Positions 1 through 47,179 of a stretch of 47,179 nt of DNA are shown one piece after another. The stretch is from positions 1 to 47,179 of the forward strand of contig NZ_BLAE01000088.1 in assembly GCF_009687865.1 (NCBI RefSeq), given 5' to 3'. The notes below the pieces were generated by a model. The model was not told the DNA's origin. It did no database searches and saw only the letters and a program-made list of their open reading frames with translations. Source of the DNA: Acrocarpospora macrocephala (GTDB lineage: Bacteria > Actinomycetota > Actinomycetes > Streptosporangiales > Streptosporangiaceae). Both the position numbers and the translations under genes were made by a program. How positions within the stretch are numbered: position 1 is the stretch's first letter; every line of letters starts with the position of its first letter.

Positions 1-365
1 TCGTAGGCCTCCCACGGGGCCAGAACCGACCCGGCCCAATCGCAGGCGTGCAGATACCAGCAGACCAGACGCACCAGCGCCTCATCCGCCCGCACGGCGG
101 ATCGCCGGGCCCACACGGCCGCGTGAGCACGCAACGGCTCATCGATCCGGTACCGGCCGGGCACCACCCGCGTGACCAGACCCACCCCATCGAACGCCTC
201 CAACAGGCCCAAGACCGGCCCCACCCGCCTGCCATCCAGCGCGGCAGCCGACTCCACCGAGAAATCAGCCCCGGGATGCAACCCCAGCAGCCCGAACAGC
301 CGCGCGGCATCATCAGGCAGCGCTACGAACCCTTCCTCTCGTTCAGAGCGCGTCTGGACGTCCAT
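1..365 (-). CDS. NB-ARC/AfsR-like regulator fragment, runs off left edge
   Basis: An open minus-strand frame begins with ATG at 365 and continues past base 1. The first residues include ALPDDAARLFGLLGLHPG, followed by a short winged-helix-like stretch ending GRYRIDEPLRAHA. This resembles the segment just after the NB-ARC ATPase in AfsR/SARP-type TPR regulators, where the usual wording is LP..AARLFRLLGLHPG and YRFHDLLRAYA. The N-terminal DNA-binding and NB-ARC parts are missing. The frame stays open upstream of the ATG, but that sequence does not resemble the family. A Shine-Dalgarno-like GGGAG lies about 4 nt before the ATG, so a short TPR protein starting here is possible; a truncated gene is equally likely. 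Confidence 0.5.
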   Translation of the reverse strand, partial: MDVQTRSEREEGFVALPDDAARLFGLLGLHPGADFSVESAAALDGRRVGPVLGLLEAFDGVGLVTRVVPGRYRIDEPLRAHAAVWARRSAVRADEALVRLVCWYLHACDWAGSVLAPWEAY

Positions 366-732
366 TGATCTCCCTACCCCTCGGTGTGACTGATCCGGAG
401 GAAACTGCCAGGAACGTGCATGACAAGGAGAGGCCGCAGCGGCAGCCAGGAAAGGACGAAAGGGAACACGCGCGGCGGAGCGATGTCCTCGGCAGCGCTG
501 TCCACTGATCGTTGCAGGGCGATCGTCGGGAGGTCTCAGCCTCCCGCCAGGTGTGAACCGCACTCTTGGCCGTCGCCAAAAGCGCCAGCCGTCGAAAAGA
601 GTCGGAGTCGGCCTCGATGAGGTCACCGGACGCCCGATGCCTGCCATACAGGGTTTCGCCGACACGCCAAGTGTCGAACTCCACGAGCGTCGGGAACGCT
701 GTGGCCAAATGAGAGCCGTGTTCGGAGGGCAT
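343..732 (-). CDS. Uncertain small ORF with protein-like N-terminus
   Basis: The first about 60 residues (ATG at 732, with LVEFDTWRVGETLYGRHRA near the start) read like a genuine small actinomycete protein. After about residue 62, near base 546, the sequence becomes Arg/Ser/Cys-rich and looks non-coding. A GGGAGG/CCTCCC hairpin with a 6-nt loop sits at 529-546, exactly where the protein-like character ends. No ribosome binding site is visible before the ATG. It may be a small gene broken by a frameshift, or spurious. No function can be given. Confidence 0.25.
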   Translation of the reverse strand: MPSEHGSHLATAFPTLVEFDTWRVGETLYGRHRASGDLIEADSDSFRRLALLATAKSAVHTWREAETSRRSPCNDQWTALPRTSLRRACSLSSFPGCRCGLSLSCTFLAVSSGSVTPRGREINGRPDAL

Positions 733-914
733 AACTGTGACACTAGGAACGTGAGCTGCCGTGTCTCAACGAGGTTGCCAAGCGTTGCCGCGAAGATCCT
801 TGCCTCGGGATCGGACTGAATGCAGCGCGCAATCTTTGGCAACTTTCTTGATGGATGACCGCACCGGACGCAAGCTCAGGCATGGCCCATCCGTTCGGTG
901 AGGGAGGATCTTCG
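733..914. promoter_or_regulatory. Upstream region of DUF6879/XRE operon with inverted repeat
   Basis: This non-coding stretch precedes the operon starting at 915. It holds a perfect 8-bp inverted repeat, GTTGCCAA at 774-781 and TTGGCAAC at 836-843, with a third copy of the GTTGCC core at 784-789. Such a layout could be a binding site for the operon's own XRE regulator. The rest of 366-732 holds only the doubtful ORF on the minus strand. Function is inferred from position and symmetry only. Confidence 0.3.
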
Positions 915-1127
915 ATGAGCCTGGAATTCCTGGGAAAGGACCCGGACAGTCCCAATGGTGGCTCGCCAACGATCTGGCAGGACACCGAAACGGGCGACCT
1001 CTGGATCCAGGGCTGGACGGTCCAGGGATTGGCCGCCCGCGCCGAAATCGGCACAATTCCTGACGGCGAGGCGGTCGTCCGCGTCCCCCGGCGCATGCTC
1101 CAGTTCTTTCCGGAAGGTGAACAGTGA
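915..1127 (+). CDS. Small conserved protein preceding DUF6879 gene
   Basis: A 70-aa protein of unknown function, first gene of a three-gene operon. ATG at 915 is chosen because AGGGAGGA ends about 6 nt upstream; an earlier in-frame ATG at 855 lacks such a site. The sequence pattern (GKDP near the start, a W-Q-D-x-E-T-G-D-L-W-I-Q-G-W core, then V-R-V-P-R-R-M) resembles short proteins commonly encoded beside DUF6879 genes in actinomycetes. There is no signal peptide or membrane segment. Its stop codon overlaps the next start (GTGA at 1124-1127), implying translational coupling. A role with its neighbours is plausible; no activity can be assigned. Confidence 0.75.
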   Translation: MSLEFLGKDPDSPNGGSPTIWQDTETGDLWIQGWTVQGLAARAEIGTIPDGEAVVRVPRRMLQFFPEGEQ

Positions 1128-1642
1128 CCTCAGGCGCGGAGATTGATGAGGCGCTCCGCCGTTGTAAGCGATCCGCCGTGCACCTGGAGATGCGCGACGG
1201 CTACATGCTCGACGATCCCGACTTCCATGCCTGGCAGGCCGGTCACCGCCTCGATCCCGACGACCGGTCTTCCTGGTGGCGGCCCTGGCTCCAGAACATC
1301 GTGGACGCCACCACGCGAGGGGTCGAGGTAAGGCGAGCCCGCATCGTCTCCGAACCCGTAAGCGACTACATCCGCTACGAGTACGACATCACCTTCCCCA
1401 ACATCCGCGTCGGCGAACAGGTGCGGTGGCTTCCCCGCCACCACGCCACCGATCTGGCGCTCCCCGGGAACGACTTCTGGCTGTTCGACCAGGAGACGCT
1501 CCTCATCAACTACTTCAGCGGCAACGGCGACTGGCTGAACGTCGAGCAGATCATCGACCCTGCGGTCATCAAACTGTGCGGCGAAGCCTTCGAAGCGGTC
1601 TGGCACCGCGCGATCCCGCACGACGACTACCCCCTCCATTGA
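1124..1642 (+). CDS. DUF6879 family protein
   Basis: A 172-aa soluble protein starting at GTG 1124, overlapping the previous stop by 4 bp. It has the DUF6879 hallmarks: an N-terminal segment AVHLEMRDGY, the R-R-A-R-I-V-S-E-P-V-S-D-Y-I-R-Y-E-Y region, a V-R-W-L-P-R stretch, and the W-L-F-D-Q-E-T-L-L-I-N-Y-F signature. DUF6879 proteins are typically encoded beside XRE-DUF5753 regulators, as here. That arrangement resembles the Scr1-type regulator/partner pairs of streptomycetes, some of which have been described as toxin-antitoxin-like. Whether this protein acts as the effector is inference; its biochemical activity is unknown. Confidence 0.85.
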   Translation: MTSGAEIDEALRRCKRSAVHLEMRDGYMLDDPDFHAWQAGHRLDPDDRSSWWRPWLQNIVDATTRGVEVRRARIVSEPVSDYIRYEYDITFPNIRVGEQVRWLPRHHATDLALPGNDFWLFDQETLLINYFSGNGDWLNVEQIIDPAVIKLCGEAFEAVWHRAIPHDDYPLH

Positions 1643-1645
1643 GCC

Positions 1646-2497
1646 TTGCGTTCCTCAGCATCCAGCGCGCAGGAGGCGCTCGAAATCCTGGCCGCCCGGC
1701 TCCGCAAGATCCGTAAGGATGCCCGCTTGTCGGGACGGGAGTTCGGGCGGCTGACAGGATGGCATCCCTCCAAGATCAGCCGAATCGAGCACGCCCACCG
1801 GCCACCCTCGACCCACGAAATACGAGCCTGGTGCGAGCACAGCGGAGCGCCGGACCAGGCCGAGGACCTCATCGCCTCCCTGGAGGCAATCGAGGGCATG
1901 TTCGTCGAGTGGCGACACATGGAACGGACCGGGCTCCGCCAAGCACAAGAGTCGGTCGTCCCGCTGTGGGAACGTACGCGGCGGTTCCGTTTCTACGCCC
2001 CCAATCTCATCCCCGGCCCGCTCCAGACACGCGCCTACATCGCCGCTCTGCTGTCCGCGCTGCGAAAGCGCCGTGATCTTCCCGATGACGTCGAGGACGC
2101 CGTCCAAGTCCGAGTGGACAAACAGCGTGTCCTCTACGAAGGGGATCACCGGTTCGCGGTAATCCTGGAGGAGAGCGTCCTCCACCAGCCCATCGGAGGC
2201 TCGGAGATCATGACGGGCCAGTTCGGGCATCTGCTGACCGCCAGCACCCTGCCCTCTGTATCGCTCGGCATCATCCCGCTCGGGGCAGACCGCTCCGGCA
2301 TGTGGCCCACTGAGGCCTTCTTCATGTTCGATGACGAAGAGGTGACCGTTGAACTCGTGTCCGGCCACCTGACAGTCACGCGGCCACATGAGATCGCGCA
2401 ATACTCCCGCACGTTCACGGAACTAGCCGAGCTGGCCGTGTACGGCAAGGCCGCCCGAGCGCTGATCACAAAAGCGATTCAAGCGATGGACGGGTAG
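1646..2497 (+). CDS. XRE-family regulator with DUF5753 (Scr1-type)
   Basis: A 283-aa DNA-binding protein. Residues about 12-70 form a Cro/C1-type helix-turn-helix (LRKIRKDARLSGREFGRLTG, then W-H-P-S-K-I-S-R-I-E). Residues about 95-275 match DUF5753, with R-F-R-F-Y-A-P-N-L-I-P-G-P-L-Q-T near its start. This architecture is annotated as the Scr1-family antitoxin-like regulator of actinomycetes. The TTG start at 1646 lies 3 nt after the DUF6879 stop. No strong ribosome binding site precedes it, so translation probably depends on coupling; no better downstream start was found before the HTH. It likely regulates its own operon, perhaps through the inverted repeats at 774-843. Confidence 0.9.
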   Translation: MRSSASSAQEALEILAARLRKIRKDARLSGREFGRLTGWHPSKISRIEHAHRPPSTHEIRAWCEHSGAPDQAEDLIASLEAIEGMFVEWRHMERTGLRQAQESVVPLWERTRRFRFYAPNLIPGPLQTRAYIAALLSALRKRRDLPDDVEDAVQVRVDKQRVLYEGDHRFAVILEESVLHQPIGGSEIMTGQFGHLLTASTLPSVSLGIIPLGADRSGMWPTEAFFMFDDEEVTVELVSGHLTVTRPHEIAQYSRTFTELAELAVYGKAARALITKAIQAMDG

Positions 2498-2535
2498 CCA
2501 TGACGCTGTCTCGTCGTCCACGAGGGGTCCCATAT

Positions 2536-2564
2536 GTGCTCCCCACGCACGCGGGGATGGAGCC
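2536..2564 (+). CRISPR. Solitary type I-E-like CRISPR repeat
   Basis: The 29 bases begin GTGCTCCCC, continue ACGCAC, then GCGGGGATGGAGCC. This matches the type I-E repeat pattern common in streptomycetes and relatives: GTGCTCCCCGC, a short loop, GCGGGGATGG. CCCC and GGGG pair as the usual stem. No second repeat occurs about 61 nt downstream or upstream, and no cas gene is in the window. It is therefore either the relict of an array or a chance/functional single repeat lying between the XRE and AraC genes. Confidence 0.5.
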
Positions 2565-2663
2565 GACCGAAGGGCTCGTCCATTTTGCTACGGACGGTCC
2601 CTACCATGAGCTGTGATGGCAGGCTGATGGCGAGGTGTGGAAGGCGGGGGCGTGGTGGGTGCT

Positions 2664-3083
2664 ATGAGCCCGCAGGAGGATGAGAATCGTCGGCTGTTGC
2701 GGGCGCGGGATGCCATGGATCGTGATTACGCGAAGCCGTTGGATGTTCCCGGGGTGGCTGCCATCGCGTTCATGTCGGCGGCGCATTTCAGCCGGACCTT
2801 TCGTGCGGTCTTCGGGGAGACGCCCCATCGGTACTTGCAGCGGCGGCGGATCGAGCGGGCCATGGCCATGCTGCGGGAGACTGCGCTGCCTGTCACGGAT
2901 GTGGCGCGCGAGGTGGGTTTTGAGAGTCTCAGCAGCTTCACCCGCACATTCCGGTCGATAGTCGGTGCCTCGCCCACGCAGTTCCGTGCCAAGGCGGTGC
3001 CGCTCTCGGTGCCGATCTGCTTCGTGAAGGCCTGGTCCAGACCGAGCAGTTTTGGACAAGCCGAATCTGGTGCGAACACCTAG
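2664..3083 (+). CDS. AraC-family HTH regulator (DNA-binding domain only)
   Basis: A 139-aa protein consisting almost only of the AraC/XylS double helix-turn-helix (residues about 15-115). Visible are the first HTH (A-A-H-F-S-R-T-F-R-A-V-F-G-E-T-P, then Y-L-Q-R-R-R-I-E-R-A) and the second (V-T-D-V-A-R-E-V-G-F-E-S-L-S-S-F-T-R-T-F-R). There is no N-terminal sensor domain. ATG 2664 follows a GGCGGGGG stretch; a GTG at 2637 would add 9 residues. The VOC gene begins 10 nt after the stop, an AraC-VOC pairing often seen in actinomycetes, so the VOC gene is the probable target or partner. The effector is unknown. Confidence 0.88.
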   Translation: MSPQEDENRRLLRARDAMDRDYAKPLDVPGVAAIAFMSAAHFSRTFRAVFGETPHRYLQRRRIERAMAMLRETALPVTDVAREVGFESLSSFTRTFRSIVGASPTQFRAKAVPLSVPICFVKAWSRPSSFGQAESGANT

Positions 3084-3093
3084 CCTGGGCTGC

Positions 3094-3564
3094 ATGTTCA
3101 CACAAATCAGCATTCACTCAGTACGCGTACTCGACCAGGACGAAGCCCTGGACTTCTATGTCGGCAAGCTCGGGTTCGAGGTCTCCAGCGACGTCGACAT
3201 GGGCTTCATGCGATGGCTGACCATCGCGCTGCCCGGCGACCCCGGTCGTTCGATCCTGCTGGAGGTGCCCGGTCCGCCGGCGCTCAGCCCTGAGGTGGCC
3301 GCCCAGGTGCGCGACCTCGTGACCAAGGGCGCGATGGGTGTCGCGGCCATCCTCATAACCGACGACTGCCGGAAGACCTACGAAACGCTGAAGGCACAAG
3401 GCGTCGAGTTCACCGAGGAACCCGTCGTCCAGCCGTACGGCATCGACTGCGCGCTTCGGGACCCGTTCGGCAACCACATTCGCATCACTCAGCCTGCCGG
3501 CCAGCCGCGGGAGGTCGACGCGGACGATATCGCACGCTGGGGAGGCAGCCCTCGAAACGAGTAA
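3094..3564 (+). CDS. VOC-family (glyoxalase/dioxygenase-like) protein
   Basis: A 156-aa vicinal-oxygen-chelate fold protein. It opens with the typical beta strand and helix (S-V-R-V-L-D-Q-D-E-A-L-D-F-Y-V-G-K-L-G-F) and closes with L-R-D-P-F-G-N-H-I-R-I-T-Q-P. It matches the bleomycin-resistance/glyoxalase family subgroup often found next to AraC regulators. A metal site could include the E-P and D-P-F-G-N-H regions, but the substrate cannot be predicted. ATG 3094 starts at the conserved first strand; a TTG at 3052 would overlap the AraC gene. It is probably co-transcribed with the AraC gene. Glutathione-type glyoxalase I activity is unlikely in an actinomycete. Confidence 0.88.
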   Translation: MFTQISIHSVRVLDQDEALDFYVGKLGFEVSSDVDMGFMRWLTIALPGDPGRSILLEVPGPPALSPEVAAQVRDLVTKGAMGVAAILITDDCRKTYETLKAQGVEFTEEPVVQPYGIDCALRDPFGNHIRITQPAGQPREVDADDIARWGGSPRNE

Positions 3565-3613
3565 TCGCCGCAGGTCGCCTGGCCCGTACGACGCCGAGGC
3601 TAGGGTCGATGAC

Positions 3614-3970
3614 ATGAAGTTTCTTCTGATCATCTACGGCAACAAGGCGTTCTGGGACTCGATCCCCGCGGACGAGCGCGAGGCGACGATCGCCGAGTTC
3701 GATGCGTTCAACACCAAGTACACGAAGACCGGCGAGCTCCTCGGCGCGTACGGCCTTGCCGATGTGACTGAGGCGAAAACCGTTCGCGTCCGGGATGGTA
3801 TGCCCGTCGTCACCGACGGGCCATACCTGGAGGCTAAGGAGTACCTGGCCAGCACCTACCTCCTGGACGTCGCGGACGAGGCCCGCGCCCTGGAGATCGC
3901 CGCCGAACTGCCCGCGGCCGCCCTCAGCCAGGTGGAGTTCTGGCCGATCCTGCACGAGGCATCGCCCTGA
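3614..3970 (+). CDS. YCII-related domain protein
   Basis: A 118-aa protein of the YCII-related family (COG3795). It has the starting beta strand M-K-F-L-L-I-I-Y-G-N, the L-L-G-A-Y-G-L-A motif and the V-T-D-G-P-Y-L-E-A-K-E segment with its conserved acidic/aromatic residues. Actinomycete members are frequently encoded near ECF sigma factors; none is seen here. Its role is unknown; a small-molecule enzyme or accessory role is assumed for the family. The stop codon lies inside the 5' arm of the hairpin at 3966-3991, shared with the convergent gene. Confidence 0.87.
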   Translation: MKFLLIIYGNKAFWDSIPADEREATIAEFDAFNTKYTKTGELLGAYGLADVTEAKTVRVRDGMPVVTDGPYLEAKEYLASTYLLDVADEARALEIAAELPAAALSQVEFWPILHEASP

Positions 3971-3991
3971 TTCGCGGGTTCGCGGATCAGG
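3966..3991. terminator. Bidirectional hairpin holding both convergent stop codons
   Basis: CCTGAT-t-CGCG, loop GGTT, CGCG-g-ATCAGG gives an 11-bp stem including one T-G pair. The 5' arm contains the TGA of the YCII gene (3968-3970). The 3' arm contains the TGA of the convergent Cys-rich gene (3987-3989 on the minus strand). No U-tract follows in either direction, so it may work as an intrinsic terminator without U-tract or as an mRNA 3'-end stabiliser. Confidence 0.6.
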
Positions 3992-4232
3992 TGTGGGCGC
4001 CGACGCGGTCGACGATGGCGGTGGCGCCGGCCTTGCGGGCGCAGTGGGCGCAGCAGAACCATCTGCCTTCGTCTTCGACGCCGTGGCCGACGATGCGACA
4101 GGAACAGTGCTCGCAGATGGGTGCCATCCGCGTGATCGCGCACTCGAAGCTGTCAAAGGTGTGGACCACGCCTTGAGCGTGGATCTCGAATGTCATGTCG
4201 TAGTCGTTGCCGCATACTTCGCAGGCCGCCAT
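3987..4232 (-). CDS. Small Cys-rich zinc-ribbon-like protein
   Basis: An 81-aa protein with nine cysteines (C4, C7, C31, C40, C43, C45, C60, C61, C64) and several histidines. The spacing C-x2-C, F-E-C, C-E-H-C-x-C and C-C-A-H-C suggests one or two zinc ribbons or a compact metal-binding fold. The core (V-H-T-F-D-S-F-E-C-A-I, then M-A-P-I-C-E-H-C) matches a small conserved actinobacterial family of unknown function. There is no signal peptide, so it should be cytoplasmic. It lies 157 nt downstream of the 942-aa signalling protein on the same strand. Metal binding is inferred from the cysteine pattern. Confidence 0.8.
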   Translation of the reverse strand: MAACEVCGNDYDMTFEIHAQGVVHTFDSFECAITRMAPICEHCSCRIVGHGVEDEGRWFCCAHCARKAGATAIVDRVGAHT

Positions 4233-4389
4233 GGTTCCCCCCGATGTCGATGCTTACGGCGGGTTTGGTACCCGTTCCAGAAGGTGATGTGGGCGACCTT
4301 GCGGAACGCTTGGGGTGTTGGGGTGAATTGTTTGCCGCCACCCGCTTCGTCTCGGTCCGGGTGGGCCCAGACGAAGCGGGTGAGGGCGT

Positions 4390-7218
4390 TTATAGGGCTT
4401 TGAGAACGGTGGTGATGGTGGTCTTCGCGCCGTTCAGGGCCTCGCGGAGGTCCATCAGGGTGGAGTCGGGAGAGTTGATGGGGGTGTTGGCGGGGCGGTC
4501 GCTGCCGCCGAAGAGGATGTAGACGACCCGGGTGCCCTGGAGGGCGTAGATCTCGTAGCGGGCCGAGTAGGCGGTGTCCGTCTTCTGTTTGATCGCCTGG
4601 CCGTAGTTGTCCTCGCCGATGCCGGGGAGCTTGGTGATTTTGCTCCAGGCGATGCCGCCGATTCTGGAGCTCGCGGTGAACTTGGTCTTGCCGCGTTTGT
4701 CGATCAGGAAGAAGCGGGCGGAGTCGGCGTCGGGGAATTCGCGGACGCTGACCATGAGGTTCCGCCAGCGGATCTTGCCGTCGGCGACGGGCATCTTGTC
4801 GTTCCACCACTGGCACTGGATGTGTTCGGCCTTGCCGTCCTTGCTGGTGGCCGCCTCGCCCTTGGTTTGCGGGACGAGTTCGGCGGCGACCTGGTTCAGG
4901 GCGACGCAGTGCGGCGGGAGGTCGATGAGTACGGGCTTGGGGCTGGCGGTCGGGGTAGGGCTGGGGCGAGCCTTTCCGGCGAAGGGAGATGGTTTGCCCT
5001 GCTGCCAGGCGGTGACCGACTGGGCCAGCTGCTCGAGCAGGACTTTGACCTCGCGGATCGCGTTCTCTTCGGTGATCGACTGTTTAGTCTCGGCGGAGAA
5101 GAGGTCGGCTTCCTTGTGTTGCTGGCTCGCTTCGTACTTGACCTGGAAGGTGATGTTGCCGACGCGGCCCATGCCCTGGCCGAAGGAGTAGTGGTAGTCC
5201 TTCTCGCGGACCAGCTGGTACTGGGCGACGGCTTCCTCGCCTACGCCGGTGAACTTGGTGGGCTTGGAGTAGTAGCGCTCCTTGGTGGAGTTGTTGCCGC
5301 CATAGGTGTATTGGCTGAGTTCACCGTTGAACTGGATTTTGGCGGCTTTCTCAGCGGTGGTCTCGCCTAGGGCTTCGTACCGGGCGACGTTGACGACGAT
5401 CTCGCGGCTGCGGGTGACGTCGCGGTAGGAAATATTGCGATTTGCCCAGGTGCAGGTCCAGCGGACGTAGCTGACGATCGTGTCGGCCCTGTTGTCGCTG
5501 GTACGGGAGTCGATCTTCGCTTGGGGGACGAGGCGTTCCGTTTCGACGGGGTCGAGCATGCCGCACACGTCGGCGTTGGCGCCCGCGTTCGCGGCGGCCG
5601 ACGTCGTCGCCGAGGGGGCGGCGCTGCCGGAGGATGTGGCCGCGACCGGAGTCTGGTCGCCGGCTTGGGTCTTCATGAACACGAAAGTGCCGCCAGCCAC
5701 GAGGAGCACGACGACCAGCGCCAGGACGGGCACCACCCAGCCACGCCGCTTCCGCGGCGGCCCCTGCCAACCGCCACCCGGCTGCGTGGTCCCTGGCCAG
5801 GGCCCGCTCTCGGACCCCTGCCACTGGCCTGCCATCTGGTACGGCCCCGCATCCTGCCCGGACGGGTGCCACGGCGCTCCCGAAGGCGGGGGAGGCTGAG
5901 GGCTACCCGACCAAACAGGCGTATCCGGCGGTTGCGGCCCAGTTGGCCGAGACCCTGGCGCGCTCGCCTGCGGAGGACTATCCGGCCAGCGCCCATGCGC
6001 GTCCGGCGGCTGCGGCCCACCCGACCAAGATCCAGGCGCGTCCGGTGACTGTGAACCGCCCGACCAAGATCCAGGCGCGTCCGGTGACTGCGGACCGCCC
6101 GGCCAAGGCCCCGGTGTGTCCGCCGACAGGGATCCGCCCAGAAAAGATCCGGGTACATCTGGCGATTGCGGATTGCCCGGCCAAGCCCCTGGCGTACCCG
6201 GCTGCTGAGGGTTACCCGGCCACGATCCGGGCGCGTCCGGTGACTGTGGACCGCCCGGCCAATGCCCTGGCATATCCGGCTGGGGATGGCCACCCTGCCA
6301 AGATCCGGGCGCGTCCGGTGGTTGCGGGGTCTCCGGTTCCCGACCTGTGGCAGATCCTTCAGCGGGAGGGCTGGAGAGTACCTGTGGGGGCGTGTAAATG
6401 GGGAGTTCGTGGAGCTTGGTCGGCTCGTCGCGATCGTTGGACGGTGCTGGCTGGGGCCAGCCGGGAGCGACGGGCGGTTCGTGCTGCCAGCCTGGCGGGG
6501 GCGGTAACGGTGGTCCATCCCGCCATGGTTCTTCGGCGTTCTGGGCGGCGCGGGGTTCGGGGCGCTCGCCGGGGTCGGCAACGGAGGGCCAAGGGATCGG
6601 GCCCGAAGGCAAACGTTCAACCGGTCGGGTGTCGGGGTCCGAATCCTGGGTGTCGTCAAAAGACTCGGCTGCCCCGAACGCCGAAGGTGGAACAAAATGA
6701 CCGGCTGGACTCAGGCCGGGCGCGTTTTCAATTGACGGATCAGTCCGCTCTTCAGATCGGAACTCCGCGGCGGCGTCAAAATACCCGCCCGCGACTCGTG
6801 TCGTCGGCACATCAAATGAGGGCCAGTCCGCGGCGGCCTCTGGGCGGTCATCCGCGTTTCGCTGGAAATTCGGCCGCAGGATTCGGGCCGACTGATGCCC
6901 GGAGGCGTCCTCGGGCTCGGATACACGACCCCGGCTCGGCTCAGGAGGCGGGCCGAAGGGCAGGTCGGAATCGTCCGGCCTTTCGGTGGCGTCGTCCCGG
7001 TGATCATCCTCGGTGGAGCCCGCGTTCGAACTTTCCGCCATGTCGGTGGGTTCCGAAGCGTCGGACTCGGGGTGCTGTTCGGGATGTGGCGGCTCAGGTG
7101 GAGGGTCCGGCGATGGCGGTGGGGGGAAGTAGGCGCGGGGATCCGGGTTGGGTTCGTTCAGGGGGCGGCGCGGCGGGGGCTTGAACGGGTCCCACGGGGT
7201 GTTCGGGGGTGTGGTCAT
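4390..7218 (-). CDS. Single-pass protein: Pro-rich cytoplasmic arm, two DUF3558-like ectodomains
   Basis: A 942-aa protein. Residues 1-490 are proline-rich and disordered, with about eleven 13-residue repeats (297-445). R-K-R-R-G-W at 489-494 precedes a membrane helix at about 494-516. Outside lie two related domains: one with C552 and C589 (W-T-C-T-W) and G-V-G-E-E-A at 658-663, the second with C771, C802 (I-Q-C-Q-W-W) and G-I-G-E-D at 866-870. The same C...C-x-W...GxGE pattern occurs in the ectodomain of the first kinase of this operon, suggesting a DUF3558-like fold. ATG 7218 follows CAGGAGC and lies 27 nt after the second kinase. There is no kinase domain. Inferred role: co-receptor or scaffold, with the cytoplasmic arm a possible phosphorylation target. 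Confidence 0.85.
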   Translation of the reverse strand: MTTPPNTPWDPFKPPPRRPLNEPNPDPRAYFPPPPSPDPPPEPPHPEQHPESDASEPTDMAESSNAGSTEDDHRDDATERPDDSDLPFGPPPEPSRGRVSEPEDASGHQSARILRPNFQRNADDRPEAAADWPSFDVPTTRVAGGYFDAAAEFRSEERTDPSIENAPGLSPAGHFVPPSAFGAAESFDDTQDSDPDTRPVERLPSGPIPWPSVADPGERPEPRAAQNAEEPWRDGPPLPPPPGWQHEPPVAPGWPQPAPSNDRDEPTKLHELPIYTPPQVLSSPPAEGSATGREPETPQPPDAPGSWQGGHPQPDMPGHWPGGPQSPDAPGSWPGNPQQPGTPGAWPGNPQSPDVPGSFLGGSLSADTPGPWPGGPQSPDAPGSWSGGSQSPDAPGSWSGGPQPPDAHGRWPDSPPQASAPGSRPTGPQPPDTPVWSGSPQPPPPSGAPWHPSGQDAGPYQMAGQWQGSESGPWPGTTQPGGGWQGPPRKRRGWVVPVLALVVVLLVAGGTFVFMKTQAGDQTPVAATSSGSAAPSATTSAAANAGANADVCGMLDPVETERLVPQAKIDSRTSDNRADTIVSYVRWTCTWANRNISYRDVTRSREIVVNVARYEALGETTAEKAAKIQFNGELSQYTYGGNNSTKERYYSKPTKFTGVGEEAVAQYQLVREKDYHYSFGQGMGRVGNITFQVKYEASQQHKEADLFSAETKQSITEENAIREVKVLLEQLAQSVTAWQQGKPSPFAGKARPSPTPTASPKPVLIDLPPHCVALNQVAAELVPQTKGEAATSKDGKAEHIQCQWWNDKMPVADGKIRWRNLMVSVREFPDADSARFFLIDKRGKTKFTASSRIGGIAWSKITKLPGIGEDNYGQAIKQKTDTAYSARYEIYALQGTRVVYILFGGSDRPANTPINSPDSTLMDLREALNGAKTTITTVLKAL
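5884..6330 (-). repeat. In-frame 13-residue tandem repeats (about 11 copies)
   Basis: Degenerate 39-bp units encode variants of S-P-D-A-P-G-S-W-P-G-G-P-Q within residues 297-445 of the 942-aa protein. Each unit keeps P-G and usually a W, with small or polar residues between. Adjacent copies (for example residues 377-402) are nearly identical while outer ones have drifted, pointing to repeated local duplication. The encoded stretch should be extended and unstructured. Confidence 0.8.
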
Positions 7219-7245
7219 GACGGGCTCCTGGAGGGTGGGAGAGGG

Positions 7246-8586
7246 CTAGCCGAGGCCGACGCTGACGAGGGTGGCGGCGTGGGTGGCGGCCTGCCAGGTG
7301 GGTGATCGCTCGGAGGCGTCGGGCGAGGCGACGCCCGACTGCCGGTAGGCGACTTCGACGATCAGATTGCTTTGGCGGAACCACACGGACGTGCCGGTGA
7401 CTCCGGGCTCGCTGATGTTCCTGGTGAACGCGTCCTGGGCGAGCGTGTAGGCCTCGGCCGCCCCGCCGGAGCGGTAGCCGTCGAACGCGCGCGCGGCATG
7501 GTTCTCCCCCGCTTCGGCAGGATTCAAGTGGTAGGTGATGGTCAGCGTGGTGTTGGTACGGTGCTGCGCCCACCCACAGCTGTCACCGTCCTGCTCACCC
7601 CGATCCGCGCCATCACCGAGAAGCTCGTTCGCCTGCCGGGTGGTGAGCCCTTCGCACGGATCCGGCAGAGCCGTGAAACGCCCCGGCGTGTCCTGATCGC
7701 TGCCCAGATTCCAGGCGGCAAGCCCCGCCGCGACGCCAAGAGCCACGGTCAGCGCGCCGATCGCGACCCACCGTCCCGTTCTTCTCGGCCGTACGACGAC
7801 GGGAGGCGGAAGGAGGGACTGCAGCATGTGCCGCGCGGCCGGGGCGGGCGGGCGGCGGGAGGGGTCCTTGTCGAGGAGGGCGAGGATCACGCGGGCCAGC
7901 CCGGGGGTGGCGCGGATCATCGGCGGCGGCTCGTGCATGAGGACGGCGGCGAGCACGGCGGCCGGGAGCTCCCGGTGGAAGGGCCCGCGGCCCTCGACGG
8001 CGGTGTAGAGGGTGGCGCCGAGGGACCACAGGTCCGATGGCGGGCCCGCGGGTTTCCGCCGGAACCGCTCGGGAGCCATGTACGCCGGTGACCCGGAACT
8101 GTCGGCCGGATCGGAGCCGAGCGGCGCGGCGATGCCGAAGTCGGCGAGCATGGCCCGGCCGTCCTCCCCGATCAGGACGTTGGCGGGTTTCACGTCGCGA
8201 TGCAGGATGCCGTTGTGATGGGCGAGCGCCAGCGCGTCCAGGATCGACAGCCCGATCTCGGCGACCCGGTTGGACGGCAGCGGGATCAGCTTGTCCAGGG
8301 AGGTGCCGGGCACCAGATCCATGATGATCCAGGGCTGCCCGTCGTGCGGCACCACGTCGTGGATCATCACGATGGACGGGTGGCTGAGCCGTCCCGCCGC
8401 GCGGGCTTCCTGCAGGGCGCGGCCGGTGTATTCGGCGAGCTCACCGGGACTGAGACGGGCCGGGACGCGCATCTGCTTGACCGCGACCTCGCGCCGCAGC
8501 AGCTCGTCGTGGGCGCGCCAGACGGTCCCCTCGCCGCCTTGGCCCAGGGGTTCGACAAGCCGATATCGGCCGGCGAGCAGGTTCAC
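7246..8586 (-). CDS. Membrane Ser/Thr protein kinase (second of pair)
   Basis: A 446-aa Hanks-type kinase. The glycine loop is L-G-Q-G-G-E-G, the catalytic lysine is K37 (V-A-V-K), the loop is H129-R130-D131 with D-V-K-P-A-N, D149-F-G is present, and A-P-E-R lies in the activation segment. A membrane helix spans about 272-293, followed by a short ectodomain with C311 and C337 (S-C-G-W). GTG 8586 overlaps the TAG of the upstream kinase (TAGTG), so translation is coupled. The ectodomain shares the Cys pair and C-x-W motif with its neighbours, although the GxGE motif is less clear (E-P-G-V-T-G). It has no PASTA domains, so it is not PknB-like. Ligand and targets are unknown. Confidence 0.93.
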   Translation of the reverse strand: MNLLAGRYRLVEPLGQGGEGTVWRAHDELLRREVAVKQMRVPARLSPGELAEYTGRALQEARAAGRLSHPSIVMIHDVVPHDGQPWIIMDLVPGTSLDKLIPLPSNRVAEIGLSILDALALAHHNGILHRDVKPANVLIGEDGRAMLADFGIAAPLGSDPADSSGSPAYMAPERFRRKPAGPPSDLWSLGATLYTAVEGRGPFHRELPAAVLAAVLMHEPPPMIRATPGLARVILALLDKDPSRRPPAPAARHMLQSLLPPPVVVRPRRTGRWVAIGALTVALGVAAGLAAWNLGSDQDTPGRFTALPDPCEGLTTRQANELLGDGADRGEQDGDSCGWAQHRTNTTLTITYHLNPAEAGENHAARAFDGYRSGGAAEAYTLAQDAFTRNISEPGVTGTSVWFRQSNLIVEVAYRQSGVASPDASERSPTWQAATHAATLVSVGLG

Positions 8587-10073
8587 TACGCCCGGCTCCA
8601 CAACGTGTCGGCGGCGACGGTGGCGGCGTGTTCGGCCGCGGTGCGGATCTGCTCGGGGGTGCGGGTGCCCAGATCCGCGTACTCGATCTTGCCGACCAGG
8701 TCGCCCAGGCGGAAGTAGATCAGGTTGCTGAGCACCCGGCCGTCGGTGGAGCTCACGTCGCAGGCGTAGGCTTCCTCGCCGACGCCGGGCAGGGTCCGGG
8801 GGCGGGAGATCACGACCTCTTGTTTGCGGTCGGCGCCGATTTCGTACCAGATGAATTGGCCTTCGCGGAGGCCGTTGTCGGATTGGCGGCGCAGTGCGGC
8901 GAAGAGGGTGCGGGCCGAGTCGGCGGTCAGCGCCCAGGGGTCGGGGGTGTCGGAGTCGGTCAGCGGGTCGATGCGGAGGCCGGTGCCGTCGACCGTCCAC
9001 TGGCAGCCTTTCTCGATCTTCCGGCCGGGGGCGGACTGGCCGAGGGCGGAGGTGATCTCGGGGGCGGGCAGGGCCGTACAGAGGTCGACGGCCGTGGCGA
9101 ACGTCGGCGAGGAGCGGCGCGCGGGCGGGTCGTCGCCGCCCCAGGGGACCACGAACGCGGCTCCGGCCAGGAGGGGGACCGCCACCGCGGCGGCGATCAG
9201 CCATCGGCGGGTACGGCGCTGCCGGGCCGCCATGGGCATCGTCACGTCCGGCATGCCGCCCCGGGCGATCTGCCGGAACAGGTCGAGGGCGGCGGCCGGT
9301 TCGGGGCGGGCGCCGGGGTCGCGGGACAACATCCAGCGTAAGAGCGGTCCGATCGGCCCGGCGGTCCTGGGCAGGGGGACGTCCTGGGAGATGGTCGCGT
9401 AGAGGACCTCCACCTGGGAGCCCTTGAACGGGGGTGTGCCCTCCAGGGCCAGGTAGAGGGTCGCTCCGAGCGACCACAGGTCGGATTGCGGGCCGCCGGG
9501 ATCGCCGGAGAGGCGTTCCGGCGCGATGTATCCGGGTGATCCGATCAGCATGCCGTCGCCGGTCAGGGCGGTCGTGTCGGCGGGGCGGGCGATGCCGAAG
9601 TCGGTGAGGACGACGCGGCCGTCGCTGGTCAGGAACACGTTGCCGGGTTTCACGTCCCGATGTTGCACGCCGAGGGCGTGCGCGGCGGCCAGCGCCTCCA
9701 GCATCCGGGCGCCGATCTCGGCGACCCGCGCGGCCGGGAGCGGGCCGTGCGTCCTGACTTCGTCGGCGAGGTTGCGGCCGTGCAGCCGCTCCATCACGAT
9801 CCACGGCTTGCCGCCTTCGACGAGCACGTCGTGTACGCCCACGATCGACGGATGCCGCAACCGCGCGGTGACCTCCGCCTCGCGCATCACCCGGGCGACC
9901 AGCTCGGCCCGCTTGCGCTCCTCGAGCCCGTCGGGGAAGCGCAACTCCTTGACCGCTACCTCGCGGTCAAGCGTCTCGTCCCTCGCCAGCCATACCGTAC
10001 CCATACCGCCGGAGCCGAGAGGTCGGAGCAGGAGGTAACGAGAGGCCAGTCTTTCCCCGATCGATTCGGCCAT
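8586..10073 (-). CDS. Membrane Ser/Thr protein kinase (first of pair)
   Basis: A 495-aa Hanks-type kinase. Glycine loop L-G-S-G-G-M-G (19-25), catalytic K42, H138-R139-D140 with D-V-K-P-G-N, D158-F-G, and A-P-E-R in the activation loop are all intact. The kinase domain ends near residue 270. A basic stretch (R-Q-R-R-T-R-R) precedes a membrane helix at about 290-310. The ectodomain has C332, C357 (G-C-Q-W) and an L-P-G-V-G-E-E-A motif, the same pattern as in the 942-aa protein. ATG 10073 is the first start before the conserved N-lobe. It is the first gene of the kinase/kinase/ectodomain operon; the MFS gene lies 71 nt upstream on the same strand. Confidence 0.94.
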   Translation of the reverse strand: MAESIGERLASRYLLLRPLGSGGMGTVWLARDETLDREVAVKELRFPDGLEERKRAELVARVMREAEVTARLRHPSIVGVHDVLVEGGKPWIVMERLHGRNLADEVRTHGPLPAARVAEIGARMLEALAAAHALGVQHRDVKPGNVFLTSDGRVVLTDFGIARPADTTALTGDGMLIGSPGYIAPERLSGDPGGPQSDLWSLGATLYLALEGTPPFKGSQVEVLYATISQDVPLPRTAGPIGPLLRWMLSRDPGARPEPAAALDLFRQIARGGMPDVTMPMAARQRRTRRWLIAAAVAVPLLAGAAFVVPWGGDDPPARRSSPTFATAVDLCTALPAPEITSALGQSAPGRKIEKGCQWTVDGTGLRIDPLTDSDTPDPWALTADSARTLFAALRRQSDNGLREGQFIWYEIGADRKQEVVISRPRTLPGVGEEAYACDVSSTDGRVLSNLIYFRLGDLVGKIEYADLGTRTPEQIRTAAEHAATVAADTLWSRA

Positions 10074-10144
10074 AGCGGGAGGATAGCGAAATCCCGTTCG
10101 GGTGCTTTGCGGATTGCCCGGGCTGTTACTGCGGTATTGCGGGG

Positions 10145-11290
10145 TTAGTCGCGTTGGGTGATCGGGCGGATCGCGGCGGTGAGCAGGGGGAGGCCGAGGA
10201 CGCCCAGGCAGGCCAGGGCGTACGGGAGTGGGAGTCCCAGGGTTAGGGCGGCGACGGCGAGGGGGCTGATGACGAATCCGGTGTACGAGACGACGGAGAC
10301 GGTGGTCACGACGGCGCCGGTGGTGTCGCGGGTGCCGGCGTCGCTGAGGATGGCGGGCATCAGGGGGGCGAACGCCAGGCCGGACAGGGCGAATCCGGCC
10401 AGGCTGACCCAAGGGGTGGTGGCTAGGCCGGCCAGGATTATTCCGATCGAACCGCCCAGGCCGGCGATCAGGAAGAGCGTTCTGGTGGTCAGGGTGGGGA
10501 GGGCTTGGGCGATCAGGCGGCCGGTGGTGAGGGCGGCCATGTAGGTCGCGGGGGCGGCGGCGGCCAGGACCGGGCCGGCGCTGAGGTGGTCCTCCAGGAG
10601 GATGGCCGACCATTGTTCGACCGCGTTCTCGACGATGAGTAGGCAGGCGCCGAGGAGGCCGAGGATCACGCCGATTCCCCACAGGCCGGGGCGGGGCTTT
10701 TTCTCGTTGTCCTGTTGGGTGAGGGGACCGAGCGGGAGGCGTACGGCGGCCAGACCGGCGGCGAGGACGAGGGTGGCGGCGCAGGTGAGGACGGTGGGGG
10801 TGGACATGCCCAGGTCGCGGGCGAAGCCGGCGGCGGGGGCGGCGGCGATCACGGCGACCGGGAAGGCGGCGTGGACCGGCTGGAAGAGCCGCCGGCCGGT
10901 CACGCGTTCGGCGCGCGCGGTGGCCATGTTGAGCGCGACGTCGACGCTTCCGCTGGTGACGCCGAGGATCAGGAGCGCGAGGGCGAGAACCCATGGCTCC
11001 GAGATGAAGCCGAGGAGGACCGCGACGGCGGCCAGGCCGGCCATGGACAGGGCGAGAACCAGGCTTTCGCGGCCTCGGGCGAGGCGGCCGGTGATCATCA
11101 TGGCGGGGATCGCGCCGATGGAGACCGCGGTGAGGGCCAGCCCGAGATCAGCTGTGGACGCCCCCAACTGCTCCTTTATCGCGGGTAGCAGTCCCGACCA
11201 GGCACCCCAGAAGATCCCCCATCCCGCGCAGACGACCACCAGCCGGCTGCCGACACCACTGACCCGTTCCCGCACCTGCCCACCGAGCAC
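10145..11290 (-). CDS. MFS transporter
   Basis: A 381-aa integral membrane protein with about 12 hydrophobic helices typical of the major facilitator superfamily. Helix 1 includes V-V-V-C-A-G-W-G-I-F-W-G-A-W-S-G-L. A short charged loop after helix 2 (I-T-G-R-L-A-R-G-R-E) sits where MFS proteins carry motif A. The G-V-T-S-G-S-V-D-V-A-L-N segment is like that of the YbjJ/fucose-permease-like subgroup. The substrate cannot be predicted. The GTG at 11290 gives the full first helix; a GTG at 11275 with a nearby GGTGGG is an alternative. The gene lies between the GH3 terminator and the kinase operon and need not be linked to either. Confidence 0.88.
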   Translation of the reverse strand: MLGGQVRERVSGVGSRLVVVCAGWGIFWGAWSGLLPAIKEQLGASTADLGLALTAVSIGAIPAMMITGRLARGRESLVLALSMAGLAAVAVLLGFISEPWVLALALLILGVTSGSVDVALNMATARAERVTGRRLFQPVHAAFPVAVIAAAPAAGFARDLGMSTPTVLTCAATLVLAAGLAAVRLPLGPLTQQDNEKKPRPGLWGIGVILGLLGACLLIVENAVEQWSAILLEDHLSAGPVLAAAAPATYMAALTTGRLIAQALPTLTTRTLFLIAGLGGSIGIILAGLATTPWVSLAGFALSGLAFAPLMPAILSDAGTRDTTGAVVTTVSVVSYTGFVISPLAVAALTLGLPLPYALACLGVLGLPLLTAAIRPITQRD

Positions 11291-11338
11291 GCTGCCCCCC
11301 TTTGTCTAGCGACCTTGCAGGTTGCGCACGCACATCGC

Positions 11339-11373
11339 AAGAGGGAGCCCGCATCGACGGCGGGCTCCCTCTT
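11339..11373. terminator. Terminator after GH31-ABC-GH3 operon
   Basis: A perfect 14-bp inverted repeat, AAGAGGGAGCCCGC and its complement, with a 7-nt loop (11353-11359). It starts 5 nt beyond the GH3 stop codon on the minus strand. The 3' arm ends in CTCTT rather than a long U-tract. Position and perfect pairing support an intrinsic terminator separating the sugar operon from the MFS gene. Confidence 0.85.
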
Positions 11374-11378
11374 GATCG

Positions 11379-14357
11379 TCAGGTGAGGGTGAGGGTTCGG
11401 ATTCGGAGATCGCCGGTGAAGGTGAGGTACACGTCGTGGACGCCGGATGTCCTGGTCAGGGCCGCGGTGGCGGTGGTCCAGGAGTAGACGTCGCCGGTGG
11501 CCGGGACGGCGAGGGTCCCGATCAGGCGGCCCGTCGGTGAGCCGAGGCGGATCTGGATGGAACCACCCGCCACCGACGAGACTCCGGTGGTGATGGTCGC
11601 CGGGGCGCGTAGGTCGGTGTCCTTGAAGGTGAGCCAGTCGCCGGTTGTGGCGCCTACGGCGGTGCCGGTGGGTTTGGTTTCGTCGACTAATTCGATGCCG
11701 GAGTAGTCGTCGAAGTCGCTGGCGCGGGTGAGGTGGGTGAGGTCGCGGTGGGGGATCTGTTCGCCGGGGACGTTGACGGTGGTGCGTTGGCGGATGGTGG
11801 TGGAGGAGCTGCCGACGAGGATGTCGTGGGTGGCGGATTCGGTGGCGAAGCGGTTTCTGGTGACGTCCCAGAGGGCCAGGTCGGATTTGGTGAGCGTGAA
11901 GCGGACGGTGGTGGACGCGCCAGGGGTGAGGGTGACGCGTTGGAAGCCGCGGAGTTGTTTGATGGGCTGTTTCACGCGGGAGCGGTGCTGGTGGGTGTAG
12001 AGCTGGACGACTTCGTCCCCGGCGCGGTTTCCCGTGTTCGTTACTTTGACGGAAATTTCGTAACCGGTGGCCTTTGGGGTGACTGTTAGGCCCTGGTAGC
12101 CGAAGGTCGTGTAGGAGAGGCCGTGGCCGAAGGGGTAGAGCGGGCTGCCTGAGTAGTACAGATACGTCGAACCTGTCTTGATGATGTCGTAGTCGGTGAT
12201 CGGGGGCAGGGTGGCGGTGGCGCGGTGCCATGTCTGGGTGAGGCGTCCGGCGGGGTTGACGTCGCCGTACAGGACGTCGGCGAGGGCGTGGCCGGTTTCT
12301 GCGCCCGCGTGGGTGGTCCAGAGGATGGCGGGGACGTGGTCCTGGAGCCAGTCGATCGTGGCCGGGTAGCTGTTCTGGAGCACCACGACCGTCTTCGGGT
12401 TGGCCGCTCGGACGGCCTTGACCAGGGCTTCCTGGCCTTCGGCCAGCTTGGTGGAGGTACGGTCGTGGTCCTCGCGGCCGTTGATGAACGGCATGCTGCC
12501 GACGACGACCACGGCCACGTCGGCGGCCTTCGCGGCGGCGACAGCGGTGGCGATGCCGTCGGTCACGACCTCCTTGGTGAACCTGGCGGCGGTGGCCTTC
12601 GCGCCGACCGAGAGCTTGCCATCGGGGTCGACCTGCACGTACGTCTCCGGCAGCCAGAACCACGGCTGCGTAACCTCATACCCGACATATCGGATAAGGA
12701 AGTATCCGTCCCCGGCGGGCTCCAGTTTGAACTGCTGCTGGACGAACCAGCCGTTGGGCTGATCGTCGCGGGTGATGAAGGGCGCGAAGTTCCACCCTAG
12801 ATACCGGCCGTTCCCGGCGTTCCGCAACGTCACGACCCCCTCGCCCCAGTCGGTCAGATCCCACTGGGCGGCAGCGGCGATCTCCGGGGTGTCGGCGCCT
12901 CGACCGGACGCCGACGCCGCCCCGGCGTCCGAATTGCCCGTCGCGATGCCGGAAGCCAATGCCGTCCCCACGGTGTCGGCGTCTGTCGTGCCCGTCGCCG
13001 TGATGTATCCGCCGGACGCCACATGCTTGAACGCGACCCGATCCACACCCTCGGTCCCGGTGGCCGTCGCACGTTCCTTGATGCCATCAAGGGTGGTCAC
13101 GCCATAAGGGAGGCTGCCGCCGTACCAGTCGGTGTAGAGGGTGTCGCCGAGGGGTCCGATGACGGCGACCTTGCGGTTGGGGGTGAGCGGGAGCAGGCCG
13201 GAGTTCTTCAGCAGGACGGTGGCTTTGCCCGCTGTCTCCCGGTTGAGCGCGCGGTGCGCGGGTGAGTCCACGACGGCTTTGGTGATGTTCCCGTAAGGGC
13301 CGCCGCCGGGATCGAATTCACCCAGCCGGAACCGGATGCTCAGGATGTGGCGGACCGCCGTGTTCACGTCGGTTTCGGTGATCAGCCCTGCCGCCAGCGC
13401 GTCGGTCACGGCGGTGATCGTCCTGGCGGAGTTGGTGTCGTCGGTGGTGAAGCTGTCCACGCCGGCCTTCAGCGTGGCCGCGTCCGCCTGGGCGAGGTCC
13501 GGATAGTAGCGCTGGGAGTCGACCAGGTTGTTGGGCGCGTGCGCGTCGGTCACGTTGAAGAGATCGCGCGTGCTCCAGGTCCGTACGCCGGAGTTCAGGT
13601 CGGTGACCGTGGCCGGACGTCCGTTGACCACGTTGTACGAGGTCATCACCCCCGTGGCCGCCCCGGCGGCGATCGCCGTGCGGAAGGCGGGCTCCTCGTA
13701 TTCCTTGAGCACCCGCGCCGGCAGGCTGGAGTTGGTCGTCGTCCGGTTGACCTCGTTGTTGTTGGCCAGGAAGTGTTTGAGCACCGGAGCCGCCCGCAGA
13801 TGGTCGGGATCGTCGCCGGTGATGCCGCTCCCGTACGCGGTGGAGATCGCCCCGGTCAGCAGCGGATCCTCCGAATATCCCTCCTCGTTGCGCCCCCAGC
13901 GCGGATCCCGCAGCAGGTTCACCACGGGCGCCCACAGCTGGAGCCCCCACACCCGGGGATTCTCCGCGTGATACCCCCGCGCCTCGGTGCCGACGGCCGC
14001 GCCGACCCGCTTGATCAGCGCCGGGTCCCACGTGCTCGCCAGCCCGACGGCCTGCGGGAACACCGTCCCCGCCGCCGTACGGACCGCGCCGCCCGCCTCG
14101 ACGTCGGTGGACCAGGCGACGCCGTGCAGCGCCTCGGTGCCCGTCTTGAACGAGCCGATGCCGAGGCGTGGCACGGCGGGCTGGTACTGGTGCAGCCAGG
14201 AGATCTTCTCTGCCAGCGTGAGCCGCCCGAGCAGGTCGTCGATCCGCTGCGACAGCGGCAGCCCGGGATCGCGGAACGGGAAGTCGTCAGCGGCCTGCGC
14301 GGGCACGGTCCCCGTGGCGAGGACCAGGACCAGCGCGAACAACAATCGTCGGATCAT
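11379..14357 (-). CDS. Secreted GH3 glycosidase with C-terminal CBM6-like domain
   Basis: A 992-aa enzyme with a signal peptide (residues 1-22, ending A-Q-A). The GH3 barrel carries L-H-G-V, F-P-Q-A-V-G-L-A, W-A-P-V-V-N-L-L-R-D-P-R-W-G-R-N-E-E and K-H-F-L-A-N-N; the last two resemble beta-xylosidase-type GH3. The usual S-D nucleophile motif appears as N-V-T-D-A-H, where D is the expected nucleophile. After the barrel come the GH3 C-terminal sandwich, interrupted by a beta-rich insert (G-N-G-R-Y-L-G-W), an Fn3-like domain, and a last about 115 residues like CBM6. It releases terminal beta-glucosyl or beta-xylosyl units; which one is uncertain. ATG 14357 follows CTGGAGG. It is the last gene of its operon and the only secreted hydrolase in it. 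Confidence 0.9.
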   Translation of the reverse strand: MIRRLLFALVLVLATGTVPAQAADDFPFRDPGLPLSQRIDDLLGRLTLAEKISWLHQYQPAVPRLGIGSFKTGTEALHGVAWSTDVEAGGAVRTAAGTVFPQAVGLASTWDPALIKRVGAAVGTEARGYHAENPRVWGLQLWAPVVNLLRDPRWGRNEEGYSEDPLLTGAISTAYGSGITGDDPDHLRAAPVLKHFLANNNEVNRTTTNSSLPARVLKEYEEPAFRTAIAAGAATGVMTSYNVVNGRPATVTDLNSGVRTWSTRDLFNVTDAHAPNNLVDSQRYYPDLAQADAATLKAGVDSFTTDDTNSARTITAVTDALAAGLITETDVNTAVRHILSIRFRLGEFDPGGGPYGNITKAVVDSPAHRALNRETAGKATVLLKNSGLLPLTPNRKVAVIGPLGDTLYTDWYGGSLPYGVTTLDGIKERATATGTEGVDRVAFKHVASGGYITATGTTDADTVGTALASGIATGNSDAGAASASGRGADTPEIAAAAQWDLTDWGEGVVTLRNAGNGRYLGWNFAPFITRDDQPNGWFVQQQFKLEPAGDGYFLIRYVGYEVTQPWFWLPETYVQVDPDGKLSVGAKATAARFTKEVVTDGIATAVAAAKAADVAVVVVGSMPFINGREDHDRTSTKLAEGQEALVKAVRAANPKTVVVLQNSYPATIDWLQDHVPAILWTTHAGAETGHALADVLYGDVNPAGRLTQTWHRATATLPPITDYDIIKTGSTYLYYSGSPLYPFGHGLSYTTFGYQGLTVTPKATGYEISVKVTNTGNRAGDEVVQLYTHQHRSRVKQPIKQLRGFQRVTLTPGASTTVRFTLTKSDLALWDVTRNRFATESATHDILVGSSSTTIRQRTTVNVPGEQIPHRDLTHLTRASDFDDYSGIELVDETKPTGTAVGATTGDWLTFKDTDLRAPATITTGVSSVAGGSIQIRLGSPTGRLIGTLAVPATGDVYSWTTATAALTRTSGVHDVYLTFTGDLRIRTLTLT

Positions 14358-14384
14358 GGGAAAGCCTCCAGGTCAGGGTGGCGG

Positions 14385-15197
14385 CTATTTGATGGCGCCC
14401 ACGGTGATCCCGCGGGTGAGGGTCCGCTGGAAGATCAGGAAGAACACCACGGCGGGCACGATGCCGAGCAGCGCGGAGGCGCTGGACATGGTGGCGTCCA
14501 TCAGCCGGTCGCCCTGCAGCACGCCGAGCGCGACCGGCACGGTCTGGTTGTCGTTGGAGATCAGGAAGACCAGCGGCAGGAAGAACTCGTTCCAGGTCCA
14601 GATGAAGAAGAAGATGAGCAGCACCGACAGCGTGGGCCGGCTGATCGGCACCACGATCCGCCACAGCGCCCGCCACTTGCTCGCGCCGTCGATGGCGGCG
14701 GCCTCCAGGATCTCGGCCGGGAACCTCCCCAGCACCGCCGAAAGCAGATATGTCCCGAAAGCCGCCTGAATAACGACAAATATCAGGATCACGAAGAGGC
14801 GGCTGTCGTAGAGGCCGACCTGTTTGGCCAGGTAGTACAGCGGATAGACGAGCGCCTCCTGCGGCAGCGTGTTCGCCACCAGGAACACGACCAGGATCCA
14901 GAGCCGCCCGCGCACCCGCCCGATCCCCAGCGCGTACGCGTTGAGCACCGACAACGCCACCGCGCCCACCGCCACACACCCACTGATCAGCAGGCTGTTC
15001 CACAGCTTGCGGCCGAAATCCACGCGATCCCAGAAAGCGACGATCCCGTCGAGATAAATCCCGTCAGGCAACGCCAGCGGCCCCCCGGACGAGTACTCCG
15101 CCGGAGACTTGAACGCGTTAAGCCCCACCAACAAAAACGGAAATAGCATGACAAATGCCAGGACGATCAGCGCGGCCAGCAGCGAATACCGTCTCAC
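14385..15197 (-). CDS. Sugar ABC transporter permease (MalG type)
   Basis: A 270-aa inner-membrane permease of the carbohydrate uptake CUT1 family. Six hydrophobic segments are visible, with the ATPase-contact EAA loop E-A-A-A-I-D-G-A-S-K-W-R-A-L-W at about residues 170-184. Its start overlaps the preceding permease stop by 4 bp. It pairs with the upstream MalF-type permease and the binding lipoprotein to import oligosaccharides. The GH3 gene follows 27 nt downstream. No ATPase gene lies in the operon. Confidence 0.93.
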   Translation of the reverse strand: MRRYSLLAALIVLAFVMLFPFLLVGLNAFKSPAEYSSGGPLALPDGIYLDGIVAFWDRVDFGRKLWNSLLISGCVAVGAVALSVLNAYALGIGRVRGRLWILVVFLVANTLPQEALVYPLYYLAKQVGLYDSRLFVILIFVVIQAAFGTYLLSAVLGRFPAEILEAAAIDGASKWRALWRIVVPISRPTLSVLLIFFFIWTWNEFFLPLVFLISNDNQTVPVALGVLQGDRLMDATMSSASALLGIVPAVVFFLIFQRTLTRGITVGAIK

Positions 15198-16051
15198 GTC
15201 TCACGCTCCTGAACCCGCAGGAACAGGAACGTCACCACGACGATGATCAGCGCCAGCACGGTCGCGATCGCGGAGCCGTACCCGACATTGACCCGCTGGA
15301 AGAAGTTCAGATACGAGAAGTACGACGGCACCATGGTCGCCCCCGCCGGTCCCCCGCGGGTCAGCACGAAGATCGGCCCGAACACCTTCAACGCGGCGAT
15401 CGTGCAGGTCAGCAGCACCACGAAGAACTCCGGCCGGATCTGCGGCACGGTGATGTGCCAGAACCGCCGCCACCACGAAGCGCCGTCGATCTCCGCCGCC
15501 TCGTACAGCGCCGGATCCACCCGCTGCAACCCGGCCATGAAGATCACCACCGGATACCCCAGCTGGAACCACACCATGATCGCCATCACCGTGGCCAGCG
15601 CGATCGACGGATCGCCCAGCCAGTTGACGTCGATCCCGAAGATCTCGTTCACGGCGCCGTACGAAGGGTGCAGCAGCCACCCCCACACCACGCCCGCGAT
15701 CGCCACCGGCAGCACCTGCGGCAGGTAGAAGGCCGCCCGCAACGCGGACGCCGTACGCGGCCCGAACTTCTTGGCGATGTAGTCGAACAGCGCGGCGGCG
15801 AGCACCAGCCCGAGCAGGGTGGGCACCACCGCCATCGCCAGGATCAGCGCCACGTTGTGCTGAAATGACGCCCAGAACCGCTCATCCTTCAGCAGCCTGT
15901 CGTAGTTCTCGAACCCGATCCATTCCGGCGTGCCCACCCCCGACCAGCGGGTGAAGCTCGTGGCGACGTTCATCAGGAACGGCGCCACGATCACACCGAC
16001 GAACAACACGAGGCTGGGGATCAGATAGAGCCAGTATCCCCGTGACCTCAT
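15194..16051 (-). CDS. Sugar ABC transporter permease (MalF type)
   Basis: A 285-aa CUT1-family permease with six predicted membrane helices and the EAA loop Y-E-A-A-E-I-D-G-A-S-W-W-R-R-F-W. ATG 16051 overlaps the TGA of the binding-protein gene (ATGA) and is preceded by sequence coding for that protein, so translation is coupled. It forms the membrane channel together with the MalG-type partner. The substrate is inferred from the flanking alpha-xylosidase and GH3 genes: xylose-decorated glucooligosaccharides. Confidence 0.93.
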   Translation of the reverse strand: MRSRGYWLYLIPSLVLFVGVIVAPFLMNVATSFTRWSGVGTPEWIGFENYDRLLKDERFWASFQHNVALILAMAVVPTLLGLVLAAALFDYIAKKFGPRTASALRAAFYLPQVLPVAIAGVVWGWLLHPSYGAVNEIFGIDVNWLGDPSIALATVMAIMVWFQLGYPVVIFMAGLQRVDPALYEAAEIDGASWWRRFWHITVPQIRPEFFVVLLTCTIAALKVFGPIFVLTRGGPAGATMVPSYFSYLNFFQRVNVGYGSAIATVLALIIVVVTFLFLRVQERET

Positions 16052-17343
16052 CCGCCGATATCCGCCAGATTCTCGTTGTAGGGCCCGGCGATCTCGTCCA
16101 GCACCGCGCCGGGCGCGGTCCCGTTGATCAGCCCTTGTACGCCGGCCACCATCACGTCGTAGTACCCCGGAGCCGGCCAATCCGGATAGAACGCCAGGCC
16201 GTCCTGCGCGGACAGCTTGTTGAAGTTCTCCACCAGCTCCTTGCTCTTGGCGTCGGTGATCGCCGCCGGATCGGCCGCCACCGGCAGCCCGCCCGAGTTG
16301 CCGAGCAGGTTCTGGATCTCCTTGCTCATCGTGATGTCGATGAAGTCGTACGCGAGGTCCTTGTTCTTGGCCTTCTCCGGCACCACCCAGATGTTGCCCG
16401 AGGAGCCCGGCGCCAGCTGGTTGCCCGGCCAGAGGAAGGACCCCCACTCGAAGTCCTTGACCGTCGACTGCACCCTGCCGTACCACCAGGAGCCGGACAC
16501 CATGATGGGGAACTTGCCGCTCATGAACGCGACGCCCATGTCCTCGGCCTTGATCCCGGCGGAGTCCTTGTCGACGTAGCCCTTCTTCACCCAGTCGGCG
16601 TAGGTGTTGGCGGCATAGGTGAGTTCTGGCCCGTGGAAGTCGACTTTGCCCTTATAGAGCTGGTAGCTGTCGACCCACGACCGTTGCGCCTTGCTCAGGG
16701 CGAGCAGGTAGAAGATCTGCTGGGCCGGGTATTCGGCGCCCGCGTTCGCGATCGGCGTCACGCCGTCCTTGACGAACGTGTCCAGACCGGCGGTGAACTG
16801 CTCGTACGTGGTCGGGACTTCCACCTTGTGCTTCGCGAAGAGGTCCTTGTTGTAGTAGACCATCACGTATTCGGCGTAGTTCGGGATGCCGAACCACTTG
16901 CCGGAGCCCATGATGCCGCGCTCGTCATATTTCGCGGTGGTCTGCAGGGACGCCGAGAGCGCCTTGTCCCAGCCGCGCTGGGTCGCCTGCTCGGTCAGAT
17001 CGCTTAAAAGCCCCTGCTTGGACAGCAGCCCGGCGGTCGCGTTGCCTTTGTTGTATTCCATGATGTCAGGCGCTTCATCGGAGTTGAGCACCATTCCGGC
17101 GGTCTTCTGGATCTGCTCGAAGCCCTTCTCCTCGAACTTCACCGTGACCCCGGGGTGGGAGGCCTCGAATTTCTTGATCGCCTCGGCCCAGGCTTTGCCC
17201 ATCGCGCTGTCGGCGCCCTCGTAGTGCCAGAGCGTGAGCGTCCTGGCCTGAGTGCCACTGGACGATTGGGGGGTGGTGCTATCGGTGCCCCCACAGGCGG
17301 CCAGCACGGCCACCATGAGAACGATGAAGGGGGATTTACGCAT
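16048..17343 (-). CDS. Sugar-binding lipoprotein (ABC solute-binding protein)
   Basis: A 431-aa extracellular solute-binding protein, family 1. The signal peptide ends in the lipobox L-A-A-C, giving C17 as the lipid-modified cysteine. The mature protein begins with a Ser/Thr-rich linker and then L-T-L-W-H-Y-E-G, the usual first strand of CUT1 binding proteins. The hinge and ligand-contact regions are Trp/Tyr rich (G-S-W-W-Y-G-R; Y-P-D-W-P-A-P-G-Y-Y), as expected for oligosaccharide binding. ATG 17343 is 9 nt after the GH31 stop, with TAGGAG overlapping that stop as ribosome binding site. It captures the substrate for the two permeases downstream. Confidence 0.93.
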   Translation of the reverse strand: MRKSPFIVLMVAVLAACGGTDSTTPQSSSGTQARTLTLWHYEGADSAMGKAWAEAIKKFEASHPGVTVKFEEKGFEQIQKTAGMVLNSDEAPDIMEYNKGNATAGLLSKQGLLSDLTEQATQRGWDKALSASLQTTAKYDERGIMGSGKWFGIPNYAEYVMVYYNKDLFAKHKVEVPTTYEQFTAGLDTFVKDGVTPIANAGAEYPAQQIFYLLALSKAQRSWVDSYQLYKGKVDFHGPELTYAANTYADWVKKGYVDKDSAGIKAEDMGVAFMSGKFPIMVSGSWWYGRVQSTVKDFEWGSFLWPGNQLAPGSSGNIWVVPEKAKNKDLAYDFIDITMSKEIQNLLGNSGGLPVAADPAAITDAKSKELVENFNKLSAQDGLAFYPDWPAPGYYDVMVAGVQGLINGTAPGAVLDEIAGPYNENLADIGG

Positions 17344-17352
17344 TGCAAACTC

Positions 17353-19632
17353 CTAGAGAATGACGAACTCGGCGGACGCGCCAACGAGTTCGACGTGGGA
17401 GATCCGCTTTGGACCGTCGGCTCTGACCACCAACCGGTCTCCGTCCACCGCTGCGGTCACGGTGGTCGTTCCGTCCAAGTCCCTTATTTCGGTACGGCTA
17501 GTGCCTTCCGGCAGGCCGTACACGACAAGGGTGATGTCCGGGTCGTCGGCCACCGTGTCGCCCGGAGTGGTCGTAGGGATAAGCGCGCCGTACCGGACGT
17601 ACAGCGGGATGCGGTCGAGGTGCGGCGAGACAGGGAAATATCGCCCGCCGGTCAGGACCTCACCGGTCCAGTAGTCCACCCACGACCCCGCGGGCAGGTA
17701 GACGCTCCGGGAACCATCGGCCGAGGTCATCGGCGCGACAAGCAGATCCGTACCGAACAGGTACTCCAGGTCCGCCTGCCACGCCACCGGATCATCCGGG
17801 TAATCGACGCAGAGCGCGCGCATCATCGGCGCGCCCGTCTCGGCCGCGACCACCGCCACGCTGTAGATGTACGGCATAAGCCGATACCGCAACCGCAACG
17901 CGTCAATCGCGCCCTGCTCGGCATGTGGCGGGAACTCCCACGGTTCCCGGCTGGACGTGCCATGGAAGCGCACCAGTGGAGACAGCGCCCCGAACTGGGA
18001 CCAGCGGATGTACAGCTCCGGGCTGGGCGTGCCGGTGAAGCCGCCCGCGTCGTGGCTCCAGAAGGGGATGCCGGACAGGCCGTGCGAGAGGCCGCCGCGG
18101 ATCGTGCTGCCCATGGCCGGGTAGGTGGCGTCGACGTCGCCGCTCCACTGGGCGGAGTGGCGCTGCCCGCCCAGGTAGGAGGAACGTGCCCAGACCATGC
18201 CATGCCCGGCGACTTCCCGGGTGACGTCGGCGACCAGGTCGTTGAAGAGCAGCGTGTAGACGTTGTGGAGTTCGACGCCGGTCATGCCGTTGAAGGCGAT
18301 CGAGTCGGCGGGAACCCCTTCGGCGAAGTCGGTCTTGAACACGGCGACGCCTTGCTCAAGGAGGGGCTTCAACAGGCCGCGGAACCAGGCCGCCGCGTCC
18401 GGATTGGTGAAGTCGACGATGCCGGAAGCCGGGTAGGAGCCGTGCCAGACGTCGGCGACATACACCTCGCCGTCACGCTTCTTCAGGAAATATCCGGCGT
18501 CGGCGGCCTCGGCGAAAGCCGGGCTCAAGTGGGAGATATACGGATTCATCCATAGGCAGACGTGGAAGCCCTGCTCGGCCAGCTCGGCCAGCATGCCTGC
18601 CGGGTCCGGGAACGCCTCCGGATCCCACCGCAGATCCGACCAATGCCCGTCGGTCTGCCAGAACGTGTCCAGATGCAGCACGTCACACGGAATGCCCTTG
18701 GTCCGGATCGTCCGGGCCCGCTCCAGCACCCGCTCCTGGCTGTCCCGGAAGAACCCCGACGAGATCCACGCCCCGAACGCCCATTTCGGCGGCAGCACCG
18801 GCTTCCCGGTCAGCCCGCCGAACCGCGCCAGCACCTGCTCGGGCCCCGGCCCCGCCAGCACGTAGTAGTCGATCAGATCGTCCGGCACCACGATCTGCAC
18901 GTCGCTGTGGGTGGACTGGCACATGTCGAACTCGACCGGCATGCCACTGTCCACGACGATCCCGTAGCCCCGGCTGGACAGGTAGAACGGCACATTCTTA
19001 TACGCACGCTGCGATTCGGCCCCGAACGCGTCGAAGTTCCACATCAGCGGCCGCTGCCCGCGCTTGTTCACCGGCGTGAACGACTCCCCGAACCCGCAGA
19101 ACGCCTCGTCCGCTGGCACCAGGAACGTCTCGTGATAGGCCACGGTCGTCCCGTCCACCGTCGACCGCCCGAACGGCAGCGTGCGCAGCCGCCCGCTGAT
19201 GTCGGGCCGCCCCGGATCCTGCTCGACCAGCACCCGCCCGCTCTCATCGACGAACCGCATGTTCCACGGATTCAGCTGGATCTCCACCCGCAACCCGCCC
19301 GCGTTCAGCACCACCCGGCTCTCATCCGCCGTCACCACCGCGTGGTACTTCCCCGGCGTCACCATGGAGATCGCCCGCGCCGACCGAGTCCTGGCGTCCG
19401 CGTCCTGCATCAACCGGACCCGGATGACCCCCTCCCCCGCCGCGCAGATCCGCACGACCAGCGACTCGTCCGCCGACGTGGCCCCCTTGAACGTCACCCC
19501 CGCCCAGTCCACAGTCACCACCTCGGCCCGGATCAGCGCGGAAAGACCTCCTTCCCCACGCTCCCGAACCGGCAGCTCCGGCGGATCCGCCACAAAATAC
19601 TCACGAGCCACCAACGGCGGACGGTACGGCAT
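17353..19632 (-). CDS. GH31 alpha-xylosidase (YicI-like)
   Basis: A 759-aa cytoplasmic enzyme, no signal peptide. The GH31 catalytic motif V-F-K-T-D-F-A-E-G places the nucleophile at D435; D499 in W-S-G-D-V is the expected acid/base. K-T-D-F and the N-terminal G-F-G-E-S-F-T-P-V-N-K-R-G-Q (179-192) are features of the YicI-type alpha-xylosidases rather than alpha-glucosidases, which have a W-x-D-M-N motif. It should release alpha-1,6-xylose from the non-reducing end of xyloglucan oligosaccharides or isoprimeverose. ATG 19632 is chosen because GGGGAG lies 5-6 nt upstream and the conserved N-terminus starts here. First gene of the operon; the 24-bp operator-like motif lies 36 nt before the ATG. 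Confidence 0.93.
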   Translation of the reverse strand: MPYRPPLVAREYFVADPPELPVRERGEGGLSALIRAEVVTVDWAGVTFKGATSADESLVVRICAAGEGVIRVRLMQDADARTRSARAISMVTPGKYHAVVTADESRVVLNAGGLRVEIQLNPWNMRFVDESGRVLVEQDPGRPDISGRLRTLPFGRSTVDGTTVAYHETFLVPADEAFCGFGESFTPVNKRGQRPLMWNFDAFGAESQRAYKNVPFYLSSRGYGIVVDSGMPVEFDMCQSTHSDVQIVVPDDLIDYYVLAGPGPEQVLARFGGLTGKPVLPPKWAFGAWISSGFFRDSQERVLERARTIRTKGIPCDVLHLDTFWQTDGHWSDLRWDPEAFPDPAGMLAELAEQGFHVCLWMNPYISHLSPAFAEAADAGYFLKKRDGEVYVADVWHGSYPASGIVDFTNPDAAAWFRGLLKPLLEQGVAVFKTDFAEGVPADSIAFNGMTGVELHNVYTLLFNDLVADVTREVAGHGMVWARSSYLGGQRHSAQWSGDVDATYPAMGSTIRGGLSHGLSGIPFWSHDAGGFTGTPSPELYIRWSQFGALSPLVRFHGTSSREPWEFPPHAEQGAIDALRLRYRLMPYIYSVAVVAAETGAPMMRALCVDYPDDPVAWQADLEYLFGTDLLVAPMTSADGSRSVYLPAGSWVDYWTGEVLTGGRYFPVSPHLDRIPLYVRYGALIPTTTPGDTVADDPDITLVVYGLPEGTSRTEIRDLDGTTTVTAAVDGDRLVVRADGPKRISHVELVGASAEFVIL

Positions 19633-19667
19633 CAGAACTCCCCACCCCAGCAGACGACCACTTCGCG

Positions 19668-19691
19668 AATTAGTTTGCCGTCCATCCCAAC
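19668..19691 (-). promoter_or_regulatory. Operator-like motif upstream of GH31 operon (shared)
   Basis: On the plus strand it reads AATTAGTTTG, CCG, TCCATCC, CAAC. It matches the 24-bp motif at 44319-44342 at 20 of 24 positions. It lies 36-59 nt before the GH31 start, where a promoter or repressor site is expected. On the minus strand the sequence ACTAATTC could be a -10-like element. The conserved long match at two sugar loci suggests one regulator binds both. Confidence 0.6.
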
Positions 19692-19828
19692 AAACGTCAA
19701 CGCTGTGACATGGCCCACCTTCCGGGTCAGGCGAGCTTGACCACAGCCAAGCCCACCCCAAGCCCTTGCCCGATTTATCCCGCTATGTGGTAACTTGAGA
19801 ACTTAGCCGGAGCAAAGCGGGAAATGAG

Positions 19829-20026
19829 ATGTCCAAATTCGTGCACGTTCTGCCAACTGACGACGTCATCGCCCACGAGGGCAGCCCGGACTGCGTCTGC
19901 GGCCCCTACACCGAATCGATAGAGCTACGCGGCGCCATGGCCGGCCAGGGCCCCGTCGCCGTCCTCTACCGCCACTACGCGGTCATCCCCTGCCGTGACT
20001 GGGAAGCGTCCCCGGAAATCATGTGA
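19829..20026 (+). CDS. Small conserved hypothetical protein
   Basis: A 65-aa protein starting at ATG 19829, preceded by AGCGGGAAATGAG and, further up, an AT-richer stretch (TATGTGGTAACT at 19782-19793) that may be its promoter. The core H-V-L-P-T-D-D-V-I-A-H and D-C-V-C-G-P, then Y-R-H-Y-A-V-I-P, looks like a conserved actinobacterial small protein found alone. Function is unknown. It stands between the GH31 operon and the methyltransferase with no clear link to either. Confidence 0.7.
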   Translation: MSKFVHVLPTDDVIAHEGSPDCVCGPYTESIELRGAMAGQGPVAVLYRHYAVIPCRDWEASPEIM

Positions 20027-20046
20027 AATGTCGGGAACCGCTCGGA

Positions 20047-20736
20047 TCATGATGTCCACCCGGACGACATGGACGAGGGACCCGTCTCAAGGGCGGCCTG
20101 GTTGTTCCGGTAGACGGAGACCGCGAAGGGACGTACGACGTTCGCTTCGACTCGTTCGCTGATCTTCGAGAACGTCTGGTCGCTGTCGGTGAACCCGTGC
20201 AGCAGCTCAGCCTCCGGCCAGGGATGCACCAGGACCAGGACGCCGCTGGGCGCGGTCAACGAACGCAGCCGCGCCGAGGCACGGCGGAGCCGGTCGTGCC
20301 GCCCGAGGTAGTAAAGAGTCTCCGCGCAGAACACGAGATCGAACCGAGCGTGCTCCTCATGCTCGAGAATGTCGGCCCGCGCGAACCGCACCCGCGAGCG
20401 GTACCTCTCAGTACGCCGTCGCGCGCGTTCCAGGGCCCGGCCGGAGATGTCGATTCCGGTGATCTCCGCCGCCGGATGGGCCTGTGCGAGAAGTTCGGTG
20501 AAAACACCTTCGCTGCAGCCCACTTCCAGCATCCGGGGGTAGGCGCCAGCCGACACCTGGTCGAGGGTGGCCAGGTACTTGTGGTGTTCGGAAGAGTCCG
20601 TGGCGAGCGACCACGGATCAGGGCGTCGGTGCCACCAGTCGAAGTACCTGCGCAGCAACGCTCCCTGGACACCGGGGGCGAGGAGCGAGAACGTCTTGAA
20701 GAAGGCGCGATGCAGCTGATCTGGAATGCCGGTCAC
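20047..20736 (-). CDS. SAM-dependent methyltransferase (NodS-like)
   Basis: A 229-aa class I methyltransferase. Motif I is L-E-V-G-C-S-E-G (about residues 69-76), followed by an acidic end of strand beta2 (I-T-G-I-D-I-S) and V-F-C-A-E-T-L-Y-Y-L in the motif IV region. The N-terminal D-P-W-S-L-A-T-D-S-S-E-H-H-K-Y and C-A-E-T-L-Y-Y resemble NodS-type N-methyltransferases, but the substrate here is unknown. ATG 20736 lies 34 nt after the response-regulator stop on the same strand, so it may be co-transcribed with the two-component system. Confidence 0.87.
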   Translation of the reverse strand: MTGIPDQLHRAFFKTFSLLAPGVQGALLRRYFDWWHRRPDPWSLATDSSEHHKYLATLDQVSAGAYPRMLEVGCSEGVFTELLAQAHPAAEITGIDISGRALERARRRTERYRSRVRFARADILEHEEHARFDLVFCAETLYYLGRHDRLRRASARLRSLTAPSGVLVLVHPWPEAELLHGFTDSDQTFSKISERVEANVVRPFAVSVYRNNQAALETGPSSMSSGWTS

Positions 20737-20770
20737 ACAACCGGAACCTACGAGCCGGCCCTACGGGAGG

Positions 20771-21457
20771 TCATGGCGCTGCGGAGGGATCATCGGGTCT
20801 AGCTCCGAAGTAGGGGGTGACCAGCCCGGTCTGGAACGCGTGCACCGCGGCCTGCGTACGGTCCCGCAGGCCGAGCTTGGTCAAGATGTTGCTGACATGG
20901 GATTTCACGGTTTGCTCCGCGATGACGAGCTGGGCGGCGATCTCGGTGTTGGACAGCCCGTGGGCGATGAGCGCGAGGATCTCGCTCTCGCGCTGGGTCA
21001 GCGGGCCGAACCGGTCGCCGTTGAAGGGCCGCGGCGGGCCGAGCCGGGTGAAGGTGCTGATGAGCCGGCGCGTGACGGACGGCGCCAGCATCGCGTCCCC
21101 GTTCGCGACGACACGGACGGCGTCGCCGAGCTCCCGCGCCGTCGCCTTCTTCAACAGGAATCCGCTGGCGCCCGCCCGCAGCGCCTCGTAGACGTACTCG
21201 TCCAGGTCGAAGGTGGTGAGGACCAGCACCTTGGTCGCGCCCGCGATGCGGCGGGTGGCCGCCAAGCCGTCGAGTTCGGGCATGCGCACATCCATCAGCA
21301 CCACGTCGGGCCGCAACGCGGCGACCTTGGCCAGGGCGTCGATCCCGTCGACGGCCTCGCCGACCACCTCGATGTCGGGCTGGGCATTCAGCAGGACCGC
21401 GAACGCCTCCCGGACCATGGCCTGATCGTCGGCGATCAGCACCCGGATCATCGTCAC
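20771..21457 (-). CDS. NarL/FixJ-family response regulator
   Basis: A 228-aa response regulator. The receiver domain has the acidic pair D10-D11, phospho-acceptor D56 (V-V-L-M-D-V-R-M-P), a T-T-F-D switch region and the F-L-L-K-K lysine. Residues about 150-212 form a LuxR-type HTH (L-T-Q-R-E-S-E-I-L-A-L-I-A-H-G-L-S-N-T-E-I-A). GTG 21457 overlaps the stop of the histidine kinase upstream by 4 bp. It is the output of the adjacent kinase; target genes cannot be named from the sequence. Confidence 0.94.
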   Translation of the reverse strand: MTMIRVLIADDQAMVREAFAVLLNAQPDIEVVGEAVDGIDALAKVAALRPDVVLMDVRMPELDGLAATRRIAGATKVLVLTTFDLDEYVYEALRAGASGFLLKKATARELGDAVRVVANGDAMLAPSVTRRLISTFTRLGPPRPFNGDRFGPLTQRESEILALIAHGLSNTEIAAQLVIAEQTVKSHVSNILTKLGLRDRTQAAVHAFQTGLVTPYFGARPDDPSAAP

Positions 21458-22668
21458 GCTTCCTCCCTCCCCACGAGCGGCAGCCGGACGGTCAGGGCAT
21501 AGCCGCCACCGTCCCGCGGGCCTGCGGTCAGCTCCCCGTTGAGCATGGCGACGCGCTCGCGCATGCCGAGCAGCCCGTGCCCGGGGCGCATGGACGGCCG
21601 GGGCGGGATCGCCGGCTGGCCGTTCTCCACCTGCAGGTCGAGGACGTCCCGCCCGTAGGTCACCTGGACCCGGACGCCGGCCCCGTGCGCGTGCTGGAGG
21701 GCATTGCTCAGCGCCTCCTGCACGATCCGGTAGGCCGACAGCTCCACACCCGAGGGAAGCGGCCGCCGCTCACCGTCGATCCGCAAGGTCACCGGCGTTC
21801 CCGCCGCCTGTACCCGGTCCACCAGTTCGCGCAGGCGATCCAGCGTCGGCTGCGGGCTCGACTCGCCGGAGGCGTCGTTCCGCAGCAGGCCGAGGACCCG
21901 ATGGAGTTCCGTGAGCGCCTCCACGGCGCTGGCCCGAATGGTGGCGAAGCTGCTGGCCAGCTCGGGAGGAGGGTCGGGGACGCGGTACGGCGCCGCCTCC
22001 GCCTGGACCGCCACGACCGACATATGGTGGGCGACCACGTCATGCAGTTCCCGGGCTATCCGGGCGCGCTCGGCCAGGAGAGCGGATCTGGCCTGCTCGT
22101 CGTGCGTTCTGCGGTCGGCCAGCGCCGCCCTGCGCAGCGCGTACACGGTGATGAGCACCATGCCCGATAACAGGGACATGTCCCCGAGCCCGATCAGCGT
22201 CTGCTCGCCGCGCAGCAACGCCCACAGCGCGACCCCCGCCACCAGCGTGACAACCCACATCTCGACCAGCAGGCGGGCCCGAGCTCCGAAGCCCACCAGC
22301 GTCAGAACGCAGACGTGGGCCGCCAGCACCGGAGCCGGCCACACCATTCCCTGCAGCGCATCATGGGAAACCACGGCCGACAGTACGGCTGCCGCCAGCG
22401 ACAGCCACCAGGCCAGCCTGGCTTGAAACCGCGACAGAACCACGGAAATTGCCACAGCCAGGCCCAGCGTGGCCGCCGAGACGTTCCGAATGCCGTAGTC
22501 GTCAAGCAGCGTATGCCAGACGATCGCCCCCAGAAACACCGCGAGCCCGGCCACCACCACCTGAGCCATCCATCGCGGAATCCGAGGGAGGGCAGCCGAA
22601 CCTCCTCCCCCGAACGCGAGTGCATGCCGTGGGTTCCACCAGGATCCGCGCCCTGCCCGCTCGCCCAC
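21454..22668 (-). CDS. NarL-type sensor histidine kinase (HisKA_3)
   Basis: A 404-aa membrane kinase. Several hydrophobic segments fill residues about 35-180. The HisKA_3 dimerisation motif R-A-R-I-A-R-E-L-H-D-V-V-A-H-H puts the phosphorylated His at 209. The HATPase domain contains R-I-V-Q-E-A-L-S-N-A-L-Q-H-A (N box) and G-H-G-L-L-G-M-R-E-R. GTG 22668 is preceded by GGGGAGAGC; the open frame continues upstream but overlaps the pseudogene of another system. It forms an operon with the response regulator. The signal is unknown. Confidence 0.9.
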   Translation of the reverse strand: MGERAGRGSWWNPRHALAFGGGGSAALPRIPRWMAQVVVAGLAVFLGAIVWHTLLDDYGIRNVSAATLGLAVAISVVLSRFQARLAWWLSLAAAVLSAVVSHDALQGMVWPAPVLAAHVCVLTLVGFGARARLLVEMWVVTLVAGVALWALLRGEQTLIGLGDMSLLSGMVLITVYALRRAALADRRTHDEQARSALLAERARIARELHDVVAHHMSVVAVQAEAAPYRVPDPPPELASSFATIRASAVEALTELHRVLGLLRNDASGESSPQPTLDRLRELVDRVQAAGTPVTLRIDGERRPLPSGVELSAYRIVQEALSNALQHAHGAGVRVQVTYGRDVLDLQVENGQPAIPPRPSMRPGHGLLGMRERVAMLNGELTAGPRDGGGYALTVRLPLVGREEA

Positions 22669-22760
22669 CAGCTCTCCCCACCTCGCTCCGATGCTTCCCA
22701 GTCTGGCTCGCCAGAACGCCTCGGGCGCTATCGGCGGCAGCTGACAGACGCCGTCTGACG

Positions 22761-23408
22761 CTACTGCCCGGCCGGTGTGACCAGCCCGGACTCGTAGGCG
22801 TGCACGACCAGCTGAGCGCGGTCCCGGGCGCCCAGTTTGGCCATCGTCCTGCTGACGTGGGTCTTCACCGTCGCGTGGCTGATCGTCAGGTGCCGGGCGA
22901 TCTCCTCGTTGGACATCCCGGTCGCGACCAGCGAGAGGACCTCCCGCTCCCGGTCCGTCAGCCGGTCCAGGCCAGGCCCGGACGTGGGCCTGGGCGGGGT
23001 GGCGACGTACTCCTCGATCAGCCGTCTGGTGACCGAGGGCGACAGCAGCGCCTCGCCCCTGGCGGCCACCCGCACCGACTGCAGCAGGTCGGCCGGTTCG
23101 ATGTCCTTGAGCAGGAATCCGCTGGCCCCGGCGCGCAGCGCGGCGAAGACGTACTCGTCGAGGGCGTAATTGGTGAGGATGACCACCCGCACCGAGTCGA
23201 GTCCGGCTTCTGCGCCGATCCTCCTGGTCGCCTGGATGCCGTCCAGCAGCGGCATCCGCACGTCCAGCAGAGCCACGTCGGGCAGCAGCGCCCGGCACAG
23301 CTCGACGGCCTCGCCGCCGTCCCCGGCCTCCGCGACGACGGTGATGTCGTCGGCCATCTCCAGCAGCGCCCGGAAACCGGCGCGGATCAGTGGCTGGTCG
23401 TCGGCCAG
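22761..23408 (-). pseudogene. Response regulator missing its N-terminus
   Basis: Encodes a NarL-type response regulator from A-D-D-Q-P-L-I-R-A-G-F onward. The phospho-acceptor motif V-A-L-L-D-V-R-M-P, the F-L-L-K-D lysine and a full LuxR-type HTH (L-T-D-R-E-R-E-V-L-S-L-V-A) are present. The first strand and any start codon are missing. Its sequence runs directly, and out of frame, into the truncated histidine kinase at 23407. A deletion with GCTGGCC-like junction homology is the simplest explanation. Translation from an internal start would give a receiver lacking beta1, probably non-functional. Confidence 0.75.
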
Positions 23409-23976
23409 CGTGTCGCAGCACGTTGGTGAACGCCTCCTGCACGATGCGGTAGGCGGCCCTGTCGACGTCCGCGGGCAGTTCCCTGCGCGTGCCGACCGTG
23501 ACCGTCCGCACCGGCAGCCCTGCCGTCGCCGCCCGGTCCACCAGCCGGGGCAGCCTGGACAGCCCCACCTCCAGGTCGCCGGGATCGGCCTGGCGCAGGA
23601 CGCCCAGCGTGGCACGGAGTTCGTGCATCGCCTCATGGCCCGATTCCTTGACTGCGAGCAGAGCCCGGCGGGCCAGCGCCGGGTCACGCTCCAGCGACTG
23701 CAGGGCGACCGAGGTCTGGACGTTGATGACGGAGATGGTGTGCGTCAGCGTGTCGTGCAGCTCCTGGGCGATCCACAAGCGTTCCTCCCCGGCCCTGCGC
23801 AGCGCGGCCTCCTCCCTGGTCCGCTCGGCCTCCACCGCGCGCAGTTCCACCTCGCTCAGGTAGGCGCGCCGGTTCTTCGTCATCTCACCGACCACCACCA
23901 TCGCCACCAGCCAACCGCTGAGCAGGCTGAGGCCACCGGGTTCCGGGCGCGCGTTGCCGTTGCCCGCCAGGTTCAC
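23407..23976 (-). pseudogene. Histidine kinase remnant lacking sensor and ATPase domains
   Basis: Contains only one membrane-like helix (L-S-G-W-L-V-A-M-V-V-V), the linker, the HisKA_3 motif with H (W-I-A-Q-E-L-H-D-T-L-T-H-T) and the beginning of the ATPase domain (R-I-V-Q-E-A-F-T-N-V-L-R-H-A). The remaining HATPase domain is deleted, and the frame then fuses, shifted, to the response regulator. The N-terminal membrane region is also missing, where the divergent multicopper oxidase gene begins. It was once a second two-component system next to the intact one. Confidence 0.75.
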
Positions 23977-25366
23977 CGTGCCGCTCCCCGTCCCCGAAAC
24001 CGCCGTCCCGGTACGGCCCGGGCAGTACGAGATCGTTCAGCGGGCCGCCAAGTTGGAGACCATTCCCGGTACCACGACCGAGATCTGGGGGTACGGCGGC
24101 ACGTTCCCCGGACCGACCTTCGACCTGCGCCGCGGCAGCCGTACCGTCATCCGGGTCCGCAACGAACTGCCCGTGCCCACCTCGACGCACCTGCACGGCG
24201 GCGTCACCCCGGCGCACTCCGACGGCTACCCCACCGACCTGGTGGTCGCTGAGGGGCGGGGATTCCGCCCGCACGGCGGCGACCACTCCCCGCACGACCT
24301 GTCGCAGTGGACCTTCCACCACGGGGCCAGGGACTATGCGTACCCGCTGGAGCAGCGGGCCGCGACGCTCTGGTATCACGATCACCGGATGGACTTCACC
24401 GCGCCGCAGGTGTGGCGTGGCCTGGCCGGTTTCCTGCTGGTGCGGGACGACGAGGACGACGCGCTGCCGTTGCCGAAGGGCGAGCGGGACCTCCCCTTGA
24501 TGATCTGCGACCGGGCCTTCGAGGAGGACGGCTCGTTCCGCTACCCGTCGCTGGATCCGACGCTGCTGGTCCGCCCCGGGGTGCGGGACGCCTTCATGGA
24601 AGGAGTCGAGGGCGACGTCATCCTGGTCAACGGCGCCCCCTGGCCATTCCTCGACGTCGACGCGGCACGGTACCGGCTGCGGCTGCTCAACGCCTCCAGC
24701 GCCCGCCGCCTCCAGCTGCGGCTGACCCCCGGCGGCCGGTTCGTCCAAATCGGGAGTGACCAGGGGCTACTGGCCACTCCGCTGACGCACGACGCGATCA
24801 CGATCTCCCCGGGGGAACGCTTCGACGTGATCGCGGACTTCTCCGACCACCCGGCCGGCACCGAGGTGACCATGGTCAACACCCTGGGCGTGGGCGCGGC
24901 ACGCGACGTCATGCGGTTCCGCGTGCGGCGCCGCGCCCCGGACGACAGCAGGATTCCGAAACGGCTGTCCCAGGTAGAGCCGGCCAAGGCTGCGGTCGCC
25001 GTACGCACCTTCGACTTCCGCCGCACCGGCCAGGAAGGAGCCGCCGCCTGGACGATCAACGGCCAGCGCTTCCGGCCGGGCCAGCCACTTGCCACCCCCC
25101 GCCTGAACACCAGCGAGATCTGGAGGTTCACCAGCGACTTCCACCATCCGGTACACGTCCATCTAGCGCGATTCCAGGTGCTCTCACGAAACGGCAAGCC
25201 GCCCGCGCCGACCGACGCGGGCTGGAAGGACACCGTGGACGTCCGCCCCTACGAGGTCGTCGACGTCCTGGCCCGCTTCGAGGGCTACCGGGGGCGCTAC
25301 CTGCTGCACTGCCACAACCTCGAGCACGAGGACATGGCGATGATGGCCGACTTCGAAGTCATCTGA
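23954..25366 (+). CDS. Multicopper oxidase
   Basis: A 470-aa laccase/bilirubin-oxidase-like enzyme. All four copper-binding motifs are visible: H-L-H-G-G (H79, H81), W-Y-H-D-H (H142, H144), H-P-V-H-V-H-L near 400, and H452-C453-H454 x3 H458 x4 M463 with the axial Met. It oxidises phenols, metal ions or bilirubin-like substrates with reduction of O2 to water; the substrate is unknown. No Tat or Sec signal is visible, so it may be cytoplasmic or the N-terminus may be wrong. The start is uncertain: TTG 23954 and GTG 23978 both lack a clear ribosome binding site. It overlaps the kinase remnant on the other strand, so its upstream region may have been rearranged. Confidence 0.88.
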   Translation: MPLPARFTVPLPVPETAVPVRPGQYEIVQRAAKLETIPGTTTEIWGYGGTFPGPTFDLRRGSRTVIRVRNELPVPTSTHLHGGVTPAHSDGYPTDLVVAEGRGFRPHGGDHSPHDLSQWTFHHGARDYAYPLEQRAATLWYHDHRMDFTAPQVWRGLAGFLLVRDDEDDALPLPKGERDLPLMICDRAFEEDGSFRYPSLDPTLLVRPGVRDAFMEGVEGDVILVNGAPWPFLDVDAARYRLRLLNASSARRLQLRLTPGGRFVQIGSDQGLLATPLTHDAITISPGERFDVIADFSDHPAGTEVTMVNTLGVGAARDVMRFRVRRRAPDDSRIPKRLSQVEPAKAAVAVRTFDFRRTGQEGAAAWTINGQRFRPGQPLATPRLNTSEIWRFTSDFHHPVHVHLARFQVLSRNGKPPAPTDAGWKDTVDVRPYEVVDVLARFEGYRGRYLLHCHNLEHEDMAMMADFEVI

Positions 25367-25436
25367 ACTGCCTTCGCCAGGAACATGATCGTCTGGGTGG
25401 CATTGGCCTCAGCCGGAGACAGGACTGCGCGGTAGC

Positions 25437-25742
25437 TCACTTACGCCGCATCCGAACCAGGCGCTCATCCCAGTCGAGAATCGCTTCCTCGATCGGCACG
25501 ACTTCGCCCGAGCCCCCGGCCACCTCCTCCGCGCGCTGATCGTATGTGGGATCGGCGAACGCGATCGAATTAAGCCACCACAGGTTGAGAACCTCGGGCA
25601 GCCGGTGGTACTCACCAGGCTCGCGCGCCACCTCCCGGGCCTCGTGATACTGGGCGAGGAACACCGGGCGCCACTTCTCCGGCAGGGCTCGGAGGATCGC
25701 CTCCGGGTCATACCGAGGATCGTGGACGGGCCGCGCGCTCAT
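25437..25742 (-). CDS. DUF6247 family protein
   Basis: A 101-aa soluble protein. The pattern D-P-E-A-I-L-R-A-L-P-E-K-W-R-P-V-F-L-A-Q-Y-H-E-A and L-P-E-V-L-N-L-W-W-L matches DUF6247, a short actinomycete family often found beside RelE/ParE-like toxins and so suspected of being an antitoxin. No toxin gene is adjacent here: the left neighbour is the convergent multicopper oxidase, and the right side is the GH53 pseudogene. It may be an orphan left after loss of its partner. Confidence 0.8.
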   Translation of the reverse strand: MSARPVHDPRYDPEAILRALPEKWRPVFLAQYHEAREVAREPGEYHRLPEVLNLWWLNSIAFADPTYDQRAEEVAGGSGEVVPIEEAILDWDERLVRMRRK

Positions 25743-25831
25743 GCCGCCGACGTTACCCCCCGGCAGCCTCCCTGCTCAAAAATCCAGCGGGCGGTGTCTG
25801 GTGTGGTGCCACGGCACCGCCCGGTTGGAAG

Positions 25832-26120
25832 TGCTACTGGTGGGTGAACTGGGTCAGGGCCGGGAGGGCTCGGTCGTTGAAGTCGAAAAGGGCTTGGTTT
25901 TCCCATTCGTTGCCGGAGGAGGGATTGGTGGGGTCCCAGCCGTTGCCGGAGACGGCGGTCCAGGTGGGTTCCCAGTAGATAGCGCCGAGGCCGCGGGCGT
26001 TGGAGATGGCTTGGACCAGGGACATGATGTCGCGGCAGCGCTGTCGAACCACCAGCGGTAGAGGCCGTTGTCGCCGCCGTTGGCCACGCGCAGGACGACC
26101 TTCGTCGAACTGGAGACCGC
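25832..26120 (-). pseudogene. Broken duplicate of the GH53 galactanase 3' part
   Basis: Nearly identical (about 5 differences in the first 200 bp) to two blocks of the intact GH53 gene, 31479-31680 and about 31920-32006. The segment in between, about 240 bp including the nucleophile region, is deleted, and the reading frame shifts at the junction near 26035. Similarity starts right at the stop codon and ends abruptly at 26120. Fragments such as W-W-F-D-S-A-A-A and N-E-W-E-N-Q-A-L-F-D-F are unmistakable. It is in the same orientation as the intact copy 5.4 kb away. Confidence 0.92.
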
Positions 26121-26193
26121 ATTTGAGGGCGCGACGAGCGATGTTGGCGGTCGGTGCTGTAGCCAGCCGTATGGTCCGTGCCGCCGCGGCCCC

Positions 26194-26388
26194 TCAGAAC
26201 AGCCCAGCCCGAACGGAATTCGAGAAGAGCTCGGTAACCAGCAAGAGCGCATTATCGAGCCGATCACCAGCTTGCCCGGTCAGTGAATTGCGAACGAATC
26301 TCCGCGCCCACAGCGCGGCGCTCGATTTGTCGGGAAATTCCGTTATGCCCAGCAGGCTAGTGATCGGATCCAGGGTGGCGGGGGTCGT
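26194..26388 (-). pseudogene. Fragment of RsbW-like anti-sigma HATPase
   Basis: A stop-to-stop frame of 64 residues without a start codon. E-F-P-D-K-S-S-A-A-L-W-A-R-R-F-V-R followed by D-N-A-L-L-L-V-T-E-L-F-S-N-S-V-R matches the N-terminal helix and N-box of the ATP-binding anti-sigma/RsbW-like proteins abundant in actinomycetes (typical V-L-L-V-S-E-L-V-T-N-A-V-R-H). The frame stops right after, where the domain should continue. The adjacent 26121-26193 and 26389-26470 show no further coding sequence. Confidence 0.5.
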
Positions 26389-26471
26389 TCAATTGCTTTA
26401 GCCTTGGCCATGGATGCGGACCTCGCTCCTGATCAGAGCCCGTCAAGTGCGTTGCCTCGCCTTGACTGGCC

Positions 26472-26486
26472 GCCCGAACTTCGGGC
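26472..26486. promoter_or_regulatory. Palindrome upstream of XRE-TPR gene
   Basis: GCCCGAACTTCGGGC is a perfect 7-bp inverted repeat around a single central base. It lies 107 nt before the XRE-TPR start, just downstream of a TTGACT that could be a -35 box. It may be the autoregulatory site of that HTH protein; a small hairpin without function is also possible. Confidence 0.3.
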
Positions 26487-26592
26487 CATTTCCGAACTCC
26501 CCTGACATGGTGAAGAAGAACCAGGAAACAGCCAAGCCAATTGGTGTTGGTGGTTGTTGCCGTCAATACCGTCAACACCTGGAGGAGCGGAA

Positions 26593-27861
26593 ATGCCTAC
26601 CGCCGAACGTGTGGATCCGAGCGAGTCCCTGTGGCATCTGCTGGGCGCCGTCATTCGCCGATTCCGCGAAGACGCCCGCCGGATCAGCCTGCGGGAGGCC
26701 GCCAAGCGGTCCTTCATCGACCCCGCGCACCTGTCGAAATGGGAACGCGGCCTCGCCCGGCCCGACGCCCAGTCCATCACCCACCTCGACCGGGCGCTGA
26801 GCGCCGAGGGTTGCCAGGTGGAACTTCAGCGGGCTATCGCCGACCTCGACCATCTGCGTACCCTCGAAAACAGGACCCCAGTCAGCGGGGAGGACGCCAC
26901 GGAACGCCGCCGTCTCTTCAAACTCGCCGCCGACCTGACCCTCGGACTCGTTTCCGGCTCGGAGCCTATCCGGCAACTCATCATCCCGGATGATTTCCGC
27001 AGCACCGAGGAATGGGAAATCACCTGCGCCGACCATCTTCACGCGCTGCGCACCCGTCCCCAGGCCGACATGATCGCCGATCTGGCCATCGACCTGGTGG
27101 CCCTAGGTCGGCAAATGGAGATTGCGACGCCCGCCGACCTGATCGAACTGCAGCGTACATTGGCCACGCTGTCGATGATCCACGCCATCGTCCTGACCGG
27201 TCAGGCTGAGCATGGCGGCGCGATCCGCTGGTGGCGCGCGGCCCGTCAAGCCGCCGACTCGTCCGGGGACCTCTCACTCGGGCTACTGATCAGGAGCGAG
27301 GAAGCCGGCCACGGCCTCTACGGCCAGCGGTCACCAGATGCCGTACTCCGCCTCCTCAAGGAAGCCCAGAAGTTCGCTGGTGGCCCTCACGTCGACCTCA
27401 TGGAGACGGAGGCGAAGGCACTCAGCATGACGGGCCGCCACGACGAAGCCCTGGGAGCGGTTCACCGATTGATCGACCTGTCCGGGACGAAAGTGGCTGA
27501 TCGTGTGGGCTTCCGAACGCCATCCGCCATCCATTTCGCCGCATCGTGGGTATACGCCGCGGCAGGCTACGAGGCTCAGGCGGACAGGGAGAGAACGTCG
27601 GTGCTGTCGTTGGCGAAGTCGTACACCTACCGCGTCAACGTCGCACTACACGGGGCTCTGTGCACGGTCGCGAAAGGCGGCACCGGCGAAGGCGCAAGAG
27701 AGGCAGCGGCAGTGATCGCCAACCTGCCGCCCACCTACCGCAACAACCACATCCGCCAAACCGGTCAACTGGTACTCCAGGCGGTCCCCATGGACCAGCG
27801 CAACAATCCTGGCGTACGTGAACTCAGGGAAGTCCTTACCAACAGTCCCTCGGAGATGTGA
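26593..27861 (+). CDS. XRE-family regulator with C-terminal TPR-like region
   Basis: A 422-aa protein. Residues about 15-70 form a Cro/C1-type HTH (R-I-S-L-R-E-A-A-K-R-S-F, then D-P-A-H-L-S-K-W-E-R-G). The C-terminal about 300 residues are alanine- and leucine-rich helical repeats like those of actinomycete XRE-TPR regulators. ATG 26593 has an excellent ribosome binding site, GGAGGAG, 5 nt upstream; an earlier in-frame ATG at 26554 is less likely. First intact gene of the patch between the GH53 copies. It may control the GNAT gene 167 nt downstream or serve as a signalling-type regulator of differentiation, as proposed for similar proteins; the target is not evident. Confidence 0.88.
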   Translation: MPTAERVDPSESLWHLLGAVIRRFREDARRISLREAAKRSFIDPAHLSKWERGLARPDAQSITHLDRALSAEGCQVELQRAIADLDHLRTLENRTPVSGEDATERRRLFKLAADLTLGLVSGSEPIRQLIIPDDFRSTEEWEITCADHLHALRTRPQADMIADLAIDLVALGRQMEIATPADLIELQRTLATLSMIHAIVLTGQAEHGGAIRWWRAARQAADSSGDLSLGLLIRSEEAGHGLYGQRSPDAVLRLLKEAQKFAGGPHVDLMETEAKALSMTGRHDEALGAVHRLIDLSGTKVADRVGFRTPSAIHFAASWVYAAAGYEAQADRERTSVLSLAKSYTYRVNVALHGALCTVAKGGTGEGAREAAAVIANLPPTYRNNHIRQTGQLVLQAVPMDQRNNPGVRELREVLTNSPSEM

Positions 27862-28028
27862 GGCGTGCCCTCGCAGTGATAGCGGGCAAGAGATCCAGGA
27901 CGAGGCAGTACAGGTGCCGAACGAACTGCGACCCATACGGCAAGCACAGACGGCATCGACGAGGAGTTATGCGGGCGCAAGCCGTCCGGATACTGACCCA
28001 CGCACCTGTGGAACGTGGAGAACCAGAC

Positions 28029-28595
28029 ATGACGGAATCAGGCATGGTGACCTTCAAACGGTTCGACGCGGCCGGTGCCCGAGAGCAACGCGAGGTGGTC
28101 TCGCTCATCCACCGCGACGCCTACGCGGCGCGGATCGCCATCGGTGACGCCTTCGCCGGTAGCGAGGCGTTCATGACCCGCTTCGACGCCTACACCCGCC
28201 GGGACGGCCTCGACCTGGTGATGGCATTCGACGGTGACGAACCGGCCGGGCAGACCTGGGGCTGGCCGCTCACCCCGGAGACTCGGTGGTGGAACGGCCT
28301 GGAGACCGAGCCCGAGCCGGGCTTCACCACCGAGGACGGTACGCGTACCTTCGCCCTGTCGGAAATCATGGTCCGGCAGGCCTGGACCGGCCGGGGCATC
28401 GCACACGCGCTGCACGACACGCTCCTGTCCACCCGTCAGGAGCAGCGGGCCACTCTGCTGGTGAGACTGGACAACACCACCGCGTATGCCGCGTACACGC
28501 GCTGGGGCTGGCGACCGAGCGCCCGCCTCCGTCCGAGCTGGCCCGACGCCCCTCTGATGGACGTGCTAACCCTCCCACTACCCCTGCCACAATGA
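28029..28595 (+). CDS. GNAT family N-acetyltransferase
   Basis: A 188-aa acetyltransferase. The acetyl-CoA-binding motif is I-M-V-R-Q-A-W-T-G-R-G-I-A-H-A-L-H (R/Q-x-x-G-x-G/A type), followed by A-T-L-L-V-R-L-D-N-T-T-A-Y-A-A-Y-T-R-W-G-W, a standard GNAT C-terminal arrangement. The substrate is unknown. ATG 28029 follows GGAG with 8-nt spacing. The sequence between the XRE-TPR stop and this start (27862-28028) stays open in frame but does not resemble a GNAT. Such acetyltransferases are often found beside XRE-TPR regulators in actinomycetes. Confidence 0.87.
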   Translation: MTESGMVTFKRFDAAGAREQREVVSLIHRDAYAARIAIGDAFAGSEAFMTRFDAYTRRDGLDLVMAFDGDEPAGQTWGWPLTPETRWWNGLETEPEPGFTTEDGTRTFALSEIMVRQAWTGRGIAHALHDTLLSTRQEQRATLLVRLDNTTAYAAYTRWGWRPSARLRPSWPDAPLMDVLTLPLPLPQ

Positions 28596-28832
28596 ACTCC
28601 GCTGACACTCCACATCGGAGCGCCTTGGAGTGGGATGGTGATCTGGTAGTCGTGTTCGGCGATCAAGCCAAGGGAGCCGATGGGATGGATGGCTGCATAG
28701 GCCTCCAGCAACTGGCGTATCCGCTCGTGCACTCGCGTCCGCTGCCCACCTCCATCCCCGGCGGCAAGGCGAGCTGGGTCACCATGTCGGAGCCCGATGG
28801 CAGCGCGCGTCACTCGCTCCCGATTTCCGGTT
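28596..28832. other. Non-coding gap with no assignable feature
   Basis: No gene could be supported here. A minus-strand frame contains a protein-like stretch (R-I-R-Q-L-L-E-A-Y-A-A-I-H-P-I-G, continuing I-A-E-H-D-Y-Q-I-T-I-P), which could be the remnant of a lost gene. It has neither a plausible start nor a recognised domain. No hairpin terminator was seen after the GNAT stop. Confidence 0.3.
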
Positions 28833-29102
28833 ATGTACGGCTTTGAGGAGCAGATCTGGTTCGACGCCCGTGGGCGGAAGATCGCGGGCAACTTCAACTC
28901 CTTTGGTCGTGGTCAGACCAAGGCGGACTTCGAGGCCCTCATGGCTCACCTAGACCCCGAGCTCAACGGCCCGGTGCCCGACGGCTACGAAGCCCCCTCC
29001 TACAAGGCTGACCGGGAGGCCGAATACCGCCAGGCTCACGCGCACTTTGCCGCTCGCTTGGCGCAAGCCGTCCCAGCCACCAACGATGAGGAGACTCGAT
29101 GA
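28833..29102 (+). CDS. Small protein upstream of AAA/DUF4276 pair, unknown
   Basis: An 89-aa hydrophilic protein beginning M-Y-G-F-E-E-Q-I-W-F-D-A-R-G-R-K; an ATG at 28797 would add 12 residues. It has no signal peptide or membrane segment, and is rich in charged residues toward the C-terminus. I do not recognise its family. It ends 71 nt before the ATPase gene on the same strand and could be co-transcribed with it as a third component, but this rests on position alone. No clear ribosome binding site precedes either start, so it could also be a fragment of a longer lost gene. Confidence 0.5.
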   Translation: MYGFEEQIWFDARGRKIAGNFNSFGRGQTKADFEALMAHLDPELNGPVPDGYEAPSYKADREAEYRQAHAHFAARLAQAVPATNDEETR

Positions 29103-29173
29103 GATTCGTAGCTCCGCAGTTCACCCGAGTCCGGTGCACATCTGAGCGCATTGAGCGCGGATAGCCTGAGGCC

Positions 29174-30580
29174 ATGCTCACCAGGTTGGAGATCCAGGGC
29201 TTCAAGAACCTGCTCGATCTGCAGGTGGACTTCGGTCCGTTCACGTGCATCGCGGGTGCGAACGGGGTGGGCAAGTCGAACGTCTTCGACGCGATCGAAC
29301 TGCTCTCCCATCTCGCCTCGGACCCGCTGGTGGAGGCCTCACAGCGGGTGCGGGGAACGCGCGGTGGCGATCCCCGGGACCTATTCTGGGATGGCTACCG
29401 CGATCACCAACGGCAGATCTCCCTCGCCGCGGAAATGATCGTACCTGATGAGGTTGAAGACGATCTCGGTGCACCGGCGCTCCCAACGACCACGTTCCTC
29501 CGCTACGAGGTGGTTCTCGGTTATGCCGTACCCGAGGGAGAGAGCAGCGTTGGCCGTCTGACCCTCCTTCGGGAGGAGTTGCGCCACATCAACCGCGGTG
29601 ACGCTCCAAAGCACCTGCGCTTCCCGCACAGCCCAAAACATTTCCGGAACGCGGTGGTACAGGGCCAACGGCGCGGCGGTGCCTACCTCTCCACCGAGCA
29701 GCGAGACAACGGCACGATCATCAACGTCCACGGGGACGGGGGGAGCCGTGGCAAGCCACTGCCCCGCGCCGCCGGCCGCGCGGGCCGGACGGTGTTGAGC
29801 ACGATCACCACCAACGACTATCCGACCATCCTCGCCGCACGCCGGGAGATGCAGAGCTGGCATCGCCTCGCCCTGGAGCCATCAGCGCTTCGCGCCCCTG
29901 ACGGGTTCACCGACCCGCGGACACTCGGAGTGGATGGTCGGCACCTGGCCGCCACGCTCTATCGCATCGCCAACGAGAGCATCGCCGCCGACCCGGAGGC
30001 GGTCTACGCCCAGGTGGCCGACCGGCTCTCCGATCTCGCTGGCGTCAGCGTCGAGAGTTTGCGCGTCGAACCCGATCAGATCCGTGAGGTGTTCACGCTT
30101 TTCCTCCGGGAGCGCAACGGGCTTCAACTGCCTGCTCGTGCCCTCTCCGAGGGCACACTCCGCTTCCTCGCGCTGTGTGTGCTCTTGGAAGACCCGACGT
30201 TCACCGGCCTCATTTGCATGGAGGAACCGGAGAACGGCATCCACCCGGCGAACCTCCAGGCGATAGTCAGGCTCGTCGAAGACCTCGCGGTTGACCCGCA
30301 GGAGGCACCCGGTCCCGACAACCCCTTCCGTCAGGTGATCATCAACACCCATGCGCCTGGTGTCGTCCAGCTGTGCAAAGAAGACGACCTTCTTCTCGCG
30401 GAAACCCGCCCTCGCCGGACGGACGAAGGAACCGTGACCGACGCGCTCTCTCTGCTTCCCTACCAGCGCTCCTGGCGCGCGGTCAGCCAGCCGCTGACTT
30501 TCTCCAAAGCCGACGTGGTCGCCTATCTCGCTGGTCCCCCGGGGGCCAACCTGCGTATTCCCGGGGAGATGGCCGGATGA
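29174..30580 (+). CDS. AAA family ATPase (ABC/SMC-type head, AAA_15/AAA_21)
   Basis: A 468-aa cytoplasmic ATPase. Walker A G-A-N-G-V-G-K-S is at 28-35, the ABC-type signature A-L-S-E-G-T-L-R-F-L-A at 323-333, Walker B L-I-C-M-E-E-P-E-N-G-I-H at 346-357, and the H-loop I-N-T-H-A-P with H393. These are the marks of SMC/RecF-like heads found in OLD-type, AbiL-, PARIS- and Septu-related defence ATPases. It lacks a long coiled coil and carries no TOPRIM domain itself. The next gene encodes a DUF4276 TOPRIM-like protein overlapping its stop (ATGA), the usual two-gene arrangement of such systems. Inferred role: nucleotide-driven sensor that holds or activates its partner. Confidence 0.9.
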   Translation: MLTRLEIQGFKNLLDLQVDFGPFTCIAGANGVGKSNVFDAIELLSHLASDPLVEASQRVRGTRGGDPRDLFWDGYRDHQRQISLAAEMIVPDEVEDDLGAPALPTTTFLRYEVVLGYAVPEGESSVGRLTLLREELRHINRGDAPKHLRFPHSPKHFRNAVVQGQRRGGAYLSTEQRDNGTIINVHGDGGSRGKPLPRAAGRAGRTVLSTITTNDYPTILAARREMQSWHRLALEPSALRAPDGFTDPRTLGVDGRHLAATLYRIANESIAADPEAVYAQVADRLSDLAGVSVESLRVEPDQIREVFTLFLRERNGLQLPARALSEGTLRFLALCVLLEDPTFTGLICMEEPENGIHPANLQAIVRLVEDLAVDPQEAPGPDNPFRQVIINTHAPGVVQLCKEDDLLLAETRPRRTDEGTVTDALSLLPYQRSWRAVSQPLTFSKADVVAYLAGPPGANLRIPGEMAG

Positions 30581-31230
30581 GCGGGCGCGTCTACACGGGA
30601 TTCTTCGTCGGGGAAGGCACCTCCGACCTCCCGCTCGCCGACATCGTCGAAACCCTCTTCATCGACCGTGGCACGCAGGTGCGGCTCAGCAAGCCGGATT
30701 TCGAATCTTTGAAGGGAGTGCGCAGGGACGTCCGTTCGAAGGTGTCGGCCAGCATCCAGCTGGTCGGCGGCCCAGTCGACCTAGTCGTTGTCCACCGGGA
30801 TGCCGACAACGCCGGAGCGGACACCCGCCGCAACGAGATTGAGGAAGCCGTGCATGCGGCCGGGCATTGCTCATCAATCGTTCCGGTGATTCCCGTCCGG
30901 ATGACCGAAGCATGGCTCCTTCTGGATGAGCAGTCCATCAGGACCGTGGCGGGGAATCCCAAGGGAAAGATGAACCTGGGACTTCCTGCTTCGAACCGCG
31001 TGGAGCGCGAACCGGACCCCAAGCAGCTCCTCAAGGAATGCTTATTGAAGGCTTCCGATGCGACTGGGAGGCGGCGGGAGCGAGCTGCCAACCGGTTCTA
31101 TGAACATCGGAGACACCTCCTGCAACGGCTCGATTGTGCGGGACCCGTCACCTCGTTGCCGAGCTGGAAGCGGCTTGTCGCCGACATCGAGTCGGTTATC
31201 GACCAATGGAACGGCAGGGAAGATCTGTAA
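30577..31230 (+). CDS. DUF4276 family TOPRIM-like protein
   Basis: A 217-aa protein. F-F-V-G-E-G-T-S-D with E13 followed by D-L-V-V-V-H-R-D-A-D-N-A-G with D75 and D77 matches the E...DxD arrangement of the TOPRIM fold in DUF4276 proteins. V-I-P-V-R-M-T-E-A-W-L-L at about 96-107 is a further family signature. TOPRIM proteins of this type are suspected nucleases or primase-like effectors. ATG 30577 overlaps the stop of the ATPase gene by 4 bp, so both are made together. Pairing with an AAA head resembles AbiL and PARIS (AriA/AriB) in layout; their TOPRIM families differ, so this is analogy rather than identity. Confidence 0.87.
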   Translation: MSGRVYTGFFVGEGTSDLPLADIVETLFIDRGTQVRLSKPDFESLKGVRRDVRSKVSASIQLVGGPVDLVVVHRDADNAGADTRRNEIEEAVHAAGHCSSIVPVIPVRMTEAWLLLDEQSIRTVAGNPKGKMNLGLPASNRVEREPDPKQLLKECLLKASDATGRRRERAANRFYEHRRHLLQRLDCAGPVTSLPSWKRLVADIESVIDQWNGREDL

Positions 31231-31337
31231 GACCGACCCCAGCAGGCCGTTCGCCAACTCCGACGGGTTGGCATCATGCAGTTCCGTACTGGAGGGGAAC
31301 ATCCGGCGAGGGCGAGGACAACCAGCCCGGCGGTCAT
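31231..31337 (-). pseudogene. Frameshifted lipoprotein N-terminus remnant
   Basis: ATG 31337 begins M-T-A-G-L-V-V-L-A-L-A-G-C-S-P, a lipoprotein signal with lipobox L-A-G-C. A frameshift follows near 31290, after which another frame reads S-S-T-E-L-H-D-A-N-P-S-E-L-A-N-G-L-L, protein-like, until it meets the 3' end of the DUF4276 gene. It looks like the start of a lipoprotein gene cut off where the AAA/DUF4276 segment begins. The short length makes this tentative. Confidence 0.35.
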
Positions 31338-31363
31338 CTTTCGGGTGGTGCGCTTAGGACGGG

Positions 31364-31474
31364 TTCCTGGTCGGGATGCACGGTCGAGGCGCCACACGAT
31401 CGGTTTGTCCAGTAGGGCGTGACATCCCGTTCCGTGTGGTCCCATGCGAGCATTCCGTGATCCCGACCAAGGAA
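31364..31474. repeat. 111-bp element with 20-bp imperfect terminal inverted repeats
   Basis: The left end reads TTCCTGGTCGGGATGCACGG (31364-31383); the right end is its complement CCGTGATCCCGACCAAGGAA (31455-31474), differing by two single-base indels. A second inner pair, CCACACG and CGTGTGG, lets the whole stretch fold into one long hairpin. It ends 4 nt from the stop codon of the intact GH53 gene and is absent from the duplicated GH53 fragment. It may be a MITE-like insertion or an oversized terminator for the galactanase operon. Confidence 0.5.
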
Positions 31475-31478
31475 TTCG

Positions 31479-32990
31479 CTACTGGTGGGTGAACTGGGTC
31501 AGGGCCGGGAGGGCTCGGTCGTTGAAGTCGAAGAGGGCTTGGTTTTCCCATTCGTTGCCGGAGGAGGGGTTGGTGGGGTCCCAGCCGTTGCCGGGGACGG
31601 CGGTCCAGGTGGGTTCCCAGTAGATGGCGCCGAGGCCGCGGGCGTTGGGGATGGCTTGGACCAGGGACATGATGTCGCGGAGCATCGCGGACTGGCCGGC
31701 CGGTGAGGATGGGTAGCCGGTCACGGGTGTGGCGGAGTTCACCATGTTGCCGAAGGCGTCGTCGGAGCCTGGCGTGAACGGGTAAGCGGTTTCGGCCAGG
31801 AGGACGGGTTTGCCGTAGCGGGTGGCGATGTCGTCGATGTTGGTCTGGAAGGCGGCGAAGGTGCCGTGCCAGTACGGGTAGTAGGAGACGCCGATCACGT
31901 CGTACAGGACCCCGTTGGCAGCGGCGCTGTCGAACCACCAGCGGTAGAGGCCGTTGTCGCCGCCGTTGGCCAGGTGCAGGACGACCTTCGTCGAGCTGGA
32001 GACCGCCTTCACCGCGTCGTAGCCGGAGCGGATGAGCTGGGCGAGTTGGGCGAAGCGGGAGCTGCGGCCGTCTTCCCAGAGCATGCCGTCGTTGATCTCG
32101 TTGCCGACCTGGACCATGTCGGCGGTGGTGCCCTGGGATTTGAGGGCGTTGAGGACGTCGAAGGTGTGGTTGTAAACGGCGGTTCTGAGGTTGGCGAACG
32201 AGAGGGACGTCCAAGCGGCTGGTTTGTACTGTTTGCCGGGGTCGGCCCAGCTGTCGGAATAGTGGAAGTCGATCAGCAGCCCGAGGCCGAGAGCTTTTGC
32301 GCGGGTGGCCATGGCCAGGACCCTGGCTTTGTTGTTGTAGCCGTCGGCGGGGTTCACCCAGACCTTGAGGCGGGCGTAGTTGACGCCGTTGTCGCGCAGG
32401 ATCGTCAGCGCGTCCCCGCGCACTCCGGCGGCGGTGAAGTATCGCCCGCCGAACGCCTCCGACTTGGGCAGGCTGGACACGTCCGCACCCTTGATCGACA
32501 GAGTGGCCGAGCCGGAGGCGAAGCTCACGTCGTCGAAGTTGGCCCAGCCTCCGGCGGCGGCGGAGCTGTTGAGGCTGATCGTGCACTGGGAGTTCGTCAC
32601 GGTCTGGGTGACCGCGATCCGCAGCCAGTCCCCTGACACGGGAACGTAGGTGCGGCGTTCGGCGCCGCCGCAATTCTTGAGCGAGATCCAGCTCTGGCTG
32701 GCCGTACCGGCGCGAACCCAGGCGCGGAGGGTGTACGTGCCGTTGACGATGCCGGACAGAAACTGCCAGGTCTCCACCGTGTACGCCGAGGACGACCAGT
32801 GCGAGAGCCGGTAGCTGCCGGAGTGCCCGCCCGCTTCGTGGAAGTCGGCGGCGGCCGTGCCGGTGGTGCTCCAGCCGGAGAGGTTGACGGTTTCGAAGCC
32901 CGTGTTGGTGAGCGTGGTCGCCGCCTGGGCGGGCGACGGGAGCAGCAGGGTGACGCCCAGCAGCGCGAGAACGGCCAGAATCCTGCTCAT
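31479..32990 (-). CDS. Secreted GH53 endo-beta-1,4-galactanase with carbohydrate-binding domain
   Basis: A 503-aa enzyme that cuts beta-1,4-galactan side chains of pectin. Signal peptide 1-23 (ends A-Q-A). Residues about 24-160 form a beta-sandwich (T-G-F-E-T, later W-A-N-F-D-D-V-S-F), a carbohydrate-binding module such as the CBM4/9 type or the galactan-binding CBM61 known from GH53 enzymes. The GH53 domain (about 165-503) has the acid/base E298 in V-G-N-E-I-N and the nucleophile E400 in L-L-A-E-T-A-Y-P, plus R-L-K-V-W-V-N-P-A-D-G-Y. ATG 32990 overlaps the TGA of the upstream GH53 gene. A partial copy of this gene lies at 25832-26120. Confidence 0.94.
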   Translation of the reverse strand: MSRILAVLALLGVTLLLPSPAQAATTLTNTGFETVNLSGWSTTGTAAADFHEAGGHSGSYRLSHWSSSAYTVETWQFLSGIVNGTYTLRAWVRAGTASQSWISLKNCGGAERRTYVPVSGDWLRIAVTQTVTNSQCTISLNSSAAAGGWANFDDVSFASGSATLSIKGADVSSLPKSEAFGGRYFTAAGVRGDALTILRDNGVNYARLKVWVNPADGYNNKARVLAMATRAKALGLGLLIDFHYSDSWADPGKQYKPAAWTSLSFANLRTAVYNHTFDVLNALKSQGTTADMVQVGNEINDGMLWEDGRSSRFAQLAQLIRSGYDAVKAVSSSTKVVLHLANGGDNGLYRWWFDSAAANGVLYDVIGVSYYPYWHGTFAAFQTNIDDIATRYGKPVLLAETAYPFTPGSDDAFGNMVNSATPVTGYPSSPAGQSAMLRDIMSLVQAIPNARGLGAIYWEPTWTAVPGNGWDPTNPSSGNEWENQALFDFNDRALPALTQFTHQ

Positions 32991-34093
32991 CGGCCCTGTC
33001 CGAACTCGCGCATGGCGGGGAGCGGACGGTTGGTGAAGTCGAAGAGCGCCTGGTTCTCCCAGCCGTTGCCGGAGGTGGGATCGGCCGGATCCCAGCCGTT
33101 GCCGGGCACGCCGGTCCACGTGGCCTCCCAGTAGAAGACGCCGAGACCCAGATTGTTCGGGACGGCCCGCATGATCTCGGTGATCTTTCGAAGGAAAGCG
33201 GTCTGACCCTCAGGGGTGGCCGGATAGCCGGGATACGGCTCAGCGGACAGGATGATGTTCTCCCAGCCGTCCTTGTCGGCGGTGGTGAACGGGTAGGCGG
33301 TTTCGGCGAGGATCAACGGTTTGCCGTAGCGAACGGCGATGTCATTGAGGTTGGCCTGGAACGCCTCGAACGTGCCGTGCCAGTACGGGTAGTAGGACAG
33401 GCCGATCACGTCGTAGCGGATGCCATTGGCGGCGGCGTTGTCGAACCACCAGCGGTAGAGGCCGTTGTCGCCGCCATTGGCGAGGTGCAGGACAACGCGG
33501 GTGCGGGAGGAGACGGCTTTCACGGCGTCGTAGCCCGCGTTGAGCAGCCCGGCCATGCCCGGCCAGTTGTCATACCGCCCGTCCGGCCAGAGCAGGCCGC
33601 CATTCAGCTCGTTGCCGATCTGCACCAGGTCAGCGGTGGTGCCCTGGCGGCGCAGCCCGTTGAGCACGTCGTAGGTGTGGTCGTACACGGCCTGCTTGAG
33701 CTGGTCGTAGGGCAAAGCCGCCCAAGCGGCGGGTTTGTTCTGCTTGCCCGGATCTGCCCAGCTGTCGGAGTAGTGGAAGTCGACGAACAACTTCAGGCCC
33801 GCGGCTTTCGCGCGCCGGGCGATGGCCAGCACGTGGGCGCGGTCGTTGTAGCCGTCGGCCGGGTTGACCCACACCTTGAGGCGGATGTAGTTGAGCCCGG
33901 CTTTCTCCAGGATGCGCAGGGCGTCGCCGCGGCGGCCGTCGCGGTCGCGGTAGACACCGCCGTACGCCTCGGATTTGGCGAGGCTGGAGACGTCGGCGCC
34001 GCGGATGGGGAGCGGGCGGGGATGGGCGTGCGCGGGGGCGGCCAGGGTGAGGCCGAGTGCGACGCCGGTCAGCGCCGCCAGGAATCGTTTCAT
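32987..34093 (-). CDS. Secreted GH53 endo-beta-1,4-galactanase
   Basis: A 368-aa single-domain arabinogalactan endo-beta-1,4-galactanase. Signal peptide 1-23 (ends A-H-A), then directly the GH53 barrel (I-R-G-A-D-V-S-S-L). Acid/base E162 lies in I-G-N-E-L-N-G-G and nucleophile E264 in I-L-A-E-T-A-Y-P. It is a paralogue of the following gene without the binding module; the pair probably divides soluble and polymer-bound substrate. The start lies 11 nt after the GH42 stop, with GGAGGATC as ribosome binding site. Products should be galactobiose to galactotetraose for the divergent ABC system. Confidence 0.94.
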   Translation of the reverse strand: MKRFLAALTGVALGLTLAAPAHAHPRPLPIRGADVSSLAKSEAYGGVYRDRDGRRGDALRILEKAGLNYIRLKVWVNPADGYNDRAHVLAIARRAKAAGLKLFVDFHYSDSWADPGKQNKPAAWAALPYDQLKQAVYDHTYDVLNGLRRQGTTADLVQIGNELNGGLLWPDGRYDNWPGMAGLLNAGYDAVKAVSSRTRVVLHLANGGDNGLYRWWFDNAAANGIRYDVIGLSYYPYWHGTFEAFQANLNDIAVRYGKPLILAETAYPFTTADKDGWENIILSAEPYPGYPATPEGQTAFLRKITEIMRAVPNNLGLGVFYWEATWTGVPGNGWDPADPTSGNGWENQALFDFTNRPLPAMREFGQGR

Positions 34094-34104
34094 TGATCCT
34101 CCGG

Positions 34105-36075
34105 TCAGGAGAGGCGGACGACGGTGACCGCGCCTGCGGGCACCTCGCCGTTGAACGGCGTTCGCGCGAGTACGTCGGTTCCGGTGACACCGGGGACGCT
34201 CGCCGCGACGTCAGCGTGGTTGATCAGGAAGACATGGCGGCCACGCTGGACGTATTCGAGGGTGTCGGGGAGGTCGTGGGGGCGGGAGACGGCAGCCCGG
34301 TCGAGGATCGGGGTGAGCAGGTCGCGGAGGCCGTCGAGGGGGGCGGTGGCGAGGTACCAGGCGGTGCCCGCGCCGAGTTCGTTGACGGTGGCGGCGGGGT
34401 GGCCCGCGTCGGGGCCGGTGGTGAACGTCTGGACGGAGCGGGCCCCGGTCAGGCGGACCCGCTCCGACCAGACGCGTGCGGTGGCCCCGCCGGAGAGGGT
34501 GACGGTCTCGTGCTCGCGGAGCGGGTGGAACTCCTCGATGGACAGGCCGAGCAGGTCGCGCAGCACGCCGGGGTGGGCGCCCGGATGCACGGTGTCGTGC
34601 TCGTTGACGATGCCGGAAAAATACGACACGACGAGGTTCCCGCCGGACTCCACGTAGCGCTGCAGGTTCTTGGCGGAGGCCTCGGTGAGCAGGTACGAGG
34701 ACGGCGCAACCACCACCCGATATCCCGAAATATCGGCGGAAGGGTGGACGAAGTCGGTGGTGACGTGGGTGCGCCACAGCGTTTCGTAGAAAGCGCTGAT
34801 TCTGTCCAGGAAGGCGAGGTCGCCGGACGGGCGCCACTCCAGTTCGAGCGCCCAGTAGGACTCCCAGTCCCACACGATCGCCACCTCGGCGGCGACCCTA
34901 CTGCCCCGGACCTCGGCGAGTTCCCGCAGGTCGGAGCCGAGCGCGACGACGTCACGCCAGATCTGGGAGTCGGTGCCCGCGTGCGGGACCATCGCCGAGT
35001 GGAACTTCTCGGCGCCGAACCTGGACGCCCGCCACTGGAAGAACATGACGGCGTCGGAGCCCCTGGCGACGTGGGCGAGGCTGTTGCGCCGCATCTCCCC
35101 CGGGCGTTTGGCGATGCCGCGCGGCTGCCAGCTGACGGCCCCGGTCGAATGCTCCATGATCATCCAAGGCCCGCCGCCGGCCAGGGAACGGCTCAGATCG
35201 GCTGACATCGCCAGGTGGATGTGGTTGTCGCGCCGCTCGCCGTCCAGGTAGTGGTCGTTGGCGATCACGTCCAGCTCGGGCGCCCACCGCCACAGATCCA
35301 TGGACTTGCAGTTCACGGTTCCGGCGAAGTTGGTGGTGACCGGTTTTCTGGTGCCGCGCAGCAGGTCGCGCTGCAGGCGGTAGTGCGCCAGATGGGCGTC
35401 GTTGGAGAAACGCGCGTAATCGAGGCGTTGGGCGGGGTTGACCACGGTGTGGCTCCAGCGGGGGGCGTCGATCTCGTCCCAGTCGCCGTACCGCTGGCCC
35501 CAGAAGGGGGTGCCCCAGGCGTCGTTGAGGGCGTCGAGGCTTTCATGCGCGAGGCGCAGCCAGTCCCGCCAGGCGGTGACGCTGGCCGCGCAGTAACACT
35601 CGCCGAGCGGCGCGCCGTACTCGTTGTGCACGTGCCACATCACGACCGCCGGGTGGTCTCCGTACCGGTCGGCGAGGCGGGTGACCAGTGCGGACGTGGC
35701 CGCGAGGAAGGCGGGATGGCTGGAGCAGGCGCTCTCCCTGCTGCCGAGCCCGATCCGGACCCCCTCCCGCGTCACCGGCACCGAATCCGGATATTTCCGG
35801 GAAAACCACGGCGGTGGGGTGGCGGTTGGTGTGCCCAGGTCGACCGCGATGCCCGCCGCGTGCAGCCGATCGATGATCTCGTCGAGCCAGCCGAACTCAT
35901 ACCGCCCCTCGGCGGGTTCCAGCAGGACCCACGCGAAGATTCCCAGGCTGACCAGGGTCACCCCGGCCTCGCGCATCAGGCGGACATCCTCCTCCTGAAC
36001 CTCGCGCGGCCACTGCTCGGGGTAGTAGTCGCCGCCGTACGCGATGCCCTCCGGCAGAGCGGGATATCCAGGCAC
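34105..36075 (-). CDS. GH42 beta-galactosidase (galactan locus)
   Basis: A 656-aa cytoplasmic enzyme. The GH42 barrel opens with G-G-D-Y-Y-P-E-Q-W (14-22). Acid/base E152 is in H-V-H-N-E-Y-G and nucleophile E308 in M-I-M-E-H-S. Cysteines C160 and C162 near the active-site entrance (G-E-C-Y-C) recall the metal cluster of many GH42 proteins. A beta-galactosidase trimerisation domain and a small C-terminal domain follow. It should split galactooligosaccharides imported by the divergent operon. GTG 36075 follows GGGGGG. It is the first gene of the GH42-GH53-GH53 operon; a LacI palindrome lies 25 nt upstream. Confidence 0.94.
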   Translation of the reverse strand: MPGYPALPEGIAYGGDYYPEQWPREVQEEDVRLMREAGVTLVSLGIFAWVLLEPAEGRYEFGWLDEIIDRLHAAGIAVDLGTPTATPPPWFSRKYPDSVPVTREGVRIGLGSRESACSSHPAFLAATSALVTRLADRYGDHPAVVMWHVHNEYGAPLGECYCAASVTAWRDWLRLAHESLDALNDAWGTPFWGQRYGDWDEIDAPRWSHTVVNPAQRLDYARFSNDAHLAHYRLQRDLLRGTRKPVTTNFAGTVNCKSMDLWRWAPELDVIANDHYLDGERRDNHIHLAMSADLSRSLAGGGPWMIMEHSTGAVSWQPRGIAKRPGEMRRNSLAHVARGSDAVMFFQWRASRFGAEKFHSAMVPHAGTDSQIWRDVVALGSDLRELAEVRGSRVAAEVAIVWDWESYWALELEWRPSGDLAFLDRISAFYETLWRTHVTTDFVHPSADISGYRVVVAPSSYLLTEASAKNLQRYVESGGNLVVSYFSGIVNEHDTVHPGAHPGVLRDLLGLSIEEFHPLREHETVTLSGGATARVWSERVRLTGARSVQTFTTGPDAGHPAATVNELGAGTAWYLATAPLDGLRDLLTPILDRAAVSRPHDLPDTLEYVQRGRHVFLINHADVAASVPGVTGTDVLARTPFNGEVPAGAVTVVRLS

Positions 36076-36099
36076 AAGCCCCCCAAGCGTGAATCATTT

Positions 36100-36115
36100 C
36101 TGTGAACGTGCACAG
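36100..36115. promoter_or_regulatory. LacI-type operator for GH42-GH53 operon
   Basis: CTGTGAACGTGCACAG, a palindrome with one mismatched pair and the CG centre typical of LacI-family sites. It lies just upstream of the GH42 start on the minus strand. Its centre is 102 bp from that of the second operator, about ten helical turns, so looping by one repressor tetramer or two dimers is possible. Confidence 0.85.
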
Positions 36116-36201
36116 TAATGCACGACCCCCAGAAGACTCCAGATCCCGCGAGTTAACGAGAACGTAACGGGCATTGACAGCCAGATGGGACCCCTCGCAC
36201 T

Positions 36202-36217
36202 CTGTGAACGTTCACAG
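36202..36217. promoter_or_regulatory. LacI-type operator for ABC-lacI operon
   Basis: CTGTGAACGTTCACAG, a perfect 16-bp palindrome, 20 nt upstream of the binding-protein ATG. A TTGACA at 36174-36179 followed, 18 nt later, by CACTCT is a plausible promoter whose -10 region abuts this operator, so binding would block it. The regulator is probably the LacI protein encoded at the end of this operon. Confidence 0.88.
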
Positions 36218-36237
36218 ACTTCCCAGCGGAGGCACCT

Positions 36238-37539
36238 ATGCGTACCAAACGCCTGGCCATAGCTCTCGCCACGATGCTGGCCGCCGGATGCGGCGGCGCG
36301 GCGGAGACACCCGCGGCGGCGCCCGCCACGTCGGCCCCCGCAGGCCCGGTATCCCTCACCTACTGGACCTGGGCCCCCAACATGGACAAGATCGCCGAAG
36401 TCTGGAACCAGGCGAATCCGGACATCAAGGTCACCGTCAGCAAGCAGGCGGGCGGCGACGACGCGGCCGCCAAGTTCCTCACCGCCGCCAAGGCCGGCAA
36501 CGCCCCCGACCTGGTGCAGGCCGAATACCAGCACCTGCCGTCGTTCATCGCCGCCGACGCGGTCGCCGACATCGCTGCCGAGGCCGCCGCCGTCAAGCCC
36601 GAGTTCAGCGCGGGCCTCTGGGGCCTGGTCACCCTCGGCACCGAGAGCGTCTACGCGATCCCGCAGGACAGCGGCCCGATGATGCTCTACTACCGCAAGG
36701 ACCTCTTCGAGAAGTACGGCATCGGCGTCCCGAAGACCTGGGACGAATACGCCGAAGCCGCCAGGACCGTCCACAAGGCCGACCCGAAGGTCTACCTGGG
36801 CAGCTTCTCCAGCAAGGATCCCGGCTGGTTCGCCGGGCTCGCCCAGCAGGCGGGCGCGCAGTGGTGGTCGATCTCCGGGGACGCGTGGAAGGTCGGCATC
36901 AACGACGCCGCCACCACGAAGGTCGCCGACTTCTGGGGCGGCCTGGTCCAGGAGGGCGTGATCGACGACATGCCGTACTTCACCCCGGAGTGGAACAAGG
37001 CGCTCAACGACGGCACCCAGCTGAGCTGGCCGTCGGCCGTCTGGGGGCCCGGCGTGCTGGAGAGCAACGCGCCCAAGGGTAAGGGCAAGTGGGGCATCGC
37101 GCCGCTGCCGCAGTGGAACGCCGGGGAGAACTTCAGCGGCTTCTGGGGCGGCTCGTCGACCGCGGTGTCGGCGGGGTCCAAGAACCGGGCTGCCGCGGTC
37201 AAGTTCGCGACCTGGCTGAACACCGATCCGCAGGGGATCGATCTGCTGGTCAAGGAGGCGTTCGTGTATCCGGCCTCCGGCAAGGGGCAGGCGGCGCTGG
37301 GCGCTCCTCCGGCGTACTTCGCGGAGAGCCAGCCGGACTTCTGGCAGCAGGCCGCGACCATCGGCACGTCGGCGCGCGGGTTCACCTTCGGGCCGAATGT
37401 GGGCGTCACGTACAACGCGTACAAGGATGCCTTCGACAAGGCGTTGCAGGACAAGTCCCCGTTCAGCGCCTCGGTCGGGACCATGCAGGACACGACCGTG
37501 GCGGACATGCAGAAGTCCGGCTTCACGCTGGCGCAGTAG
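36238..37539 (+). CDS. Sugar-binding lipoprotein (galactooligosaccharide uptake)
   Basis: A 433-aa CUT1 solute-binding protein. The signal peptide ends in the lipobox L-A-A-G-C. After an Ala/Pro linker the mature fold starts with V-S-L-T-Y-W-T-W-A-P. The ligand cleft is rich in Trp (G-A-Q-W-W-S-I-S-G; F-W-G-G-S-S-T). ATG 36238 is preceded by GGAGG. It is divergent from the galactanase/GH42 operon and shares its LacI operators, so the ligand is very likely beta-1,4-galactooligosaccharides. The next gene starts directly after the stop. The layout resembles ganS of Bacillus, though order and sequence are not close enough to use that name. Confidence 0.93.
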   Translation: MRTKRLAIALATMLAAGCGGAAETPAAAPATSAPAGPVSLTYWTWAPNMDKIAEVWNQANPDIKVTVSKQAGGDDAAAKFLTAAKAGNAPDLVQAEYQHLPSFIAADAVADIAAEAAAVKPEFSAGLWGLVTLGTESVYAIPQDSGPMMLYYRKDLFEKYGIGVPKTWDEYAEAARTVHKADPKVYLGSFSSKDPGWFAGLAQQAGAQWWSISGDAWKVGINDAATTKVADFWGGLVQEGVIDDMPYFTPEWNKALNDGTQLSWPSAVWGPGVLESNAPKGKGKWGIAPLPQWNAGENFSGFWGGSSTAVSAGSKNRAAAVKFATWLNTDPQGIDLLVKEAFVYPASGKGQAALGAPPAYFAESQPDFWQQAATIGTSARGFTFGPNVGVTYNAYKDAFDKALQDKSPFSASVGTMQDTTVADMQKSGFTLAQ

Positions 37540-38430
37540 ATGCACCGGAGACACGGCGGCGCTCGCCTGAGCGCCGCCCCCTACCTGTTCCTGGCTCCGG
37601 CGATCGTGCTGTTCATCCTGTTCCTCGCGGTGCCGATCGGCTACACCGTGCATCTGGCGCTGCGGCGGACCCGGGTGTCCGGGCTCGGCCTGGGCAAGGG
37701 GTCGCGGCGGGAGGTGTTCGTCGGGCTCGACAACCTGCGCGCGGCGGTCACGGACGACGAGCTCTGGGCCGGCTGGCTGCGGGTGCTCGGCTACGGCACG
37801 CTCGTGCTGGTCGTCATGCTCGGGCTGGCCCTGCTGTTCGCGCTGCTGCTGGATTCGGCGCATGTGCGGCTGGCGCGGTTCTCCCGGATCGCGATCTTCC
37901 TGCCGTACGCGGTGCCGGGCGTGGTGGCGTCCTTGTTGTGGGGGTTCCTCTACCTGCCGAGCCTGACGCCGATCGGGGGGATCGATTTCCTGAGCGCTTC
38001 GGCGGTGACGTACTCGATGGCGAACGTGGCCGTCTGGGGTGGGACCGGATTCAACATGCTCGTGCTCTACACCAACCTGCGGGCCATCCCGCGCAGCTAC
38101 TACGAGGCGGCGCGCATGGACGGCGCGTCCGAGCTGGCCATCGCGCTCCGGGTGAAGATCCCGATCCTGGTTCCGGCGATCATCCTGACCACGGTGTTCT
38201 CCATCATCGCCACCATTCAGGTGTTCACCGAGCCGACCACGCTGCGGCCGCTGACCAACACGATCAGCTCGACCTGGAGCCCGTTGATGAAGGTGTATCG
38301 GGACGCGTTCGTGACCGGTGACCTGTATTCGGCGGCGGCGACGTCGCTGGTGATCGCGGCGGTGTCGCTGGTGTTGTCGTTCGGGTTCCTGCGGGTGGTG
38401 CGCGGGCGCGCGTTCGGGGAGGGCCGGTGA
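37540..38430 (+). CDS. Sugar ABC transporter permease (MalF type)
   Basis: A 296-aa CUT1 permease with six membrane helices and the EAA loop Y-Y-E-A-A-R-M-D-G-A-S-E-L. The ATG at 37540 follows the stop of the binding-protein gene without a gap, so translation is coupled. Basic N-terminus R-R-H-G-G-A-R-L. It forms the transmembrane pore with the next gene product. As in the first operon, no ATPase is encoded here. Confidence 0.93.
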   Translation: MHRRHGGARLSAAPYLFLAPAIVLFILFLAVPIGYTVHLALRRTRVSGLGLGKGSRREVFVGLDNLRAAVTDDELWAGWLRVLGYGTLVLVVMLGLALLFALLLDSAHVRLARFSRIAIFLPYAVPGVVASLLWGFLYLPSLTPIGGIDFLSASAVTYSMANVAVWGGTGFNMLVLYTNLRAIPRSYYEAARMDGASELAIALRVKIPILVPAIILTTVFSIIATIQVFTEPTTLRPLTNTISSTWSPLMKVYRDAFVTGDLYSAAATSLVIAAVSLVLSFGFLRVVRGRAFGEGR

Positions 38431-39263
38431 ACCGGCGGCCGGTGGGGGCGCTGCCCACGGGGTTGCTGGTGCTGGGGGCGATCTACTGCCTGCTGCCGGT
38501 GAGCTGGGTGCTGATCTCGGCGAGCAAGTCTCCCGGTGAGCTGTTCACGCTGGGGACGCTGACGCCGGGGAGCGGGCTGCTGGAGAACGTGCGGGAGCTC
38601 AACGCGTACCGGGATGGGGTGTTCTGGCGGTGGATGCTGAACAGCGTCGTGTACGCCGGAGGCGGCGCGTTGCTGTCCACGCTGGTGTCGGCGGTGTCCG
38701 GCTTCGCCCTGGCGAAATATCGGTTTCCGGGGCGGAATCTCATCTTCAATGTGCTGATCGGCGGGATCCTGGTGCCGTCGGTGGTGCTGGCGGTGCCGCA
38801 GTACCTGCTCTTCTCCAAGATCGGGATGGCGGACACCTACTGGGCGGTCCTGCTGCCGCAGATCCTGCATCCCTACAGCATCTATCTGGCCCGGGTGTAC
38901 GCGAGCGCGGCCGTGCCCGACTCGCTGCTGGAGGCCGGGCGGATCGACGGCGCCTCGGAGCGGCGGCTGCTCGGGCGGGTCGCGCTGCCGCTGATGGTGC
39001 CCGGCATGGTGACGATCTTCCTGTTCCAGTTCGTGGCGATCTGGAATAACTTCCTGCTGCCGTTCCTCATGCTGGGCGACGACGGCAAGTTCCCGCTGAC
39101 CGTCGGGCTCTACTCGCTGCTCGCCGCCGGGGCCAACCAGCCCTCGCTGTACAACCTGATCATCACCGGCGCGCTGTTGTCGATCATTCCGTTGATCGCG
39201 CTGTTCCTGACCATGCAGCGCTACTGGCGTACGGACCTGTCCGGCGGAGCCCTCAAGGGCTAG
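38427..39263 (+). CDS. Sugar ABC transporter permease (MalG type)
   Basis: A 278-aa CUT1 permease. The EAA loop is L-E-A-G-R-I-D-G-A-S-E-R, with Gly instead of the third-position Ala. Six hydrophobic segments are visible. GTG 38427 overlaps the previous stop (GTGA), and its own TAG is followed 14 nt later by the lacI start. Together with the MalF-type partner and the lipoprotein it imports the products of the two secreted galactanases. Confidence 0.93.
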   Translation: MNRRPVGALPTGLLVLGAIYCLLPVSWVLISASKSPGELFTLGTLTPGSGLLENVRELNAYRDGVFWRWMLNSVVYAGGGALLSTLVSAVSGFALAKYRFPGRNLIFNVLIGGILVPSVVLAVPQYLLFSKIGMADTYWAVLLPQILHPYSIYLARVYASAAVPDSLLEAGRIDGASERRLLGRVALPLMVPGMVTIFLFQFVAIWNNFLLPFLMLGDDGKFPLTVGLYSLLAAGANQPSLYNLIITGALLSIIPLIALFLTMQRYWRTDLSGGALKG

Positions 39264-39277
39264 TGGAGAATGCCAGT

Positions 39278-40276
39278 GTGAAGAGGCCGACAATCCACGA
39301 CGTCGCGGCGGCGGCGGGCGTCTCGCGGGGGACGGTCTCGCGCGTGCTCAACGGGGACCGCTACGTGAGCACCGCCGCCCGCCTGGCGACCGAGCGCGCG
39401 ATCGCCGAGACCGGGTATGTGGTGAACCTCAACGCCCGCAACCTGGTGACCCAGCGGTCGGGCTCGGTGGTGATGGTGCTCTCCGAGCCGCACGAGAAGA
39501 TCTTCGAAGACCCGAATGACAGCACCGCGATCCGGACCGCGATCCGGCGGCTCGCCGAGCGCGACCTGTCCCTGGTGATGATGATCGCCGGCGACGCCGG
39601 GGACCGGGAGCGGGTGCTGCGGTATGTGAAGGGCGGCCACGCGGACGGCGTGCTGCTCATGTCCACGCACGCGGGAGATCCGCTGGTGGACGCGCTGGAC
39701 GGGGCGCGCATCCCGGCCGTGTCGTTCGGGGCCGTGATCGGGCGGGAGAACGTGATCCCGTACGCGGCGTGCGACGAGCGCGGCGGCGCCCAGCAGATGA
39801 CGCGCTACCTCGTCGAGCAGGGCCGGAAGAAGATCGCGATGATCACCGGGCCGATGGACACGCCCGGGGGGATCCAGCGGCTGGAGGGGTTCGCGGACGT
39901 GCTCGGGCGCAAGGCGTCCAAGAAGCTCATCGAGCACGGCGACTGGACCCGGCTGAGCGGGGAGAGCGCGATGGCACGCCTGTTGGAGCGCTCCCCTGAT
40001 CTCGACGCGGTTTTCGCGGCCTCGGATGTGATGGCGTCCGGAGCGCTGTCGACGCTCCGGGCGGCGGGGCGGCGCGTGCCGGACGATGTGGCGCTGGGCG
40101 GTTTCGACGACTCCGCGGTGGCGATGTCCACCCATCCGGCGCTGACCACGATCCGCCAGCCGCTGGCGGAGATCGCCGAAGAGACGGTGCGGATCCTGCT
40201 GGACCTGATCGACGGCGCGGAGCATGTGCCGTCAGTGACCGTTCCCACCCGGCTGATCGTCCGCGATTCCGCTTAG
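39278..40276 (+). CDS. LacI-family repressor of the galactan locus
   Basis: A 332-aa LacI/GalR regulator. The N-terminal HTH (T-I-H-D-V-A-A-A-A-G-V-S-R-G-T-V-S-R-V-L-N-G) is followed by a periplasmic-binding-like effector domain (G-G-F-D-D-S-A-V-A near the end, conserved in the family). GTG 39278 is preferred over GTG 39263 because GGAG sits 9 nt upstream and the HTH begins at residue 2. It is the last gene of the ABC operon and very likely binds the palindromes at 36100 and 36202, repressing both arms until galactose or a galactooligosaccharide binds. The last 45 bp overlap the convergent membrane-protein gene. Confidence 0.93.
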   Translation: MKRPTIHDVAAAAGVSRGTVSRVLNGDRYVSTAARLATERAIAETGYVVNLNARNLVTQRSGSVVMVLSEPHEKIFEDPNDSTAIRTAIRRLAERDLSLVMMIAGDAGDRERVLRYVKGGHADGVLLMSTHAGDPLVDALDGARIPAVSFGAVIGRENVIPYAACDERGGAQQMTRYLVEQGRKKIAMITGPMDTPGGIQRLEGFADVLGRKASKKLIEHGDWTRLSGESAMARLLERSPDLDAVFAASDVMASGALSTLRAAGRRVPDDVALGGFDDSAVAMSTHPALTTIRQPLAEIAEETVRILLDLIDGAEHVPSVTVPTRLIVRDSA

Positions 40277-41365
40277 TCTCCTGCCACGACGCGATGTGCC
40301 GCCGAAGGCTCCGATCAGCAGGCCGAGCAGGGGCCCGGCGATCAGACCCGCTTCGTATTTCGCCGCGGTGTCGCTCACGCTCATCTGGACCTCGAACAGC
40401 GTGCCATGGGGAACATTGGGGCTGGGGTTGGCCCAGATGAGATCGACCTGGCGGGGCAGCATCAGCATCGTGGTGATCGTCAGGATGGCGACGACCAGCG
40501 CGGCGGCGGTGCCCGCGCAGAGTCCGGCGAGGGTGCCGCGCCTGGCCGCGGCGGTGAAGGTAGCCGAGCCTCGCGTGGATCGGGTGGCGAGCGGTCCGGC
40601 GGCCAGGACCAGCCCCAGGGGCAGCAGGATCAGCACCGCGAGGTAGGCGGCGGACGGCCAGCCGGGGCTCGGACGCAGGAGGTTGCCCAACGGCATGAGC
40701 GCGTAGACGACCAGGGCGGCGACGACGCCGAGACCCGATCCGGCGGCGAGGGTGGCGGGGTCGGCGGCGAAGCGCCGCGAGGTCACCGCCAGGATCACCA
40801 GGGCGTAGCCACCGATCAGAGCCAGGATGACGATCGCGCCGATCACCGCCCCGCTGCGCATCTCGGCGTCGTGGTTGGCCTGATCGAAGGCCACCATGTG
40901 GTCGAACCTGCTGCCCGCGAACCGGGACAGGCCGACGATGACGCCGAGCAACGCGTACATGGCCAGGTATCCGCCGGTACGGACCGCCCGCGCGGCACGA
41001 TTATCGGCGACCGGGCCGAGGAACCGCCGCGACGCCCAGGGCAGCACGGCGAGCAGCGCCACCACCGCGATCGTGCCGGCCCGGTTCATCGGGGCCGCCA
41101 CGTTCTCGGTGCCGGGATGCCAGTCGAGCCACACCAGTGCCGCTCCTGCCCCGACAGCCGCCGCGGTGTGAACGATTCTGCGGATCACTTCGGCCTCCCT
41201 GGCCACCAGCCACAATCCCCCGGCCAGCCACCGCAACCTGGCCCACCGGCCCGGCACCTCGCCGGCTTCGGCCCAGACGGCCGCACCCCAGTCCTGCCGT
41301 TGCGGCGGCAGCAGCCGGATCGCCCAGCTCAGTAACCCCGCGACGAGGCGAATCGTCCGGTCCAT
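40232..41365 (-). CDS. Integral membrane protein controlled by PadR, unknown function
   Basis: A 377-aa protein with several hydrophobic helices. An N-terminal soluble segment (L-L-P-P-Q-R-Q-D-W-G-A-A-V-W-A-E-A) resembles the start of actinomycete membrane proteins encoded after PadR regulators. ATG 41365 overlaps the PadR stop by one base (TGATG), so the two form one operon. No transporter or enzyme motif was recognised. The 3' end overlaps the convergent LacI gene by 45 bp, with no terminator between. Confidence 0.8.
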   Translation of the reverse strand: MDRTIRLVAGLLSWAIRLLPPQRQDWGAAVWAEAGEVPGRWARLRWLAGGLWLVAREAEVIRRIVHTAAAVGAGAALVWLDWHPGTENVAAPMNRAGTIAVVALLAVLPWASRRFLGPVADNRAARAVRTGGYLAMYALLGVIVGLSRFAGSRFDHMVAFDQANHDAEMRSGAVIGAIVILALIGGYALVILAVTSRRFAADPATLAAGSGLGVVAALVVYALMPLGNLLRPSPGWPSAAYLAVLILLPLGLVLAAGPLATRSTRGSATFTAAARRGTLAGLCAGTAAALVVAILTITTMLMLPRQVDLIWANPSPNVPHGTLFEVQMSVSDTAAKYEAGLIAGPLLGLLIGAFGGTSRRGRRLSGIADDQPGGNGH

Positions 41366-41688
41366 CAGGTTCCTTCCACGCCGAGGAGGCGATTTCCGGT
41401 CGCTCGCGCGGGACGGGAGGCGGCCTCCAGCGCCGCTCGCGCGGCCGTGACCCCCTCGGGGGTGAGCCGATACAGATGCCGCCTCGGCCGCCCGACCGGC
41501 TGCTCGTCCTCCCACCGGGCTTCCAGCAGCCCACGGTCGGCCAGCCGGATCAGAATCGGATAGAGCGTGCCCGACTTCAGCCCGGTCTCCTTGGCCAGGT
41601 CATACCCATGCCGCCACTCCACCGGCACCTCACCCAACACCGCCATCACCGACAACGTCTGCACCGAAGGATTCGTCTTCCTCACCAC
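41365..41688 (-). CDS. PadR-family transcriptional regulator
   Basis: A 107-aa winged-helix repressor. S-G-T-L-Y-P-I-L-I-R-L-A-D-R-G-L-L-E is the recognition helix and wing of PadR proteins, followed by R-R-H-L-Y-R-L-T-P-E-G. GTG 41688 is the first start; a second GTG follows directly. Almost no 5' leader is likely, because the probable promoter and the 12-bp dyad at 41700-41711 lie directly upstream. It probably represses its own operon with the membrane protein. The inducer is unknown. Confidence 0.9.
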   Translation of the reverse strand: MVRKTNPSVQTLSVMAVLGEVPVEWRHGYDLAKETGLKSGTLYPILIRLADRGLLEARWEDEQPVGRPRRHLYRLTPEGVTAARAALEAASRPARATGNRLLGVEGT

Positions 41689-41699
41689 ACTGTAAAACT

Positions 41700-41711
41700 C
41701 TATCTAGGTAG
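41700..41711. promoter_or_regulatory. Possible PadR operator
   Basis: CTATCTAGGTAG is an almost perfect 12-bp dyad (one mismatched pair), 11 nt upstream of the PadR start and overlapping the likely -10 region (TAGAGT on the minus strand at about 41697-41702). Position and symmetry fit an autoregulatory site. Confidence 0.4.
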
Positions 41712-41746
41712 ACCCAATCGGTCGAGAGCAATCTCCAACTCCCGCC

Positions 41747-41908
41747 ACACCTCCAGATCCCGCCACACCTTGTGATGCCGACGCACCTTGTGATGCCCGA
41801 GCACCTCGTGACGGCCGCACCCCTCGTGACGGCCGCACCCCTCGTGACGCCCGTGCACCTTGTGACGGCCCATTCACCACATGACGCCCAGTACACCTCT
41901 TGGCGCCG
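41747..41908. repeat. 18-bp minisatellite, 9 units
   Basis: Nine head-to-tail 18-bp units, such as GCACCTTGTGATGCCCGA and ACCCCTCGTGACGGCCGC. The central six are close copies and the outer three degenerate. It lies between the GH95 3' end and the PadR promoter. Because 18 is a multiple of three, a minus-strand frame through it reads V-T-R-G-A-A-type hexapeptides, but no start or homology supports a gene. The intervals 41712-41746 and 41909-41990 show nothing else. Confidence 0.85.
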
Positions 41909-41990
41909 GTACGGCGAGAACCGCCACCTGCGTGAACGGCGCCGGATAACGGCGAGCAACCCGGGAGTCACTCGTCCTGTTCGGTGCTCG

Positions 41991-44315
41991 CTAGAAGCGA
42001 AGGTCGATAGGGGTTCCAGCGGGGAGGTGGGCTTCTTGGCCGTTGATCGTGGCGGTGATGGTCTCGCGGGCGGTCAGGGTGGCTTCGATTCGCTTGGGGG
42101 ACCAGGCCAGGCGGTCGAGTCCGATTCCGGCTCTGGCCAGGAGGCCTGTGGCCTCGCCGGATGGCCAGGGGCAGGCGGGGAGGAGGTCGATGTGGCCCTC
42201 GTGGGTGGAGCGGAGGAGCATGGCGGCGATCAAGGCGGGGGTTCCGCCGCAGATGTCGACGTTGAAAATGGCGTCGCGGTTGTGGGTGGAGACCAGGTTG
42301 GGGCGCCAGTAGCGGGTGCTGAGCAGGGTCAATGCCTCATCGGCCTCGGCGGTCATGCCCAGGCCGGCGGCGGCGAGTCCGATCTGGACCAAGCCGAAGG
42401 CCATCTCATCGGACTCGGCGCTTCGCCACCATTCCAGCCGTTTCTGTACGGCTAGTGCGCCCGCTTCGGCGAGGTGGGAATCGGGTTCGTACCAGAAGGG
42501 GTAGAGGTGTGAGGCATGGCGGTGGGCGTGGTTGTCCTTGATGTCCCACGCCCATTCGGCGAGTTCGCCGGTGGGGGCGATGCGGTAGGCGGGTAACCGC
42601 CGCGCCAACGTCTCCCAGCGGGGGTGGGGATCGACCCGGCGGAGATTGGTGAGCAGGTCGCGTACGGCGGCGAGGTCCATGGTGGCGTTGATCGCGGCTT
42701 GGGCGGTTTCGCCGGGCGGGGCGTTCTCCGGGGAGTACGAAGGGACGAAGTTGCCCTGGGGATCAAGGAAGTCCTCGTAGAACGTGGCGGCTTCGGTCAT
42801 GAAGGGGAGGGCTCGGGTGTGCAGGAAGTGGGTGTCGAGGGTGTGGCTGTAGTAGTCGAAGTAGAGGCGGGAGAGCCAGGCGGCGCCTGCCGTCCAGAAG
42901 GTCTGGCACCAGCGGGGAGTGAAGTGGTTCTGGCGGCCGTGAGTGGAGAGGTGGACGGGGGTGAGGATGCCGCGGCAGCCGTACAGGCGGTGGGCGTTGG
43001 CGCGGAAGTCGGGGAGGAAGGCGTCGAACAGGTCGAATACGGGGAGCAGGAGTTCGGGGGTTCCGGTGCTGAGCAGGGCGGCGACGGCGGATTGCAGGTT
43101 GCCGTCGATGGTGTAGCCGGACTGCCAGGCGGGGTGGCTGGTGCCGGACCAGACGCCTTGCAGGGTGGGCGGGAGGTCCCCAACGCTGGAGATGATCGCG
43201 TAGCGGCCTGCGGCGTAGAGCGTTTCGATGAGTTCTTCACCGCCCTGGGCGAGGGTTCTTTCCGCGTTTACGGTGATCTGCCGGAGGCCGGGGCGGTCGA
43301 AAAGGTCGCCGTGGGCTTCTTCCGCCCTCGCGGTGGCTTTCAGGTGACGGGAGCGGTCGAAGAGATCGCCGTGGGCTTCTTCCGCCCTCGCGGTGGCTTT
43401 CAGGTGACGGGAGCGGTCGAAGAGATCGCCGTCGGCTTCTTCCGCCCTCGCGATGGTTTGCGGAGGACGAGAGCGGTCGGTCTCTTCTGCCCTCGCGGTG
43501 GCTTGGTGGGGGTTGAGTTGGAGGTGGGAGCGGTGGAAAAGATCGCCGTGGATGGGTGCGTGGCGGGTTAGGAGTTCGTCGAAGCGTGCGGGCGGGGGTG
43601 GGGTGCTGGTGGAAAGCGGGTCTGTGGCCGTGGTGGTTCTGGCGGTGATCGTTACTGAGGTGGCGCTGCGGATCTCCAGGCGGGTGCCGGTGGTCCAGAG
43701 GTGGCCGCCTTGTGCGGTGACGTGGCATTCGACCTGGTAAATGGGGGTGTTCAGGCGCAGGGTGAAGGCGCCGGTGATGGTGGGGGTGGATTCGATGGGG
43801 GCGTCTTCGGGTGGGGAGAGGGTGAGGATGCCGCTGACGTCGCCGGTGAGGCGGATCGCGATCACGTCGTCGGGGCGGGAGGCGAAGACCTCCTGGGTGA
43901 GGCTCGGCCAGCCTTGCGTGACCAGGCCCGACGTGAAATCGCATTCCCGGAAATACGGTGAATCGCTGGTGAGTGGGTGGAATGTGAGGGTGGCTGAGGG
44001 GACCAAGGGGTCGATCTGGCGGAGTTCCGTGTAGTCCGGGTTCTCCTGGGTGGCCAGGGCGGTTACTCGGTCGGCCGCTTGCTGGTACGCGCCGCCGTAC
44101 AGGAGGGAACGGAGTTCGGGCAGGATGCGCGCGGTGTTTGGGGGGTCGAGTGGGGGCACGAGCGGGAGGAACAGGCGTTCGTGGGAGAACGTGATGGCCA
44201 GGGCGTGCGGGCCGCCGTACACGAGGGCGCCCTGACGACCGTTTCCGGTGATCAGGGCATGTTCCCAGTCGTCGGCGGGGGTGGCCGAGGTGAAGCCGTT
44301 GACACCGGAGATCAT
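41991..44315 (-). CDS. GH95 alpha-L-fucosidase-like protein
   Basis: A 774-aa cytoplasmic protein, no signal peptide. The N-terminus (D-D-W-E-H-A-L-I-T-G-N-G-R-Q-G-A-L-V-Y-G-G) and the S-P-E-N motif in V-P-S-Y-S-P-E-N-A-P, with its conserved Glu, mark GH95, the inverting alpha-1,2-L-fucosidases (some act on L-galactose). H-R-H-A-S-H-L-Y-P is the conserved His motif. The usual N-x-N-x-Q-M-N-Y-W active-site stretch reads I-D-G-N-L-Q-S-A here, so one catalytic-site Asn may be replaced and activity needs testing. The linker before the (alpha/alpha)6 barrel carries tandem repeats. ATG 44315 is preferred; it is 47 nt from the divergent GH42 start. Confidence 0.85.
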   Translation of the reverse strand: MISGVNGFTSATPADDWEHALITGNGRQGALVYGGPHALAITFSHERLFLPLVPPLDPPNTARILPELRSLLYGGAYQQAADRVTALATQENPDYTELRQIDPLVPSATLTFHPLTSDSPYFRECDFTSGLVTQGWPSLTQEVFASRPDDVIAIRLTGDVSGILTLSPPEDAPIESTPTITGAFTLRLNTPIYQVECHVTAQGGHLWTTGTRLEIRSATSVTITARTTTATDPLSTSTPPPPARFDELLTRHAPIHGDLFHRSHLQLNPHQATARAEETDRSRPPQTIARAEEADGDLFDRSRHLKATARAEEAHGDLFDRSRHLKATARAEEAHGDLFDRPGLRQITVNAERTLAQGGEELIETLYAAGRYAIISSVGDLPPTLQGVWSGTSHPAWQSGYTIDGNLQSAVAALLSTGTPELLLPVFDLFDAFLPDFRANAHRLYGCRGILTPVHLSTHGRQNHFTPRWCQTFWTAGAAWLSRLYFDYYSHTLDTHFLHTRALPFMTEAATFYEDFLDPQGNFVPSYSPENAPPGETAQAAINATMDLAAVRDLLTNLRRVDPHPRWETLARRLPAYRIAPTGELAEWAWDIKDNHAHRHASHLYPFWYEPDSHLAEAGALAVQKRLEWWRSAESDEMAFGLVQIGLAAAGLGMTAEADEALTLLSTRYWRPNLVSTHNRDAIFNVDICGGTPALIAAMLLRSTHEGHIDLLPACPWPSGEATGLLARAGIGLDRLAWSPKRIEATLTARETITATINGQEAHLPAGTPIDLRF
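43290..43500 (-). repeat. 60-bp in-frame tandem repeat within GH95 gene
   Basis: Bases 43321-43380 and 43381-43440 are identical at 59 of 60 positions; partial, more diverged copies flank them. Each unit encodes 20 residues of the type A-T-A-R-A-E-E-A-H-G-D-L-F-D-R-S-R-H-L-K. The unit copies the enzyme's own H-x-x-L-F-x-R-x-x-L linker motif (H-G-D-L-F-H-R-S-H-L further upstream in the protein), so it arose by recent tandem duplication of that segment. Confidence 0.9.
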
Positions 44316-44318
44316 GGC

Positions 44319-44342
44319 AATTAGTTTGACCTCCATCCTAAT
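44319..44342. promoter_or_regulatory. Operator-like motif between GH95 and GH42 (shared)
   Basis: Plus strand AATTAGTTTG, ACC, TCCATCC, TAAT: 20 of 24 positions match the motif upstream of the GH31 operon. Here it also contains a perfect outer dyad, ATTAG and CTAAT, spaced by 13 nt. It fills half of the 47-bp gap between two divergent genes, so one bound regulator could control both. On the minus strand it overlaps the GGAGG ribosome binding site of GH95. Confidence 0.65.
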
Positions 44343-44362
44343 GGGCGGCAAGAGGTGGGCCG

Positions 44363-46273
44363 ATGCGCTACGGCGGCGACTACAACCCCGAGCAGTGGCC
44401 CGAAGAGGTCTGGCATGACGACGTCGCCCTGATGCGCGAGGCCTCGGTCAACCTCGTGACCGTGGGCGTTTTCTCATGGTCCCGCCTGGAACCCGTGGAA
44501 GGCGAGTACGACTTCGGCTGGCTCGACCGCGTGCTCGACCTGCTGGCCGCCAACGACATCCAGGTCAATCTGGCCACGCCGACCGCGTCCCCGCCGCCGT
44601 GGTTCAGCCTGGCGTACCCGGACGCGCTCACCGTCACCGCCGATGGGGTACGGCTCACGCACGGCAGCCGGGATACCTACTGCGTCAGCGCTCCGCCGTA
44701 CCGGACGGCCGCGAAGCGGATGGCGACGGCGCTGGCCGGGCGGTACGGCGAGCATCCCGCGCTGGCGATGTGGCATGTGCACAACGAGTACGGAACGTGG
44801 TGCCATTGCGATCATGTGGCCGGCGCCTTCCGGGAGTGGCTGCGGCGGCGGCATGGGTCGCTGGACGTGCTCAATGAGGCGTGGACGACTGATTTCTGGA
44901 GCCAGCGTTATTCGGACTGGGCGCAGATCAGCCCGCCGCGGAAGACGCAGTATCTGGCCAATCCCGCGCAGTTGTTGGATTTCCGGCGGTTCCTGTCCGA
45001 TGAGATGCTCGCGTGTTACGTGGAGCAGCGGGACATCCTGCGGCCGACGGGGGTGCCGGTGACCACGAACTTTGTGTTCGGTGGGTGGGTTCCGGTGGAT
45101 CACTGGCGGTGGGCGGAGGAAGTGGATCTCGTTGCCATTGATGACTATCCGTCCGGGAACGCGGAGGAGGAGAGCGCGTTCGCGGCCGATCTGGCGCGGT
45201 CGTGGGCGCGGGGGCGGCCGTGGTTGCTGATGGAGCAGGCTGCCGGGGTGCGGTACGCCGGGGGGCGAATGATCCCCAAAGAGCCTGGGGCGCTGGCGCG
45301 GCATTCGATGCAGCACATCGCCCGAGGCTCCCAGGGGGCGATGTTCTTCCAGTGGCGGGCCTCCCGGGGCGGTGCCGAACAATGGCACCACGGCATGGTT
45401 CCCCACGCAGGCCCCAACTCCCGCACATTCCAGGAAATATCGGCATTAGGCAGGACGCTCGCTGGGCTTTCTGATCATGTTCCTGGGATCGACGCCAAGG
45501 TCGCGATCCTGTGGGACTACGAAGCATGGTGGGCGTTGCAATCCCCCGGCCTGCCCTCGCCCGACCTCGACTACCTCAAATCAATCCGCCAGGCCCACCG
45601 CGCCCTGTGGCAACGCGGAATCACCCCCGACTTCGCCCACCCATCCCACGACATTTCACAATACGAAACGATCCTCGTCCCGAGCCTGTACCTAATCACC
45701 AGTAAATCCGCCGCCAACCTCACCACGTTCGTGCAAAACGGCGGCACCTTGATCGTCTCCTACTTCACCGCCCTGACCAACGAACACTGCCAGATCCACC
45801 TAAACGGCCACCCCGGCGCCCTCCGCCACCTCCTCGGCATCTCAATCGACGAATTCACCCCACTAACCGAACCAATCCCCTTGCTCGCCTCGGGCGAGAC
45901 ACCCCCACCCGTCCGCTCCTCCGGCACGACCTGGAACGCCCAGCTCACCGGCATGATCTGGAGTGAGAACGTCCGTCTTGTGGGTGCCGAGGCGGTGGTC
46001 ACATATTCCAGCGGAACCCCGGCGATCACGCGCAACCGCTACGGAGCCGGGACGGCCTGGTATCTGTCCACCCAGCTCGATGACGACGGCTACGCGGCGC
46101 TGCTCACCGCGGCGGGGCTGCCCGTCGCGTCCGCCCCGCCCGGCGTCGAGGTCATCCGGCACCGCGACGGAACCGTTTACGCCATCAACCACACCAAGGA
46201 CGCCGTCCACGGCATCGCTCCCAACCCCCTGCCACCAGGCGGTTTCGCGATATTCAATGACCCTTGCCGCTGA
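44363..46273 (+). CDS. GH42 beta-galactosidase (second copy)
   Basis: A 636-aa cytoplasmic GH42 enzyme. It opens with R-Y-G-G-D-Y-N-P-E-Q-W. Acid/base E142 is in H-V-H-N-E-Y-G, nucleophile E291 in W-L-L-M-E-Q, and a Cys pair in T-W-C-H-C follows the acid/base. The trimerisation and C-terminal domains are complete. Clearly related to, but distinct from, the GH42 of the galactan locus. It is divergent from the GH95 fucosidase, sharing the 47-bp control region, so the two likely act in sequence: fucose is removed, then galactose. ATG 44363 follows AAGAGG. Base composition of the coding strand changes from G-rich to C- and A-rich near 45430. Confidence 0.93.
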   Translation: MRYGGDYNPEQWPEEVWHDDVALMREASVNLVTVGVFSWSRLEPVEGEYDFGWLDRVLDLLAANDIQVNLATPTASPPPWFSLAYPDALTVTADGVRLTHGSRDTYCVSAPPYRTAAKRMATALAGRYGEHPALAMWHVHNEYGTWCHCDHVAGAFREWLRRRHGSLDVLNEAWTTDFWSQRYSDWAQISPPRKTQYLANPAQLLDFRRFLSDEMLACYVEQRDILRPTGVPVTTNFVFGGWVPVDHWRWAEEVDLVAIDDYPSGNAEEESAFAADLARSWARGRPWLLMEQAAGVRYAGGRMIPKEPGALARHSMQHIARGSQGAMFFQWRASRGGAEQWHHGMVPHAGPNSRTFQEISALGRTLAGLSDHVPGIDAKVAILWDYEAWWALQSPGLPSPDLDYLKSIRQAHRALWQRGITPDFAHPSHDISQYETILVPSLYLITSKSAANLTTFVQNGGTLIVSYFTALTNEHCQIHLNGHPGALRHLLGISIDEFTPLTEPIPLLASGETPPPVRSSGTTWNAQLTGMIWSENVRLVGAEAVVTYSSGTPAITRNRYGAGTAWYLSTQLDDDGYAALLTAAGLPVASAPPGVEVIRHRDGTVYAINHTKDAVHGIAPNPLPPGGFAIFNDPCR

Positions 46274-46603
46274 CCTGCCCAAACGTGAACTGGATCAGGA
46301 ATGGCAACTTATCGGGCTCTTGTTGGACTTTCAGGTGGATGGCACGGCGGCCTACCGTCCCCGTGCCAGTCCCGATGGCTGGCCGAGGCGGCCTGGGACA
46401 ACATCCCGGCCCGGCCTCAGCGCCCCGGCCTCATGTCCGCGCGGTCGGGGCGCACTCCAACCAGACCGGCAGGCGCTGTCAACCAGTTGCGACCGGCAAC
46501 CGTCCTCTTCAGGCAACGGTCAAACTCTGCAAGTAAAAAACAAGGGGACGGCAAACACGAAGGCGCATAGTCTGCTCAAGTCACCGGAAGGAGGGCGATC
46601 ATC
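46274..46603. other. Gene-free stretch before small proteins
   Basis: No convincing gene on either strand. The 3' part contains a short A-rich run (AAAAAACA near 46530) and GCATAGTCT at 46565-46573, a possible -10 element for the small gene at 46604. No terminator hairpin was recognised after the GH42 stop. Confidence 0.4.
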
Positions 46604-46714
46604 ATGGCCATTCAAGGACGCCGCCGACGAATCCGCATTCCCAAGTCACGGATGCGACGCAAGGTGGCCGACCTCGACCTCCGTTCCCCCTCCGGTCGCC
46701 TGCTGCCGTTCTAG
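46604..46714 (+). CDS. Small Arg-rich protein (36 aa), unknown
   Basis: ATG 46604 has a strong ribosome binding site, GGAAGGAGG, with good spacing, which is the main evidence that it is translated. The product begins M-A-I-Q-G-R-R-R-R-I-R-I-P-K and ends S-G-R-L-L-P-F. It is very basic in the first 20 residues, with no hydrophobic segment or cysteine. It could be a nucleic-acid-binding peptide or the precursor of a modified peptide; no modifying enzyme gene is adjacent within the window. Family unknown. Confidence 0.5.
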   Translation: MAIQGRRRRIRIPKSRMRRKVADLDLRSPSGRLLPF

Positions 46715-46794
46715 GCGCTTTACAGCAGTTTTATGCCACCCTCTGTAGAAATTTCATGTTAGGTAACGAAATCATCACGTCCGGGGGGATAGCG

Positions 46795-46974
46795 ATGCTC
46801 AAGGTGGTGCCACCACTCGCCAAAGTGAGAGACATCCGGTCCGCCCTACGCAGGCGGCCCAGCGCCAGACTCACGACCACCATCCACGACACCAAGGTCA
46901 TCCACCTCCACACGTACCGGCACGCCAAGATCATCCACTTCCCCGAGCGCCACGACCCCACAACAGTGGCCTGA
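46795..46974 (+). CDS. Small basic His-rich protein (59 aa), unknown
   Basis: ATG 46795 follows GGGGGGAT; a possible promoter lies at 46719-46749 (TTTACA and TGTAGA). The N-terminal half is basic (R-S-A-L-R-R-R-P-S-A-R). The C-terminal half has regularly placed His residues (I-H-D-T-K-V-I-H-L-H-T-Y-R-H-A-K-I-I-H-F) in an alternating pattern suggesting beta strands and perhaps metal binding. No family recognised. It lies 80 nt after the 36-aa protein, so the two may form a unit. Confidence 0.5.
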   Translation: MLKVVPPLAKVRDIRSALRRRPSARLTTTIHDTKVIHLHTYRHAKIIHFPERHDPTTVA

Positions 46975-46995
46975 CGTCAGTGGCCCGACGGGGCA

Positions 46996-47142
46996 TGAGC
47001 CCGCCCCCCTTCGAGCGCGCTTTCCGACGAATCGGGGGTTGGTCCCTTCGAACGCACCTTCCGGTGTATCGGGGCCAGCCCCTTCAAGCGCACCTTCCGA
47101 CGAATCAGAGCCCGACCCCTTCAAGCACGCCTCCGGCGAATC
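46996..47142 (-). repeat. 36-bp tandem repeats at right edge
   Basis: Four units on the minus strand, each beginning GAT and containing GAAGG, encode D-S-S-E-G-A-L-E-G-A-G-P-like dodecapeptides. The first three are exactly 36 bp apart. One extra base before the fourth shifts the frame. The frame is open to the window edge, so this may be the C-terminal end of a gene starting beyond it, already decaying. The remaining edge 47143-47179 shows nothing further. Confidence 0.55.
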
Positions 47143-47179
47143 GGGCGGGGGCGGGCGGAGCCCGGAGGAATAGAGAGGG

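Follow-up and report, generated by a model that had tools for sequence, protein, structure and literature searches.

The window analysed here, the whole stretch of 47,179 nt from Acrocarpospora macrocephala, raises the question of how glycoside hydrolase genes lying in two separate places might come under common control. An earlier note had described a 24-bp motif shared between positions 19668-19691, ahead of a GH31 gene, and 44319-44342, between divergent GH95 and GH42 genes, and had proposed that a single regulator encoded elsewhere coordinates a split system for xyloglucan use. Both copies are indeed found at these positions, and Pfam agrees with the gene order GH31–solute-binding protein–permease–permease–GH3 as well as with the divergent GH95/GH42 pair (Table 1); the distance between the first site and GH31, given as 36 nt, is 35 nt from the end of the site to the ATG (19632, minus strand). 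Our reading, which we consider probable, is that a ROK-family repressor, here called ROK-A, uses the shared sequence as its operator and would govern a regulon for xyloglucan oligosaccharides, the two halves of which became separated by later insertions.

Table 1. Features of the window and the candidate regulator gene
Feature	Position	Strand	Basis or remark
GH3 with CBM6 and signal-like N-terminus	11379..14357	-	Pfam and sequence
ABC importer permease	14385..15197	-	Pfam
ABC importer permease	15194..16054	-	Pfam
ABC importer solute-binding protein	16048..17343	-	Pfam
GH31, YicI-like, first operon gene	17353..19632	-	Pfam, PDB
Operator 1, 25-bp inverted repeat	19670..19694	-	Sequence scans; holds most of the 24-mer 19668-19691
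-35-like TTGACG of GH31 promoter	19695..19700	-	Read from sequence
Inserted galactan locus: two GH53, GH42, solute-binding protein, two permeases, LacI	31479..40276	.
GH95	41991..44315	-	Family match
Possible GH42 promoter TTGACA-17-TAGTTT	44299..44327	+	Read from sequence and relatives
Possible GH95 -10, CAAACT 44328-44323	44316..44328	-	Read from sequence and relatives
Operator 2	44319..44342	.	Sequence scans; in 47-nt GH95/GH42 gap
GH42 beta-galactosidase	44363..46273	+	Family match
ROK-A, 403 aa	G000:C43:42967-44175		Outside the window, on another contig

A rare sequence conserved upstream of GH31

A search for scattered copies in the strain's own 12.1-Mb genome returned these two places only: the 24-mer has two matches at up to three mismatches, compared with 0 for the reversed control and none in any of 100 dinucleotide shuffles of the window. 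Exactly two copies are likewise present in each of the five Acrocarpospora genomes, at the same genes each time. Family-wide, 86 of 297 genomes carry a total of 112 matches, 82 of which lie just upstream of GH31 and four upstream of ROK-A, while three are found at seemingly unrelated genes (G008, G073, G020).

The 24-mer is thus real, but at GH31 the actual unit is a different one, namely the 25-bp inverted repeat at 19670-19694. Conservation upstream of orthologues, which the earlier note had set as a check, is borne out by this 25-mer: all 61 named Streptosporangiaceae GH31 loci have it at no more than two mismatches (41 at 0), as do 14 of the 19 named loci in Micromonosporaceae.

Geometry of a predicted ROK operator

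Operator 1 is written TTAGTTTG-N9-CCAACAAA, or TTTGTTGG-N9-CAAACTAA when read on the minus strand. Compared with the XylR-type ROK operator, its arms score 8/8 and 8/8, inverted and separated by 9 nt, so that arms and spacing equal those of the validated operator of XylR, a ROK-family protein; PMC12285236 and PMC2873477 give this operator as TTAGTTTGTTTAATAAACAAACTAA for Anaerocellum/Caldicellulosiruptor bescii and Firmicutes, where it was used in fluorescence polarisation. At the 9-nt spacing, the last three bases of the arm fall outside the 24-mer used for selection, and WAA stands there in 58/61 named loci. A palindrome with a 5-nt spacer, TTAGTTTG-N5-CAAACTAA, was rejected as the unit: it finds GH31, GH95/GH42 and GH74 in 5/5 genomes, plus places without conserved context, amounting to 31 places in five genomes versus 8 for the control. 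The 9-nt spacing is preferred because it better explains the conserved flank. No LacI-type operator, i.e. an even palindrome with a central CG, was detected at operator 1 or operator 2.

A pattern uniting the arms matches 24 places in the five genus genomes. The five places at 0 mismatches are all GH31 promoters and the five at one mismatch are all ROK-A promoters, one in every genome; the remaining 14 of the 24, at two mismatches, equal the total of the whole reversed control. Among these 14, matches of or near TTAGTTTGTTTAATTGACATACATA (5/5 genomes) and of or near TCTGTTGGACGTCCATCCCAACAAT (two) lie near a lipoprotein/esterase-like gene and within a coding frame, and were treated as outside the regulon.

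Operator 1 occupies the interval between the conserved -35 and -10 of the GH31 promoter and includes the latter: the -10-like CAAACT (19677-19672) lies within the repeat, 17 nt from the -35-like TTGACG. TTGAC was present upstream of GH31 in 18/18 named relatives inspected (18 of 80 chosen loci), while a consensus promoter scanner detected no promoter at operator 1 or operator 2. Since the shared sequence spans the spacer and the -10 and adjoins the conserved TTGAC, it could be taken for a conserved promoter element rather than a repressor site. We regard this as very improbable, given that it forms a long inverted repeat, which in the genus is confined, at zero to one mismatches, to the promoters of GH31 and ROK-A and which at ROK-A sits 75-180 nt before the start in 12/12 promoters fetched.

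A weaker site between GH95 and GH42

Operator 2, located between the GH95 ATG (44315, minus strand) and the GH42 ATG (44363, plus strand), shares with operator 1 the left arm (8/8) and the TCCATCC centre. Its right arm agrees at only 3/8 positions with a 9-nt spacer and at 6/8 with a 5-nt spacer, and it therefore does not qualify as a XylR-type operator. Because operator 2 has one good arm only, control of GH95/GH42 by ROK-A is less certain, and the site is best described as a putative, weaker operator than the one at GH31. A similar site is found at xylose-isomerase-like genes in two other genomes (G248, G263).

Both divergent genes may have their -10 elements in this gap. That of GH42 (44322-44327) would fall within operator 2, with a promoter spacing that is the same in G215 and G199 but not in G089. 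The possible GH95 -10 lies 7 nt before the ATG, which is compatible with a leaderless mRNA; the -10-like element was not seen in the relatives G059 and G045.

A candidate repressor encoded on another contig

ROK-A is a strong candidate for the regulator that the earlier note had expected at another place in the genome. The protein combines a ROK domain (Pfam, 5e-52 at 93-390) with an N-terminal winged helix-turn-helix (MarR_2/HTH_IclR at 27-68), and its PDB matches include 1z05 (2e-41) and Mlc (1e-35), both of which are closer than XylR itself (4ija, E 6e-15). Its gene is present in all 96 family genomes with GH31 (of 297) and in 16 of the 201 others; it shares a contig with GH31 in 89/96 genomes, 5.6-42 kb apart (median 14.9 kb). 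In four of the 96, the match is only 54-57% identical. As both genes are clade-restricted and syntenic, this co-occurrence is partly phylogenetic, and the 16 genomes without GH31 imply that ROK-A has another job, too. In the strain's own genome it is flanked by GH3, LacI and GH1 genes on one side and a divergent putative second importer on the other.

Scanning 30 of the strain's own ROK loci (33 matches in all) placed ROK-A first with its single mismatch, the next best having three; among 480 shuffles of ROK-A upstream regions, one reached three mismatches and none fewer. The three-mismatch sites belong to the paralogues L069/L071. These sites, along with the arms being common to ROK operators in general, the likeness of the GH95/GH42 site to the xylose-isomerase-associated matches, the occurrence of ROK-A in genomes without GH31 and the several own ROKs with orthologues in G042, would fit an operator that is real but bound at GH31 or GH95/GH42 by another ROK paralogue—a XylR-like repressor or a 45%-identical paralogue—with ROK-A acting mainly at its own locus. 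We consider this unlikely. Of the two ROK groups compared across the 297 genomes, ROK-A and ROK-B, only the former is found in every GH31 genome; ROK-B, present in 230/297 and unmatched in at least three GH31 genomes, is not favoured. The ROK-A promoter also carries the only one-mismatch match of the arm-union pattern in 5/5 genomes. Finally, the ROK protein encoded next to a xylose-isomerase-like gene in this strain, the position expected of a XylR orthologue, is not ROK-A but L082 (39% identical to the ROK-A of G042), and L082 faces a different palindrome, TTAGTCCACAACGTAGACTAA, nearly identical in G042. Singling out ROK-A by elimination via the small genome of G042 was dropped because 6/7 of its tested ROK genes have own-genome counterparts at 70-82%.

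The LacI of the window was rejected as the regulator: its galactan locus has CG-centred palindromes of its own (36100-36115 and 36201-36218), kept in 5/5 genus genomes, although A. catenulata has an imperfect version of one of them. In the regions retrieved from other genera, a match to this locus next to GH31 was seen in G054 alone.

Probable substrate and history of the regulon

One predicted operator precedes both an alpha-xylosidase-like GH31 and an ABC importer. YicI has the best score of any PDB chain for GH31, whose product we infer to be an alpha-xylosidase, and GH95 would encode an alpha-L-fucosidase. The earlier caveat that an endo-xyloglucanase is missing holds for the window, but not for the strain, which has a GH74 gene elsewhere in its genome; at this gene, the only related palindrome is a variant with a 5-nt spacer. 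GH74 is present in all five Acrocarpospora genomes. In relatives, the operator stands before a GH74 xyloglucanase (G054; arms 8/8 and 7/8; the enzyme matches 6p2o, E 5e-294), before a GH35 gene (G220) and next to a GH5-CBM46 enzyme. It is these enzyme families, together with the GH74 and GH35 neighbours, that point to xyloglucan as the substrate.

GH42 often favours other galactosides, and GH31 and GH95 each span several specificities, so that a genuine regulon could serve another fucosylated or galactosylated glycan. The closeness of GH31 to YicI, the GH74 and GH5-CBM46 genes at the operator in relatives and the presence of GH74 throughout the genus argue against this possibility, to which we give a low probability.

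The galactan locus is probably not part of the xyloglucan regulon. The notion of a split system is supported by five genomes from other genera, in which 0.06-4.1 kb separates the two operators and no match to the galactan locus falls within that interval: the halves of the regulon were probably neighbours in an ancestor, until the galactan locus came to lie between them, joined in this strain by further genes.

Comparison with known systems

XylR (PMC12285236, PMC2873477) resembles the candidate repressor ROK-A in being a ROK-type repressor with an operator made of a TTAGTTTG arm, a 9-nt spacer and a CAAACTAA arm. It controls xylose/xylan genes, whereas the candidate ROK-A regulon comprises GH31, GH95, GH42 and the importer, and has the conserved TCCATCC centre. 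Xyloglucan use is assigned to other kinds of regulators in the literature consulted: a LacI protein in Thermotoga (PMC3750489) and a two-component system in Ruminiclostridium (PMC8579813). GloR of Thermotoga maritima is, like ROK-A, a predicted local regulator, in its case of an importer for xyloglucan oligosaccharides together with cel74 and fucAI, but belongs to the LacI family and to another phylum (PMC3750489). XygS/XygR of Ruminiclostridium cellulolyticum is dedicated to regulating the breakdown and import of xyloglucan (cited in PMC8579813), yet acts as a two-component activator, unlike the putative one-component repressor ROK-A. The open-access literature searched yielded no ROK or actinobacterial regulator of xyloglucan use.

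Proposed control and outlook

We propose that a ROK-A dimer would bind the inverted repeat TTAGTTTG-N9-CMAACWAA, lying over the spacer and -10 in the promoter of the GH31-importer-GH3 operon, and that it may also bind the related, weaker site overlapping the likely -10s of the two divergent genes, GH95 and GH42; by covering these elements it would block RNA polymerase. Its own promoter bears the same predicted operator, at G000:C43:44308-44332. A sugar from imported xyloglucan oligosaccharides may act as inducer by binding to the ROK domain, so that the repressor leaves the DNA; this would switch on import and the removal of fucose, galactose, xylose and glucose.

A more far-reaching version, which we advance tentatively at slightly short of an even chance, holds that ROK-A is a dedicated repressor, previously undescribed in the literature searched, of a xyloglucan regulon spanning the Streptosporangiaceae and perhaps reaching into the Micromonosporaceae, which uses the operator code of XylR. 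One operator would hold the -10s of two divergent promoters, with the fucosidase transcribed from one of them as a leaderless mRNA. ROK-A would in addition run another glycan locus, made up of a putative importer, GH3 and GH1, and would link the use of side chains to that of the backbone. Now that this large family of soil actinomycetes has a candidate regulator, operator and regulon, the way in which these saprophytes sense a main hemicellulose becomes directly testable, and the 25-bp code offers a means to find further xyloglucan enzymes in unannotated genomes.

Occurrence of the motif

Both 24-mers stand where the earlier note placed them, and the window holds two matches to their pattern at ≤3 mismatches, with none in any of 100 shuffles. 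The motif is not scattered over the genome of A. macrocephala (2 matches per 12.1 Mb at ≤3 mismatches; reversed control, 0), and a looser 21-base pattern finds only the same two sites there and just two per genome in the four other genus genomes. The relatives are Acrocarpospora species, the GH31 of A. pleiomorpha being 99% identical to that of the window.

Coordinates of the features discussed (window positions unless a contig or locus is named)
Feature	Position	Strand
Operator 1, before GH31	19670-19694	-
Operator 2, between GH95 and GH42	44319-44342	
GH95	41991-44315	-
GH42	44363-46273	+
81-aa protein	3987-4232	
65-aa protein	19829-20026	
AAA ATPase and small partner	29174-31230	
Galactan palindrome CTGTGAACGTGCACAG	36100-36115	
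Galactan palindrome TCTGTGAACGTTCACAGA	36201-36218	
Galactan LacI gene	39263-40276	
ROK-A, own genome	G000:C43:42967-44175	
Palindrome region of xylose-isomerase-side ROK, own C84	L254:2840-2960	
Divergent ROK paralogues (L069/L071), own genome	C34:34174-36785	
Motif copies at xylose-isomerase-like gene	L120:8176-8199, L121:7756-7779	
GH95 match of A. corrugata	L039, about 8528-9955	

Across 297 Streptosporangiaceae genomes, 86 carry the 24-mer (≤3 mismatches), with 112 matches overall, which were classified by their distance from genes for GH31 and for ROK-A, a candidate ROK-family repressor. Most (82, in 77 genomes) lie upstream of GH31, some between GH31 and a divergent GH42, upstream meaning within 200 nt, or 500 nt in genomes G089 and G061 because the match there begins within the protein; four lie upstream of ROK-A and 26 elsewhere. 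The latter comprise the five GH95/GH42 sites of the genus, 12 in other genera that precede GH42 or separate GH95 from GH42, one each at GH74, at GH35 and near an LPMO, two at a xylose-isomerase-like gene, three (G008, G073, G020) at genes without evident link and one in G113. Genomes G248 and G263 of genus g4 each have a two-mismatch copy where a xylose-isomerase-like gene starts, and this copy resembles the GH95/GH42 site.

Conservation was further assessed at 80 named GH31 loci, 61 from Streptosporangiaceae and 19 presumably from Micromonosporaceae, as judged by genus name. The proposal that the motif is kept before GH31 orthologues is borne out in the former, where a 21-base core occurs at ≤2 mismatches in 52 of 61 loci and at ≤4 in all, 59 of the cores standing 30-40 nt ahead of GH31. 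None of the 19 Micromonosporaceae loci has this core at ≤2 mismatches, and in letter shuffles of the upstream regions (n=400) it never appeared at fewer than 5.

Structure of the operator

Aligned GH31 promoters (18 of the 80) contain a conserved block, TTGAC[G/C]TTTGTTSG...CAAACTAA, whose ends are the arms of a single inverted repeat with a 9-nt spacer; operator 1 reads TTAGTTTG-CCGTCCATC-CCAACAAA (arm-spacer-arm). It shares its geometry with the operator of the ROK protein XylR of A. bescii, TTAGTTTGTTTAATAAACAAACTAA (PMC12285236). Across 88 different sites, matches in the right arm average 7.2/8 positions with 9-nt spacing versus 5.5/8 with 5-nt spacing, a comparison biased because five of the eight positions fall inside the site-selecting 24-mer; the three outside it (WAA) are retained in 58 of the 61 Streptosporangiaceae loci. 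The inverted-repeat form, a 25-mer (TTWGTTKG-N9-CMAACWAA), occurs in these loci at 0 (41), 1 (19) or 2 mismatches (1), and at ≤2 before GH31 in 14 of the 19 Micromonosporaceae loci (L191-L214), despite the missing 24-mer core. The GH95/GH42 site of the window retains the TCCATCC centre together with the left arm, the right arm not being kept (3/8); some other genera have a better right arm on the GH42 side, e.g. CGAACAAA in G089.

A candidate ROK-family regulator

The earlier note had looked to a ROK or LacI gene near further sites, and all 8 chosen motif-bearing genomes indeed have a ROK gene whose nearest site is 11-25 kb away. These genes form one orthologous group, whose member among the 33 ROK matches of the own genome is ROK-A (403 aa), on another contig; it is 77% identical to its orthologue in the small genome G042, the remaining own ROKs being at about 45% or less. 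Among the 297 genomes, ROK-A occurs in 112 (E≤1e-110) and a GH31 orthologue in 96, after two of the 98 matches passing the cut-off were set aside for their 46-47% identity. All 96 GH31 genomes have ROK-A (92 at ≥71% identity, four at 54-57%), 16 have ROK-A without GH31 and 185 have neither; the two genes share a contig in 89/96, 5.6-42 kb apart (median 14.9 kb), and lie on separate contigs in seven. The control regulator ROK-B (E≤1e-130) is found in 230/297 genomes, and at least three of those with GH31 (G043, G088, G132) have no match to it.

A 25-mer built solely from the union of the two GH31 arms (≤2 mismatches allowed) found 24 places in the five genus genomes versus 14 for the reversed control. 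All five 0-mismatch places are GH31 promoters and all five 1-mismatch places ROK-A promoters, the 14 2-mismatch places being mixed and including the A. catenulata GH95/GH42 site. Every ROK-A promoter fetched (12/12) carries the 25-mer at 0-2 mismatches; shuffled ROK-A upstreams (n=480) gave it once at 3 and never below. When 30 of the 33 own ROK loci were ranked by it, ROK-A came first with one mismatch, the runner-up having three.

Presence alone does not set aside the other own ROKs, since 6/7 ROK genes of G042 have own-genome counterparts at 70-82% identity. One of these counterparts is divergent from a xylose-isomerase-like gene, and we take it to be XylR-like by position; the palindrome between them, TTAGTCCACAACGTAGACTAA, is nearly identical in G042 and differs from the GH31 operator, which speaks against this ROK acting at GH31. 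Two divergent ROK paralogues on contig C34, about 43-45% identical to G042 ROK-A, have in common an operator-like TTAATTGATCGCCGAGACAAACGAA, its spacing likewise 9 nt.

Enzymes and the split arrangement

YicI is the top-scoring PDB match of the window GH31, and Pfam and PDB matches back the family membership of GH95 and GH42. The GH3 carries a CBM6, its top PDB matches being beta-xylosidase and beta-glucosidase; isoprimeverose-producing enzymes rank further down. Operators also stand ahead of a GH74 xyloglucanase in G054 (arms 8/8, 7/8; 6p2o, E 5e-294) and of GH35 in G220 (8/8, 8/8); both sites fall within the 5′-terminal part of the longest listed frame, ahead of the likely signal-peptide start as judged by eye. 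In G215, a GH5 with CBM46 adjoins the GH95/GH42 pair. A GH74 sharing 61-62% identity with the G054 enzyme is present in 5/5 genus genomes and may belong to the regulon; it has a conserved palindrome ahead of a TTGAC box, although the spacer is 5 nt long. At the ROK-A locus stand genes for GH3, LacI and GH1, together with divergent permease genes that show 27-31% identity to the window permeases; the 568-aa protein preceding these has no Pfam match, so a second importer there is only putative. In several genera, relatives of the 81-aa window protein lie close to a locus of GH31 or of ROK-A, and those of the 65-aa protein are close to GH31 at loci L036 and L055.

The galactan locus described as interrupting the system does lie between the operators in the genus, where they are separated by 24.6 kb in the window and by 12.6-16.1 kb in the four other genomes. 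In G089, G016, G031, G201 and G169, the separation is 0.06-4.1 kb, and no match to the galactan locus falls within it. The divergent promoter region of this locus carries two CG-centred palindromes in 5/5 genus genomes, likely the operators of its LacI gene, so the locus probably follows its own LacI. The reported defence-like patch has a basis, an AAA ATPase and small partner that match HEC-01A/HEC-01B, a candidate defence pair in PADLOC, at E 9e-103 and 4e-23. In A. corrugata, where operator 2 is unchanged, the GH95 match breaks into three pieces spanning 1.4 kb in place of 2.3 kb, so the gene may be shortened.

Known regulators and a proposed mechanism

GloR is a LacI-family xyloglucan regulator (PMC3750489), and XygS/XygR a two-component one (as cited in PMC8579813); the candidate here differs from both in being a ROK protein, from actinobacteria. 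No ROK-family or actinobacterial xyloglucan regulator was found in the open-access papers searched.

Site 1 would occupy the 17-nt spacer and -10 of a TTGACG promoter, and site 2 contains a possible GH42 -10 (TTGACA-17-TAGTTT). On the opposite strand of site 2, a putative -10, CAAACT, lies 7 nt ahead of the GH95 ATG, as for leaderless mRNAs, a spacing repeated before a GTG start in G215 and absent in G059 and G045. A general promoter scanner called no promoter at either site. In the usual ROK scheme, occlusion represses and sugar bound to the ROK domain relieves; here, too, sugar binding by the ROK domain is predicted to relieve occlusion at the operators.
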